DNA of 64,000 nt from Camellia lanceoleosa (Eukaryota > Streptophyta > Magnoliopsida > Ericales > Theaceae): assembly GCA_025200525.1 (NCBI GenBank), contig CM045762.1, positions 85,206,117-85,270,116 on the forward strand. The letters are read 5' to 3'. A program made the translations under genes and the position numbers. The notes under the pieces were generated by a model. That model was not told the origin of the DNA. It was given only the letters and a program-made list of their open reading frames with translations, and did no database searches. Positions 1 through 64,000 of this stretch are shown here, in pieces (the stretch's first letter is position 1; each line of letters opens with the position of its first letter).

Positions 1-788
1 CGATGTATCCATCCGCGTTTCCCCTCATACTCAAGCGACCATGGCCACCTAATTTACCCTTTTTTGATTTTGATTTATGTTATTTAAATTTATGAACAAC
101 ATTATGTATGTATTATACGACATTATGTAGTGGCATAATTTTTATTGTTATGAATTTTTATTTATGTATTGTTATGAATGGAACAATATTTATAAATTTT
201 CATCATTTGCGAACTTTTGTTTATGTATGTATTTATATTATTATGTAATTTTTGGATTTTTTTTAGTTATTTTTCATTTAATACAAATTATTTTTATATT
301 TTTAATAATTTTAATCCAGGGTTTTTTTTTAAATTTTTTTTTGGGACGGCAGAACACCTTGTCGAAAAAAAAAATTGTACCAGGCTTTTTGCGACGGCAC
401 TCATACTGTCGCAAAGGTATGGAATTTAATTGAAAAATAAGGCTTTAGCGACGGTATAATTGCCGTCGACAACAGTCATTAGCGATGGGATTTTTGCTGT
501 CGCACAAAACTCTTTTAGCAACGGCAATACGTGCCGTCACAAAAAAACTTAGATTTTCATCTATTATTGACGACAGAAATTTACCGTCGCAAAAAAGAAA
601 TTTTACCGTCGCAAAAATAATGGCGACGGCACTTGCCGTCGCTAAAGCCTTTTTGTAACCCCCTTTGTTGCGACTCCCACTTGCCGTCACAAAAAGATAT
701 TTTACCGTCGCAAAAAGCTTTTGAGACGGCGTTTGGAGTATTTGCGACGGCGTTTTGCCGTCGCAAAAAATAATTTTTTTTTGTAGTG
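1..788. mobile_element. Partial CACTA (En/Spm-type) transposon, one terminus
   Basis: The segment ends at 784-788 in TAGTG, the reverse complement of CACTA, preceded by a T run, so reading inward gives CACTACAAAAAAAA, the usual start of plant CACTA elements. The 440 bp inside this end are filled with GCGACGGC/GCCGTCGC motifs in both orientations, as expected for a subterminal transposase-binding region. The other end and any transposase lie before base 1. The bases after the end are TTA; the matching 3-bp target duplication cannot be checked. The AT-rich part from 60 to 340 has no coding content. Confidence 0.62.
345..775. repeat. Subterminal GCGACGGC / GCCGTCGC repeats of the CACTA end
   Basis: About fifteen copies of an 8-10 bp motif occur in direct and inverted orientation, many as hairpins with arms TTGCGACGGC and GCCGTCGCAA (for example near 389-415, 622-645 and 740-770). 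Two direct copies near 584 and 606 lie 22 bp apart. In En/Spm such motifs bind the TNPA protein; that role here is inferred from the family. Confidence 0.6.
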
Positions 789-811
789 TTATCTACCTAA
801 AACTTGAGATT

Positions 812-1322
812 TGTTGGAAATTTTGAATTAAAATTTACTTCAATGGTTGTGTCTCTTGAGATGGAAGAGTATGTTCTTTTGAAGGGTCACAACCTTTCTG
901 AAGAGTCACGGAGAAATCTATAAATTTCATCTTCCTCACTTCAATTTGGATATAGAATTCATTATTTTTTCTTCATCTTTGCATTTATTTTTCATATTTT
1001 TCTAAGTCTATTTTTTCTATGAAGAGAGTGCACGCATAGCGAAGTTTATTACGCTTGCAATAGTAGTGCTGCTAGTGCAAGACATTGATCGTTGTATCTT
1101 GAGAGATAGACGTCCATTGAATCTTGAGTACCGGTGGGAGGACAAATTTGTCTTAAGGAAAGAGTGTCACACAAGCGACTCGATCAGGTTTTATTTATTT
1201 ATATATTGTAAATTTTGTTACGTTATTATGTCAATTTATTTTAGTTTTGGTTTTGTCCAAAAACTGTTTACATATTTTTAAATTATATTTTCTATATAAA
1301 TTTGGTACTGGATTTTTCAACA
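812..1322 (+). mobile_element. Copia-type LTR, apparently solo
   Basis: The segment starts TGTTGGAAAT and ends TTTTTCAACA, so it has the TG...CA ends of an LTR with short inverted termini. A TATA-like box (TCTATAAATT) lies near 913-925. The part from 1090 to 1190 resembles 63850-63950 of the LTR at the right edge of the window (AGACGTCCA / AAACGTCCA, GGACAAATTTGTCTTAAG / GGACGAATCTGTCTTAAG). No internal region or second LTR adjoins, and I saw no clear target duplication, so solo LTR is an inference. Confidence 0.45.
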
Positions 1323-1405
1323 ATCTTAAGACAGATTCGCCCCGCTTTAGTGCTCATGGATAAATGGCGTCGATCTCCCTAGGTACAATGATCTTTTCAC
1401 AAATT

Positions 1406-1540
1406 GTAGTAGCACTCCAAACAATCTGTACGGTGAACAAAACATGTGTTCTATACTCTCTGATATTTTTCCTAAAAACTAGAATGAAGAATAATGCAAG
1501 TAGAGTGCAAAAACGGGAGAGAATATATTTTCTGAATGTA
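1406..1540. repeat. Long direct repeat flanking Tat element 1 (left copy)
   Basis: These 135 bp recur at 5523-5657, on the other side of Tat element no. 1, with about two differences seen by eye. This is far longer than the 5-bp duplication an LTR element makes. The left copy joins the truncated 5' LTR directly, with a 2-3 bp overlap (GT) at the junction. Confidence 0.85.
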
Positions 1541-1833
1541 ATCCTAAGTCCATTAGAGCTAGGCTTCTATTGGGACTAGGATTGTGTTGGCTATAAAAAG
1601 GAGGCACCCCCATGGGTCTAAGGTATGCTTTTGATATTCTGTCTAGTGAGTTAAGCACTATTGGTTATCTTTGAGAGATATTGAGTACTGACTTGATCGT
1701 CAGAGTACCCCCGAGTGGACGAACTACCGCCGGAGTTTCTTCTTTCTGTTGCAGGTTAGCCAGGTGTCATCTATTCTGCCAGTACTTTCTAGCTGAATAC
1801 TGAGTTGGCAGTGTGGTCAGAAATTGACACACA
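1541..1833 (+). mobile_element. Truncated 5' LTR of Tat element 1
   Basis: This matches the last ~295 bp of the 3' LTR (5226-5520), including a TATA-like GGCTATAAAAAGG at 1590-1602 and the terminal TTGACACACA. The first ~249 bp of the LTR are missing; the break lies next to the 135-bp flanking repeat. Confidence 0.85.
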
Positions 1834-1853
1834 ATTTGGCGCCATCTGTGGGA
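1834..1853 (+). other. Primer binding site of Tat element 1
   Basis: TTGGCGCCATCTGTGGGAA follows the 5' LTR directly. The first bases TGGCGCC fit the 3' end of a plant tRNA-Asp, but later bases do not match perfectly. The same site type occurs in Tat elements 2 (9171-9190) and 3 (33470-33488). Confidence 0.7.
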
Positions 1854-1868
1854 AAGAAAGGAGAATAG

Positions 1869-2850
1869 ATGATTAGGTCCGAGAAGAGAAGAGCTCAGTC
1901 TAAAGTAAGTAGATCCCAAATCCCAAAAGACAAGATCTTGGCCTAGATGATTAGGTTCGAGAAGAGAAGAGCTCAGTCTAAAGTGAGCAGATCCCAGATT
2001 CCAGAAGACAAGATCTCGGCTTAGATGATTAGGATGATTAGGTCCGAGAAGAGAAGAGCTTAGTCTAAAGTGAGCATCTCTCAGATTCCAGAAGACAAGA
2101 TCTCGGCCTAGATGATTAGGTCCGAGAAGAGAAGAGCTCAGTCTAAAGTGAGCAGATCCCAGATTTCAGAAGACAAGATCTCGGCCTAGATGATTAAGTC
2201 CGAGAAAAGAAAAGCTTAGCCTAAGTTAAAGACTTTTTATATAAGGTCCACAAAGGAGTAGGTAGAAGCCATGTAGAGGGCTGGAGAATGATGCTTGGGA
2301 GTAGGAATTTTCAAGCCGAGATGATGTTTAACGCTTGTTGAAACTTGAGAAAAGTTTATAAGTTGAAGTTAAACCGAGATAATGTTTAACGCTTGTTAAA
2401 ACTTGAGAAAAGTTTACAAGTTCAGTCTAAAGTGAGCAAATCCCAGATTCCAGAAGACAAGATCTTGGCCTAGATGATTAGGTCCGAGAAGAGAAGAGCT
2501 CAGTCTAAAGTGAGCAGATCCCATATTCCAGAAGACAAGATCTCGGCCTAGATGATTAGGTCCGAGAAGAGAAGAGCTCAGTCTAAAGTGAGCAGATCCC
2601 AGATTCCAGAAGACAAGATCTCGGTCTAGATGATTAAGTCCGAGAAGAGAAAAGCTCAGCTTAAGTTAAAGACTTTTTATATAAGGTCCACAAAGGAGTA
2701 GGTGGAAGCCATGTAGAGGGCTAGAGAATGATGCTTGGGAGTAGGAATTTTCAAGCCGAGATGATGTTTAACGCTTGTTGAAACTTGAGAAAAGTTTACA
2801 AGTTGAAGTTAAACCGAGATGATGTTTAACGCTTGTTAAAACTTGAGAAA
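1869..2850 (+). repeat. 78-bp tandem repeats in a higher-order duplication
   Basis: A ~78-bp unit starting GATGATTAGGTCCGAGAAGA is repeated about five times (starts near 1869, 1947, 2035, 2110, 2188). It is followed by a ~180-bp segment with AAGGTCCACAAAGGAGTAGG. The whole block then repeats (2404-2850), giving a higher-order period of about 430 bp. Nothing here is coding. Confidence 0.85.
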
Positions 2851-3350
2851 AGTTTACAAGTTGAAGTTAAACCGAGATGATGTTTAACGCTTGTTGAAAC
2901 TTGAGAAAAGTTTACAAGTTGAAGTTAAGCCGAGATGATGTTTAACCCTTGTTGAAACTTGAGAAAAGTTTACAAGTTGAAGTTAAACCGAGATGATGTT
3001 TAACCCTTGTTGAAACTTGAGAAAAGTTTACAAGTTGAAGTTAAGCCGAGATGATGTTTAACCCTTGTTGAAACTTGAGAAAAGTTTACAAGTTGAAGTT
3101 AAACCGAGATGATGTTTAACCCTTGTTGAAACTTGAGAAAAGTTTACAAGTTGAAGTTAAACCGAGATGATGTTTAACGCTTGTTGAAACTTGAGAAAAG
3201 TTTACAAGTTGAAGTTAAACTGAAACTTGAGAAAAATTTACAAGTTGAAGTTAAACCGAGATGATGTTTAACCCTAGTTGAAACTTGAGAAAAGTTTACA
3301 AGTTGAAGTTAAACCGAGATGATATTTAACACTTGTTAAAATTTTGAGAA
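2753..3350 (+). repeat. ~58-bp tandem repeat array
   Basis: Ten or so copies of a ~58-bp unit contain CCGAGATGATGTTTAAC and CTTGAGAAAAGTTTACAAG. The last part (GAAACTTGAGAAAAGTTTAC with its neighbour CTTGTTGAAACTTGAG) can form short imperfect stems. One copy near 3215-3240 is partly deleted. Confidence 0.88.
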
Positions 3351-3354
3351 AATT

Positions 3355-3600
3355 TACAAGTTAAAGTTAAAGCCGAGGTCATGTTATAAGAAGACGGGTT
3401 TAACACTTGTTGAAATTTTGAGAAAATTTACAAGTTAAAGTTAAAGCCGAGGTCATGTTATAAGAAGACGGGTTTAACACTTGTTGAAATTTTGAGAAAA
3501 TTTACAAGTTGAAGTTAAAGCCGAGGTCATGTTGAGTCAAGACTGGTTTAACACTTGTTGAAATTTTGAGAAAATTTACAAGTTGAGGTTAAGCCAAGGT
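3355..3600 (+). repeat. ~75-bp tandem repeats
   Basis: Three to four copies of a ~75-bp unit contain AAAGCCGAGGTCATGTT and GGTTTAACACTTGTTGAA. The unit is a diverged, longer relative of the 58-bp unit before it. From 3600 to 3985 the sequence is unique, non-coding and contains scattered CCGAGG motifs. Confidence 0.8.
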
Positions 3601-4039
3601 TACGAGTGAAATAAGTATCTATGCACGTGCCGAGATTACCATGTTGTCAAGACTTGGAAGATAATGGAAGACATAAGTCTTAAGAAGTAAAAAGTGGCGA
3701 GTTTTGAACAAACACTTGTGAAAACATTTGTTACAATGTTTTCAAGTGTTAAGCCAAGGCCGAGATAAACAAGACTAGAAGTTGTGTCCGAGGTATTTTA
3801 CCCTGAAGAGATTACACAGTGAAGGTGTATCTTGAAGACATGCAAATTATTTTAAGTATAGAATGCATTCAGAAAAGGAAAGAAGGCACTTCGGCCTAAA
3901 CATTGAAGAATGATTGTACAGATTACAAAAGTGGCACGTCGGCCAAATTAAAGCTTACATTGCTTCAAAAGTAAGAAAGGAGTACTAAGTACAAAGAAAA
4001 AAAAGATCACAAATGAAACTACTTGGCGTTGGCAACGGA

Positions 4040-4400
4040 CTATGTCTCACCCCCAGAAGACAGCTGGGAAGACTTCTCGGCAACCTTCTTGGCCTCGAGC
4101 TCAGCGTCGGTCTCTTGTAGAGTTTGGTCGATGCTCTTCTTGGCGATAGACGTGTCAGATGTGGTCTTCTCAGGGATAGCGTCTTTGAGACCTCATCCTC
4201 TTCATCCTGAGTCAAGTCGAAGACTTGTTCATTCATAGTTGAAGACTTGGCCCCAGCAGCTTCTTCATTTCTTCTCGACCTCAGTCTGATCCTCGGACTC
4301 AACTTTGTCTTCAAACTGGCTTGGAGATAGAGGGAATGACAGGACGAGGTTGCTAGCATTCTTGAGAGGAGAATCCTTAGGGACAAGAGCAGATGGATAT
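4040..4400 (-). pseudogene. Remnant of a Tat-type antisense ORF (C-terminal end)
   Basis: Read on the minus strand from about 4400 down to a stop at 4040-4042, a coherent hydrophilic Lys/Glu/Ser-rich sequence appears if two frame changes are allowed (near 4275 and 4190). Recognisable blocks are QFEDKVESEDQTEVEKK, FDLTQDEEDE and QTLQETDAELEAKKVAEK. It runs against the LTR direction, as do the antisense ORFs of Tat elements 2 and 3, which also end in acidic tails. The N-terminal domain is not visible here. The frame changes and missing N-terminus make it a pseudogene. The assignment rests on position, orientation and composition, not on a strong sequence match. Confidence 0.5.
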
Positions 4401-4962
4401 GTTCAAACATGGCAAACAAGTAGAGACAACAAGGTATGAAACTAAAGAAGGGAAAAAAAAAAAAAAACTCACCGAAGAAAATAAAGCCGGTGTTCAGTAT
4501 GCCAGAGTCAGATGATGGCAGCAATTGGGAAGGATCAGCAAAAGCTTCACCGGAGGAGAAGAATGGAAGTGGTTGCAGAGCTTCAGAGCTTGAAACATGG
4601 CAGATTTGGGAGAATAAAAAGAAAGAGAGTCTAGGGACACAAATAGAAATGAAATGGTTTTGTTGGAATTAGAAATCCTGACGTGCCCGTGCTAACGTCA
4701 GATGGCAGGGGGCAGAACTGATGCGACACAATGGGGGGCGTGATCGGTATGTTCCAAATTTGATGATGATCTCTGATGATAGTGTGATCTCTATTGAGAT
4801 GTTGAACTTGGATGAGAAAGAACATGATGATTCTTGATTCTTGATTCTTGATTCTTGATAAGTGGACATATGAGTCCTAAATTCTTGGTGCCGATAAGCC
4901 ATGAACTCAGCCGGAGGAGTACATGTATAGGTTCCATCACCTCAGGATGCCGAGGTAATAGA

Positions 4963-5520
4963 ACCTAGGGGGCAGTTGTGGAGACATAATTTTTGAATGA
5001 CAATATGTGGCCGAGGTGTCACCGAAGTGCCAGCCGAGGTGCCACGTGTCCTGGTCATGACGCCAAGATCATCTCAGCTAGGCCGAGGTTATCTGCGAAG
5101 ATACCGGAATCCGGGATAAGCGGATAAGGGACAAGAGTCCTAGAATGAAAGATGACTTCAGTTTGGGTAAAGATAAGACTCTTAGAGAGTTTATTCCAAT
5201 CCTACTAGGAGTCCAAGATTAGCAGTAATCCTAAGTCCATTAGAGCTAGGCTTCTATTGGGACTAGGATTGTGTTGGCTATAAAAGGGAGGCACCCCCAT
5301 GGGTTTAAGGTATGCTTTTGATATTCTGTCTAGTGAGTTAAGCACTATTGGTTATCTTTGAGAGATATTGAGTACTGACTTGATCGTCGGAGTACCCCCG
5401 GGTGGACGAATCACCGCCAGAGTCTTTTCTTTCTGTTGCAGGTCAGCCAGGTGTCATCTATTATGCCAATACTTTCCAACTGAATACTGAGTTGGCAGTG
5501 TGGTCAGAAATTGACACACA
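4963..5520 (+). mobile_element. Polypurine tract and 3' LTR of Tat element 1
   Basis: A purine run, ACCTAGGGGGCAGT (4963-4976), precedes an LTR that starts TGTGGAGACA (4977) and ends TTGACACACA (5520). The LTR is 544 bp and complete. It has a TATA-like GGCTATAAAAGGG near 5275-5288. Three CCGA(G/A)G motifs at 5011, 5022 and 5034 are spaced 11-12 bp, about one helical turn. Confidence 0.85.
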
Positions 5521-5522
5521 CA

Positions 5523-5657
5523 GTAGTAGCACTCTAAACAATCTGTACGGTGAACAAAATATGTGTTCTATACTCTCTGATATTTTTCCTAAAAACTAGA
5601 ATGAAGAATAATGCAAGTAGAGTGCAAAAACGGGAGAGAATATATTTTCTGAATGTG
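5523..5657. repeat. Long direct repeat flanking Tat element 1 (right copy)
   Basis: This is the right copy of the 135-bp sequence at 1406-1540. Beyond it, 5658-5849 is AT-rich with short GAACAGAT repeats and no gene. Confidence 0.85.
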
Positions 5658-5849
5658 AAAAATGCTAGAAGTAGGTCTGCTTTTATGGGCAGATTGGTGA
5701 CCATTGAACAGATCCAAACAGGTTTAATTTTGAAATGAACATGTACAATATTAAATTGAACAGATACAATTCAAATTTGAACAGATCTGCAACAGTTTGA
5801 ATTTGTATAACTGCTGGCAGTTTTAAAATTGTTAAAAGCAGTTTTAATT

Positions 5850-6422
5850 TGTTGGAAATTGGACCGAAGGAGGCTTGATTGGATAGAAGAATTGAATTGA
5901 AATTTGGTGCAAAATTTGAATTAATATCACGCAAGAATTTTTGGAAAAAAATCAAATAAATTTTGTCCAAAAAATTACTATTTGAACCGACCCAACCCAC
6001 AATCGTGTCCTGCCAATCAGACGGACGGAAGCGTTGTGCGCTTGTGGTGGTTTGAGCTAAGGCCCACTTTGTCCATAACTCCTCCCTTCTACAAACTTGG
6101 GGTGCCCCTTGGCGCTCAATCCAAGTGTTGTCACCTAGAACTTATATACACACATAAGTTCTCTTTAAGTTTCAATGTGGGACAACCCATTTTAAAGAAA
6201 CCCACATTTTACTCTTTAATTGTCCATTCCACGAACCCAAAAACGATATTAACTTTCTATTCACTCATAAATGGTTATGACGAATCGTCTTCATCGTGTG
6301 ACTTGCCATGCGGTAAGAAACACGTCACCTCTTTGGACTCATCCCAAAAGACGTGTGGGACCTACTCAAATTTAGGCTTAAAGTTGACCCAAAATAAGCC
6401 TATAAAAACCATAATTCCAACA
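5850..6422 (-). mobile_element. Copia-type LTR in reverse orientation, with internal 3' stub
   Basis: On the minus strand this runs from TGTTGGAATT (6422) to TTTCCAACA (5850). Before it on the minus strand lies CTTGGGAGAT (6423-6432), a plausible polypurine tract, so it would be a 3' LTR. It has the CCCACATTGAAAC box and a G/C-rich GCCAAGGGGCACCCC stretch, also seen in the LTR at 62950-64000. The remaining stub, 6433-6463, ends in an LTR-like CCAACA. Confidence 0.5.
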
Positions 6423-6463
6423 ATCTCCCAAGTGAATAAAATTTGGTACTGATTTTTCCAACA

Positions 6464-8321
6464 TGATTAATGCGTAGCAATTTAAACGAAGCATTAAAAG
6501 AATTTTTTTCATTATTTTAAATGTTTAGAATTTCATAACTTTTGTTATATACATCCGTTCTTTATAAAATTTAATTTTTTTTATAGCTTTCATTCTGCAC
6601 ATCTGTTTTTCATAGAATTTTTGAAACTTTAGAATTTATAATTTACAAAAATAGAGAAACTTTTAACTTTCATAAATTTTTAGACGTTTGAAAAAAATAG
6701 TGAAATTTCACAATTTTTCAAACACAGGAACTGAGAAATTTTGTAGTTCTTAGAAATCTAGAAATGTCTCAATTTTCATAAAATTTTATAGTTTCTTAAA
6801 CACAAATTCACAATTTCTTAAACTTTGAAATTATGAAATCTCATAGTTTAGAAGCTTGACAATTTCAAACACTGATAAATTTACTTGAGAAAATTGAGAA
6901 ATTGAGAAATTTCTAATCTTTTACAATTTCATATTTAATGTTGTCCTTATTTAATAGATCTCAACGAGTAGATTTCAAAATTATATATATTTTTAATAGT
7001 TTTTTCTCTTCATCCATGGTGCTAGGTTTACTACTACAATTATAATCATACATTCTTATGATTTGAGTAAGGTTATGTTAATGACCACTTTTTCCCTTTA
7101 GCAGAGTAAAATATGTCTTCCACTATGAATGGTAATGGAGAAATTCTAATATACACCCCACCTGAAAAGAGTACATTATATCATTGTGAGTCTGGAATGT
7201 TGTCTATAAAATAGAGTATGATGAAATATGAAGATGACCCATCTCCAAATTATGTAATGAAAAATCTCCTTGTATGGGAAGATTATATTTTAAGACACAT
7301 CAAAATAGAGAGAGAATATGATATGTTGGAATTTTAGAAGAATATGTGTCCGCACATAATAGTAATAATTGTGGGTTCAATTTTGTCCCACATTGGTTCG
7401 TTAGGGACACTTGACCCACCTATAAGATATGCCACGCCTACAAACTTTCAAAAGGCCTTTTGTAGTGAAAGAAGAACAAAGCCATGCGTGTCTCCGTGAT
7501 ATAATGTGGATAATATCTTGATACGTACTACGACAATGGGGTAGTCCGCACAAATGACGAGGTCTTTGGAAATCAAAACTAAGAAATGCAACAACTAGGC
7601 AAAGTACAACAACACAGAGTAAAGCTTTAACATGTTTAGAAATACAAAGCCAAAAAAAAAAATGATAATAATAATAATATTAAAAAACTAATTACAAAAA
7701 TAAATAAATAAAATCAGGGCATAGACTTGGCAAAAAAGATCCAAGTGCAAAAAACACCCACAAAAAATAAATGACTGACACTAACAATCTTTTAAAAAAA
7801 TAAATGAAGAAGATATAATGGATTTAATTGTAATGAAAACCAAAAGCCACAATCAATATAGAAACTATTTTAAATTTATTTAAACATTAAATGAAACCAA
7901 TACTGAATTAGGGGAGGATGAATATAGAAGGTCGCTGTTTTATGGGATACTAATGGGGAGGTCCTATGTCAACAGTTTAAAACCTATCTAACTTCAAAAC
8001 AAATCATTTGTATCAATTAATTTTATATATTTTTAATTATTATAAAAAAAAATAAAAATTTAAAGACGTTGTCACATCTTACCAGTTACCACTACCGGAC
8101 CATTGCTTGCGAATTCAAACCTCATATAGAGGCATTGTCGATGATCTCTTTTCCCTTTTCCCTTAGATTAATAAAATAGACTAATGCAAGTTCTAACAAG
8201 TAATAAAAAATAAATAAATAAAAATTTTCATTTCACTTGTCACAATTATATCAGTTTAGTAGATTTTACTACTTATATTATTACTAATTACTAATATAAT
8301 AATGACATATGAAACGATAAA
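6464..8321. other. AT-rich spacer without genes
   Basis: I see no coding potential. The stretch has many short A/T runs. From about 7323 to 7620 there is an LTR-like fragment starting TGTTGGAATTTTAG with GTCCCACATTGGTTCG, which resembles Copia-type U3 sequence, but no end could be set. Confidence 0.6.
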
Positions 8322-8603
8322 CAAATGTTGTTATCATAATATTATTAAAATTCAACCATTAATCACCTAATTTTTCATTTTTTTTCAAATATTTATTTAT
8401 TTATTTATCAAATTGTATAAAAAAAATATATAAAATGACCATGATTATAGTTCATTTCTATATAATAATTCTTTAAAATTTAAATGAATGTTATTATTGT
8501 AATATTATTAAAATTCAACCATCAATCACCTAATTTGTCATTGTTTCTTTTTCAAGTATTTTTTTTATCCAATTATATAAAAAAAAATATATAAAATGAT
8601 CAT
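8322..8603. repeat. Tandem ~165-bp AT-rich unit, second copy split by Tat element 2
   Basis: Unit 1 (about 8322-8490) includes TATTAAAATTCAACCATTAA and ATGATTATAGTTCATTTCTA. Unit 2 starts near 8491 with the same order, runs to 8603, and resumes after the transposon at 17228 (GACTATAGTTCATTTCTATA). The transposon therefore landed inside a pre-existing tandem duplication. Confidence 0.75.
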
Positions 8604-9170
8604 TGATACTGATGGGCCTTCAGAGAGTCCGGCCGACGACCTGGACACAAGGCCCAGCCTACGGCCTGGATATTAAAGCCCAGCAACCTTGGGAAACCAA
8701 TGATGGACCAGGACCAATAACATTCAAACACATGTCGGGCAAGGAATCAACCACGTAGGCAGACAAAGATCCTGCAAAGTTATTGCACCCACGCATCAGC
8801 CATTAATGAGGCTCTGGTAGCATTAAATGCGACAACCCCTCCATACAGGAGGATGCAGACTCACCATAAACGATGCAAGCTAAAATATAGACTTTCGGCC
8901 AACAAGATAAGATGAAAAAGACAAGAAAATGATGAACAAATGATATAAGGAAGCTTCCGAGATGCAAAGAAAAGGTTAAGTTCTTCATCCCGTTCTTCTC
9001 TCTTTATTCAATCAATCTATCATATTTTAACTCGATCGTCGGAGGGCCTAGGTGATTACCACCCCCTTTAGACCTTTTTGCAAGCACATCTTGTGGGTTT
9101 CAAGACCGGCAAACTTGTTAGAAGTGTGGATCAGTTTGGCCCACCCTTTGTCGGAATTATCGTATCATCA
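8604..9170 (+). mobile_element. 5' LTR of Tat element 2
   Basis: 567 bp with TG...CA ends, very similar to 16658-17227. The next bases, GTTGCCGTTGTCTGTGGGAA (9171-9190), are a decayed version of the TGGCGCCGTCTGTGGGAA primer site. Confidence 0.92.
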
Positions 9171-9268
9171 GTTGCCGTTGTCTGTGGGAACACCTTTTCG
9201 AAAAAGACAGTTGTGTTCATTGTCGCCGGAAGGAACCCTGTAATCATCCACTCCCTGCATCAGGGTGG

Positions 9269-10755
9269 ATGGTCACGACTAGATCCATGGTTTCCCAACA
9301 TAACGCTGGTAACCCCGAAGTTGAGCCATCCAACCCAAATAACTCGCCTTCATATTTCGCAGAACTCACCAACAACATCAATTGACTGACCGAGCAAAAC
9401 CAAACCTTGATCAATGCCTTACTCTAGCGTGACCTGCCTATCTCTCATCCACTACTGCCAATAGTTCCCCCGCACCTAGAACAAGCCCATTATCACCATC
9501 AATTCCCATTACACGTGCCTCAAGGAACATTTCCACCCTTCGCCTCGCAGCCTCAACTGTCGAATCTTGATGGTCTGTACCCTCCCCCATCAGGCTCTCA
9601 GCCTCGTCAAGATATGCCACTGCCTCTCCATGACCACCCCTTACCACACCATACAGCCGTCCATGAAGGTGAGGCTAGCAGTGTTCAACCCACGGTCCCT
9701 GTTTGTGAGGATAATGCCCTCGTCTGGGACGAAAAACTGTGGGCCATGAAACTCCAACTACAGGGGGTCATGCAGAACATACAACACAAGACTTCATCCA
9801 CCGTCAACTCTCATTTTATCGCTTCCATCAGGGATAAGGCTCTTCCTCCCAAGTTCAAAATGCCATCGATCGACACCTACGATGGTACAACCAGTCCTGT
9901 CGACCACGTAGAAGCATATCAGACACCCATGATCTTACATGCTTTTCCAGATGAAATCATGTGTCGCCTGTCACGTTGAAGGGGTTGGCGCGCCTTTGGT
10001 TCGATCGGCTACGCCAGACTTCGATCCGCCGTTTCACACCTTTCGCCAAATCGTTCTTAAGCCATTTCATTGCTGCTCAACGACAATGGCATTCAACCAC
10101 CCAACTGCTAAACATCCAACAAACAGAAGGGGAATCGTTATGCAGTTATGTCACCCGCTTCAACGCCGAAGCCCTACAAGTGGAGGAAAATGATGACAAG
10201 GTCATTCTCACAGCCTTCATGGCCGGTTTGCGCTTGTCCGATTTCCTCTTCTCCCTGTCCAAAAATTGCCCCATCGCCATGGCTCTCTTTTCGCCAAAGC
10301 CCAAAACTATATGAATGCCAAAGACTCTCTAGTAGCCCGCTAAGATTCCCTATCCAAAGCCCCGCCCTCCGAGGACAAGGGAAAAGAGCCTGAGCCCCGA
10401 TCTTCGCAATATTCGCACCGACCCCCATCATATCCAGATTGACTTGCATGTTCGGACCGACCGGCCCCAACCCGCTCCCCTGGTCGATTCGAACGGTACA
10501 CCCCCCGTCAATTCCCCCATGGAGCAAGTTTTTAACCAAATTCAACGAGACTATAACCTGAAATGGCCTCAACTATCCAGATCCCCCTCTAACCAATGGG
10601 ATCAATCCAAGTACTACCACTTCTATGAAGACCACGGCCATAACACTGACGAATGTGTCAACCTCAAAGACCAGGTCGAGGATCTAATCTGCCAAGGATG
10701 TCTCAGTCGATTCACAGTAGCCCGTCCCCTGCAGAGGCCAAGAACTGGCCCCTAA
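9269..10755 (+). pseudogene. gag: Tat-type Gag polyprotein, broken
   Basis: Gag forms the particle that packages the element RNA. The chosen start is the ATG at 9269, about 100 bp after the LTR; it reads MVTTRSMVS, a usual Gag start. Stops interrupt the frame near 9383 (TGA for CGA) and 9423 (TAG for CAG). The retrotransposon Gag core is clear: PKFKMPSIDTYDGTTSPVDH (about 9845-9910), then after a frame loss near 9966 VTLKGLARLWFDRL and SYVTRFNAEALQVEENDDK (to about 10200). Another break near 10280-10310 leads to the C-terminal block KYYHFYEDHGHNTDEC (about 10610-10655). There the knuckle's first Cys is replaced by Tyr. The frame ends at 10753-10755. The product would be non-functional. Confidence 0.88.
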
Positions 10756-10876
10756 ACCATAACCGCCAATGAAATCCCCCCCGACGACCTACATAACCCG
10801 AGCGGAATGATGATCGGCCCCAAAACCAACCCTGAGCTCACAATGATCCTCCCCTCCCCTCTCTGTAGGTGAAATA

Positions 10877-11545
10877 ATGGTCATTACCGGCGGCCTCACG
10901 TGCAACAGACCATCGCGGTCGATACAGCAAACTGAGCTCAGAAAAATCCGACAAGGTTCTGATAAGGAAGTAATAGCACTGGACCACCCCTACAAACAAC
11001 CCAAGCAATGGTCTAAACCAATCACCTTTACGGAAGCAGACTGCACTGGTATTCGCTACCCCCATGACGACCCCCTGGTCATTTCCTCTCTCTTATCAAA
11101 TTACAAAGTCAGACGAGTACTCGTCGACAACAGCAGCTCTTTGGACATAATCTTCCTCAATGCCTACTACCAACTCAAGGTCGAGGAAGAAAAATTATCA
11201 CCTCTCCAAACCCCTCTGGTCGACTTCACCAGCAATTGAGTGACCCCTATAGGCTCTATCGATCTCCTTATCACCATCAGAGAATATCCACGGCAATCCA
11301 CCAAACTACTCACTTTCCTTGTCGTCGACTGCCCTTCTGCTTATAACATTATACTCAGACGCACAGCTTTCAACACCCTTTAAGTTGTTACCTCCACCTA
11401 CCATCTGGCCATGAAATTTTCTACCAATCAAGGGGTCGGCACAGTGAGAGGGGAATAGGCTGTGGCCAGAGAGTGCTACGTCGCCTTGCTAAAGGAAGTC
11501 AAGATGAAAGAAGCTACGATCATTGAAGGCCTTGATGTTCCAGAC
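10877..11545 (+). pseudogene. pro: Retropepsin-like aspartic protease, broken
   Basis: This is the protease that would cut the Gag-Pol chain. ITFTEADCTGIRYPHDDPLV (about 11025-11085) and RRVLVDNSSSLDII (about 11110-11150) match the Tat protease. The active-site block is normally D-[TN]-G-[SA]; here it reads DNSS, so the glycine is lost. Downstream, SIDLLITIREYP, VVDCPSAYNII and VTSTYHLAMKF follow in the family order. Stops occur at 11237 (TGA), near 11380 (TAA for CAA) and at 11457-11459 (TAG for CAG). After EGLDV the reading passes abruptly into integrase sequence, the sign of a large deletion. Confidence 0.85.
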
Positions 11546-12137
11546 CTGTTTTTCTTCCCCAGGCCATCCTCAAGCCAACAGTCAAGTGGAGGTTACCAAC
11601 CGCTCCCTGCTCAAAATCATCAAGACCAAGCTAAAGACCGCCAAAGGCCTCTGGGCAGAGGAATTGCTAAATATCTTCTAGGCCTATCGGACGACTGCCC
11701 AAACTCCAACTGGGGAGACCCCATTTCGTCTAACATACAGCGCCAAAGCAGTTATCCCTGTGAAGGTTGGCCTACCGACGCCTAGAGTCATCCACCCCAA
11801 TCGACACCTGAACGACGACCTTCGGAGCGCTAACCTAGACCTCATCGAGGAGCTGCGAGAGACAGTTGCCGTCCAACTGGCCTCATACCAATAGAAAGCA
11901 AGGTAGCATTATAATTGGAGAGTTTGACCGAGGACATTCACAGTAGGAAACCTCGTCATACGCGAAGCCACTCTCGTCACCAAAAATCCAACCTAGGACA
12001 AGCTAGCAACTAAGTGGGAAGGCCCTTACATCGTCAAAGCAAGACCCCGCCCAGGCACATACCGTCTCCAAGACATGGAGGGAAGAGACCTTTCTTATGC
12101 ATGGAATGCCGAACACTTGGAACGCTATTTCCAGTAA
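11546..12137 (+). pseudogene. int: Integrase C-terminal remnant after a ~3-kb pol deletion
   Basis: GHPQANSQVEVTNRSLLK starts at 11562, the region around the catalytic Glu of the D,D35E integrase core. It is followed by RTTAQTPTGETPFRLTYSAK, a Tat GPY/F-type segment with KWEGPYIVKARPRPGTYRL, and the usual end WNAEHLERYFQ at 12135-12137. Stops interrupt it at several places (AYRTT preceded by TAG, and near 11893, 11907 and 11929). RT, both RNase H domains and the first two thirds of integrase are absent between here and the protease. By comparison with element 3 (about 31.1 to 28.1 kb) roughly 3 kb are gone. The remaining tail cannot act as an enzyme. Confidence 0.88.
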
Positions 12138-12309
12138 AGCAGCATTTTCTGCTTTTTGTTTGATTTACATTGTTGTATGTTTTATTTTGCTAATCAGAAC
12201 ACTTGTCCATTTTGGCTCTTGCCACGCAATGTATATATTTATGATCGCAGGACTCTGACAACAATTCAAGATTCCCTTTATTTGTGTCGTGCCTTAATCC
12301 AAAATTAAA

Positions 12310-12765
12310 CATGGCCTCGGCCAGACTGAGCCCTCCAAAGCCTCAGGCAGACTGAGCATGAAGAGCTCAGCCAGATTGAGTTAAGCAAAGCCTCAGCTAG
12401 ACTGAGCTTGAAGAGCTCAGACAGACTGAGTTGAACATAGCCTTAGCCAGACTGAGCCCTTCAAAGCCTCAGCAAGACTGAGCATGAAGAACTCAGATAG
12501 ACTGAGTTGAACATAACCTTAGCAAGACTAAGCATGAAGAGCTCAGCCAGACTGAGTTAAGCAAAGCCTCAGCCGGACTGAGCCTGAAGACCTCATACAA
12601 ACTGAGTTGAACATAGCCTCAGCCAAACTGAGCCCTTCAAAGCCTCAGCCAGACTGAGCATAAAGAGCTCAGCCAGACTGAGTTAAGCAAAGGCTCAGCC
12701 AAACTGAGCCTGAAGAGCCCAGCCAGACTGAGCTAAGCAAAACCCCAACCAGACTGAGCACACTC
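12310..12765 (+). repeat. 24-bp tandem repeats with a hairpin core
   Basis: About 18 copies of a 24-bp unit each contain CTCAGCCAGACTGAG, a 5-bp inverted repeat (CTCAG / CTGAG) around CCAGA. Two alternating forms (followed by CATGAAGAG or TTAAGCAAAG) make a 48-bp double unit. The array lies between pol and the antisense ORF. 12765-13080 is AT-rich and empty. Confidence 0.88.
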
Positions 12766-13081
12766 CCAAAGGCAAGACACACAGTAGTTTTTATAACTTA
12801 ACTTAATTGTAGTAACAAACCGTTTTGACAAATTTTTGGAAAATAAGTTACATGCTTCATTTAATTCATTTATAGGTCGCTCTAGACAAATTATTGCAAA
12901 TTCCATAATTCATTACCAAATCTTACATTCTGCCATGCACAAATTCATTGCCAACACAAGTTCTTTACAAATTTCAATTATTCTTTACAAGAAGCTCTCT
13001 CCGACAACCAGATACAATAAATAAATAAATAAATAAAACAACAACTACTACAACCAAAAAACAAAACAAAAAGCCCAGTCT

Positions 13082-15655
13082 TCACTCCTCTTCACTGAAT
13101 ACCAAGTCTTCCTTTTCCACCCCCTCATCCAGCGTAGTCTGGGCGATGTCCTTCTCTTTTGGCTTCACTAGGCTAAAGTCCACATCTGGAAACAGCTCAT
13201 GCGCCCTGTATTTGAAGCTTGTCCAACCGCTGTCCCAGTACTGGCTCATCTCATGCTTGTAGTAGTTTGATTGCTAAAAACCTTGAATTATATCTTCTTC
13301 AGTCCTCCCAACAGCAACCACTCCTGATGGGCCAGCACCACCTTCACCCTCTCTGCCCAAGCCCCTCGCCACCGCCGCGTCAATGGCCATTTGGAATTCA
13401 GGGGACGAGTTAAACTGCTCCACCGCCGCAACGCGCAGGTTTGGGGCTGCCCTTTCAGACACCATCATCCTGGCTAACTCTGCCATTTTGGCCCTCTCCT
13501 CTCCCAAGGCCTTCTCCAAGTTAGCACTACGCGCATCTGTTTTTTTTTTTTTTGTCCTTCAAGGCTTGGTCGCGCAGCTCTTCATTATTTGTGAGGGCCT
13601 CCTCCAACCTTTCTTTGGTGGTATTGCAGGCTTCTTGGACCTCGCCTACTTTTTTCAGCTCGCCTGACAGCTCAAACTCTAGTGATACTGCCTTGTGGCG
13701 CACCACTTCCAGTTCAGACTTGGCAACTGACAGCTCGGAAGCTACCCAGCCTGGCTTACCCTGGCGCGCTCGGCTAAGTAACCCTGCACCACCGCCAAAA
13801 CCTCCATCTTTTTTGCCCTCTGTGCATAGCCCAGACCCTTTGCGCAGGCACTACGCGCTGCCTTTCTCCAGCCAGCTGTCTCCGCCCTTAAGTTTTGTAA
13901 TTGCACCCACACTCCTTCTAGTTGGGCCTTCAGTGGCTTTGCCTCAATTTTCACCCCCACTGCCTTGCCTAGTAGGGCCGCTGCCTGGGTCGCTGCTTTC
14001 ATCTGCGTTGAGCAGAACCCTGTCACGAGGTCGACCTTCGTAAATTGGGCCATACTCTGTATGGCTGTGTCCTCAATGACCCCCAACAGACGGTCTACGG
14101 CAACCTTGGCTTCACCCCCATCCTCTGCCAAGCAGTCGACCACTGCACGAACATGATGCGTAGCGGTCCTCAGCACGACACTGGTCTCTGTTTCACTCAC
14201 CCGCTCTCTCCCTACCTCCTGACTTAGGAGCACATCTTGTAAGGGTATGTCCTTGGAAGGCAGACTGGCTGATCGGTCGGTTTCTGCCAACTCTTTTTGC
14301 TTGTTTGTTTCGTTCACCACCTGGCCACTTGGGAACTTAGCCAACCTTTCTTTCACTCCCCCTCTTTCGCCTCACTGTCCTGACTTGGGGGCAACTTCAT
14401 TAGCCCCTCTTTCGCCTTCTTCAATGCCGATTTTCCCTTACTTCCCTCTACAGCAACCTTCATCTTCTTCTTTTTCTTCAACACCAAATCCACCTCCCTC
14501 TTGCTTCTTTCCTTCAGCAGATCCACTAGCGCCTGCAAAGGCACAAAGTCGGTCAGGTCTTTCTTTACCAATAGCTTGGGGCGTGGTCTAACTGACCTTT
14601 TCGCAACTAGCTTCGGCGCTGGGCCTAATTCTTTCTCCTTATATTTATCCGCCATTATAAAAGCCCGCCTGTCCTCTGTCTCCTGAGCTTTCCTCCTCGC
14701 CTCTACCTCTTTTGGCAACGAATCTCTTCCGGCTGGTTGCGGCCCTAGATTTAGGGCGAACAGGGCTAAGGGTTGGACGAGGTCGTCCCACTTTAGCCCC
14801 TCATTCTCCCTCCAGTCCTTCACCTGTTTGACCCTCCTCTCCACCTCGGCATCTAACTTTGGCTTCCATGACTTGGAGGGGACTTTCCAAATTGTATGCA
14901 CTCCTCTTTTGCCACTCGCCGACACAAAAAGCCACTTTAGCTGCCAGCCCTTTATCGACGAAAGCAGTCCCGCCACTAGTCCCCTTCCTGCTATGAATTA
15001 TAAGGTCACCCATGTCTCATGTTGCCCTAACGCCTTGTAGCAGAAGAAAAACTCATCCACCGTCATTATCTCCCCTCCGGTCGCCTGTTGCCACGCGATC
15101 ACATAAGCGAACAGAATCTTCCACGCGTTCGGCATAAGCTGTCTTGGGGCCACCTCTAGGAGATTTAAGATGTCAACCACTAGCTATGGGATGGGTAACC
15201 TTAGGCCCCCACATAGCGTTTCCTTATACAACGCTAACTCCATCGGTCGTGTGTCTGACACCCTCTCCTTCGTCATTGGTAGCCTTAACTCTATGTTGGT
15301 CGAAATCTAGTATCTACTGTGCAACTCTTCCAGATCCTCTTTCATTAGAGTGGGTTTGTCCACCTTCGTATGCCAACGGTTCGGCACAACTTGGCTAATT
15401 AGCTACGCCGCCAAGATCATTGTCGACCCCAAGGGCCGCCCCGCCCCCCTCTCCACCCGCCTTGCCACCCTATACTGCTCCGCCAACTCCACCGCATCAT
15501 CCTTTCCTAATTCATCCGCTTCTATGGCTAGCACTTTGTATTGTGCCATCTCCTTCACGTTTCTCACTATTTCTTTGGTTGCAAGGGCAATAAAATTTGC
15601 GATATACCAAATAGGCGAATCTCCTACGATGAAGGAACTTAAGTCTGGAATGTGC
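13082..15655 (-). pseudogene. Antisense extra ORF of Tat element 2 (Transposase_28-like)
   Basis: The coding strand is opposite to gag-pol. From about 15655 downwards come an N-terminal block (IEADELGKDDAVELAEQYRV near 15500), ISTNIELRLPMTKE (near 15290) and the best-recognised part, LMPNAWKILFAY followed by GGEIMTVDEFFFCYKALGQ (about 15140-15020). That pattern resembles Pfam Transposase_28 (PF04195, putative gypsy-type transposon), a family of plant Gypsy extra ORFs with unknown role. Then come WLFVSASGKRGVHTIWKVP (about 14940-14880), a Lys-rich stretch (14550-14400), a long coiled-coil-like Ala/Glu/Lys region (14356-13280) and an acidic tail ending at 13082-13084. Several stops and frame changes break it. 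It probably had its own promoter or antisense transcript; I could not place one. Confidence 0.72.
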
Positions 15656-15969
15656 TAGTTTTTTGCAATTAGGTAGGTAAAACGCACAAGTCTAAAAGCC
15701 CAAGGTTTGCCTATTTCCCAAGGATCGCAGTTAAAATCCGCCAGTTTGAAAATTCGAACAACAATAGAACCCCCGTCTTTTCAACATCCCAACTTACCAA
15801 CCCCCTCACCTCCTACACCCTATTCGTCTCTCTCATCAGCGGCCCTTGTTGTGCCACGTGTACGGCCACGATCCCTTTCTCACCCCACTAATTCTCTTTC
15901 ATCTTCTCTGTCTATTCCACTTCACATCATCATGTGCTTTTTCCCCCCTCGAGCCCCATGTGCCGTCAA

Positions 15970-16575
15970 TCTTTACTCGATCACCTCCACGATCGACCAC
16001 CTTTGCGGTCAGCCCACCTCATGATCGGTCACCTCACGCTCGATCCCTTCAGAATCGGCCCACCTCACGCTCGGTCGCCCTACGATCAACCACCTTTGTA
16101 GTCAGCCCACCGCACGGTCAGTCTCCCTGCTCAGTCACCTTCGTATTCAGCCCTCCTCACGGTCGGTCACCCCGCTCGATACCCCTCACGGTCGACCCAC
16201 CTCTCGGTCAGTCACCTTGCTCTGTCACCTTTGTGTTCGACCCTCCTCACGGTCAGTCACCCCACTCGGTACCCCTTCCGGTCGGGCCACCTCCTGGTCA
16301 GTTACCCCAATCGGTCACCTTCATATTCTACTCTCCTCACGATCGGCCCACCTCATGCTCGGTCACCCCACGATCGACCACCTTTGCGATCGGCCCATCT
16401 CACGCTCGGTCCCCCTACTCGGTCACTTTTGCGTTAAGCCCTCCTTATGGTCGGTCACCCCGCCCGGTACCCCTTGCGGTCGACCTACCTCCCGGTTAGT
16501 CACCTTCGCGTTCGGCCCTCCTCACGGTCGGTCACCTAGCTCAGTCACCCTCGTGGCTCAAACCTCCACATAATC
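15970..16575. repeat. ~45-bp GC-rich tandem repeats before the polypurine tract
   Basis: About twelve diverged copies of a ~45-bp unit are built on CGGTCACC and CCTCACGGTCGG(T/A)C. Because 45 is a multiple of three, they keep open frames up to 217 aa (15846-16499) with a 15-residue Ser/Pro/His repeat. These are not taken as genes. The array runs up to the unique end of the internal region; the purine tract GGGACTGGGGGACTAC is at 16642-16657. Confidence 0.8.
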
Positions 16576-16657
16576 GATCACCGGGCCTGGGGGATTACCT
16601 CCGCCTTAACTACTCTCTTCGTTGGGCTAAAGTTGCACTCGGGACTGGGGGACTACT

Positions 16658-17227
16658 GATACTGATGGGCCTCCCAGAGGATTCGACCCACGACAGGGAC
16701 ACAAGGCCCATCCCACGACCTAGATATTAAAGCCCAGCAACCTTGGGAAACCAATGATGGACCAAGACCAATAGCATTCAAACACATGTCGGGTAGGGAA
16801 TCAGCTATGTAAGCAGATAAAGATCCTGCAAAGTTATTGCATCCACGCATTAGCCATTAATGAGGCTCTAGTAACATTAAATGCAACAACCCTTCTACGC
16901 CGAAGGATGTAGACTCACCATGAATGATACAAACTAAAATATAGACTTTTGGCCAACAAGACAGGATGGAAAATACAAGAAAATGATGAGCAAAGGATAT
17001 GAGGAAGCTTCCGAGATGCAAAGAAATGGTTAAGTTCTTCATCTCATTCTTCTCTCTCTATTCAATCAATCTATCTTATTCTAACTCGATCGTCGAAGGG
17101 TCCGCCGGGGGATTACTACCCCCTTTGGACCTTTTTGCAGGCACATCCTGTGGGCTTCAAGATCGGCAAACACGTTGGAAGTGTGGATCAGTCCGACCCA
17201 CCCTTTGTCGGAATTATTGTATCATCA
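16658..17227 (+). mobile_element. 3' LTR of Tat element 2
   Basis: 570 bp with TG...CA ends, nearly co-linear with the 5' LTR. Many differences are transitions (for example CGACGACC / CCACGACA near the start), so the insertion is not recent. The target duplication ATCAT follows at 17228-17232. Confidence 0.93.
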
Positions 17228-17296
17228 ATCATGACTATAGTTCATTTCTATATAATAATGCTTTAAAATTTATTCTTATTTCAACGGATAGGTAGG

Positions 17297-17708
17297 TGGA
17301 AGTGAGGACGCTGCTGTGTAGCCCGCGTAGCAGCATTTGCTGTGCGCTAATTTGGGCTCATTTCGGGGTCCATTTTGATAATTCGAACCGTTCACATTTT
17401 AGAATATGTCAAGTAGAACATGCCTGCAAAAAATTAAGTTAATCGGATATCGTTTACCCATTCATCCACTCACATTTGTATCTATAAAAATAAATATAAA
17501 TGTATTTTAACTTGATTAAAATGAATACAAATGTGAGTGAATGAATGGGTAAACGATATCCGATTAACTTAATTTTTTGCAGGTATGTTCTATTTGACGT
17601 ATTCTAAAATGTACACGGTTAAGATTATCAAAATAAGTTCTGAAATGGATCCAAATCGGCGCACAGCAGACGCTGCTGCGCGGGCTGCGCAGCAGCGTCC
17701 CCAGTTCC
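17297..17708. mobile_element. 412-bp foldback / MITE-like element with long inverted arms
   Basis: Two arms of about 185-190 bp (17297-17485 and 17520-17708) are near-perfect inverted copies; they include GGATATCGTTTACCCATTCA on one side and its complement on the other. The centre is about 35 bp of AT-rich sequence. Tips read TGGAAGTGAGGACGCTGCTG and, inverted, GGAACTGGGGACGCTGCTG. The 8-bp direct repeat TAGGTAGG flanks it (17289-17296, 17709-17716). An 8-9 bp duplication fits hAT or Mutator-like elements; which one cannot be settled here. No coding capacity. Confidence 0.85.
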
Positions 17709-17716
17709 TAGGTAGG

Positions 17717-18848
17717 CCAAAGTAATAATACATAATTTAATAAACATTTTTATATGGTTACAAAACAAATTATAATAATACGTTATATATTAAACTACAT
17801 TTCAATACGGTTACAATTTTTTTATTATTTATTTATTTTTTGTGTGGTGACATGGTTACAAAAATCTTTCAACATCATATAACAATATTTTCTAGGATGG
17901 CTTCTTCTGCAAAGTTTATTTTTAACCTCTGTTTTTGGCTTAACTTAAAAGAGAATAAAAATTAACTTTAAAAAAACATATTGTTCTTCATGCCTATAAT
18001 TTTGAAGCCACATAAATTATTGAACATGAAAAAAGGAAAATTTTATAGTAACTATCTAAATTTTATTAGAAAGAAAAATAAAAAAATTCCCTTATATTAA
18101 TTCTAACGATCCATTGTATCTATTAGTTATACTTAAGGGAGAAGGGCAATTTAAACAACTTAACTATTTTTTTCTTTTATTATTATTGACAACCACCTCC
18201 TACCTTTGCCATAACCCACTACCATCACTCCATCTCATTTTTCGTCCATCGTTACTTCCCATTTCTGAACTCACTACCACTCCTCTCTTTCTTTTCCTAG
18301 TCACTGTCTCTATTCGATACCACTGATTAAAAAAAAAAGAAAAGATTCAATTGTCTAAATTGCCCATGTTCTGTTAGTTATAAATGAGAAATGGATAGAA
18401 TTATAACGTTTTAAAAATTAAGGATTTAAATTGAAATATTACAAAATTAGGATTTAATTTGTTATCTAAAGACAAACTCATATTTATTTTTTATTTTTTT
18501 AAATAATAGATTAAAAAAATTTTAGATGGAATGTCAACTTAAGCTTAAATTAAACATAATTACAAAATCATTCTCGTATACACTTCTCCCAAAAAATAAA
18601 AATAATAAAAAGTTATCAAACTCTTTTCAAAAAGTAATCATATTTAAATAAAGTATTCCTATTTATTTTCAGATTTAAGTCGTGTGAAATTGTTATTTTA
18701 CGAATTATTAATGAGAGAATTAAGAAAAATATGTTTGTTTCATGCATACCGTACTAGCAATACAAGGCAATAGTTTATTGTTTGTTCTGCCATCTATGGA
18801 TGGGATTAGCTATATAAATTTTCACAAATATCTATGTTGCATATCTAC
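17717..18848. other. AT-rich spacer without genes
   Basis: No coding pattern, repeat array or TE boundary was recognised. A C/T-rich patch (18190-18325) gives a short open frame that I do not consider a gene. Confidence 0.6.
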
Positions 18849-18853
18849 CCAAC

Positions 18854-19572
18854 TGTACGAGTACGAAAAATAATCTTCTTGTATAATATTATTGATCAAA
18901 TTTGCACTCCTTCAAACGTCGTCACCTTGCTATCTGAAATCACAAACGTGAGCTAGTCGGTGGATGTGTGCTGGAAATCTCTCCGGTGCCTAAGTCAGAA
19001 AATAGACAATAGACACAAAACCTCTGTGTATTCTAGAGTAAAAATTGTGATATCTGTACATAGATCCTGTATGAGCTTTTGTAGATTTTGCCTGTCACAA
19101 TCTTAGTAGGATTCCAACTCTCCTTAGTAGAGTCCTCTTATGAATCACACTCCCAAAGATAATGCTTATCCTGATAACACTCTACTTACTACCAACCAAG
19201 TGAGATGGCTTAAACCTTCTTACCTCAGTTTGGTAGCTACTCAACCAAGCTAGCATGGTCGTACCCTATGCCAGACTTAACCGTACTCACATAGCTTGGT
19301 GCTACTTTAGGCAACACAACAAGTCTTTATTGTTTAGACGACATCCTATAGAGCTATTATATACCTCGGTCCTCCGTCCAACGATACCTCGGTCTAGGAC
19401 AGCTAGACCAGGCCACTGGTAGCTTGCCTCTGACCGAACTGTCGGGATAAAAGACCAAGCTTCATTACCTCGGCTCGTAGTTCCGCCCAACATCTTGGAG
19501 ATTGCACCTAGCTTGGTCTATTTCAATAGTTACACTTAGCTCGGCCCAATTTATACATAAATTACCTTCTCA
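18854..19572 (-). mobile_element. 3' LTR of Tat element 3
   Basis: On the minus strand it starts TGAGAAGGTAATTTATG (19572) and ends CGTACA (18854). The purine tract, minus-strand ATGGAATTAAGGGGCAAT, lies at 19573-19590. Two copies of ATACCTCGGTC at 19361 and 19384 are 23 bp apart. Confidence 0.93.
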
Positions 19573-19590
19573 ATTGCCCCTTAATTCCAT

Positions 19591-20604
19591 CTGCAAAGCA
19601 TGATTAGGATTATTAACTTTTAGCCGAGTTGCCCAAGTCCAACCTCGTTGAAATAACGATTCCAGCCGAGATAAAATAATGATTCTTGCCGAACTTAAGT
19701 CTGTTCGGTTTCCTAAACTTGCATTGGTCGCACGGCCTGTCGTTTCAAAAAAGTCTGACAACATGTCCTTTTCAAGACACGTGGCACACATCGATTACTT
19801 CCTTGTACTATGCCAGCTGTTTCAACCCCTTCATTTCGAACCGTTTCAACCTCGTTGAAAAAGGCCCACTGTTTTGCCTCTATCATAAATACAACCCCTT
19901 CATTTCGAACCATCACCTTTTTACTGTTCTTCTTCGTTCTGGAGAGAATCTCTGCATTCTGAGTTTGATATCCGTGCCTCCTAAGCTCCAGTCCCAAACC
20001 AAGGAACTATAACATCCATTTCGCTTGTCTTCTTACTAGTTGGATTTTTTCCTCACACTTTTATACTCGTAAGTTGCAAATGCCACTCCCTCCCTTTTGC
20101 TGATGTTCCTTTTTATTTATTTTTATATTTCCAGTGCTTAACCTCTATTTGTGTGTTATATACACTAGAGCGTTTGAGTAATATACTAAACCCAAAACCT
20201 CACGCTCAATCCTAAACACAGATAAATGACCTTCAGAACATGATCTTTGATCCAAAATCGTGCTGTGACCGTACTAGGCACTTGTTTGTGACCTTGAGGC
20301 TTGTACTAGAAATGCGTTGATCACCAACCGTGCTATAAACCGTGAGTCGGCCCTGTTTTATGGGCGAACTAGGAAATACTCTGTAAGCCCGTTATAACCG
20401 AGCTAAATTTACTTAACTTTACTTAGCCCGGTCCAATTATTTGGGCACAACCTGTTATTTCCACTTTGCAGACTTGACTAGGTTGGCCAAGCACACCCAA
20501 GCATTTTTCCCCTGGGCCATTTTGCTTAACCGAGCCATCCAAAGTCGCACCAATGCCTAGCTAGGCCGCCGTACTCATTTTTACACAACAATTTTTTAGT
20601 TTTA
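19591..20604 (+). promoter_or_regulatory. Leader region of the antisense ORF with a TATA-like box
   Basis: These 1 kb lie upstream of the plus-strand antisense ORF and hold no ORF of their own. A TATA-like TATCATAAATAC at 19881-19892 follows two TTTCGAACC repeats. The sequence CAACCCCTTCATTTCGAACC occurs twice, at about 19823 and 19892. A promoter for the antisense gene is an inference from position. Confidence 0.3.
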
Positions 20605-22704
20605 ATGGGTAAATACCGATTTCTAGTGGACTCGCCTGGAGCCGTGGCCGAATTTCAAAGAGACTACCATATTCTGGATGACGTCCACCTCTCCTTGGTT
20701 GAGCTAGACACTACACCCTGGGGAAAATCGGGCTTCGTCCCTTTTACACTTATATCGATCGTAGAAGCTGAGCTTTGATTCCCTGTGCAGCCCTTTATCC
20801 GCGAGTTCCTAAGGCAAACCAGATTGTGTCCTACCCAACTATCTACAAACACCTATAGAATGATAAATGGTATTGCCAAGCTAAATCGCCGGCTTGGCCT
20901 CAATCTTGGATTGACCGAGCTATTCCATCAATATTCGCTTGGCCAAAATGACGACGGTTGGGTGTACTACCTCAGAGTAAAAAAAGGCCGAGAAAAAATT
21001 ATCAAAACACATCGAACAAAAACTTAAACAATGATGATTTCTTCCGAGTTTCTAGCAATTTTGAAGATCAGGAAGCCCAGAGACCGGGTTACAATATAAA
21101 TTGGAATAAAGGAACTGCTGGTAAGAACATTTCAGTTCAACTTTCTTTTTTGTTTCAATAACCACTGAGCTAACCCATTACGTCCATTGTCTTTTTTGTA
21201 GATTTAAACCAGCTTAAATCACATTATGCCTATGCCAATCAAGACGCCCTTCGTGCCGCACTTCGATACCGCCACCGAGATTAGACCGAGCTACTAAATT
21301 TTGAGCTGACCTATCGGTATAGTGGAAGGAGAAAAACTAGGGTTATCGACTTCATTCTTGAACCATCACCCGAACCGGACCCCAACTTGCCCCAGATCAA
21401 CCTTATCCCCTTAACCGAAAAGTAAGAGATGACCAAAAGGAGAGCTGTTCGGGCTTTGATCACCAAACAAGCATCCAACTAAAATGCTGAGGTTCAGACT
21501 ATGCAGACTACAACTAGTCAGACCATCGAAACCGTCGTCGTGTTGCCCTCCTCCCGGGCTACCTCATCTCGGCCCAGCAAGAGGCCGCATACCTCAGCCT
21601 CTCAACCGTAGCGGCTAATAGATGAAGAGGACACCGAACCACAAGAGACCGAGCTACCCGCAAGCCAACTGAGATAAAGGAAAAGCGCCCCTAGCCGCGC
21701 TAGCTCTTCTTTAGCGTGGGCGCCGGCTATAACTTTCAAAGGCCGTGCCGTTACCATGGTTTATTCTGTCGCTGGTGAGAAAGACCACTTGGTTTATCCA
21801 AAAGTTTGTGCCTTCCTGCTAATATAGAAAGGCATGAGAACCAGACCGAGCTGAAGGCGATTCGGTCTGCCACCAAGTCGATGGTCCTGGTAAGCTTTGG
21901 ACTTCTCAGTAAATCTGCTTTTTTCCACAATCATTTTGTATGGTTTAAAACTTATTTTTGCGAACATTGTGCAGGGTATCTAGAAAAATCACACTGTGCA
22001 CCAGCGTGTGATCGAATTGCGAAGAACGGCTATGGTGGCTATCGTCGAGGTGAAAACAAAAGAGGCCAAGCTACAAGTCCTAAAGGCTTCTCTGGCCGAG
22101 CTGAGTGCTGCAAATGGAACACTCACAGAGCAGGTTAGTGCGGCTGAGGCTGATAAGCAGAAGGCCTTAGCCGAGAGAAAACATCAATATTTGTGCAAAC
22201 TCGCTATGCTTGAGAAGAAGAACGACGCCGAGATAGCGGAGCTGCAGAAGAAGATGGAGGATGTGGACTACTGCGACTTCAAAGAAAGTGAAGAAACCTA
22301 TGTCAAGTAGTGCGAAGCTGCGAACGACATATTCTTCAAGTGCGGTTGGAAGGCTGCAGCTGAAAAGCTCGGTCAGTTGCCCAATTCCGAGATGTTCCTC
22401 CATCCTCCTATACATTTTATTCTAGTCTACATGACAGACTACGCAAATGCCATCCAAAAAAAAATTCCTTGAAGTGGAAGTTGAGGAGAAAGAGGTCCCG
22501 GATCCAGCTGACATTTCACCTGCCGACGTTCCACCCGCCAACACTGACCTTGGTCACTAGTCTTCTTTGCCAGCCTGGTCGGAAGTACCCAACCAAGCCG
22601 TGCTAGACCTTAGCGAAGCAACTGAGACCAATCAAGCACGTGAAGGCAAAGTTGGAGGAGTCCGGGTCGATTTGGATGTCGAGCTGGATGACCTATTTGC
22701 CTGA
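20605..22704 (+). pseudogene. Spliced antisense extra ORF of Tat element 3
   Basis: This is the coding strand opposite to gag-pol. From the ATG at 20605 the frame reads MGKYRFLVDSPGAVAEFQ. After one TGA (20776 region, for CGA) it continues FPVQPFIREFLRQTRLCP and INGIAKLNRRLGLNLGLTEL, then GWVYYLRVKKGREKI and, after a small frame loss near 21005, NKNLNNDDFFRVSSNF. This order matches plant Gypsy extra ORFs of the Transposase_28 / plant mobile type. Two introns are predicted: 21121-21201 (81 bp, GTAAGA...TTTTGTAG, phase 1) and 21890-21974 (85 bp, GTAAGC...TTGTGCAG, phase 0); both joins keep the frame. The last exon encodes a long coiled coil (about 22000-22270) and an acidic tail ending at 22702-22704. 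Stops throughout fit C-to-T decay. Function unknown. Confidence 0.75.
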
Positions 22705-22879
22705 TTCACCAACGCTTTTATGTTTTTGCTTATTTAAAAATGTAACCGGGCTACAAGCCCCTCCTCTTGTACTTAATTTCAAATGAATGAAATCAAACTT
22801 TTCTTTTTTTACATCTCTTCATTCGGTTTACATCACTTTTCCTCTTTGTAGTGTATCAGTTTTGCTACATGCCCAGCTG

Positions 22880-23553
22880 GCCTAGTTAGCTCGGTTATGC
22901 CTTTATCATGCCCACCTTGTTCAGCTGAGGTACTTATCCTGGTTGAGAAACAACTTTGGGAAACTACAAAAACTTTTGTAACCGAGATGTGTGCCTGGAT
23001 CCTTATCTCGGCTAAAAGAAAATAGGTTTGATTAACCCTGCCAACGTACTTGAGCCTAGATCCTTATCTTGGCTTGAGGGATGAATTAAGTGTTTGGTCA
23101 AACCTGCCCACCTTCTTGAGCCGAGGTCCTTATCTCAGTTAAAGAGAAAAATCTGTTGGTCAAACCTGCCAACTTCTCTAAGCCTAGATCCTTATCTCGG
23201 CTTTAGGAAAGAGCTAAATGTTGGTCAAACCTGCCAACTTTCTTGAGCCTAGATCTTTATCTCGGCTGAAGAGGAAAAATTTGTTGGCCAAACCTTCCAA
23301 CTTCCTTGAGCCTAGATCCTTATCTCGGCTTAAGGGACGAGCTAAATGTTGGTCAAACTTGACAACTTTCTTGAGCCTAGATCCTTATCTCGGCTAAAGA
23401 GGAAAAATTTGTTGGTCAAACCTGCCAACTTCCCTCAGCCTAGATCCTTATCTCGGCTTTAGGGATGAGCTAAATATTGGTCAAACATGCCAACTTTCTA
23501 GAGCCTAGATCCTTATCTCGGCTGAAGAGGAATAATTTGTTGGCCAAACCTGC
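22880..23553 (-). repeat. ~62-bp tandem repeats, first part
   Basis: About ten copies of a 60-65 bp unit contain GAGCCTAGATCCTTATCTCG and TTGGTCAAACCTGCCAACTT. The array continues after the nested element at 26976, so the nested element inserted into it. On the coding strand of the element the unit contains CCGAGATAAGGATC, comparable to CCGAGATGATG in the repeats of Tat element 1. Confidence 0.9.
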
Positions 23554-26500
23554 TGTAGACACCCCAGTTTTGATCGCTCGTAAGACTTAGGCACTTGGTT
23601 CCGAGCACTCAATGATGAAGATTACATTGAGTCAGTGGTTTGAATTCTCAATAAAGGAATCCGAGTTCGAGCTCTAAACAATTCCAACCTGCTATACCCA
23701 CTGTATTTCTACTCCAGAATTTCAGTATTGCACCTTGTACCAACCTGTATTGAACTTGAAAGTAAGAAATAGTGGAAATACATTGAAGTTCGGCCGGACC
23801 CCAATGACATCCGGCCGGACCTCTTGACTTTTCAGGCAGATTGTACAGCAATCTAGCAGCTGCCCAATTCAGCATATATTTTGAGTAGCAGCTCAAGTCC
23901 TATAAATACGGGGCTCATTCTGCTATAATAGAGGTTGGTTGATTAAGAGAGAAATATCCAAGAGTAGAAATATCAAAGCTACAACTCATCTTTGTTCTTC
24001 CATAAGCTCTCATACCATCCATGCATGCCATACAAGAGCTTGAACTTGGAACTTGATTTGAGAATTGAAAATCATAACTCAAACTTGAGGGCGCTTTGGA
24101 ATCAAGTTTGGTTTACAACAAGAACACCTTCTCTACAAGAGGTAAAGCTTCCTCACTTTCATTTCAATCTTTGTTCATCTTTTTCTTGTGTTTTCATATT
24201 GTTTTAGGACTGTTTTAAGGGCTGAAACTTGTGATTAAAAGCTACCCAAAGATAGAGGGGTTAATCACCCTTGCTTGAACCTTATTCCTAGCTTAAATCC
24301 TTGTATTTCCCACTTGTTTTCTCTAATTTTTATCATCGTTTTAGGGCTGATTTGGGACTATTTTGGGGCTATTTTTCAACATCTAAAATATGTGATTTGA
24401 AGTTATAAAAGTAAGGGGGGTTAGCCACCCTCCCTTACACTTGTTTACTAGCTTTAATCTCTTTATGATTGTACACCTTCTATAGCTTAATTTCAGCACT
24501 ATTTTATGCTATTAAGGGGCTGTTTAATTTATTTCAATAATTTTTCTTTGCATATTATGTTTGTTTTATAATAATCAATTAATGAACTTCACATAATCAT
24601 CTTTGTAACCTCCCCCCATTCTTTGATTATTTTGATTAAAAAGTTGTGAAAAATTAAGGTTGTTATTCTAGTATAAGAAAGAAATTTTTTCCATGCTTAA
24701 TGGTTTAATCTCTTCGAAGGTTCATTACCAAAGGCATAAAACTTTTTCATGCTTAATGGTTTAATCTCTTCGGAGGTTCATTACCAAAGGCGTACATCTT
24801 TCTTATACTAAAGCCAATCTTTTATTTTTTATTTCTTTTTATCACCAGTGTGTTTACTTTTAAGGGACTAATGGACCCTTGGAAATCATCAACGAAAGCG
24901 TCATTATCACAAATTATCAAGTTTGGATTTCAAGTCATTATCACTCACTTTGGGTTTTTCTAAGTCATTATCACTCTTCTAAGTTTGACTAGTCCTTGTT
25001 GCAAATCTTGGGTTTGACTTGAAATCCTTAACTTATAAATAAGTTTGACTCTTCCTTTGTAATTCCCTCGAATAAAATAAGGTTTATTTCCTCGGGTTAA
25101 GTCGACACTTGTTTCCCTTTAATGTGTTTTGGACTTAGTGGATGTAAATATCACTGTGGATTTAATGGATTAAAGAAAAGGAAAGGTAATATAAAAGAGA
25201 CTAATAAAATTGAGTTTAAAATGAATCGACCAACATAAAGAACCAATATGATTGATTGAATTTGGTCGGATGTTATACCAAGTTTATTATGTCAAGGCTT
25301 GTCTTACATCAATTCATAATGTTTTGATGAATCTTGAAACGTTTTTACGGCTAGACGTCATGCTGAAGTCTATTGTGTCAAGGCTTGTCTTACATCAATT
25401 CATGATAATTTGATGAACCTTGAAGCGTCTCTACTTCCCTTCTTGAATTCATTTCATGATAGGAAGGAGGGGCGGTTGTTATACATTATATTTATTGATC
25501 TTTGTCCTATCTTGTCCAAAATCATCTTGCAAATCAACTTGCAACCATAGAGGGTTTGGGAACAGAGTTTGCTCATGTTTTGAGTAATTTCTATGATAGA
25601 GAAGGATAGAAGAGACAAACATGGTTAGAAATACCCTGTCTGCACTGTTTCACCTAAGGTAGAAAAAAATAGATTTCTACAAGAAAACAAGGTATTGGAT
25701 TTATTTGGGGTTCGACTGAGTCACGTTTTGGGTCAGCAAGGCTCCAATAAATTGCAAACAATACACTTTTAGTTGAAAGCAATGATAGGGTGAAACAAAA
25801 CAAATCCTAGCAAGGCAGACAGAGTGATTCTTGCGGAGCATCACACAATCATTGTATATTTGTTGTAATAAATTAAACAGCCCTTTTTAGTTATTATTCA
25901 TTCAAATTTGTAATAATTATTTATTCGGACACTTAGACATTCAAACCCTCATTCGTGAGGACAAATATGTAATAAGTTGTATGTCTTCCAACCTCCATTA
26001 TTTCTACCTTTTATTTATCAGCTTATGATGGTTAAATTAGGGACATCATGTTTAATTTAGCATACTCATGTTTGTATCCATTCGTTTTACATGCATAAAA
26101 GTTTGGCTCATCATATTATTCAAATGTCAAATTCAAACTCTTTACTTGAATATGTGCATTATCACATGCCTTGAATTGACTCGCATGTCATGCTAGTAGC
26201 CGAGCTTATTAATTGCATATCGTATGTGTTGCATTAGCCATATTACATAGTTAAGATCATGCATTTTTCTAACTAGTTTTTCTTTTGGCTTGGAGTACGA
26301 GATAAGTTTTTATGCTTTAGCATATTGCATAAGTGTGATATCATATCAAACATACTACCATAAGGGTAAATGCTTAATTGTTAAACTGCTTGAATGCCTG
26401 TGAATGAAGGCTATTTGCTTAAATTGGAATAATTTGAATAATGTTCATATGCGATCACCTTTTTTTCAAGTGGTACATATTCAAAATATTTTTCTTTCCA

Positions 26501-26975
26501 AACCAAACATGATTTGAATGTATCACTGTTTGCAAAACTAGTCTATACTTGTATGTTAAAATAGAATAAGAACATATGCTATACATAAGAATCGCATCAT
26601 GATCATGATTAGTAGAGGCCGATCTTTGATCGGTTGAGTGGGGTGCTCAATTAATGACCTTCCCCTCTCATACCTAAGTTTCCGAATCAAGACACTTTGG
26701 TGACGACAGACTAATAGCCTTTGGCACGAGTCATAGGTTTCCTAAATTTCTCAAAAATATTTAGGTGGTGACTCTGATATTTGGCAAAGCAGTCCATTTT
26801 TGGCATTTGATTCAAAACATCGATTTTTCAAAAGAAATTGCTGGATTTGAACTCTTTTTGTGTTTCCATTGTTTCACATTGCACTTGTGAAATTAGATTC
26901 AGAACCACACAAGTGGAGTCCGAACTGTATGGGTTATTCATTCTTCCGAAATGGAGCGTGAAAAGTCGAGCTACA
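23554..26975 (+). mobile_element. 3.4-kb solo LTR-like element E nested in Tat element 3
   Basis: It starts TGTAGACACCCC and ends CGAGCTACA, with the 5-bp duplication CCTGC at 23549-23553 and 26976-26980. There is no second copy of its ends inside and no coding sequence, so a solo LTR of a giant LTR element is the simplest reading. A promoter-like CCTATAAATACGGGG lies at 23900-23914. It is related to 45405-49338: their 3' ends share GGCAAAGCAGTCCAT and GGATTTGAACTC/GGATTTGGACTC, and both have GACGACAGACTAATAGCC or a close form. A 90-bp near-tandem duplication with TTTAATCTCTTCG occurs at about 24690-24800. Confidence 0.85.
23791..23821. repeat. CGGCCGGACC motif pair in LTR E
   Basis: Two copies of CGGCCGGACC have cores (CGGCCG) at 23791 and 23812, 21 bp apart, about 100 bp upstream of the TATA-like box. 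This is one of six such clusters in the window. Confidence 0.85.
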
Positions 26976-27400
26976 CCTGCCAACTTCCCTAAGCCTAGAT
27001 CCTTATCTTGGCTTAAGGGACAAGCTAAATGTTGGTCAAACCTGCCAACTTTCTTGAGCCTAGATCCTTATCTCGGCTGAAGAGCAAAAATTTGTTGGTC
27101 AAACCTACTAACTTCCCTAAGCCTAGATCCTTATCTCGGCTTTAGGAACGAGCTAAATGTTGGTCAAACCTGCCAACTTTCTTGAGCCTAGATCCTTATC
27201 TCGGTTGAAAAAAAATAAATAAATAAAATAAAAAATTGTTGGTCAAACCTACCAACTTTCTTAAGCAAGATCCTTATCTCGGCTGAAAAAAAATAAATAA
27301 ATAAAATAAAAAATTGTTGGTCAAACCTGCCAACTTTCTTGAGCCTAGATCCTTACTTCGGCTGAAGAAGAAAACTTTATTTTTGGTTAAACCTGCCAAA
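26976..27400 (-). repeat. ~62-bp tandem repeats, second part
   Basis: The array at 22880-23553 resumes here with about six more copies. Two of them carry an expanded AAATAAATAAATAAAATAAA run (about 27210-27312). Confidence 0.88.
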
Positions 27401-27555
27401 CATCTTAATTGCCCCCAATCGAAAATAAATATGAACTTGTACATATAAAGGAAATAATTTCACTAGAAAAAAACTACTTGCTTTTATTGCAAAAGAAAAA
27501 TTACAAGTGTTTTAAGAAAAGACTAAAAATAAAATAGTTTGAGATTGGCTGTGTT

Positions 27556-28900
27556 TCATGGCCTAGGAACAGCCTTGTTGTCTATATCTTCTAAGTGATA
27601 TGCCCATTTTCCCGCTAAACCAATCACTTTGTATGGTCCTTCCCAGTTAGGTCCTAACTTGCCATCTCCAGGTACTAAAGTCTTGCTCATTACTTTGCGA
27701 AGTACCCAATCTCTAATCTTCAATTGTCTTGGGTCTACTGTTTTGTTGTATTTTCTGGACAACTCTTGTTGATATGAGGCAATGTGTACCAATGCCCTTT
27801 CACTTCTTTTTTCTACGAGGTCGAGTTCTAGAGCTATGGCCTCACCATTCAAGTTTGGATCAAAATTTTTGTTTCCCATTTCCAAGAAGATTACTACCTC
27901 CATGCCATAGGCCAAAGAAAAAGGTGTTTCGCCAGTTGATCGTCGAGGTGTGGTACAGTAAGCCCATAAAACATAGGGAAGTTCTTCTGCCCACTTGCCT
28001 GTTGCTCTTTCCAACCTCTTCTTTAAACCGTCTAAGACTACTTTGTTGGAAGCTTCAACCTGGCCATTAGCTTGGGGGTACGCCGGTGTAGAGTTGTAGA
28101 ATTTTATTTTGTATTCTTCGCAAAAGCCCCTAAAGCATTTGCCATCAAACTGAGTGTCGTTGTCGAATATTAAAGCCTTAGGTATGTCGAACCGAGTTAT
28201 GATGTTCTGCCAGATGAACTTCTTGACATCTTTTTCTTTTATGGATGTGAGTGATTCTGCCTCCACCCATTTTGTGAAATAGTCCGTTGCTACGAGAAAG
28301 AACTTTTTGTTGCCGGGCGCAGTTGGGAGTGGTCCTACTATATCCAGGCCCCACATTACAAAGGGCCACGGGCTGGTCAATGATAGAAGCTCTCTAGCTA
28401 GTTGATGTATTTGGTGTGCGAACTTCTGACATTTCTCACACTTCTTGACATACTTGTTTGAATTTGGTTGTATGTAGGGCCACAAATATCCCTATGAAAT
28501 TGCTCTGCAGGCCAGCGATCTTCCCCCTTGGTGGCTTTCGCAGACGCCTTCATGTATTTTGAACAAAAATGCATTGTCCTTACTGGGATGGACATATTTC
28601 AAGTAAGGTCTTGTGAAGGATTTTTTGTACAATGCTAGTGATGGGGAGAGCCAAAATCGCTGTGATTTTGCTATAATTTTGTTGGCTTCTTTCTTTTTTT
28701 CAGGTAAGCTGCTATCTTTCAAAAATACTATGATAGGGTCCATCCAAGAAGGGCCTAGCTCGGCACAACATGCTTCGGCTGCTTCGACTTCTTCAATACT
28801 TGGTCTGGGTAGGAAGTTAATCAGCAATGGGTGTGGAATAGATGTATTTGCCATTGATGCAAAATCGGCCAGCTCATCTGCTTTACTATTTTCCTTCCGG
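27556..28900 (-). pseudogene. int: Integrase of Tat element 3
   Basis: This is the C-terminal part of pol, in one frame with RT. The zinc-binding HHCC motif appears as HEGVCESH (about 28575-28550) and CEKCQKF (about 28440-28420). The catalytic core has WGLDIVGPLP (Asp, about 28342), LIFDNDTQF (Asp, about 28162) and YPQANGQVEA (Glu, about 28054). The last two lie 35 residues apart between them, a proper D,D35E. A GPY/F-like segment, LGPNWEGPYKVI, follows and the frame ends at 27556-27558. One TAG stop (28492-28494, for CAG) lies between the zinc finger halves. No chromodomain is present, as expected for the Tat lineage. The enzyme would insert element cDNA into the genome. Confidence 0.92.
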
Positions 28901-29270
28901 CCGATTTGCTCTATCCGGACTACTTCAAACTTCATGATCTCCTTTCTGACCAAGTCTTGGTACTTAGCCATCCTATCATCTTTTGCCTCGTAGTCGCCTG
29001 AAATCTAGTTAACTACTAGGTGGGAGTCACTGTACACCATCAGCTCGGTGGCCTTCATGCGAAGCGCCGATTTTAAACCTGCTAGCAATGCCTCATACTC
29101 CGCCTCGTTGTTGGATGTTGGGATGCCAAGGTTGACTGCATGTTCAATTGTTAGGCCATCCAATGAGATGAGGACTATGCCAAGTCCTGCATCGTACCTG
29201 TTGGATGCTCCATCCACAAAGAGTTTCCACATCTCTCTGACAAATAGCTTCCAGCAAGTGGAGGGATTGA
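28495..29270 (-). pseudogene. Second (archaeal-like) RNase H of Tat element 3
   Basis: After the usual RNase H and a ~100-residue linker, the pol frame has [20 protein letters not shown] (from about 29235), [13 protein letters not shown] and YSDSHLVVN, then KENSKADELADFASMA (about 28900). These carry the D-E-D-D metal-binding residues of a plant-type RNase H. A second RNase H of this type is a marker of the Tat/Ogre clade. A TAG stop at 29005-29007 (for CAG) splits the domain. Confidence 0.88.
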
Positions 29271-31145
29271 ATGATGTCTTGGGATCAAGGGCGTTGTTGA
29301 TGCCTTCTTCCAGGTTGGTGTTTGCCGTTAGGCTTCGATCCTCATTGTCTGATTGTCTCAAGACTTTACTTTTGGGTGAGTCCTTGTTAGCAGTGTTGTG
29401 GTCTGTTCCTTCTTCTCTTTCTTCAGGCCTAAATTGCTTGCTATGCAATTGGGCGTCCTGTTTTGGGGGTTGTGCTATTCCTACAGTACTTTCCTCCATT
29501 CTTTCGGTTGCTTCGGTCAAATCGATTGAGTAAACCTGGTGACTGCCTGGTGTGAACTCGGCGACGAAGTCTGCCAAAGCTTGGGCCTTTATCGCGGTTC
29601 TTGGTTGGAACTTTATGTCGAACTGCCCTAACTCCACTGCCCACTTCAAAATTTGTCCAGAAAAATACGCCCTCTCAAACAAGGCCTTTAAGGGAAAGGC
29701 TATTAAGACAACCACAGTGTGAGCATGGAAGTAGTGCGACAGTTTTCTTGACACCATCATCAAAGCTAAGGTCAGTTTTTCCAATGGCAGGTACCTTGTT
29801 TTCGAGCCCAGCAATGTCTTGCTCACATAAAAGATAGTCAGGTGTTGAATTCCTTCAGCCCTTACCAACACTGCACTAACTGCATGCCAGGAAACTACTA
29901 AGTACAAAAAGAGCTCCTCTCCTGGTACTGGGATTACTAACAACGGAGGAGAGGTCATGTAGTCTTTCAAACTTTCCATGGCGCGGTCGCATTCATTATC
30001 CCACTCAAACTTGGCCTTCAGTGCCTGGAAGAACGGTCGACATCTGTCTGACGATCGGCTTATGAACTGGTTTAGCGCGGCTACTAGGCCAATGAGATAC
30101 TGTACCTTCTTGACTATGTTTGGCCTGACAAGATCTTAGATGGCTTTGATCTGAGAGAGGTCAACTTCTATACCCTGATTGGTCACTAGAAAGCCTAGGA
30201 ATTTACTTGACCCCACGCCGAATGCGCACTTAGATGCGTTTAGTCGCAACTTATGGGACTTCAAAATTTGAAACATCTCATCTAAGTCCCTGAGACGGTC
30301 CCCCTCATCTCTGCTTTTGACCACCATATCATCTATGTAAGCTTCTATTGTTCTGCCTAACAATGGTTCAAACATTTTGGTGATCATCCGTTGGAATGTA
30401 GCCCTTGCGTTTTTTAGGCCAAAGGGCATGACCTTGTAGCAATATAGTCCTCTAGGTGTTGTAAACGATGTGACCTCCTGATCCGATTCATACATAGCGA
30501 TCTGATGGTAACTGCGATACGCATCAAGAAAGCTAAGTCGGTTATGCCCTGCTGTTAGGTCCACTAGTTGGTCTATTCATGGTAGGGGAAAGCTATCTTT
30601 TGGGCATGATTTGTTAACTGTTTTGTAGTCCAAGCAAACATGCCATTTGCCGTTCTTTTTTGGCACCACTATAGTGTTGGAAATCCACCTGGGATAGTGT
30701 ACTTCTTTGATTGCCCTTACTTCCAGCAGGTTTCCCACTTCCTCCACCACTATCTCTGTGTGGTGGAGTGCCGATCAACGAGTTCGCTGTATAATTGGTA
30801 TGGCAGTTGGGTGGACATTGAGTCGATGGCAGATGAAATTGGGGTCAATGCCAGGAATGTCGTACGGCTTCCAGGCAAACACTTCGATGTTAGAGGTAAA
30901 AAATTCCATAGTCTCTATTCTCTCAGTGCTGGACAAAGACGAGCCGAGCAAAAAGAACTTTTCTGGGTTCTTTTCATCTATTCTTACCTCTACCAAGTCT
31001 TCTACTGCCTCCTGTTCGGCTGCTTTGGCGACGTTTGCGAACAACTCGTTGTTTTCTGGCCATTTGTACAAACCCTTTTGCAGCCTGGCTACCGTTTACT
31101 GTGACAAAGCACTATTTTGACATGATTTGGTCTCCTAAGATTTCT
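29271..31145 (-). pseudogene. pol: Reverse transcriptase and first RNase H of Tat element 3
   Basis: The frame from 31071 downward encodes the RT. EVFAWKPYDIPGIDP is the usual start, followed by [34 protein letters not shown] and the catalytic YIDDM (about 30339-30325). A Gypsy-type RNase H follows ([20 protein letters not shown], then [17 protein letters not shown]). Stops interrupt the frame at 30775-30777 (TGA), 30577-30579 (TGA) and 30136-30138 (TAA); each fits an Arg CGA or Gln CAA codon changed by C to T. Apart from the stops the frame is unbroken for 3.5 kb into integrase. It copies element RNA into DNA; this copy is dead. Confidence 0.93.
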
Positions 31146-31690
31146 TCAATCACTACGGTTTTGTTGGAGAATCGTAACACCTGATGGTAGATTGATGCCA
31201 CTGATTGCATAGCGTGCAATCATGCTCTTTCCAAGATTATGTTGTAAGTGAAAGGGACTTTCAATACCCAAAATTCTACCTATTTTGTCATCGTTCCTGC
31301 CTTGACCAGCAGAATTATCTTGCCTACCGGCCATTCTGGCATTGAGTTGAAGCCGACTAAGGGAGATGTTGCGGGTGCCAAGTCTTTGTCCTCCAATTTT
31401 AGTTGCTTGAAGGTCTCGTAGTATATTATCTCGCAAGAGCTCCCTTGGTCAATTAGGATCCACTTGATGTCGAAGTTCTTGACATCGAAAGTAACCAGTG
31501 CATCGTTGTAAGGGCATTGTAACCTTGCTAAGTCCTTGTTAGAAAAGGAGATAACGTTTGTTGCCTCCATTTTTCCCCTTTTGACGGTAGGTTGTGCACT
31601 TAGTACCTTTCTTATATGCTCATCCTTTTTTATCATCCCTCTGAGTTCACATACCCGTTTAGGTTCGACGATCCCATGTATTACATTGAT
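31146..31690 (-). pseudogene. pro: Aspartic protease of Tat element 3
   Basis: ISFSNKDLARLQCPYNDALV leads to the active-site region WILIDQGSSCEIIYY (about 31470-31430), where Asp and Gly of the D-x-G-S motif are kept. LVGFNSMPEWPVGKI and, after a frame break near 31280, VPFTYNIILERA follow. Compared with the protease of element 2, which lost the active-site glycine, this one is better kept. Confidence 0.87.
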
Positions 31691-31696
31691 TTTGCC

Positions 31697-33417
31697 TTAG
31701 GGCGGACCGTCGACTGGCATCCCATCTGACCTATTGTGGTCCTGGGAGGATGGTTGTGTTCCCCCTTCAATATATTGGTCCAAGTGGCCTGCAGCCACGA
31801 GCTCCTCTAGATGTTGCCTTAATGGCATACAGTTTTCAATTCGGTGCCCCTTTTCATCATGGAAGGTGCAACGGTACCTCTCATCGTAGCCCCTCTGCGT
31901 TTCTCCCAACTTGGCTGGCCGTCGAACGAAGGGTTCATCGTGTGTCTCACTAAGAATCTGGTAGATAGGTTTACTGAATACTATGGTGATGACAGTGCGG
32001 ACTCTCAACTTCCTTGCTTGGGGATCCTCTGTGTTGGCTCGTCTGCCTCGCCTATTTTTGCTTGGTTGTTCAACCGTGTTGACTTTTGCTACAGTCTTTC
32101 TACCCGGCATCACTGTTGTGATAGATTTTGCTTTAGCGTGGGCGCTATATTCTTTTACCCGGATGTGCTGATGTACTCTCTCCATTAGGGCCTCCATTGG
32201 GAGGGGTGGCATCATCGTCATTGAATCCTTTAACTTGTTACCTGCCAGTAAACCCCGTTTGTATTGTGCGATGGCGAGGTTTGTGGGGGCAATCCCCAAT
32301 TTGATTGAAAGTCTCCTAATATCGACTATTGTAAGACTTTAACGTTTCCTTCTCACCTATGTCAATAGAGAGTAGCTGGTCAGTCTCCACTGGCGTCTTG
32401 GTGTTTATTCTGAATCTGGTCACAAATGCCTCTGCCAACTACGCCCATGAAGCTATGCTACCTTCTGCCAACCTTTCAAACCATGTTAGACCCAGGTGAC
32501 CAAGGTTGGAAGGAAACAAGATACACATTAGGCCCTCGTTTCGTCGATACACGGACATAACCTGGTAAAAGTGGCTTAAGTGCATGTAGGGGTCTGACTT
32601 TCCCTCATAAGTAGTGAATTTAGGCTGGTGGAAGCTTGAGAGTAGCAGTGCGTTCTCAATTGTTGGAACGAACGGTGAGCTCTGCAACCTTGCTAACACT
32701 TTATCTGCCAGTTCGTAAGCAAGGCGTAGTATTGGCATCCCTACCTCGACACTCCCATGTGTTCTAAGAGCCAATCGTTGTAGAGCTGAAACTCTACGAG
32801 GGTCGCGAGCCTGGGTGTCCTCCTTTCATCGGGCCCTCTCCTCTAGCACTATTCACAGGTCTGCCGACCTAGGCAACTCCGTATGCCTAGATGTCATTTG
32901 GTGCATATGCGAGGGCCGATAACTACTTCCCCCCGTATACGACCTCTCCGTCCTCATTCTCTCAGACTTGGAGTAACAAGTCCTAGAGGTTCGTGATTGT
33001 GTATCACCTATCCTTAGGCTTCTACTTTCCGTCTGAGATGGTGTGCACTTGTCTGTCACGATCTTCTGAGTGGCGAGGGTGCGTCGTGCTCTTGCCCACC
33101 TCTTCTTTCGCCGCCTTTTTGCCCTTTATTTGGCACTTCATAGTCTCCATGTCTACCGTCATCCTCCTTATCAATTCATCCTGCTCCCTCACGTGATCCT
33201 CCAAAACCTGGGGATCCATCTTTTGCCTCTGTCTGTCAAGGCTTTGAGAGTGACGCAAACTTGAGCGCTGTCTATCTCGCATGTGTCTCTATGAGTTCCA
33301 TTGCTGGGGATCCAATTCTGCCATGGGCGGGACAAAAGGTAGACCTTCACGTCTCCCTCCCCCTTCCGAGGTTTGTCCATCAATGGCAGAATGGGGTAAA
33401 TCTTCGTTGTGCGCCAT
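31697..33417 (-). pseudogene. gag: Gag polyprotein of Tat element 3, broken
   Basis: The chosen start is the ATG at 33417-33415, about 55 bp after the primer site; it reads MAHNEDLPHSAIDG. A charged region follows with a possible coiled coil (DHVREQDELIRRMTVDMETM, about 33205-33140). After frame changes near 33050 comes the Gag core: HQPKFTTYEGKSDPYMHLSH (about 32640-32580), LGLTWFERLAEGSIASW (about 32490-32440), TDQLLSIDIGEKETLKSYN (about 32375-32320) and IAQYKRGLLAG. The C-terminal zinc-knuckle-like CTFHDEKGHRIENC is at about 31880-31835. Stops and at least three frame changes inactivate it. Confidence 0.88.
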
Positions 33418-33469
33418 TGAACTTAGTGGAAGGAGAAACTTTAATCAAAATGTTTGTTCTTCGTGTATC

Positions 33470-33488
33470 TCCCACAGACGGTGCCAAT
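33470..33488 (-). other. Primer binding site of Tat element 3
   Basis: On the minus strand ATTGGCACCGTCTGTGGGA directly follows the LTR end (TTGTACA). It is a one-base variant of the TTGGCGCCGTCTGTGGGA type of the other two elements. Confidence 0.8.
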
Positions 33489-34207
33489 TGTACAAGCATA
33501 AAAAATAATCTTCTCGTATAATCCTGTTGATCAAGTTTGCACTCCTCCAAACGTCGTCACTTTGTTACCTGAAAACACAAACGTAAGCTAGCCGGGGGGT
33601 GTGTACCGAAAACCTCTCCGATGCCTAAGTCAGAAAATAGACAATAGACACAAAAGCTCTGTGTATTCTAGAGTAAAAATTGTGATACCCGTACATAGGT
33701 CCTGCATGAGCTTTTCTAGATTCTGCCTGGCACAATCCTAATAGGACTCCAACTCTCCTAAGGAGAGTCTTCTTAGGAATCACACTCCCAAAGATAATGC
33801 CTATCCTGATAATACCCTACTTACTACCAACCAAGTGAGATGGCTTAAACCTCCTTACCTCGATTCTGTAATAGCTCAACCGAGCTAGCATGGTCGTGCC
33901 CCACGCCAGACTTAACCATACTCACACAGCACGGTGCTACTTTAGACAACACACCAAGTCTTTACTACTTAGACGACACCCTATAGAGCTATCATATACC
34001 TCAGTCCTCCTTCCAACGATACCTCGGTCCAAGACAGCCAGACCAGGCCACTGGTAGCTTGCCTCTGACCGAACTGTCGGGATAAAAGACCAAGCTTCAT
34101 TACCTCGGCTCATAGTTCGGCCCAACATCTAGGAGATTGCACCTAGCTCGGTCCATTTCAATAGTTGCACTTTGCTCGGCCCAATGTACACATAAATTAT
34201 CCTCTCA
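33489..34207 (-). mobile_element. 5' LTR of Tat element 3
   Basis: 719 bp, the same length as the 3' LTR, starting TGAGAGGATAATTTATG on the minus strand. The flanking CCAAC (34208-34212) matches 18849-18853. Differences between the two LTRs are frequent and mostly transitions. Confidence 0.93.
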
Positions 34208-34212
34208 CCAAC

Positions 34213-34960
34213 AAAAAAAATGCAAATGACTTATTATATATGGTATCACATTGATTGTTTTTTTTATCTCATTTTTTTTTTAGGATAAATTACGAACAAA
34301 CCTCCTGAGATTTACTTAAAGAATAATACTATATGTACCAATTAGTATACTAACTAGTGTACCAATTGATGATGTGACATAATTTAAGGGATTTTTAGTA
34401 TTTGTAATTTGTATAATAAGTGAGGTTAATAATAATGTCATAACCAGTAATGGTACACTAGTTAGTACGCTAATTAGTGCATGTAGCACTGCCGTTTATT
34501 TAAAATACGAATTACTCTATGTGGTTCTAAAAATTATATCGCGCCCCTAAAATTTCTAATTTCATAATAAATAACACATTTTATTGATAAATTTTTTAAT
34601 GCATTAATATCAAAATTTTAGCACAACAACAATGATAATTAAATATACATTTAGTGATAAAATCACTGAGTGATTTGTAAAAAAGAGACGCCATTCGCTC
34701 ATTTACACTTCTACTCACTTATTCACATGACACTCTCATCCTACATATATATACACAACCAGCAACTAATAAATCTATCATTGAAACATAAATTTACTAC
34801 ATATATGTTTTGAAATATATATATATATATAGAGGAGGCGGGGTAAGATTTGAAAAAATATTATTTTTTGGAGACATTTTGGAGTCAATTTTACCATTGT
34901 AATAACTAGATCGACGTAGAAATAGAACTAAATAGACGTAAATCTAGAACTAGATCGGTG
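34213..34960. other. AT-rich spacer with a small inverted-repeat element
   Basis: Arms at about 34328-34380 and 34438-34489 are inverted copies containing TACTAACTAGTGTACC and its complement. This suggests a ~165-bp MITE, but no clear target duplication was found. The rest is AT-rich and empty. Confidence 0.5.
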
Positions 34961-35265
34961 GATCGATGACCATATAGTGGAGATCGGAGAGTGTAGATCG
35001 ATGATGGTTGATGTGATTGGTGAACAATGATAGTGGATTCGTGATAGTGGAGTGTTGATTGATAGTGGTAGCGAATGGACAATGATGGTAGTGATAAAAT
35101 GATGGTAGCGGCGGTGGTGATGGTTGAACGACAACGGTGGCGGTAGTCATGGTGGCTAGATGGCGGCGACAGTGGCAGTGTGATGGTAGTAGTGGTGAAC
35201 AATGGTAGTGTGAAAGTTTTGGAGACATGGTGAGAGAGCGTGAGATGCTAGAGAGAGAAGATAAA
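34960..35265. repeat. Purine-rich GATGGTGGTG-type degenerate simple repeat
   Basis: The plus strand is rich in GGTGGTGATGGT and GATAGTGGA words. Its complement gives three overlapping open frames of 68-98 aa rich in Ser, His, Pro and Thr. These come from the repeat and show no domain. They are not called as genes. Confidence 0.6.
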
Positions 35266-35469
35266 AAAAAATTGTTGAATAATATGATGACAACACATAG
35301 GTAATGTAAGATTTATTAGTCTATTGAAAAAGTTAAGAGTATTTATTGATATTTAAGTCCACTTAATAGAATTAGCTAGTATTTAAGATTGAGAACATTT
35401 GACATTTTTTTTTTTTTGTTGACATTTCAAGACAAAGATTATTATTGTTATTTTTTTGTGGGAATGAAC

Positions 35470-35470
<1 letters not shown>

Positions 35471-35520
<50 letters not shown>

Positions 35521-35522
35521 TT
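35471..35522. repeat. Compound (AC)n(AT)n microsatellite
   Basis: About 15 AC units are followed by about 10 AT units. From 35523 to 35925 the sequence is AT-rich with GTATCATATG repeats and no gene. Confidence 0.95.
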
Positions 35523-35925
35523 GTTTTGAGAAAACGTGAAAACTTCCAAAATTTGGGCCTTAGCATGGATATCTATATAGTGAGAGACTAAAAGGGTTTG
35601 TATCATATGCATCAAAGGGTGTGTATCATATGTATATTATAATTATAGTAAAAAAAAATGACACAATTTTATACTTTTTGAGTCATAATTAAAAAAAAAA
35701 AAAATCATAACTAAATACAAAAAAAGACATCAAAATCTCAAAACAATATCATAACTAAAGAAGAAAATTGGTTATAACTAAATAAAAAAATGGTGCAAGT
35801 AAGGGTACATATGGTGTGAGGTGTGTATAATAGAATTCTCCTATAGCAAATTATGAATAAAAGTATATTTATTCATAGGGAAATATTATGGTACATACCC
35901 TCAAAATGTATGTACCATATGCACC

Positions 35926-36066
35926 TTTTTTTTTTTTTTTTTTTTTTTGTGATTAGCAAAGAAAACTTTATTGATTATAACAGTGAAGAACAAAGAATCA
36001 ATCAATAAAGAGGAGGGGGTGCAAAGAGCATCGAAGCTCTCAAACAAATCCCAATAAGATTGGCAC

Positions 36067-36104
<38 letters not shown>

Positions 36105-36984
36105 AAATGCAAGCACACCACCTGGTTGATAAGGAACCAACCAAAAGAAAGAAGACAAGGACAAAGGGCAAGAGAGAAGGAAAGGGAAAAAAAACCAAGA
36201 ACCTAGCTGCTGAGTTAAGAACAACCCTTGATTTGTCTCCACTTGAAAACAAAATCTTCAACTGAGAAGAGGAAATCCTTTATACATGCTTTGAGCCAAA
36301 GAGCTGTTCTTATTTTGATGAGCTCACACAAACCAGAGGAATTGGGTTGAGTCTCAGTGAAGGCACACTCGTTCCTATGTTTCCAAAGAGACCAAAGAGC
36401 AACTAAGGGGATAACTTTCTAAATTTTCCTTTCAAGGCTCTTGAATTTTCTACCCAATCACCAGTTGAAAAGACCTTCCACTGATTTTTGAATACACCAA
36501 TGAAACCCCCAATCATGAATCACAGAAGACCAAATGAACCAGGAGAAATGGCAACGAAGCAAGACATGAACAACAGATTCAGATTCGGAACTGCAAAAGG
36601 GGCAGATGATGGAAACACTGCTGTCTAATATGCCAATGCTGTGTAAAAACTCTACAAATTTAATTTTGTTTTTCCAGGCCAACCAACAAAAAAGGGAAAC
36701 TTTAGAGGGTAATGCATTATTCCAAACAAACTTACTGATTTTGAGATAAGAACCAAGTAGAGAGCTATTGAATGAGTATAGAGCAAACACAGAGAAAATA
36801 CCAAAGCCTGCAAATGCACTAACTCAAATAGACAGTCTGCACTCTCATGACTTAGATGAGGAGCTAAGGATAAGATAGCAATCAATCTAACTTCTTCATC
36901 CTATTCCAAAGCATATAGCACTCTTTTATAGGGAAAATTCCAAACACTTGAACTGGACTTTCTATCAAAGAAGTGATGAAGAGT
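35926..36984 (-). mobile_element. 5'-truncated LINE with poly(A) tail
   Basis: A 23-base T run (35926-35948) is the poly(A) tail of a minus-strand insertion. Upstream on that strand (about 36830-36458) the frame GIFSV...KFVWNNALPSKVSLFCWLAW, then CPFCSSESESVVHVLLRC and FSWFIWSSVI, matches the zinc-binding domain that follows the RT in plant L1-type LINEs (zf-RVT). The RT itself is lost by 5' truncation near 36984. A (GA)n run lies in the 3' part at about 36068-36102. Confidence 0.8.
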
Positions 36985-37033
36985 AGGGCTGGGCATAGGC
37001 TTATCTGAACCGCACAACCCACCCAACCTTAAC
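36985..37033. repeat. Dispersed GGGCTGGGCAT repeat, left part (right part 40161-40310)
   Basis: GGGCTGGGCATAGGC starts this piece. It continues after the Copia insertion with CCAATCCGCATAC, GGCGGGTTGTGG and ACCCGCACCCGTAAGAACCC (40161-40310). Sequences of this kind are common dispersed repeats in plants; the class is uncertain. Confidence 0.4.
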
Positions 37034-40000
37034 TGTTAGGACTCTTTGTTGTCAAATTCCATGGATCAAACCCAAGGTTGTAATTTTTTAAATTCACATG
37101 TTGGGTCAAACTAGGATTACTTTGGATTTTCTCTAAGAAGTTGATTTTCTTCCAAAACTAGGATTACTTTGGAGTCCTTTAAGAAGTTGGTTTTCTTCCA
37201 AAAACAGGATTACTTTGGATTTTCTATAAGTAGTTGGCTTTCTCCCAAAACTAGATGATTCATTAATTTTTCCTCCAGATCTTCTTTTTGGTTCTTAAGG
37301 GTTATATCTGGAGATATTTTGTTAAGTTTTCTTTGATGTTTTTATTGAGTATTCAACTCATGGTTTAAAAGAGAGTACATCAAAGGTTTTGTTTTTTATA
37401 CAAAAGAGAGAGTTGTTCTTTGGTGGATTCTGAAGAATTCGAGCCTGAAGCTTCGGTGGATTCTGGAGTGGCTCATCAGAAAGACAATTCCGTGGTGAAG
37501 ATGGGGTTGGAAGAGGCATATAGAGGTTGGTTCAATTAGGCGTTGTGGATTCACTAGATAATTGAGAGTATACCTGTGTAATTCCTTTAAATCTTCTTAG
37601 TGGATTGTTCTTGTGGCGATTGCCCGTGGTTTTTTTATCACAATTGGAGGTGTCCAATTGTGGTTTTTTCACGTAAAATCGTTGTATCTCTTTGTCTTGA
37701 TTGTTTGATTGGAATTGTTATATTCTGCTTAAAATTGATACATAATCACAAATCAACATCTAGGAGGTTTCTAGATTTTTCAATTGGTATCAGAGCGGGT
37801 CGCTCTATTTTTTTTTACAAATCTTTTAGAGCGAGATCTTGTTTGATTTGTGATAATGAATACAATTCGTGAGGGAAATTCTATGAAAAAAAAAAAAATC
37901 CAAAAAGATTTTCTTAATATGGTTTTGCAAGCTTAAATTTTTTGAGTGGTCTTTGGTGCATATTGGAATTGATAAGAATATCCATTACATGTTAATATGT
38001 GTGTGCTTTCTGTGGTCATTACTCATTTTGGAGTGTGTGTTTTTTGATTAGTATGTCTCATTCTGTACACACTCTTGGATTAGCAAATTTTGGAGTCTTC
38101 CATCTTAGTGATCATTTTTTTTCTATGGACATCTGGCATTGTATCTTCTGCTTTTCTAGAGGAATTGACCTATACTAGCATATCATGGGTGATGTTGAGT
38201 CTCTTAACCACCTTTCATCTTTTTGCATCTCCACGGCTTTCCCCTCTATTTTTTGTAGTCCAGACATGAGGAAAAGGCTACCTCAGAGTCACCAACCAGG
38301 CCATCCTTATTATATCCATGCTTCTCTGGTTCGGTTTCCATACTCTTGAGCGTGTCAGCCGCCAATGAGTGTGCAAAAGAAAAAAAAATGTGCAAAAGAA
38401 AGAAACAAAAAACAGATGTGCAAAAGAAAGCAAAGAAAAAGATGTGAAAAAAAATAAAAATAAATAAAGGATTCAGTGATTGAGGGGGAGCCTCCGCTTT
38501 TACTCACCAAATACCCCTTGATTCCTAATGGTTTGACTTTCCATAGTTATGCTTAGATTCTCTTGTTGGAGGTTCAGCTATCAGATCACTATTAGGATTT
38601 GAATCTCGTGTTTGTCGAACTCCAAGAGTCACACACACACTTTTATCATGGGATCTATGCTTTTCACATAATGCATCACTTTCTTTCGTGAGGAATCTTC
38701 TACAGACTGTGCACATTGTGTTTTCAAGTAATTGTATTTCTTGGATAATCTTGTGTGTTCTAAGGTACAAATCTGAGATTTCTTGCTTGCTCTATCAAAT
38801 TATTATTTTTTTTCTTCTTGTTCACTGTTTTCAGTGTTTGTGGTTGCTTTTAGTGAGGGGGAGTTTGGTTCATCTTGATTTAGGTTAGAGAGTTTATCAT
38901 TACAAGAGTTTGTTAGCATGAACACTTTGTTTTATTTGGTACGGGAGATTGGCATTAGTTGGTTTGCATGTTGCTTTGCATTGGCTTCTTTATTGTTTGA
39001 GCTTCCTTTGTCAATTCGTGACAAACAGGGGGAGAAATTTGTTTTTCATGTATTCATGTCATGTGTCGGGTGCATATGTCTTAGTTTTCAGGTTTTCATG
39101 CTACATGTTCTTAAAATCTCCAAGTTGCATCTATTCATGTTTTTCATCTCATACTTCAAGATAATCTAGCCATATGTTTATTGCTTTTTCATATACTCTT
39201 GTGGGACTAATAGTTGTTTTGGAGATTGTGGCACTAATAGTTGTTTTGCAGATCATGACCTTGAGAAATAAGTTTGTAAAGAGATTTGGTTATAAGTGCT
39301 GGTTCCTAGTTGGTGGTGTTGTTCTTGTTTTGATTGGAAAATTGTTTTAGTGTTTTTGTTAAGAAAACTGTTGTAGCATGGTTTTGTCCAGGATTTGACA
39401 AAGGGGGAGATTGTTAGGACTCTTTGTTGTCAAATTCCATGGATCAAACCCAAGGTTGTAATTTTTTAAATTCACATGTTGGGTCAAACTAGGATTACTT
39501 TGGATTTTCTCTAAAAAGTTGATTTTCTTCCAAAACTAGGATTACTTTGGAGTCTTTTAAGAAGTTGGTTTTCTTCCAAAAACAGGATTACTTTGGATTT
39601 TCTATAAGTAGTTGGCTTTCTCCCAAAACTAGATAATTCATTAATTTTTCCTCCAGATCTTCTTTTTGGTTCTTAAGGGTTATATCTGGAGATATTTTGT
39701 TAAGTTTTCTTTGATGTTTTTATTGAGTATTCAACTCATGGTTTAAAAGAGAGTACATCAAAGGTTTTGTTTTTTATACAAAAGAGAGAGTTGTTCTTTG
39801 GTGGATTCTGAAGAATTCGAGCCTGAAGCTTCGGTGGATTCTGGAGTGGCTCATCAAAAAGACAATTCTGTGGTGAAGATGGGGTTGGAAGAGGCACATA
39901 GAGGTTGGTTCAATTAGGCGTTGTGGATTCACTAGATAATTGAGAGTATACCTGTGTAATTCCTTTAAATCTTCTTAGTGGATTGTTCTTGTGGCTATTG

Positions 40001-40160
40001 CCCGTGATTTTTTTATCACAATTGGAGGTGTCCAATTGTGGTTTTTCCACGTAAAATCGTTGTGTCTCTTTGTCCTTATTGTTTGATTGGGAATGTTATA
40101 TTCTGCTTAAAATTGATACATAATCACAAATCAACATCTAGGAGGTTTCTAGATTTTTCA
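37034..40160 (+). mobile_element. Young non-autonomous Copia element
   Basis: Two 749-bp LTRs (37034-37782, 39412-40160) start TGTTAGGACTC and end GATTTTTCA, with only a handful of differences over their length. The primer site TGGTATCAGAGC (37785-37796, initiator Met tRNA) and a purine tract ACAAAGGGGGAGAT (39398-39411) are intact. The flanks are TTAAC and CTAAC, a 5-bp duplication with one change. The 1.63-kb internal region has no gag, RT or integrase frame, so the element needs enzymes from a relative. The intact signals and similar LTRs suggest recent movement. Confidence 0.9.
37783..39411 (+). other. Non-coding internal region of the Copia element
   Basis: I see no conserved Copia protein motif. 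A purine-rich patch (38375-38470) repeats GTGCAAAAGAAA. Four G-rich purine tracts of the form GGGGGAG lie at about 38484, 38857, 39029 and 39404; only the last adjoins the LTR. Confidence 0.7.
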
Positions 40161-40418
40161 CTAACCAATCCGCATACAAATGGGTGGTTTCGCAGACATA
40201 ATGCGGGCAGATGCGGTTTGGAATATGACATGATTGCAGGTTGTAGGCGGGTTGTGGTTTTAACCCGCACCCGTAAGAACCCGCCGGCACTTAGACTTTA
40301 TTTATTTTTATTTTTTAAACTTGGACCGTTGTTATTTTATTATTGCATTTTGAATAAATGTAAAAGTTATTGAAGAATTACTTTTAGGTAATCTTAGGAT
40401 TTTGAATGATTTTGAATG

Positions 40419-40568
40419 AGAAACAAGTCCATCCCAATGGTGAAAGTAGAATGGAAAGAGCACTATGGGACGGATGCCACGTGGGAAAAAGAGGAGGAAA
40501 TGCGACTACGCTACCCACATTTATTTCCCTACGAAGGTAACTTAAGTTTGGAGGACCAAACTTCCTAA
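40419..40568 (+). pseudogene. C-terminal end of a Tekay/Del-type pol (chromodomain)
   Basis: Forty-nine codons read KSIPMVKVEWKEHYGTDATW and EKEEEMRLRYPHLFP, then a TAA at 40566-40568. This is the last part of a chromodomain-bearing integrase (compare VLWRHHGINEATWEWEAEVR at 57590-57640). Everything upstream of about 40410 is lost. A purine tract (AAAGGGGGGAAGAC) and an LTR follow within 15 bp, as in an intact element. Confidence 0.85.
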
Positions 40569-41586
40569 AGGGGGGAAGACTGTGACACCTGCTCAGACAC
40601 GCTAAATTGGTCCTTAATTTGTTTATGGTTATGTGTTTAGCATGATTTTGTGTGCCATTATGTGATAACATGTGATTTTGAATCCGTATCTGTGAATATC
40701 TGTTGAATAATCCACTTCGGAAATTAAATTGGGGGCCTTATCGGCCACAGAATCCGAAATTGATTGCGCCATTATGATTGGCATAATTTTTAGAGCCTAC
40801 GGTGAAATTTAATTGAAATTGATTCCGGTCAATTTAAACTGATTGAATTGATGAATTAGGAGCCCAAATATTTTATATTAAATATTGTGTTAGTGGGGCT
40901 AATTGTTTAATTGCATTGCACTCTCCTTTAGCTCTCTTAGAACTCAAAATCTGAGTTAGACAAGTGAGAGAGAGGGAGAGGCCGGTTATAGAGAGGGAAG
41001 AAGGAGACTTGGGCAATTTTGGCTCTAGTTTGGGGAAATTGAAGGTTTAACTCAAGAATTGACTAGAGTTTGGGGGATTAAAGCTCCTAGGTAAGTAACC
41101 AACCCCTAACTCATGAGTTTGAATTGTGATTTCATGAATTGAAGATGAATTTATGATCTAGAACATGAAAGGAGTTGGTTTTGATGAATTTGGAGACTAT
41201 GTATGCATGCATGTGGGTTTTGTTTTGAAATTGCATATTTGAGCTTGGATTACATGACTCATGTTGTCATTTTGATTGAAATCCATGTATTTGACCATCT
41301 CTTCATCATATGAGGTGAGAATGAAGGCCATATGTCACATGCATGTATAATCCATGGGAGTAGAAGCTTTGAATGCATGAAATGGTTACATTGGTAATGA
41401 GTTGGTGGAAAATGGGCCATGCATGTAGATAAATTATGAAATTGAGCCTCCTAGTGTTGTAATCTTGCATTGGTATCATGTTAGCATGATTAAATTTGAG
41501 ATTTGGACCATTGCATGTAAGTAGTGTGGCTGGAAAATCGAAATGAAGCTCAAGAACAAAATCTGGGAAACCCAGAATTTTGGTGC

Positions 41587-41805
41587 CCGCTCGAGCGGGG
41601 TAATGGCCGCTCGAGCGGAGAAATCGAACTCCCAGCATATTTCTGCAGACATGATGGCCTTCGGCGAAGTTGGCTTCGGCGGGAGCTATGTGACACGAAG
41701 TCCGCTCGAGCGGAAGAATGCACGCTCGAGCGGGGATGGGAGGCAACCAGTACTTCTGCAGACCTAAGGGTCCGCTCGAGCGGGGAAGTCTACGCTCGAG
41801 CGGGG
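41587..41805. repeat. CCGCTCGAGCGG cluster in LTR A (three pairs, 20-bp spacing)
   Basis: Six copies of a palindrome CCGCTCGAGCGG (some ACGCTCGAGCGG) have CTCGAG cores at 41590, 41610, 41705, 41725, 41775 and 41795. The two members of each pair are exactly 20 bp apart, while the spacer sequence differs. Distances between pairs vary (95 and 50 bp). Confidence 0.95.
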
Positions 41806-42129
41806 ACCCTGTTTCCTGGAATTCTGAAAATGCACATTGTGTTGTATTTTTCTGTTCTCTTTCACTTGTAAGCACTCTTAGGCATATGTTAAACATCGTG
41901 AATGATTTAAAGAGATATGAATAAAGCCTAAAAAGGAATATGTGAATTAAAGAACGGATTGAATTGTTAGTGACCCTTTTATGTTCATGGCATGTGTAGG
42001 GTCGAGTTCCAGGGCGAACAAATCAACCGATCACTGTGAGTAATATCTTGACAAGATAATTGAAGTATATCGTCGTTCAATTGTTTACTTATATGTAAGC
42101 TTGGTATGTTCATAAATTTGAATGGCGAA

Positions 42130-42480
42130 CAACGACCGATAGAAATGGATAATTGGGCCAAAGGCCGATAGAAATGGATAATTGGGCCAAAGGCCGATGG
42201 AAATGGATAATTGGGCCAAAGGCCGATGGAAATGGATAATTGGGCCAAAGGCCGATGGGAATGGATAATTGGGCCAAAGGCCGATGGAAATGGATAATTG
42301 GGCCAAAGGCCGATGGAAATGGATAATTGGGCCAAAGGCCGATGGAAATGGATATGGGCCAAAGGCCGATAGAAAATGGATAATTGGGCCAAAGGCCGAT
42401 GGAAATGAATAAAATGGGCCAAAGGCCGATGGAAATGAACGATTGGGCCAAAGGCCGATTGACATGAATGACTGGACCGA
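42130..42480 (+). repeat. 29-bp tandem array GGGCCAAAGGCCGATGG in LTR A
   Basis: About 12 copies of a 29-bp unit contain TTGGGCCAAAGGCCGATGG and AAATGGATAA. The unit has two GGCC blocks separated by AAA. Since 29 is not a multiple of three, all three minus-strand frames stay open over 125-145 codons; these are not genes. LTR B has single diverged GGCC-AAGGCC motifs in the matching place. Confidence 0.93.
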
Positions 42481-43011
42481 AGGCCATTTGTTGTATTGTT
42501 CCTATAATTGCTTACGTCACTTGTTTATTTGATATTATTCACTGGGCATTCGCTCACGCTCATTCATGTAATTGTAGGTGAGCCAAGTGAGGTCCAACCC
42601 CAGCCCCAGTGAAGTCAGCCAGGAACAGCAGGAGTTTTGGGAGAGTCAGCCTTGGGTCTCACGTACGAGACCAAACCTTGCCCCTTTTGGTTATTTGTTT
42701 ATATTCTGTTTTGTTGGCAAGGGTCTTGTGTATGTTGTATACAGTTGCTATGGGTTGACTCAGTTTAGATGATCCTGTCTGTAAAGAAGTTTTTGTTACT
42801 GTACTTTGATGTGGGTTATTATCGTATATGCGCATGGGTTGTTTTAAAGTGCATATAAGCACGGCTTTATGGACAAAGTTTTTAATTATTGCTTCCGTTT
42901 GGCCCCTTTACTCTGTCGAGTTATGTTTGATTTGTATGGAGGCCGTAGGTAATCTCAAGATTACTGGCCGGTTACGTCCTTAATCCATGGGGGCGGGTTA
43001 GGGTCGTGACA

Positions 43012-44409
43012 GTACGGGACACAGCTACACGTGCAGAAAATAGGGAAACTTGAAGATGGCATTCTAAAATAAAAGCACGTGCGGGCCGCACGTGCGACAC
43101 ACCTTCCCGTACGTGCGGCTAGGGACTTCCGCACGTGCGGCTTGAGGGGAAACATTCTGTTGACTTTTTATGCTTTTCTCAACCCTCTAAATGTGTTAAA
43201 ATGTCCATTTGACTCTTTTGTAATGTGTATAATTAAACGGAACTTAACGAATCAAATAGCAAGTGAACAAGAAGAAACTAAAGAAGAAGAGAATGCTTAC
43301 AAGTGTGTGCTGTGTGTAGGTCACATACCAGACGAGACTAGCGTGCAACCACATCACTGTAAGTAATAGTAGTATAAAATGATGTTTTGCTTATTGCTAT
43401 AATCATGCTTTTGTTTATGAATAGCATATGTGATGGATTCGACTATGTGAATGGAACTAATTGAGATAATTGCACAATGTCACTACCATGGACTCAAGGT
43501 TGTTGAGAACCTCAGAATAAAGGTGGGCCCAAGGCCGTTATGATATGAATTGTTAATGATTTATGACATACGGCTCGAAGGTCAGGATAGATGGGGACAT
43601 GTCGATGTTCCATCTTCTTTGTAATGATATGGATCACATGTGACCAATGGCGTTAAGGCCAAAGGAGGTGGGGACATGTCGATGTTCCATCCACCTTACA
43701 TTGATTTGGACAACTGTTGATTTGTTTGGCTTAAAGCTATTCCGAACTGTATTAGACCTAAGGCCGTTTTGTAACCTATGTAGGCCTGAGGCCGTTCTGT
43801 GTCGACTTATGGGCCTGAGGCCATTTTGAAGTATGTTTACAACTAAAATCTATACCTAGTTTGTATATAGTCTCTAACTCTTATGCTTATGCAATTATCT
43901 TTTCTGCATTACTATTATTCACTAAGCCTTGCTCACTTTATGTTTATGTATGTATGTGTAGGCCATCAATGAGAAGGCCAACCCTAGGTCAGCTTTAGGA
44001 GCCTTTTTGCTGGACTTGTCTCATAATATACCCGAATGCTCTTTTGTTGTAACACTAGGACCCCTTTTGTTTTTGTTTTGGGAGGTCCCGTATACACATA
44101 TATAATGGCATGTTTTGATGGCTTTGGATGACTTGTCTTAGTTGGTTTTAATGTATAGCTTACGGGTTGCTACCCTATATGTACAAAAGCTCATGTGTGG
44201 ATTCGATGTATATATTTACATATATGATGTATGATGTGTAAAGTGGCATGATCCTGGCATATAGGCACGACTCAATGGTTATTTATTTTGATATTAAATT
44301 TGCTTTCGTTCAGGCCCCACAGGCAATATAGTTATGAATATTTAACTCCGAGGCTTAAGTTTCAGAATGGTCATGCCCAAACTTTGAGGGGCAAGTTGGG
44401 GTTGTGACA
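43012..44409 (+). mobile_element. LTR B: 5'-truncated Tekay-type LTR
   Basis: It begins abruptly after the end of LTR A and ends GGGTTGTGACA, like LTR A. Order of parts is the same as in LTR A: motif cluster (43028-43140), GGCC-AAGGCC motifs (43525-43830), the box TTCACTAAGCCTTGCTCAC followed by TGTAG (43917-43962), then the end. A 22-bp block (GGGGACATGTCGATG...) is repeated at 43591 and 43670. The sequence has diverged strongly from LTR A, so this is a different family or an old copy. Confidence 0.72.
43028..43140. repeat. GCACGTGCGG cluster in LTR B
   Basis: CACGTG or TACGTG cores lie at 43028, 43076, 43089, 43110 and 43132, mostly in CCGCACGTGCGG palindromes. Three successive spacings are 13, 21 and 22 bp. 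The placement is like the CTCGAG cluster of LTR A. Confidence 0.88.
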
Positions 44410-45404
44410 ACTCCTAAGGAAGACAGACATTTTTTGAGACTCAGTCAGTTGAAATATTTGCGTAACTAATTAGGATGACGCCATAGGAATTATTATATGA
44501 TGACGCCAGACAGAAATATTTAGGATGAAGACATATATTAATTATATGATGACGCCATAGGAATTATTATATGATTCAGTGATTATTACATCTAGCAACT
44601 AATTAGGATGTATTGTAGGGACACTTAGATACATAATTATGGACATGAGACTCAAATACAATAGTGCCACACGGACATTATAATTTTCTTAAAAAAAATT
44701 AAAATAAAAAACATGACAAGACATGACAGGAACATAGTAACAAATAAAAATATACAAAAAATATATATATATATTTCATGCCTTGAATATTTAAGATCCA
44801 ACTCATGAGAATTAAATATAAATAATAAAAAATATATAATATTAAGTACAATAAAAGGGTTTCTCTCATATATATATATAGATATATAAAAATCTCAATT
44901 AATACATGAGATTCTCTAATTATATACATCTTATATTCAACATCTAAATAAAGTGAATATACAATATGTAATTCCAAAAGCAATAACAATAAATGTAACT
45001 GAAATGTCTTTAGGCTTACAACAAACAAAAGGGTATAATCCTTACAAAAGACTGCACTCGACCTACACAAAATGGGCCCAAGACCTACAAATCAAAAGAG
45101 CTCTTATATAGCTCATGCACATATCTCATGCCCCTCAAGGTCGAGGCACGTCATCAATACCTGAAAAAGATTTCAGCTACGCAGAATGAACATATAGTCG
45201 AACAAGGTAATATTTCACATGATAATATGTCTTTACACATGTATATGATCATGATGCTATAGATGTATAGTATGCTCAAAATGGTTTCTCAATTTCATTA
45301 TTATCGACTCGGTGAATCCTTTCAAGTGCATATATCTGCCAGTTATCATCGGTAAGTACCTAATCTAGTGAGCTATCTGAAAAAATACTCTGCCAGTAAC
45401 CATC
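44410..45404 (-). mobile_element. LTR D, 3'-side fragment (left of solo LTR F), plus unassigned spacer
   Basis: From about 44690 to 45404 the minus strand resembles the distal part of a Tekay-type LTR (a TTTTTCAGGTATTGATGACG stretch near 45155-45175). It is continuous across the solo LTR F with 49339-50474. 44410-44690 is AT-rich, with a direct repeat of ATGACGCCATAGGAATTATT (about 44474 and 44547). The exact end of D was not found. Confidence 0.45.
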
Positions 45405-46720
45405 TGTAGACGTCCCCGAACGTCTCGGGAGGATGACTCCCGTTCTGGTCATATGTGGGTTTACTACAGTTCGGATTCAAATTGTTGTCACGGTTCTAAA
45501 TCTGAACCAAAGAGTCCAAATCCGGCAAATCGTTTTGAGAAAAACAGATTTTGAAAGAAGTGCCAAACATGGACTGCTTTGCCAGATACAGAGTCGCCAC
45601 CTAAATATTTTTTAATGGGGAAATTTAGGAAACCCTGACTCGGTGCCAAAGGCCACGTGTCCGTCATCACCAGAGTTGCCTCGGCTCGGGAATTTGGGTA
45701 CGATTGGGGAAGGTCAGCTATGAGCACCCCCTCTCGCCCGGTCCGAAGACCGGCTTTTACTAATCATGATATCCAATTTTGAAAACGTTATGTGTTCTTA
45801 TTTCGGTTATTAGCCTAGATTTACTATGTTATGCGCACAGCAAACAAGTATAGACTAGAGTGCCTAATTTGGAAATAAGCATTGCATATCCGTTTATTTT
45901 GAAAAACACTTTGGAATTTGCTACTCACAAGTAGGCTAAAACACGGATTTCAACGAGTTTTTCCAACTCAGACAATCCAACCTTCACCCACAGGCATTCA
46001 AACAGTTTATCACATAAGCATCTAGCCACATGGTAAGCATGCTGTCATGATAACATTCACACGCATGCGACATGCTAAAGCATAAAAGCTTACCTGGTAC
46101 TCTAAGCCAAAACAAAAGATAGTTAGCAATTAATGCATGATCCTAGCTCATGTTAAAATGGCTAATGCAACGCATACAAAATGCAATTTACAATAGGCTC
46201 GGCTATCCTACAATGGCATGTGAGATGTTACAAATAACACGTATTCAATTTGGGAATTGAAGTACAATGCGATTTGCATGATGTACCGAGCCCCAGTGCA
46301 TGTAAAACAAATGAATGGATGCACGCATGCATTGCATAAGGTGTGCTAATTTAAATATGCCCTAATCTACCATCATAAGCAGGTAAATAAAAGGGGAGGA
46401 AAGACGTGGGGTTGGAAGGCATGCACACACTCACACACACTTATTACACAATTGCGCCCTCACTCGGAGGGACCAAATAAATATTACAGTCCGAATAATA
46501 AATACATTAATTATTACAGAATTTCTAATTAATTAACAGAATGAATGCCAAAAAAGGAAAGGTGGCCACCACCCCCCGCCTCGGGATACGCGAATGATGC
46601 ATGCTCGAATCCGTCTCGTCTGGAAAGCCCGTACCATACCATTGCTGCCTCTGTTTTCACTGCCTTGCTTCTCTGAAAATCGCCAAAGTTCTGGGACAGG
46701 TTCCTTGCACACTGTAGAAT

Positions 46721-46830
46721 ACCATCGGCTGGAGGAAATGCCCACCGGCCATATAGAATTGCCACCGGCTGCTGATGGAGTTATCGGCCATTCACCAATG
46801 GCCGGTCGGCACTGAATGTTGCCGGTCGGC
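46721..46830. repeat. CCGGTCGGC / ACCGGC array in LTR F, ~20-bp period
   Basis: Six copies of a CGGC-centred motif (from ATCGGCT to GCCGGTCGGC) have CGG at 46726, 46746, 46766, 46785, 46807 and 46827. The spacings are 20, 20, 19, 22 and 20 bp. On the coding direction this array is about 1.9 kb downstream of the TATA-like box. Confidence 0.88.
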
Positions 46831-48731
46831 AGAAACTTCCTGCAAAAGACAGTTTTGACAGCAACAGAGGACATGCAGTATATGCCATGGGATTTCAGGC
46901 ACATGTGAGCATGGCCATGTTCCCCGTCATGTATTGAACTCAGGGAAACATGGCCCTCGATCCTCGAGCCATCAATTGTGCATGATAGCCTAAGAGATCA
47001 AGCTTGCCATTTGATGTGAAAATGCATGCAACACACAAATGAGGTCCAAGACCCTATCATGTCGAAGTCAAGGGCCCCGGTGACCGAGAGTTAAGACGTG
47101 TTACATCACTTGTAGTATGAACGCTCCTCAACCCTCACACTTGGTTTGATACCCCAAACCAAGTAATGCAATGCATGTTATGCAAACATGGCTCAAAGAT
47201 ATGACATGAGATTAAGATGCAAGGCATGCCAAATGCCATGCAACTATCATGGCAAGTATGCAATGCTAGGCATGCAAGATGCAAATGCAATGCAAACATG
47301 GACGATTTAAGCAATAGGGTCATCATGTTACAACACCTAATGAAGCAATCATGCAACAAACATGAGACAAGCATGCAATAGGGGACTTAAACCATAAAGG
47401 GGCAGACCTCAATCCACCCCAAAACAGTGGCCAAAAGTGCCCAAAATGGTGGACAAACACTCATGCAAACATGCAAGCCAATGGACCTAAAGCTAAGGCA
47501 CAAAAAGGGGGCACTTTACTTCCACTAACATGGCCACTCATGGCATGAATTAGACAAGCAAAAACAGAATCCTAGCATGCAAAAATGGACTTCAAAACCC
47601 ACTGATGTGGTAGCTTAAATGGCTCCAATGAGATGCATGCACCAAAGCTCATTTCTAGGCATAAAAGGGCACATCCTCAAAGCATGAAAGAGGTCACATA
47701 TGCAAACATACAAACATGATTTATGGACTGAAATACGGTCCTAAATGATGCCAAATCATGATGATTGTCTAAGCTAAGCATGCTAGAGGCCAATATACTC
47801 AAGGCTTACAAGCCAAAACACAAAGAGATGACACCAAACATGGAAAGCATGACTAAAGCACATGGCTAACAGGCCTTAAACATGGTAAAGTAATGCCAAT
47901 ACCTTCATGAAATTAGGCTAACACATGCAAGAATCATGGCCTAAACACAAGATGCATTTCTATGCCAAATAGAGGAATGCAAAGCAAGTATGTTAAGCAT
48001 GCAAAAGGGCACAAATCCGACCAAAAACAGAGATGACATATGACCTAGAGACACCCAAAAACCTCTGAAATAGTGCTAAAATCAATCAAGCATGCATGTT
48101 GCCCTTTAAGCCAAAAGGCAAGGAAATGAGGCAATGAAGGGAGAGGGGTGTCCCTCCCCTATACAAGACTTCAAACCACCTTCCTTACCACTGAAAAATC
48201 ACTGGTTTTCAGTGGTGAGAAGACTAAAATACTCAAGCAAACAAAGCCTCACAAAGGAAGTACCAAAAAGGCCAAATAAGGCCTAAGAGGGTGAGTTTGA
48301 ACTCAAACCACAAAACACCCTCAATGAGAGTTCTTAAGCATGAAAATATAAGATTTTTTTATGTTATGTACAAAGTCTAAATCAGCAAGCAAGACAGGTA
48401 AAAAACTAGTGCAAGTTTAGGGAAACTAAAGCAAAGTGATTATCCTTGAAGAACACCTCAAGAATAGTCAATGCAGCCCTCCTCTTTTGATCAAAATCAG
48501 TCCAAAAGCTCAAGAATCAACCCTCAAAGCCTCTCAATCTCGGAATAAGGTGTAATGGTGTGTGTATAGGTGCAAAAGTAAGGTAAAAATGCACTTTTGG
48601 GCTTCCAAACAGACACTAAGGGAGGAGAGAGAGGGAACTATAGAGAGAGATAATATATCTAGCAGATATATATGTATACAAGCTCTGGTTCTTATGTTTA
48701 TAACTCAAACCCTTAACAATGGAGGAGGATG

Positions 48732-48895
48732 GCTCTATATATAGACTAAGAAAATGGTTCTTGGCTTCTCCAAGAAGCCAAGTGAAAGGGGCAAAGGGTG
48801 CAAAGGAGTCTTGGCTTCTAGAGGAAGTTAAGACAGCTGGCCAAGCTTCTCCAAGAAGCTTGGCCAAGGGTTCATCCTTCTAGAAGGAACCAAAG
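48732..48895 (-). promoter_or_regulatory. Promoter region of LTR F with three inverted repeats
   Basis: The minus-strand TATA-like TCTATATATAGAG (48732-48744) is preceded (higher coordinates) by GGCTTCT-TGG-AGAAGCC (48763-48779), AAGCTTCT-TGG-AGAAGCTT (48843-48861) and CCTTCTAGAAGG (48877-48888). The last contains TTCTAGAA, which fits the nTTCnnGAAn unit of heat-shock elements. The first two have TTC and GAA five bases apart, which fits less well. Confidence 0.5.
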
Positions 48896-48980
48896 GGGGT
48901 CAAGGGTGTAAAGGGTTCATCCCCGTGCATGGGAAGTGGTGATGGTGCATTGCCAGCTATGCACCATGCCTGAGGGGTGC

Positions 48981-49117
48981 AAGTCGGCTGGCAAAAGAGG
49001 TCATCGGCCACAACAAAGTGCCGATCGGCAAAATATAGTGCCGACCGGCCATTGGTTTTAAGAAACCACTACCGGTGGCACCCACAAACGGCCGGTGATG
49101 GGTGGGGGCAGCCGGTG
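48981..49117. repeat. CCGATCGGC / ACCGGTGG array in LTR F, 20-bp period
   Basis: Seven copies have CGG at 48985, 49005, 49026, 49046, 49073, 49093 and 49113. Spacings are 20, 21, 20, 27, 20 and 20 bp. The array is 240-370 bp upstream of the TATA-like box on the minus strand. Confidence 0.9.
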
Positions 49118-49338
49118 GAGTGTGGGGATGGCCAACAAGCCATTCCCTGCCCTTCAAGGCAAAAACACAAGTGTTTGGCGCCAAAACCAAACACGGAACA
49201 GTCGAGTTCGGAGATTCTGAGGCAAGGCGCGTAGCCGAGACCTCCGGGAACTCCAAACGAACACAAACATGGATGATCACCGGGTGTTCAAATGGTGACG
49301 TCGAAGTCTTGAGGACGGTCAAAAATGGGGTGTCTACA

Positions 49339-50474
49339 CCATCGTTAAATGTCACCTAATCACCACCAAAATTATCGATTTCTAATCGGAAGGACCTTGG
49401 TACCTACACCGTGTAGGTTTTCAGTCTTTCACCATGGACTATCTAGCCAAATTATTTCAATCTCATCTATACATCACCTGGATTCACCACCAATGTTCAA
49501 TTAAAACCATAGCGTTTAATGTAGTCAATGCAACACATGCAAGTATTCAATTCTCGTAAAATATGCTCCATGCACCTTTGTTCAATAGTGGATTTTCATT
49601 TCCATGAATTCCATAATTTAATAATACAATGAATATGGGTTTTCATCAACCTATTGTATCAATATCTATAATAATACCATTTTCCACCAATGGCCAATAC
49701 AATTATCTATAATAATGATATAATTTCAATAATAATAAACAATAATTTCCAATTTCAACACAATATCATAATTTCTTTCAACATAACATCACCAATTTTA
49801 ATATAACACTACTAATTTCTCATTTGGTACAATTTCACAAATTAGGGCTTTTTACAAAATTGGGGCTTTCTCACTTTTAAGCACCTTCATGCAATTTTAT
49901 ACAATGAAAATAAGTTTAATAAGAAAATTATAGAAAAATACCCAATCAATTATCAAACCCTAACTCCTTAACATGCCATTTCTCATCTCTCTACAAATAT
50001 CCAAGGTTAATCTAATAAAATAACCATACATCCATCCATAAACTCATATTAAACAAATGAAAAGAGGAGAAACACAAACTTTTGAAAATGCTTGAATCAA
50101 CTATTGGCTTGGATGATCTTGAAGCCCTTGTCAAGATTTATAACCTTAATACTCAAGTCGGAGATCAGTTTTCAATACATGATTTTAATAGAGGTTTAAT
50201 GGTGGAGAGAGAAAGTGTAGAGAGAAGAGAGATATAGAGAGAGAATGAGTGATGTACAAATGTCTAAGGCCCCTACATATAATAGAAGCATAAAAGTAGC
50301 TTTAGGTCTTACAAATCTAATCAAAAGTGTAGCTTTCACGCATTAAAGTCAAACAGACTGCTTAAGGGGACAAAAGTTTGCTTAACTGGGGAATGATTGC
50401 TTGTAGGATCTTTGTTTTCTGAAATAGATTGCTCAAGCGGTAAAAAGTGTACTCAAGTGGTGAATGAGTGCTTG
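49339..50474 (-). mobile_element. LTR D, middle fragment with promoter and motif pairs
   Basis: On the minus strand a TATA-like TCTATTATATG near 50276-50286 is followed by CT-rich leader-like sequence (50160-50260). Upstream of it are two motif pairs (50361/50381 and 50432/50452). The fragment ends at the insertion of the chromovirus derivative at 50475. 49480-50100 is AT-rich and non-coding. Confidence 0.55.
50361..50457. repeat. CTTAAG / CTCAAG motif pairs in LTR D
   Basis: Cores at 50361 and 50381, and at 50432 and 50452, are each 20 bp apart. A third pair, CTTAAG at 60722 and TTCAAG at 60742, again 20 bp apart, lies beyond the nested chromovirus. The nested element therefore split one cluster. 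Confidence 0.9.
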
Positions 50475-53055
50475 TGTAGCACTTGTACCCTTTTAAAACT
50501 TTTGAGAAGTATATTTGAATCCTTTATTTTGTTTTGGGAACCTTTGGTGTTGTTGTATCTTTGTTTTGGATGAGTGAAAATTAATTTAAACCTGTTGGGA
50601 CTGTTCGTTCACGCTTGTTCGCATTGAAAAGTTGTTTGAAAACTTGAAAATCATGTTCTGGGGTCGACACCGAGCTTGGTGGTGGCGACACCTTCTCTTT
50701 TGGGTTGGTCGCAAGGGTTGACACCAGTCTTTGGAAGGGTCGACCCTTGTCCTGATTTTGCTCACTGCTTTCTGGTGTTGACACGTGCCTGTGGAAGGGT
50801 CAACACCTGCTGTGCAGTCAAGCCTAGTGTTCCAGGTTTCTTCTTGGGTGTCGACACCTGCATTGCAAAGGGTCGACACCTACGACTTTTTCCCAGATTT
50901 TTCCACCGGTTTAGGCCTACTTTTTGGGGATATTTTGACTAGATATTTTGGGTTGACTTTGGGGCTTATATCTAATTTTCTCCTAGTACTATATAAAGGC
51001 CCTCACTTGATCATTTCTTTTACTTTTTTCTCTCTTTCTTCCCTCTAAACCGTAAAACACCATCTCCCTCTCTCTCAAAAGCACTTTTCGCTCAAAATCT
51101 TTAGATCTAGTCTCTTGGAAGCATCTTCTTTCCTTGCTCCTTTGAGAAAGATTGTAGATCTCGTCAAGAGCTTCGTTTTGATCCTAGTAGAAGTTGGTTT
51201 CGACAACTTTGGAGTTTTAGCCTTTTGCTCATCTTCTCTTCCAAGCTCGAGGTAGGGACATTCTTGAGTTATATATACAAGTTTTGCTACCTTTATGTTG
51301 GTTTTAAGAGTTTTCATATAGTTCCTTGTTGATTTCAATCTTGTGTTTTGAAAATGTAGAGATGTTTTAAATGTGGGTTGTATCCCAACTCTTTTATAAA
51401 TCCTAGAAGGTTTTTCTTTGAGTTATATATATATATATATATAAAGTTTTTAGTTGATCTTGTAACTCTCCTTGAGAAATTTCAAAAATGGGTTTGGTGG
51501 CTCAAAGGATTGATGGTTTTTGTAAAACAAACTCTACCTTGTGTACATTAGAGATTTTCTTGAAATTTTAGACAACTTGAGTTGAGATTGAAGTGTGTGG
51601 TGAGATTTTATAAAAGAGATGAACAGTGTTAGGGTTTTTGTAAAAATCTAGAAATTGGGGGTTTTTTGAAAACATGAGGAAAACTATGAAATTCTCTTTT
51701 TCTTGCGTTAAACAAGTAAATGAGTGTGGATTTCACAATGTGATATAAAGAAATGATAATTTTCATGATATAAAAGAATGGGGGACTTATTTTTAAACTA
51801 TTGTTGAATATATGGAAATATTTGAGTGGAAGATGATAATTGTTGTGCATTATGGATTGTGAAAATTAATGTTTTAAAAACATTACATGTATTGATGAGA
51901 CTATATTGCTAAGAATTGTGAAAGGTGAAATTGTGGCTAAGTGTAGATAACATGTGGTTATCTTGGGAATGAGTAATGAAAAGAGGTAATGGAAAAATGT
52001 GATTGTTGATGTTATTGTAGAGACTTGGAAAATGAGAAGTATTTATGAAGTTATTATATAATACATGAGTATGCATGATTGAGGAATGGGAAATTGGTAT
52101 GTACCATGGATCGCGGGAATTGCTATGAGTTGAAGGTATATATATTATTTTGTGAAATAACATTGAAGAAAGAAAATGAGAAATGTATTTATTCAATATT
52201 GTTGTCATGTACGTGAATGGAGAAATGTTTTGAGTTGTGGAAAATCATTGCATTGCATATGCATTCAATTATTATTTTTGCATTGTAAATTTTGATTGAA
52301 GATATCTATTTCATGAAAGAAAATAAAGTTGTGATGTGAATTATGGAAATGTGAAAAGTGGTAAATACGGTGGTAAGTCCGATTAGAGGGTGTAGACGAA
52401 TTTTGTTAAGTTGGCCTGAGTGTCCTTGGTGAAAGACCAGAAAGCCGCGCGGATAGGTGTCGAGCCTTCCGGTTAATCCGGTAAAAATGACAGTTTGGTA
52501 GTACTTGCAGAGTCTACTTACAGACACCAGCGTAGGGATTACCGATGTCGTATTTACCGTCCCTGTTGATTAAAATTGGAAGTTTTTGAAATGTGGTGAG
52601 ATTGCAAACTTTTGTTGAAAAATGGATATCTTTGAGAAAAGCATGAAATGAAAATTTCTTTAAAAAAAGCATGGCATAGCATCGTCATTTGCATTTTTAG
52701 TTGAAGTGGCGTAACTGTATAATTGTAAAGAGTATAAAGCTCTTATTTTGTTGTGATATTTTTTTTTTTTTTGTAAAGCCAAGGGCTAATGTGTATGGGT
52801 CCGAGAGACCATGTTGTGTAACCGGGCTATTGCCTTGGAAGATGTAAGCCTTTAAGGGCATTTTATTTGTTTTGAGATTAGATGCTTCACATGTTATAGA
52901 ATTATGTATTCGTTATGTTGTGAATGTGAATCGCAAGTGAAACTTTTGTATTTAATCCATTTATTATATATGTGATGTTGGAGGGATTATTGTCATTGAT
53001 TAATGAAGGATCATTCTTATGGGTAGTTCATGTTGAAATATTTCGAGGCGTTACA
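50475..53055 (+). mobile_element. 5' LTR of element C
   Basis: 2581 bp. The TATA box CTATATAAAGG is at 50990-51000, with CT-rich sequence downstream. The GTCGAC cluster (50663-50877) lies 110-330 bp upstream of it. Compared with the 3' LTR it lacks 98 bp (equivalent to 60241-60338) between 52720 and 52721. The end of the LTR leads directly to the primer site. Confidence 0.93.
50663..50877. repeat. GTCGAC motif cluster in LTR C (four pairs, 21-22 bp)
   Basis: Cores GTCGAC, GGCGAC, GTTGAC or GTCAAC at 50663/50684, 50717/50739, 50777/50799 and 50850/50872 give within-pair spacings of 21, 22, 22 and 22 bp. The variant cores differ from GTCGAC mainly by C-to-T or G-to-A. The same cluster is in the 3' LTR at about 58173-58387. 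The cluster is in U3, upstream of the TATA box. Confidence 0.93.
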
Positions 53056-53583
53056 ACTTGGTATCAAAGCCACCGGGTTTGAATACTTGGGGCTCACGGG
53101 AAGTGGTTGTTATACCACAATGGGTTCATTTTGCATGATTAGGAAATGTTTTGTCTATGTGATTATGTGATAACATACTTATGTGACTATGTGGGTATGG
53201 GATTAGACTTTTGGGATGTTATTTACGCCTATTAGATTCTTTGAGGTCTTATTAGAAGGCTACCTGATCAATACTTCTTATACTAAGAATTCTTGGTTTC
53301 TCGTGGGACGAATCGCATCACTAAAGGATAATTCGTATGTATTTATATGACTATGTGCTTATGTGGAGTGAATTGGATTGCTTATGTGCTAGAATATATA
53401 TAATTGTATTAGTTTTACGTGTGAGGCAAGTTGTGAGTACATTTGGAATTATGTACCAATTTATCTATCATGTTTCTTAATTAGGATGTTAGGAAGGGTT
53501 CAAAGTCGTGGTGGTGAGAGTGTGTGCCTTAGGGAGGCTGTTGCATCGTGCACTTAGTTGATTTTGGTTTTGAATTTTATAGG

Positions 53584-54654
53584 ATGTCTACACGAGGAAA
53601 TAGAGGACGGATGGGCAATAGGAGTGTTGGTAGGGGCATGGCGGTTCCCCTAGCACCTGCCGTTACAGCATCGGCTATCGGCGAGGAAGTTGCACGCGAG
53701 GTTGTGAGAGCGGTGCAAGATACTCTAGCATGCAATGAGGGGAACAACGGGCGTACCCTCAAGCTTACTAAGGAGTTTCTTCGCCCCAATCCACCAGAGT
53801 TTTTGAGAGAGGCAAGACCGCTGGAAACGGAGAGTTGGTTGGAATGGATTACCAAGACTCTTGACATGCTCAGAGTCGAGGACGAGGGGTTGAGGGTTTC
53901 TTTGGCGACCTTCCAATTACAGGGGAATGCGAGTTATTGGTGGAAGTGTGTGAAGGGTACTGTAGATGCCACGTGGGTTGCGTTTACCAAGGCCTTCTTG
54001 GCCAAGTATTTCCCTTCTTTTGCTTGGGAAAGGTTAGGAAAGAAGTTTGTTGAGTTGCGTCAGGATGCTACTCCTTTGGCTCAATTTGAGATGAGGTTCA
54101 CTAGTTTTTCGAAATTTGCTCCAGAATTGATGTCAACAGAGGAGCTCCGTTGTTATGAGTTTAAAAGGTGGTTGCATGACGATATCTGGGAGAAGGTGGT
54201 TAGATCTAAGTGGAAGAATTATTATGATCTAGTTGAGGCGGTGGCCCATGCAGAGGCCGTGGTTAGCAGTGTGGGTCGAGCTAGGAAAGAGGCCACTTCG
54301 GTAACTCCTATAGTTCATAAGCACTCTAGACTTAGCAAGAGATAGAGGCGAGCGCATGCTCACTCGCAAACTCGGTCTTTGCTTTCATCAGGGGTTTTGA
54401 GCTGGTCTGTTGGGGGATCTAGTGAGGTTCAGGCTCCAAATCGGATTCAAAGTTGGAAGGCCGTTGTTTGTTTTAATTGTGGTCAGCAAGGCCATGCTAG
54501 ACGTTTTTGCCCTTTACGTGAAGATCTTTCTGGTGTTTTAGAATCTAGTCAGACTTTGTCCCATCAGTCCAGTCGAGGATATCATTGGTATCAGACCCGA
54601 AGAGGCCAGGCTTCAGAAGCTTCACGAGGGTTGACCTTTAAACCAGCACGGTAG
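53584..54654 (+). pseudogene. gag: Gag of element C (Tekay-type), one in-frame stop
   Basis: The start chosen is the second Met at 53584, giving MSTRGNRGRMGNRSVGRG, a usual Tekay Gag start; an upstream in-frame Met at 53548 is also possible. The Gag core is LTKEFLRPNPPEFLREA, ESWLEWITKTLDMLRVED, GNASYWWKCVKGTVDATWVA and ELRQDATPLAQFEMRFTSFS (about 53770-54120). A TAG at 54343-54345 interrupts after 265 codons. The same frame resumes into a CCHC zinc knuckle, CFNCGQQGHARRFC (about 54470-54515), and ends at 54652-54654. Without the stop it would be about 356 aa, and no frameshift is seen. It is much better kept than pol and may be under use by relatives; that is inference. No protease follows. 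Confidence 0.9.
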
Positions 54655-57047
54655 TATCACCCTTGAGAGGGACTTTTGTTTTAGGGATCTATGTTTTGAA
54701 TTGTGAAACTTTTGTGATTGATCGGTGTGTTGTAGGATGCTAAGGCACCGTAGCTATATATTGTTGTTTGTTACCCTCACGTGTTGGGGCTTGCTTATGA
54801 AACTTGAATTCCTTGTTATGTTTATGTAATGAAAAGTTGTTAAGGATATTGATGATCCTAGTGTTGTTGTATAACGGATGTAAAATTTTGTGTTGGTCGG
54901 GTGATGGACTTTGATTCATAATTATGGACTTTGATTCATAATTAGTTTGAAACTTGTTGTGGAAAATGAGAAATCTATAGAAATCATGTGACTAGCGTGA
55001 AATCTTAAAGCTTTTATTGTATTAAGTTTGAGGAATTGTGAGACTTTAGAGTTTTGGGAAGATTGGTGGAAGTGGTGCGGGAATGTCTAGGGAGTGTAAG
55101 ATTCACATCTCGGAGTAGTGGGAATGATGCTTGGGTGTGTTGCTTAGTGTCTTGAGTTGTTGATTTGTAAGTTCACCGGGGTTTTGTCAACCGTAAGTAG
55201 GGGTCAGTGTTATGCCTTGGTCAGTTGTGAGTTGGAAACGTTATTAGATTGTGGGTAGAGAATTGGGGAAGAAAAGAATTTCATGAGTAGATGCTTGAAG
55301 TATTACTAGAGTGACGAATGGTTCGTGTTCCCAAGTGATGAGGGTACCATTGGCGAGAATTGTCTTGTTTGATCGGGACTGTGCAATCTCCGTTGACCTA
55401 TTTAGTCTTGTGTTGAAAGTAAAAGTGTGTTTGCCACCTAGGCGTGTGAGTGGAAAAAAATTCTCAGGTGATTAGTCAAGTTGATCGATATCAAGGTGAG
55501 TGACATATAGTCACATTAGAATGGTTTAGATGTGGGTTATAGAGTTGAATCTTTGGGAATTTAACATGGGTTTAGCTAGAAGGCAGTGTTGAACTGCGGG
55601 TTGTGTTTGGGGGCGTTGAGCCTTGCTTGTGCGGGTAGTAGTCGATGTACGCTTCCCGATGTGAGTTTTGTAAAGTGTTAGCTTCTTGGTTGGGAACGCT
55701 TGTAAGTCTTCATGTATCTATGGTCTTCTTGGTTTGTGTTTGTGTTGGTATGACACCTTCGAAGTTTGGAAGGTTATGCGTGTTGCATAGTTTCTTTTAG
55801 CACTGTGTTTAAATTTCCAATTGTAGTGGTTATGGAAATGTAATTGTCACTTTGTGAAAACATTGTAAGTGGGAAGGATGTGATTGGGTGATGGTTGGGA
55901 TTCACCGGATGTTTGTCGAGAAGATAAATTGATAAGTGATCGTTAGTTTTTGAAAACCCTCATGGCTTTTTTTATTTTTATAACTAAAACCCTTGGGGTG
56001 GGATTTTAAAGTATGTTTTGGGAAAACATTTTGCAAAATAAAAAGCGATGTTGCTCGAAGTTTATGATATAAATCATTTGTTGGAAAACAATATGAATTT
56101 AAGTGAATTTTGAGAAAATGTATAAATAAGGAAAGGAGTTTTCATTTAAGATAATGTGAACAAACCTCATTTTAACTAGTTTACGTGCCCTTTCACTACC
56201 TTGTGTGGATGATAAGTTGTATGGTAAATATAACGATATTGACCGAACAGAATGGTGTGATTATGGTACTTTGTGTTTATGGCACAATATTTGTATTTGT
56301 TAACTACCATTGTGGAAACGTTATGTTGATGCGGTTGTGGCATCACCATGTGAGTGATGGGTATTGTTGGTTAACGGTAGAGATCCACCGGTTGTTACGG
56401 TGGAGCAGAAATTAAAATGAATGAGTTTTGGATTTTGCTTGAAGGGAAGAAAATGCATTTTGACTTGTGACCGGTGCGAGTTTAGGACACCTTTGGGAAA
56501 AATATTTTGCTTATAAAGAAATGACTTTTACCAACAATTGAGAAAAAGATGAAAACCTTCTTTTGGAATTGAGTTGTGAACTATTGTACCCCTACGGTTG
56601 TGATGGTGTAACCACTTTAATTGTATTTCTAAATCTTGAGTTTTGTACGTTCGGTTATGTAAATGGTTGGGCATTGTAAGAACTTGTTAGACCGGAGTCT
56701 TGTCTTGAGCCAAGTTTTGTTGTAACCTTTTTCCTTTAACGAGTTAACCAAGGATCTTGTGGTGAAAATCTCGTCCCCATCTTGTTGGAGTGCGAAGCGT
56801 GGGGAGTGTTTGGGCTAGTGGTAGTAGATACCCAGGGCGTGCGTGGGGTTGTCGTGGCTGTTTGTTATTCTAGTCTCAGAGACCCAGTTAGTGGTGTGAA
56901 TCGAGGGGAAGTCTGTGACCCTTTCCTTGTGCTCTTGACTAATTCGGTATCTTTGGCATTCCTAGAGTCGGGGTGCTATTTCAATTTTGGTTGTGACCGG
57001 AAGTTGGTGTTGTGTTTCCTTGGTTAGTTGGGAGGTTTTCCTTGACA
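54655..57047. other. G/T-rich non-coding filler replacing pol in element C
   Basis: This 2.4-kb stretch lies where protease, RT, RNase H and the integrase core should be. I find no pol motif in any frame. The plus strand is rich in G and T (many GTTGTG and TTGTG words), much like the LTR, and short open frames are chance. It may be captured or LTR-derived sequence. Confidence 0.75.
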
Positions 57048-57668
57048 TCGTTTGAGGCCTTATATGGCTGACCTTGTAGGTCACCAGTTTGTTGGGCTGA
57101 GGTGGACGATGCACCTTTGTTGGGCCCGAAAATCGTGAGGGAGACAACTGAGAAAGTTGCTCTCATCAGAAAGAGGTTAGCCATGGCCCAAAGTCGACAG
57201 AAGTGTTATGCCGATAAGAGTAGACGACCTTTATCTATCGAAGTAAGTGATCACGTGTCCCTTAAGATCTCACTTAGGCGAGGTTTGATGAGGTTCGGTA
57301 AGAGTGGTAAGTTATCTCCGAGGTTCATTGGGCCTTTCGAGATGTTGGAGACGATTGGGGAACTAGCATACTGGTTAGCTTTACCGCCATAATTTTCGAG
57401 AATTCACAATGTGTTCCATGTGTCAATGGTTAGGAAGTACGAGCCTGACCTTTCTCATGTGTTGGATTGGGTTGATTTGGAGGTAGATGAGGATGCCTCC
57501 TACGAAGAGCGACCGGTTCAAATTTTAGATACCCGAGAACAAGTGTTGCGGGGCAAGACCATATTGTTAGGGAAGGTGTTGTGGAGACACCATGGGATTA
57601 ATGAAGCGACTTGGGAATGGGAAGCGGAGGTCCGTTCCAAGTATCCAGAGTTATTTGAGTTGGTCTAG
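57048..57668 (+). pseudogene. int: Integrase C-terminus with chromodomain, element C
   Basis: The frame begins SFEALYG, then (after TGA at 57069-57071) PCRSPVCWAEVDDAPLLGPK, RLAMAQSRQKCYADKSRRPL, MRFGKSGKLSPRFIGPFEML (GPY/F), a TAA at 57390-57392, and NVFHVSMVRKYEPDLSHVLD. It ends in a chromodomain: VQILDTREQVLRGKTILLGK, VLWRHHGINEATWEWEAEVR, and TAG at 57666-57668. Apart from the two stops the frame is intact over 620 bp. In chromoviruses this domain directs insertion to heterochromatin. The catalytic core is absent. Confidence 0.92.
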
Positions 57669-57984
57669 TTGTTTTGTTTTAAAATTTGTAATGTCCCTTA
57701 GTGATGAAGGAGAGAATGTTAAATTGTGATCACAAGTTATTGTATGTATTGTCGGTTTGAGTATGACGTTATGGAAAGATAGATTATTGTTCTAGAGGTT
57801 TCATTTCATTCCTAGTTGAACGTTTGTGTTTTGATGGAATGGTGAGTAAGAAAATAATCAATGATTAGTTGAACTTTGATGTTGTGACTTGGGAAATGTT
57901 GTTAAAATGAGTGTCGTTGCTAGAACACTTTGGCTGGATGGCTTGTTTAAATTTCGGAGACGAAATTTCCTAAGGTGGGGAGGT
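57669..57984 (+). other. 3' untranslated region and polypurine tract of element C
   Basis: Non-coding G/T-rich sequence ends in TTTCCTAAGGTGGGGAGGT, the purine tract next to the 3' LTR. No gene is seen. Confidence 0.8.
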
Positions 57985-60669
57985 TGTAGCACTTGTACCC
58001 TTTTAAAACTTTTGAGAAGCGTATTTGAATCCTTTATTTTGTTTTGGAAACCTTTGGTGTTGTTGTATCTTGGTTTTGGATGAGTGAAAATTAATTTAAA
58101 CTTGTTGGGATTGTTCGTTCACGCTTGTTCGCGTTGAAAAGTTGTTTGAAAACTTGAAAATCATGTTCTGGGTTCAACACTAGGCTTGGTGGTGTCGATA
58201 CCTTCTCTTTTGGGTTGGCCGCAAGGGTCGACACCAGTTTTTGGAAGGGTCGACCCTTGTCCTGATTTTGCTTACTGCTTTCTGGTGTTGACACGTGCCT
58301 GTGGAAGGGTCAACACCTGCTGTGCAGTCAAGCCTAGTGTTCCAGGTTTCTTCTTGGGTGTCGACACCTGCATTGCAAAGGGTCGACACCTACGACTTTT
58401 TCCCAGATTTTTCCACCGGTTTAGGCCTACTTTTTGGGGATATTTTGACTAGATATTTTGGGTTGACTTTGGGGCTTATATCTAATTTTCTCCTAGTACT
58501 ATATAAAGGCCCTCACTTGATCATTTCTTTTACTTTTTTCTCTCTTTCTTCCCTCTAAACCGTAAAACACCATCTCCCTCTCTCTCAAAAGCACTTTTTA
58601 CTCAAAATCTTTAGATCTACTCTCTTGGAAGCATCTTCTTTCCTTGCTCCTTTGAGAAAGATTGTAGATCTCGTCAAGAGCTTCGTTTTGATCCTAGTAG
58701 AAGTTGGTTTCGACAACTTTGGAGTTTTAGCCTTTTGCTCATCTTCTCTTCCAAGCTCGAGGTAGGGACATTCTTGAGTTATATATACAAGTTTTGCTAC
58801 CTTTATGTTGGTTTTAAGAGTTTTCATATAGTTCCTTGTTGATTTCAATCTTGTGTTTTGAAAATGTAGAGATGTTTCAAATGTGGGTTGTATCCCAACT
58901 CTTTTATAAATCCTAGAAGGTTTTCCTTTGAGTTATATATATATATATATATTTATGAAGTTTTTAGTTGATCTTGTAACTCTCCTTTAGAAATTTCGAA
59001 AATGGGTTTGGTGGCTCAAAGGATTGATGGTTTTTGTAAAACAAACTCTACCTTGTGTACATTTAGAGATTTTCTTGAAATTTTAGACAACTTGAGTTGA
59101 GATTGAAGTGTGTGGTGAGATTTTATAAAAGAGATGAACAATGTTAGGGTTTTTGTAAAAATCTAGAAATTGGGGGTTTTTTGGAAAACATGAGGAAAAC
59201 TATGAAATTCTCTTTTTCTTGCGTTAAACAAGTAAATGAGTGTGGATTTCATAATGTGATATAAAGAAATGATAATTTTCATGATATAAAAGAATGGATG
59301 ACTTATTTTTAAACTATTGTTGAATATATGGAAATATTTGAGTGGAAGATGAAAATTGTTGTGCATTATGAATTTTGAAAATTAATGTTTTAAAAACATT
59401 ACATGTTGTATTGATGAGACTATATTGCTAAGAATTGTGAAATGTGAAATTGTGGCTAAGTGTAGATAACATGTGGTTATCTTGGGAATGAGTAATGAAA
59501 AGAGGTAATGGAAAAATGTGATTGTTGATGTTATTGTAGAGACTTGGAAAATGAGAAGTATTTATGAAGTTATTATATAATACATGAGTATGCATGATTG
59601 AGGAATGGGAAATTGGTATGTACCATGGATTGCGGGAATTGCTATGAGTTGAAGGTATATATATTATTTTGTTAAATAACATTGAAGAAAGAAAATGAGA
59701 AATATATTTATTCAATATTGTTGTCATGTACGTGAATGGAGAAATGTTTTGAGTTGTGGAAAATCATTGCATTGCATATGCATTCAATTATTATTTTTGC
59801 ATTGTAAATTTTGATTGAAGATATCTATTTCATAAAAGAAAATAAAGTTGTGATGTGAATTATGGAAATGTGAAAAGTGGTAAATACGGTGGTAAGTCCG
59901 GTTAGGGGGTGTAGATGAATTTTGTTAAGTTGGCCTGAGTGTCCATGGTGAAAGACCAAAAAGCCGCGCGGATAGGTGTCGAGCCTTCCGGTTAATCCCG
60001 GTAAAAATGACAGTTTGGTAATACTCGCAGAGTCTACTTACAGACACCAGCGTAGGGATTACCAATGTCGTATTTACCGCCCCTGTTGATTAAAATTGGA
60101 AGTTTTTGAAATGTGGTGAGATTGCAAGCTTTTGTTGAAAAATGGAAATCTTTGAGAAAAGCATGAAATTAAATTTTTTTTAAAAAGAGCATGGCATAGC
60201 ATCGTCATTTTCATTTTTAGTTGAAGTGGCATAACTGTATATACTTTGTTAGAATTCTTTACTGGGCTTTATGCTCACCCCTATGGGACTTTGGTGCAGG
60301 TAAAGACATGGTGATCCCGCCAAGTTGAGGGGGCGGATAATTGTAAAGAGTATAAAGCTCTTATTTTGTTGTGATATTTTTTTTTTGTAAAGCCAAGGGC
60401 TAATGTGTATGGGTCCGAGAGACCATGTTGTGTAACCGGGCTATTGCCTTGGAAAATGTAAGCCCTTAAGGGCATTTTATTTGTTTTGAGATTAGATGCT
60501 TCACATGTTATAAAATTATGTATTCGTTGTGTTGTGAATGTGAATCGCAAGTGAAACTTTCGTATTTAATCCATTTATTATATATGTGATGTTGGAGGGA
60601 TTATTGTCATTGATTAATGAAGGATCATTCATATGGGTAGTTCATGTTGAAATATTTCGGGGCGTTACA
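57985..60669 (+). mobile_element. 3' LTR of element C
   Basis: 2685 bp. It is close to the 5' LTR with scattered single changes, plus the 98-bp segment 60241-60338 that the 5' LTR lacks. That segment has TTTACTGGGCTTTATGCTCA and TTTGGTGCAG|GTAAAG, the counterpart of boxes at 42540 and 43917 in LTRs A and B. TATA box at 58500-58510. Confidence 0.93.
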
Positions 60670-60915
60670 GCTTCCAGGATCTAAATTTTTGAAAATCAAA
60701 GCTATCTAGGTCTATGGACCTCTTAAGCGGTCAAAAGTGTGTTCAAGTGAACTATGCTGACATCTTAGGTGCCCAAACTTCGAATAAACATAACTCTCTT
60801 GTCTGAACTCCGTTTTGGGTTTAAATTGAAGTCTCACAAATAAGCTTTCTAATAGTTCTAGCTTCACATTAAAATTCAAAGTGTGAAGGGGGGAAAAAAA
60901 AAAAAAAAGAAGTAA
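60670..60915 (-). mobile_element. LTR D, 5'-side fragment (right of element C)
   Basis: The sequence continues LTR D after the nested element, with the third motif pair (60722/60742). It ends around the A run at 60894-60909; the true LTR end was not identified. Confidence 0.5.
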
Positions 60916-62674
60916 AATCTACTAAAAAATAAATATCTAAATTTTGGAGTATTTAGTCCAATATTTCTTTGTCATCTTGCTAGCACATCAATCACAGTTC
61001 TAAACATTTAGAAGGATGTCTCAATTAGAATAATTGAAAGTCAAATGCAAACCTATTATTACCATGAGTTCGGAAACAATACAAGTATTAGGTAACGAGT
61101 ACCAGTTAACATAAGTGAGTTGGGTTTATGACTCATGATGCTACAATATAAGAACATTATTACACTAAAAATTTAATAAATGTGTGTGCTTTACACATGA
61201 CCCTTTTTTTTTTTTTTTTTATAAATTCTTAACAAAATCGTAACTAAAAGAGTTAACTTTAATAAGATAATACTTTAAAGGGGTTAACTGTTGAATTTTG
61301 AAATATAGAACTAAATGAGTCATAGTTTAAGGGATTTACTATAATGTACACCATTTTGAATATTTTATGTAACTCCATCTATCTAACTTATTAAAAAACA
61401 TGTAAAATATAATTTTAGGATTGATATAAGTTTTATTTTTAGTTAAAAATAATGTTTTTTTTATTATCTATTATTAAAATGGGTAAATTAAAAATACATC
61501 TTCTGAAATTTGTTTAAAATACAAATCGTCCCTATGATTTTGAAAGTTATATTCTACCCCCTCAGGTTTCTAATTTTATAACAAATGGACTTTTTTTATT
61601 AATAAATCATTAAGTCAATTAACAATATTTAATAATGTCATAAATAAATTTCAATTAATAATTCAAATAATTTTATTATTGTAGAAGAGAACAGTTAAGA
61701 ATTTTATTTTTTCAGTTAATTATGTTAAATAAAAAAATTCTGATAATGGAATATTTATAATTTTCTAAATCATAAGAGTCAATCCATATTTTAAGTGAAT
61801 TTCATGAAGTACATTCGATATTTTTGTTAATGGTAAAAAAATTATGGTTTAAGTTGTTAAAATTAAGTATCATTTTTTATCTAATGATCGATACTATTTG
61901 GTGCAGCTAATTATAGATTAATTGACAATTCAAAAATAAAAACTAGAAGCACCCCGCAGTTAGCTTTTGAAAATAAGTTTTTTTTTTTTCAATTTATTTA
62001 AATTACTTTTATCTAATAAATTATAATAGAAATTACATCAAACAATTTGACATACACTTTCAAAATAAAAAAATAAAAAAAATTTGGTTGACATTATGCG
62101 GATTGGTGGTTTTGTTGTTCATTGTTTTGTTGAGTCGGGAGAGCCAGCCAGAATCGAGATCGGGATTAACGAAGGTAACGATCTGTTACTGTGTTTTTTG
62201 TGCTTAATTGAACATTCATACTCTGTTTGGTAGCTGAGAAAATGCAAAAATGAAAGGACATTTGAATTATGAATCATAGATCCCTAATTGGGAATCACTT
62301 AATTGAACATCTTTTTTTTTTGTTTTTTTTTGTTTTTTTTATTAAATAATTTTTGTTTATTTTTTATCAAACTAGTTTCTATTTAACCCAAAAAAAAAAA
62401 AAAAAAAAAAAAAAAAACAGAATACAATACAAGTTGTGAAAACTCAACCAAAGACATTGTGGATCCATTATGACATTATTGTGGCGAAGCAACTATTTTA
62501 TATCATTTATGATTCATTTAGTGTAGCTGCATTTCAAGCACCTGCTATATAGGTTGTCATCTTCAGAAATGCTTGTGTTTTTTGCCTATAAATTATGATA
62601 GAGAAATTTTGTGGCTTCAAATTCGAGGGAAAAAATGAGATGAAAATTTTGGAGATCTAACAATTTGTAAACAC
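60916..62674. other. AT-rich spacer; possible untranslated exon near 62100-62175
   Basis: Mostly AT-rich with A/T runs (61204-61220, 61979-61989, 62389-62417) and no coding pattern. At about 62095-62176 a GC-richer stretch (GTCGGGAGAGCCAGCCAGAA) ends in ACGAAG|GTAACG, which looks like an exon end with a splice donor. It could be the untranslated first exon of a host gene or a relic; the evidence is weak. Confidence 0.3.
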
Positions 62675-62677
62675 TAA

Positions 62678-62834
62678 TGCTGTATTTGGTTGGGGGATTT
62701 GAGGAGGGATTTGGAAAGGAAAGGGAAAAGGTGTGTGAAACCAGATGAAATGTAAGTATATTTTATTCATATTTCACCTAACTTTTCCATTTCCCTTTCC
62801 AAATCCCTGCTCAAATCCCCAACCAAACACAGCG
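62678..62834. mobile_element. 157-bp Tourist-like MITE
   Basis: Inverted arms of about 45-50 bp begin TGCTGTATTTGGTTGGGG and end CCCCAACCAAACACAGCG, both with GGATTTG(A/G)G-rich interior. TAA flanks both sides (62675-62677, 62835-62837), the TWA target of PIF/Harbinger-type elements. No coding capacity. Confidence 0.8.
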
Positions 62835-62949
62835 TAAGAATAAAGTAGACGGGTGTTTTGCAATAAAGAATGTATGATATGCTAATAGTTGGACAAAGGA
62901 TAAGATATTGCGAGGAGAAGAGGATAATAGTATAATACTAGTGATCTTT

Positions 62950-64000
62950 TGTTGGAAATGGTTATAAAATTCTGGGTAAAACCAGAATTTTTTCCTAAGT
63001 TTGGTCTAATTTTTTAGGTGGGCCCCGTGCATCGTTTTACACGGGTCAAAGTGGTAACGCGTTCTATGCCGCGTCGTGATTCACGTGGTATATTTGGTTG
63101 CTTAAAACCATTACCGAGTGAATAGGAAATTGAAGCCAAAGTATGCTCCATGGAAATGGAGTTTTGGTGGAAATTCCTTAAAGGTATGTATAAGGCTTGT
63201 CCCACATTGATTTGGTGGGAGGTTTTGAGAGGGTTTATAAGGCTTGGGTTTGATACTTGGGGTGTGCCCCAAGGGGTACCCAAGTGTTTTAGAGGGAGAG
63301 GTTATGGGCAAATTGGGCTAGACCCATTGGACCCAAAAATCACCACACACGCGCGCGCGCGCCGCCGCCGCCGTCCGGGCGGGTGTGAGGTTGGGTTGGG
63401 CTTGTTCGGCCCAATACTAATCTTTTTGGGCCAAAAACATTTGAATTTAATTCAAATAAACTGTTTTGGATTCTCTGTTCATCCAAACAGGGCCCTTCCC
63501 GTTTTCAAAACGTAATTAAACCGGTTTGGCATTTTGGTTCATCCAAACAGGGCCCTTCCCGCTTTTACTGTTTGAATAGTTAATCAAGATTCAAATCTGT
63601 TGAAATTCAAACCCAATGTGTTTCATACATTCAATTCAAATCCTCTGACCACCTTAACATCTATAAATAGACCACCTCCCATTTGGATAATTACTCCAAT
63701 TTTCAGACTCCATCCTCTCTATAATTCTCTCGCATTTTCTTTGCATTTTATTTTTGAAAGAAAGAGTGTAAACACTTAGTGTGTTCGACGAACAATTAAA
63801 TTGTAGTCTTTGCATTTAATTGTTGATAAGACCCTATCATGCTGGGAGACAAACGTCCAAGTCCTGAAAGCACCTTGAAGAGGACGAATCTGTCTTAAGT
63901 ACACAGTGTTCAACACTGGACTTGATCAGAAAGTTATTCCAAGTATTTAACCAAGTAAGTTGATTAAATTATTTTTCTGTTTTCTTTATTTGTTTATTAA
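62950..64000 (+). mobile_element. Copia-type LTR, cut by the window edge
   Basis: It starts TGTTGGAAATGG. It contains CCCACATTGATTTGG, GGTGTGCCCCAAGGGG and a TATA box CTATAAATAG at 63661-63670, then a leader with AAGAGTGTAAACACTTAG. A (CG)n(CCG)n microsatellite lies at 63347-63374, and a ~60-bp block (TTCATCCAAACAGGGCCCTT) is repeated at 63478 and 63538. The end and any internal region lie beyond base 64000. Confidence 0.7.

What the first reader, a model, noticed from the sequence alone, without database searches (positions are those of the whole stretch)
23791..60747. One architecture, different palindromes: 20-22 bp phased motif clusters in six LTRs
Six LTRs in this window carry a cluster of one short motif built on a palindromic hexamer: CGGCCG (E, 23791), CTCGAG (A, 41590), CACGTG (B, 43028), CGATCGG/CCGGTCGG (F, 46724 and 48985), CTTAAG (D, 50361) and GTCGAC (C, 50663). 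The motif differs in every LTR but the spacing does not: pairs or arrays sit 20-22 bp apart, with unrelated spacers. Twenty to twenty-one bp is two helical turns, so the copies face one side of DNA. The closest known parallel is the phased TNPA-binding repeats of CACTA ends. I infer a fast-changing DNA (or RNA) recognition code, perhaps binding sites of a diverging host or element protein. I know of no name for it.
Basis: seen in the sequence. Interest (0 to 1): 0.88.

Follow-up and report, generated by a model that had tools for sequence, protein, structure and literature searches.

The report
Helix-phased palindrome arrays in LTRs
Several groups of retrotransposon sequences in one large genome carry rows of short mirror-symmetric DNA words, spaced about two turns of the double helix apart, with different words in different groups, which looks like landing strips for paired DNA-binding proteins whose recognition word has changed during evolution.

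Summary
The named clusters exist. In the host genome (3.0 Gb) five of the words recur as close pairs: GCTCGAGC 182,786, GCACGTGC 5,527, CCGGCCGG 4,029, GCCGATCGGC 818, TGTCGACA 230. Listed centre-to-centre distances peak at 20, 20-22, 20-21, 20 and 21-22 bp. Beyond the pairs, arrays keep phase at 10.2-10.5 bp, the pitch of B-DNA, but for the A word phase is not significant when each gap size counts once. Corrections: D's CTTAAG is most likely the CpG-decayed A word; E and F are related; spacers are not wholly unrelated; an unplanned sixth word, GGCCGGCC, shows no clear 20-22 peak. C's leader is homologous to leaders in two loci that carry the A word, so the word changed on a related backbone. 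Best reading: homodimer binding sites on one DNA face, probably cis-regulatory. No protein was identified; A and B arrays have no TATA-like box close by. Closest known: Sirevirus RM boxes (Ty1/copia); here at least C is Ty3/gypsy, chromovirus-like. New variant of a known kind.

The parts
23789..23820 (+). E array: two TCCGGCCGGA-type sites 21 bp apart, 81 bp upstream of CCTATAAATAC; relatives L003-L008 show a third site by eye
41586..41805 (.). A array: three pairs of CGCTCGAGCG, each pair exactly 20 bp centre to centre; pairs 95 and 50 bp apart
43028..43140 (.). B array: CACGTG and four GCACGTGC-type sites; gaps among the four 13, 21, 22 bp
46724..46831 (-). F1 array: GCCGGTCGGC-type sites, clearest pair 20 bp apart; no TATA-like box within 350 bp downstream on the minus strand
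48983..49100 (-). F2 array: GCCGATCGGC / GCCGACCGGC pair 20 bp apart plus weaker sites; TATATA 242 bp downstream on the minus strand
50361..50474 (-). D array: CTTAAG/CTCAAG sites, read here as CpG-decayed CCGCTCGAGCGG; one pair 20 bp apart; TATATG 80 bp downstream
60719..60750 (.). continuation of the D array beyond the inserted C element: CTTAAGCGG and TTCAAGTG sites, 20 bp apart
50661..50883 (+). C array in the 5' LTR: eight GTCGAC-core sites, gaps 21,33,22,38,22,51,22; TATATAAAGG 110 bp downstream
58192..58393 (+). C array in the 3' LTR: seven called sites, gaps 33,22,38,22,51,22
50475..53055 (+). 5' LTR of element C (TGTAGC...GTTACA), inserted within the D sequence
   Evidence: 97% identical to the 3' LTR; tRNA-Met-like PBS at 53059
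57985..60669 (+). 3' LTR of element C
53533..54345 (+). gag of element C (Retrotrans_gag 3e-14, Ty3_capsid 2.6e-07)
57072..57668 (+). integrase C-terminal SH3_Tf2-1 (7e-14), then a chromodomain match below cut-off (E 0.054): chromovirus-like Ty3/gypsy

Best explanation
The clusters are arrays of binding sites for sequence-specific, homodimeric DNA-binding protein(s) acting on the LTR. Each 10-12 bp palindrome is one dimer site. Two sites two helical turns apart form the basic cooperative unit, and units are strung along the LTR in helical register so that the bound proteins face one side. In C, D, E and F2 the array lies 80-242 bp upstream of a TATA-like box, so the likeliest role is a proximal enhancer or anti-silencing platform in U3. 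Lineages have replaced the word as a set while keeping the geometry. Shown: words, spacing, phase, core conservation in C, one word change on a related backbone. Inferred: a dimeric protein, its cooperativity, any regulatory effect, and whether the protein is of host or element origin.
For: Spacing peaks at 20-22 bp for five words genome-wide. The array periodogram over 14 arrays and 100 sites peaks at 10.4 bp (51.0 against null mean 30.4, reached in 0 of 4000). Twenty-six A arrays from the first 2.8 Mb of C1 peak at 10.2 bp (69.7 against 47.1, sd 4.0, 0 of 3000). C-family neighbour gaps are mainly 21-22, 33, 42, 50-54 and 64, with 38 and 80 off phase. Between the two C subgroups (4 of the 13 comparisons run) cores are 0.86-0.94 identical, spacers 0.65-0.71, downstream leader 0.87-0.90, although each core holds a CpG and non-core CpGs (3-12 per comparison) survive at 0.25-0.50. 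TATA-like box 110 (C), 80 (D), 81 (E), 242 bp (F2) downstream. Word change on a homologous leader: C against L021 score 130 (maximum of 20 shuffles 59), against L015 121.5 (maximum 33.5).
Against: No protein was found or tested. In eight stretches holding A- or B-type arrays (A, B, L011 twice, L014, L028 both sides scanned; L015, L021 one side) there is no TATA-like box within 170 bp, and for L011, L014 and L028 none within 350 bp either way. Off-phase gaps exist: 24, 25, 34, 35, 38, 56-59. With each gap size counted once, A phase is not significant (p=0.10); a first, cruder phase measure on 156 A distances above 43 bp gave only a broad maximum (0.30 at 10.0, 0.29 at 10.4, 0.10 at 10.8). GGCCGGCC does not show the 20-22 peak. 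The eight array stretches folded as RNA are more stable than most shuffles (z -1.95 to -5.0), as a structural role would also predict. Flank symmetry covaries weakly within sites (p=0.012 and 0.0055), which independent half-sites would not predict. Within C subgroups cores are not always better kept than spacers (L029/L034: 0.83 against 0.91).
Confidence: 0.58

Rival explanations
1. The palindromes work as nucleic-acid structure: palindrome-N10-palindrome makes a 10-12 bp stem with a roughly 10-nt loop in U3 RNA (or a DNA cruciform), feeding hairpin-derived small RNAs or protecting the transcript, as proposed for maize Sireviruses.
For: RNA folding z-scores of eight stretches: -3.6 and -4.9 (A), -5.0 (B), -4.2 (E), -2.8 (F1), -1.95 (F2), -2.05 and -2.6 (C); D was not folded. 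Spacer near 10 whether the palindrome is 10 bp (distance 20: A, F) or 12 bp (distance 22: C). Weak symmetric covariation of flanks within sites. Maize precedent in passages of PMC10760457.
Against: A hairpin needs complementary arms, not arms that are each palindromes; loops of 9 or 11 nt should serve as well, yet A shows 0 of 100 at 19 or 21 bp. Helical phasing across larger gaps is not predicted. Many C sites are chimeric (AGGGTCGACACC), breaking symmetry.
Confidence: 0.17
2. No selection on spacing: arrays grow by tandem duplication of short units (about 51 bp = 20 + 31 for A; 20-22 bp for B, E and F), and the phase is a by-product of the unit length while spacers diverge.
For: Many A gaps are sums of 20 and 31 (51, 71-73); some 31-bp spacers look alike across arrays by eye; A and F spacers are not independent; A phase not significant when each gap size counts once.
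Against: Four to five words would each have to hit a unit near a multiple of the helical pitch. The A pair gap stays at 20 although spacers are only 0.45 alike and larger gaps vary widely. C cores stay conserved between subgroups despite CpG decay.
Confidence: 0.17
3. The arrays position nucleosomes: GC-rich blocks at 10.4-bp multiples fix the rotational setting of DNA on the histone core.
For: Period 10.2-10.5 bp over some 100-300 bp.
Against: Does not explain conservation of a precise word within a family or the tight pair spacing.
Confidence: 0.08

Closest known systems
Sirevirus repeated motif (RM) boxes (Bousios et al. 2010, PMC2829016; abstract and sections 9, 10, 11, 19 read, plus passages)
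   Same: Clusters of a palindromic motif, a different word in each element, inside LTRs, upstream of a TATA box, most with CpG; proposed as regulatory
   Different: Ty1/copia, and stated there to be absent from classic copia elements; CGG-CCG core signature (all but Tnd-1), which A, B and C lack; no spacing or helical phasing in the passages searched. Here at least C is Ty3/gypsy, chromovirus-like
[quoted passage not shown] 2016; not held; seen only through passages of PMC10760457 and PMC5311732)
   Same: Palindrome arrays in the LTR regulatory region, predicted secondary structure, high sequence variability
   Different: Discussed mainly as small-RNA hotspots; helical phase not mentioned in the passages seen
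VANDAL / VANC anti-silencing targets in Arabidopsis (PMC5735166 passages; PMC10398659 abstract)
   Same: Family-specific short motifs accumulated in non-coding element DNA by tandem repeat formation, changing together within a family
   Different: DNA transposons with an element-encoded VANC; motif YAGTATTAY arrayed in one orientation; 'palindrom', 'periodic' and 'spacing' do not occur in that paper's main text
Cooperative tetramer sites such as STAT pairs on tandem GAS sites or lambda repressor on adjacent operators (recalled, no call)
   Same: Two palindromic dimer sites about two helical turns apart, protein contacts on one face
   Different: Single host or phage regulators with one code; not transposon-family-specific arrays
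CACTA TNPA subterminal repeats
   Same: Repeated short motif at element ends bound by an element protein
   Different: DNA transposon; no CACTA sequence was compared here

Membership tests
Sirevirus RM boxes | Ty1/copia Sirevirus lineage | tested here: not met
   Element C has Ty3-type gag, integrase SH3_Tf2-1 and a sub-threshold chromodomain; lineage of A, B, D, E, F not tested by coding domains
Sirevirus RM boxes | palindromic motif clustered in the LTR, word differs between elements | tested here: met
   genome counts; LTR status firm for C only
Sirevirus RM boxes | CGG-CCG core signature | tested here: not met
   Present in E (CGGCCG); A and B have CCG-CGG, F2 has CCGATCGG, C has GGTGTCGACACC
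Sirevirus RM boxes | at least eight copies per element (stated in PMC2829016 section 9) | tested here: inconclusive
   Called sites per array: C 8, A 6, B 4 plus one hexamer, E 2
Sirevirus RM boxes | cluster shortly upstream of a conserved TATA box | tested here: inconclusive
   TATA-like box 80-110 bp downstream in C, D, E, 242 bp in F2; not close in A, B, F1, L011, L014, L015, L021, L028
Sirevirus RM boxes | RM cluster defines a CpG island | not tested
   no CpG-island caller run
VANC target arrays | motif bound by an element-encoded VANC protein | not testable with these tools
   no binding data; no VANC-like gene was searched for
VANC target arrays | family-specific motif multiplied within tandem repeats | tested here: inconclusive
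   Arrays and shared gap units seen, but one word occurs on more than one backbone
Ty3/gypsy chromovirus (element C) | gag, integrase with chromodomain, tRNA-Met PBS | tested here: inconclusive
   gag and integrase SH3 met, PBS-like sequence at 53059, chromodomain below cut-off (E 0.054); no reverse transcriptase piece of 70 aa or more was identified among those scanned
CACTA TNPA-type subterminal repeats | repeats lie in the ends of a CACTA DNA transposon | tested here: not met
   C is an LTR element with gag and integrase; the other loci were not tested for CACTA features

The most novel reading that the evidence does not exclude
A geometry-fixed, word-variable recognition system: retrotransposon lineages share an ancestral scaffold in which dimer sites must sit on one helical face in two-turn pairs, while the 10-12 bp word is replaced wholesale when a diverging dimeric DNA-binding protein, of element or host origin, changes specificity. 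This would give each group of LTRs its own address, analogous to VANC targets but for LTR retrotransposons.
Probability: 0.27. Interest if true: 0.85.

Novelty: new variant of a known kind. Interest (0 to 1): 0.63.

Why it matters
If the geometry is selected, an unknown dimeric DNA-binding factor contacts a very large number of LTR sites in one genome (182,786 close pairs of the A word), and the geometry tells how to find it: DNA bait of two palindromes 20 bp apart. It links the Sirevirus RM boxes, unexplained in the 2010 paper read here, with Ty3/gypsy elements through a physical rule (helical phase) that separates protein binding from hairpin models. Word changes on a related leader would allow a test of whether LTR recognition evolves like VANC targets.

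Tried and rejected
Tested and set aside. (1) Chance: dinucleotide shuffles. (2) Tandem satellites as the source of the peak: pairs with flanks more than 60% alike removed, peak at 20 stays (13 pairs against 1 at 19 and 1 at 21 in 200 kb of random sequence; 11 of the 13 are A or EF words). (3) A distinct motif in D: rejected. (4) Symmetric covariation as proof of hairpins: only weak. (5) TATA rule for all arrays: fails for A and B types. (6) The tool's reversed-word control: useful for four words (3,144 against 182,786; 9 against 5,527; 32 against 230; 0 against 818) but not for CCGGCCGG, whose reverse GGCCGGCC is more frequent (28,005) and is itself an array word; used as an unplanned out-of-sample test it gave 11 of 50 at 20-22 bp, or 8 of 39 after merging overlapping registers, with further modes at 25-29 and 37-40. 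(7) Element-encoded DNA-binding protein in C: six pieces of C's interior gave gag, zinc knuckle, integrase SH3 and weak chromodomain; the others nothing convincing.

Rows dropped before counts: one search used 98 of the 100 rows (two rows near C1:368 kb left out as another repeat) and only arrays with three or more sites. One search used 14 hand-chosen arrays (A 7, B 1, C 6; no E or F array), leaving out two close sites of L011b, one of L028, the first two of L019, and the TTGAC-like site before the C TATA box; related arrays are among the 14. Searches use the first 50 distinct places of each list, from the first contigs (C1; C1 to C3 for TGTCGACA). One search removed near-identical sites and still held scattered non-array sites. 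One search compares 13 hand-chosen pairs. One search allows 2 mismatches in 10.
Full report
WHAT IS THERE. The window lies in G000:C5:85206117-85270116 of a 3.0-Gb genome in 790 contigs. That the host is a flowering plant is inferred from the elements; that its size and large contigs recall Camellia is a guess from memory; no call identifies it. A: three pairs of CGCTCGAGCG at 41588/41608, 41703/41723, 41773/41793. B: GCACGTGC-type sites at 43074, 43087, 43108, 43130 and CACGTG at 43028. C: GTCGAC-core sites at 50661 to 50870 with gaps 21, 33, 22, 38, 22, 51, 22, and again in the 3' LTR. E: TTCGGCCGGA and TCCGGCCGGA. F: GCCGGTCGGC and GCCGATCGGC types in two clusters.

ELEMENT CONTEXT. C is an element with two LTRs (50475-53055 and 57985-60669, 97% identical), ends TGTAGC...GTTACA, a tRNA-Met-like PBS, Ty3-type gag, zinc knuckle, integrase SH3 and a sub-threshold chromodomain: a decayed, chromovirus-like Ty3/gypsy element. 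It is inserted in D, whose array continues at about 60721. E and F share the 3' part of their LTRs (two matches of 78-80%; 68% over 875 bp) and both begin TGTAGACACCCC; their Tat-like character is recalled. For A and B only GGTCGTGACA-type 3' ends were found; in the A-type locus L028 such an end lies beside a PBS, about 1.1 kb from the array.

IS IT CHANCE? Near-palindromic 10-mer pairs at 19-23 bp: 11 in the window, mean 0.1 in 30 shuffles; in 200 kb of randomly chosen sequence (L009-L028) 31 against 0.7 over 12 shuffles. After removal of pairs with similar flanks, 20 bp stands out in the random sequence: 13 pairs, against 1 at 19 and 1 at 21. Arrays of three or more sites (2 mismatches in 10 allowed) of the four words occur in 7 of 20 random loci: A-type in L011 twice, L014, L015, L021, L028; EF-type in L010; C-type in L019 (its B-word rows in L011, L014, L028 are the A arrays again).

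GENOME-WIDE. Close pairs (centres 12-42 bp apart) in the genome: GCTCGAGC 182,786 (reversed-word control 3,144), GCACGTGC 5,527 (9), TGTCGACA 230 (32), GCCGATCGGC 818 (0), CCGGCCGG 4,029 (28,005). First listed places: A 58 of 100 at 20, none at 19 or 21, 26 at 30-32; B 39 of 50 at 20-22 and 7 at 40-42; C 42 of 50 at 21-22; F 39 of 50 at 20-21 and 11 at 40-41; CCGGCCGG 34 of 50 at 20-22 and 12 at 41-42. Listed places are the first in contig order, not a random sample. The control GGCCGGCC turned out to be another dense array word; 11 of its first 50 places are at 20-22, with 7 at 27 and 5 at 25. The rule is therefore common but not universal.

PHASE. With pair gaps (up to 23 bp) fixed and every larger gap jittered by up to 5 bp, the summed phase statistic of 14 arrays (100 sites) is 51.0 at 10.4 bp against a null mean of 30.4 (0 of 4000; A alone p=0.003, C alone 0 of 2000). 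In 26 A arrays from the first 2.8 Mb of C1 it is 69.7 at 10.2 bp against 47.1, sd 4.0 (0 of 3000; 25 distinct gap lists: 66.8 against 45.4, 0 of 2000). Arrays are related by descent, so these are not independent draws. Counting each gap size once leaves A at p=0.10, C at 0 of 4000, A and C together p=0.0003. A first measure over 156 distances had only a broad maximum at 10.0-10.4. Off-phase gaps (24-25, 34-35, 38, 56-59) are real.

SELECTION. Between the two C subgroups (4 comparisons) cores are 0.86-0.94 identical, spacers 0.65-0.71, and the leader 0.87-0.90. Spacers thus change faster than the leader while cores resist CpG decay (non-core CpGs, 3-12 per comparison, retained 0.25-0.50). Within a subgroup the contrast is weaker or reversed (L029/L034: core 0.83, spacer 0.91).

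WORD CHANGE. C's leader from about 51007, some 15 bp past the TATA box and 127 bp past the last site, is homologous to sequence in L021 and L015 (scores 130 and 121.5; maxima of 20 shuffles 59 and 33.5), where GCTCGAGC-type arrays lie just upstream, ending about 35 and 60 bp before the homology begins (first seen). Of the 14 loci fetched with C's leader, two being C's own LTRs, 13 carry GTCGAC arrays; in L033 the array is cut off by other sequence. These were the 14 best of 40 scored among 3472 candidates. D's CTTAAG/CTCAAG sites are what CpG decay makes of CCGCTCGAGCGG (14 of 21 changes), and L015 shows the same single-step decayed forms beside intact ones. A and B words differ at 2 of 12 positions (CCGCTCGAGCGG, CCGCACGTGCGG).

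MECHANISM. A palindromic word with conserved core suggests a homodimer site. Two sites two turns apart, and larger gaps near whole turns, suggest proteins touching on one face. Position 80-242 bp upstream of a TATA-like box in C, D, E and F2 suggests a U3 regulatory array. None of this was tested by binding or expression. The A and B arrays lack a nearby TATA-like box, so for the commonest word the promoter reading is open. RNA folding is strong for A, B and E, but the hairpin model explains neither palindromic arms nor phase.

KNOWN WORK. PMC2829016 (abstract, sections 9, 10, 11, 19 read) describes palindromic repeated motifs, different in each element, upstream of TATA in Sirevirus LTRs; the words spaced, 'bp apart' and helix do not occur in its text, and spacing and helical occur only in reference titles. 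[quoted passage not shown] PMC5735166 passages describe VANC target motifs. Searches on palindromes in LTRs and on VANC, Tnt1 enhancers and extra ORFs listed no account of helix-phased palindromes in LTRs; I saw listings and the passages named, and the library lacks most subscription papers, including Bousios 2016.

Noticed in passing
genome-wide; L020 near 963-1034: GGCCGGCC (TGGCCGGCCA) forms another dense array family, 28,005 close pairs, with mixed spacings 16-42 bp
   Followed up: partly
42136-42485: Twelve-copy 29-bp tandem repeat downstream of the A array
   Followed up: no
2637-3426: Array of 58-bp repeats, with 74-bp repeats at 3325-3592
   Followed up: no
23031-23663 and 26970-27218: 128-bp repeat array just before and into the start of the E LTR, with a further copy some 3.5 kb on
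   Followed up: no
18849-19572 and 33484-34207: LTR-like pair 89% identical enclosing E and minus-strand RNase H and integrase ORFs at 27556-30135
   Followed up: partly
L036-L041: C-family sites come in several full palindromes sharing GTCGAC (GGTGTCGACACC, AGGGTCGACCCT, AGAGGGTCGACCCTCT) and chimeras of the two half-sites
   Followed up: partly
46724-46831: F has a second array about 2.2 kb downstream of the first in the same LTR-like stretch; no such array was seen in E 25300-26000
   Followed up: no
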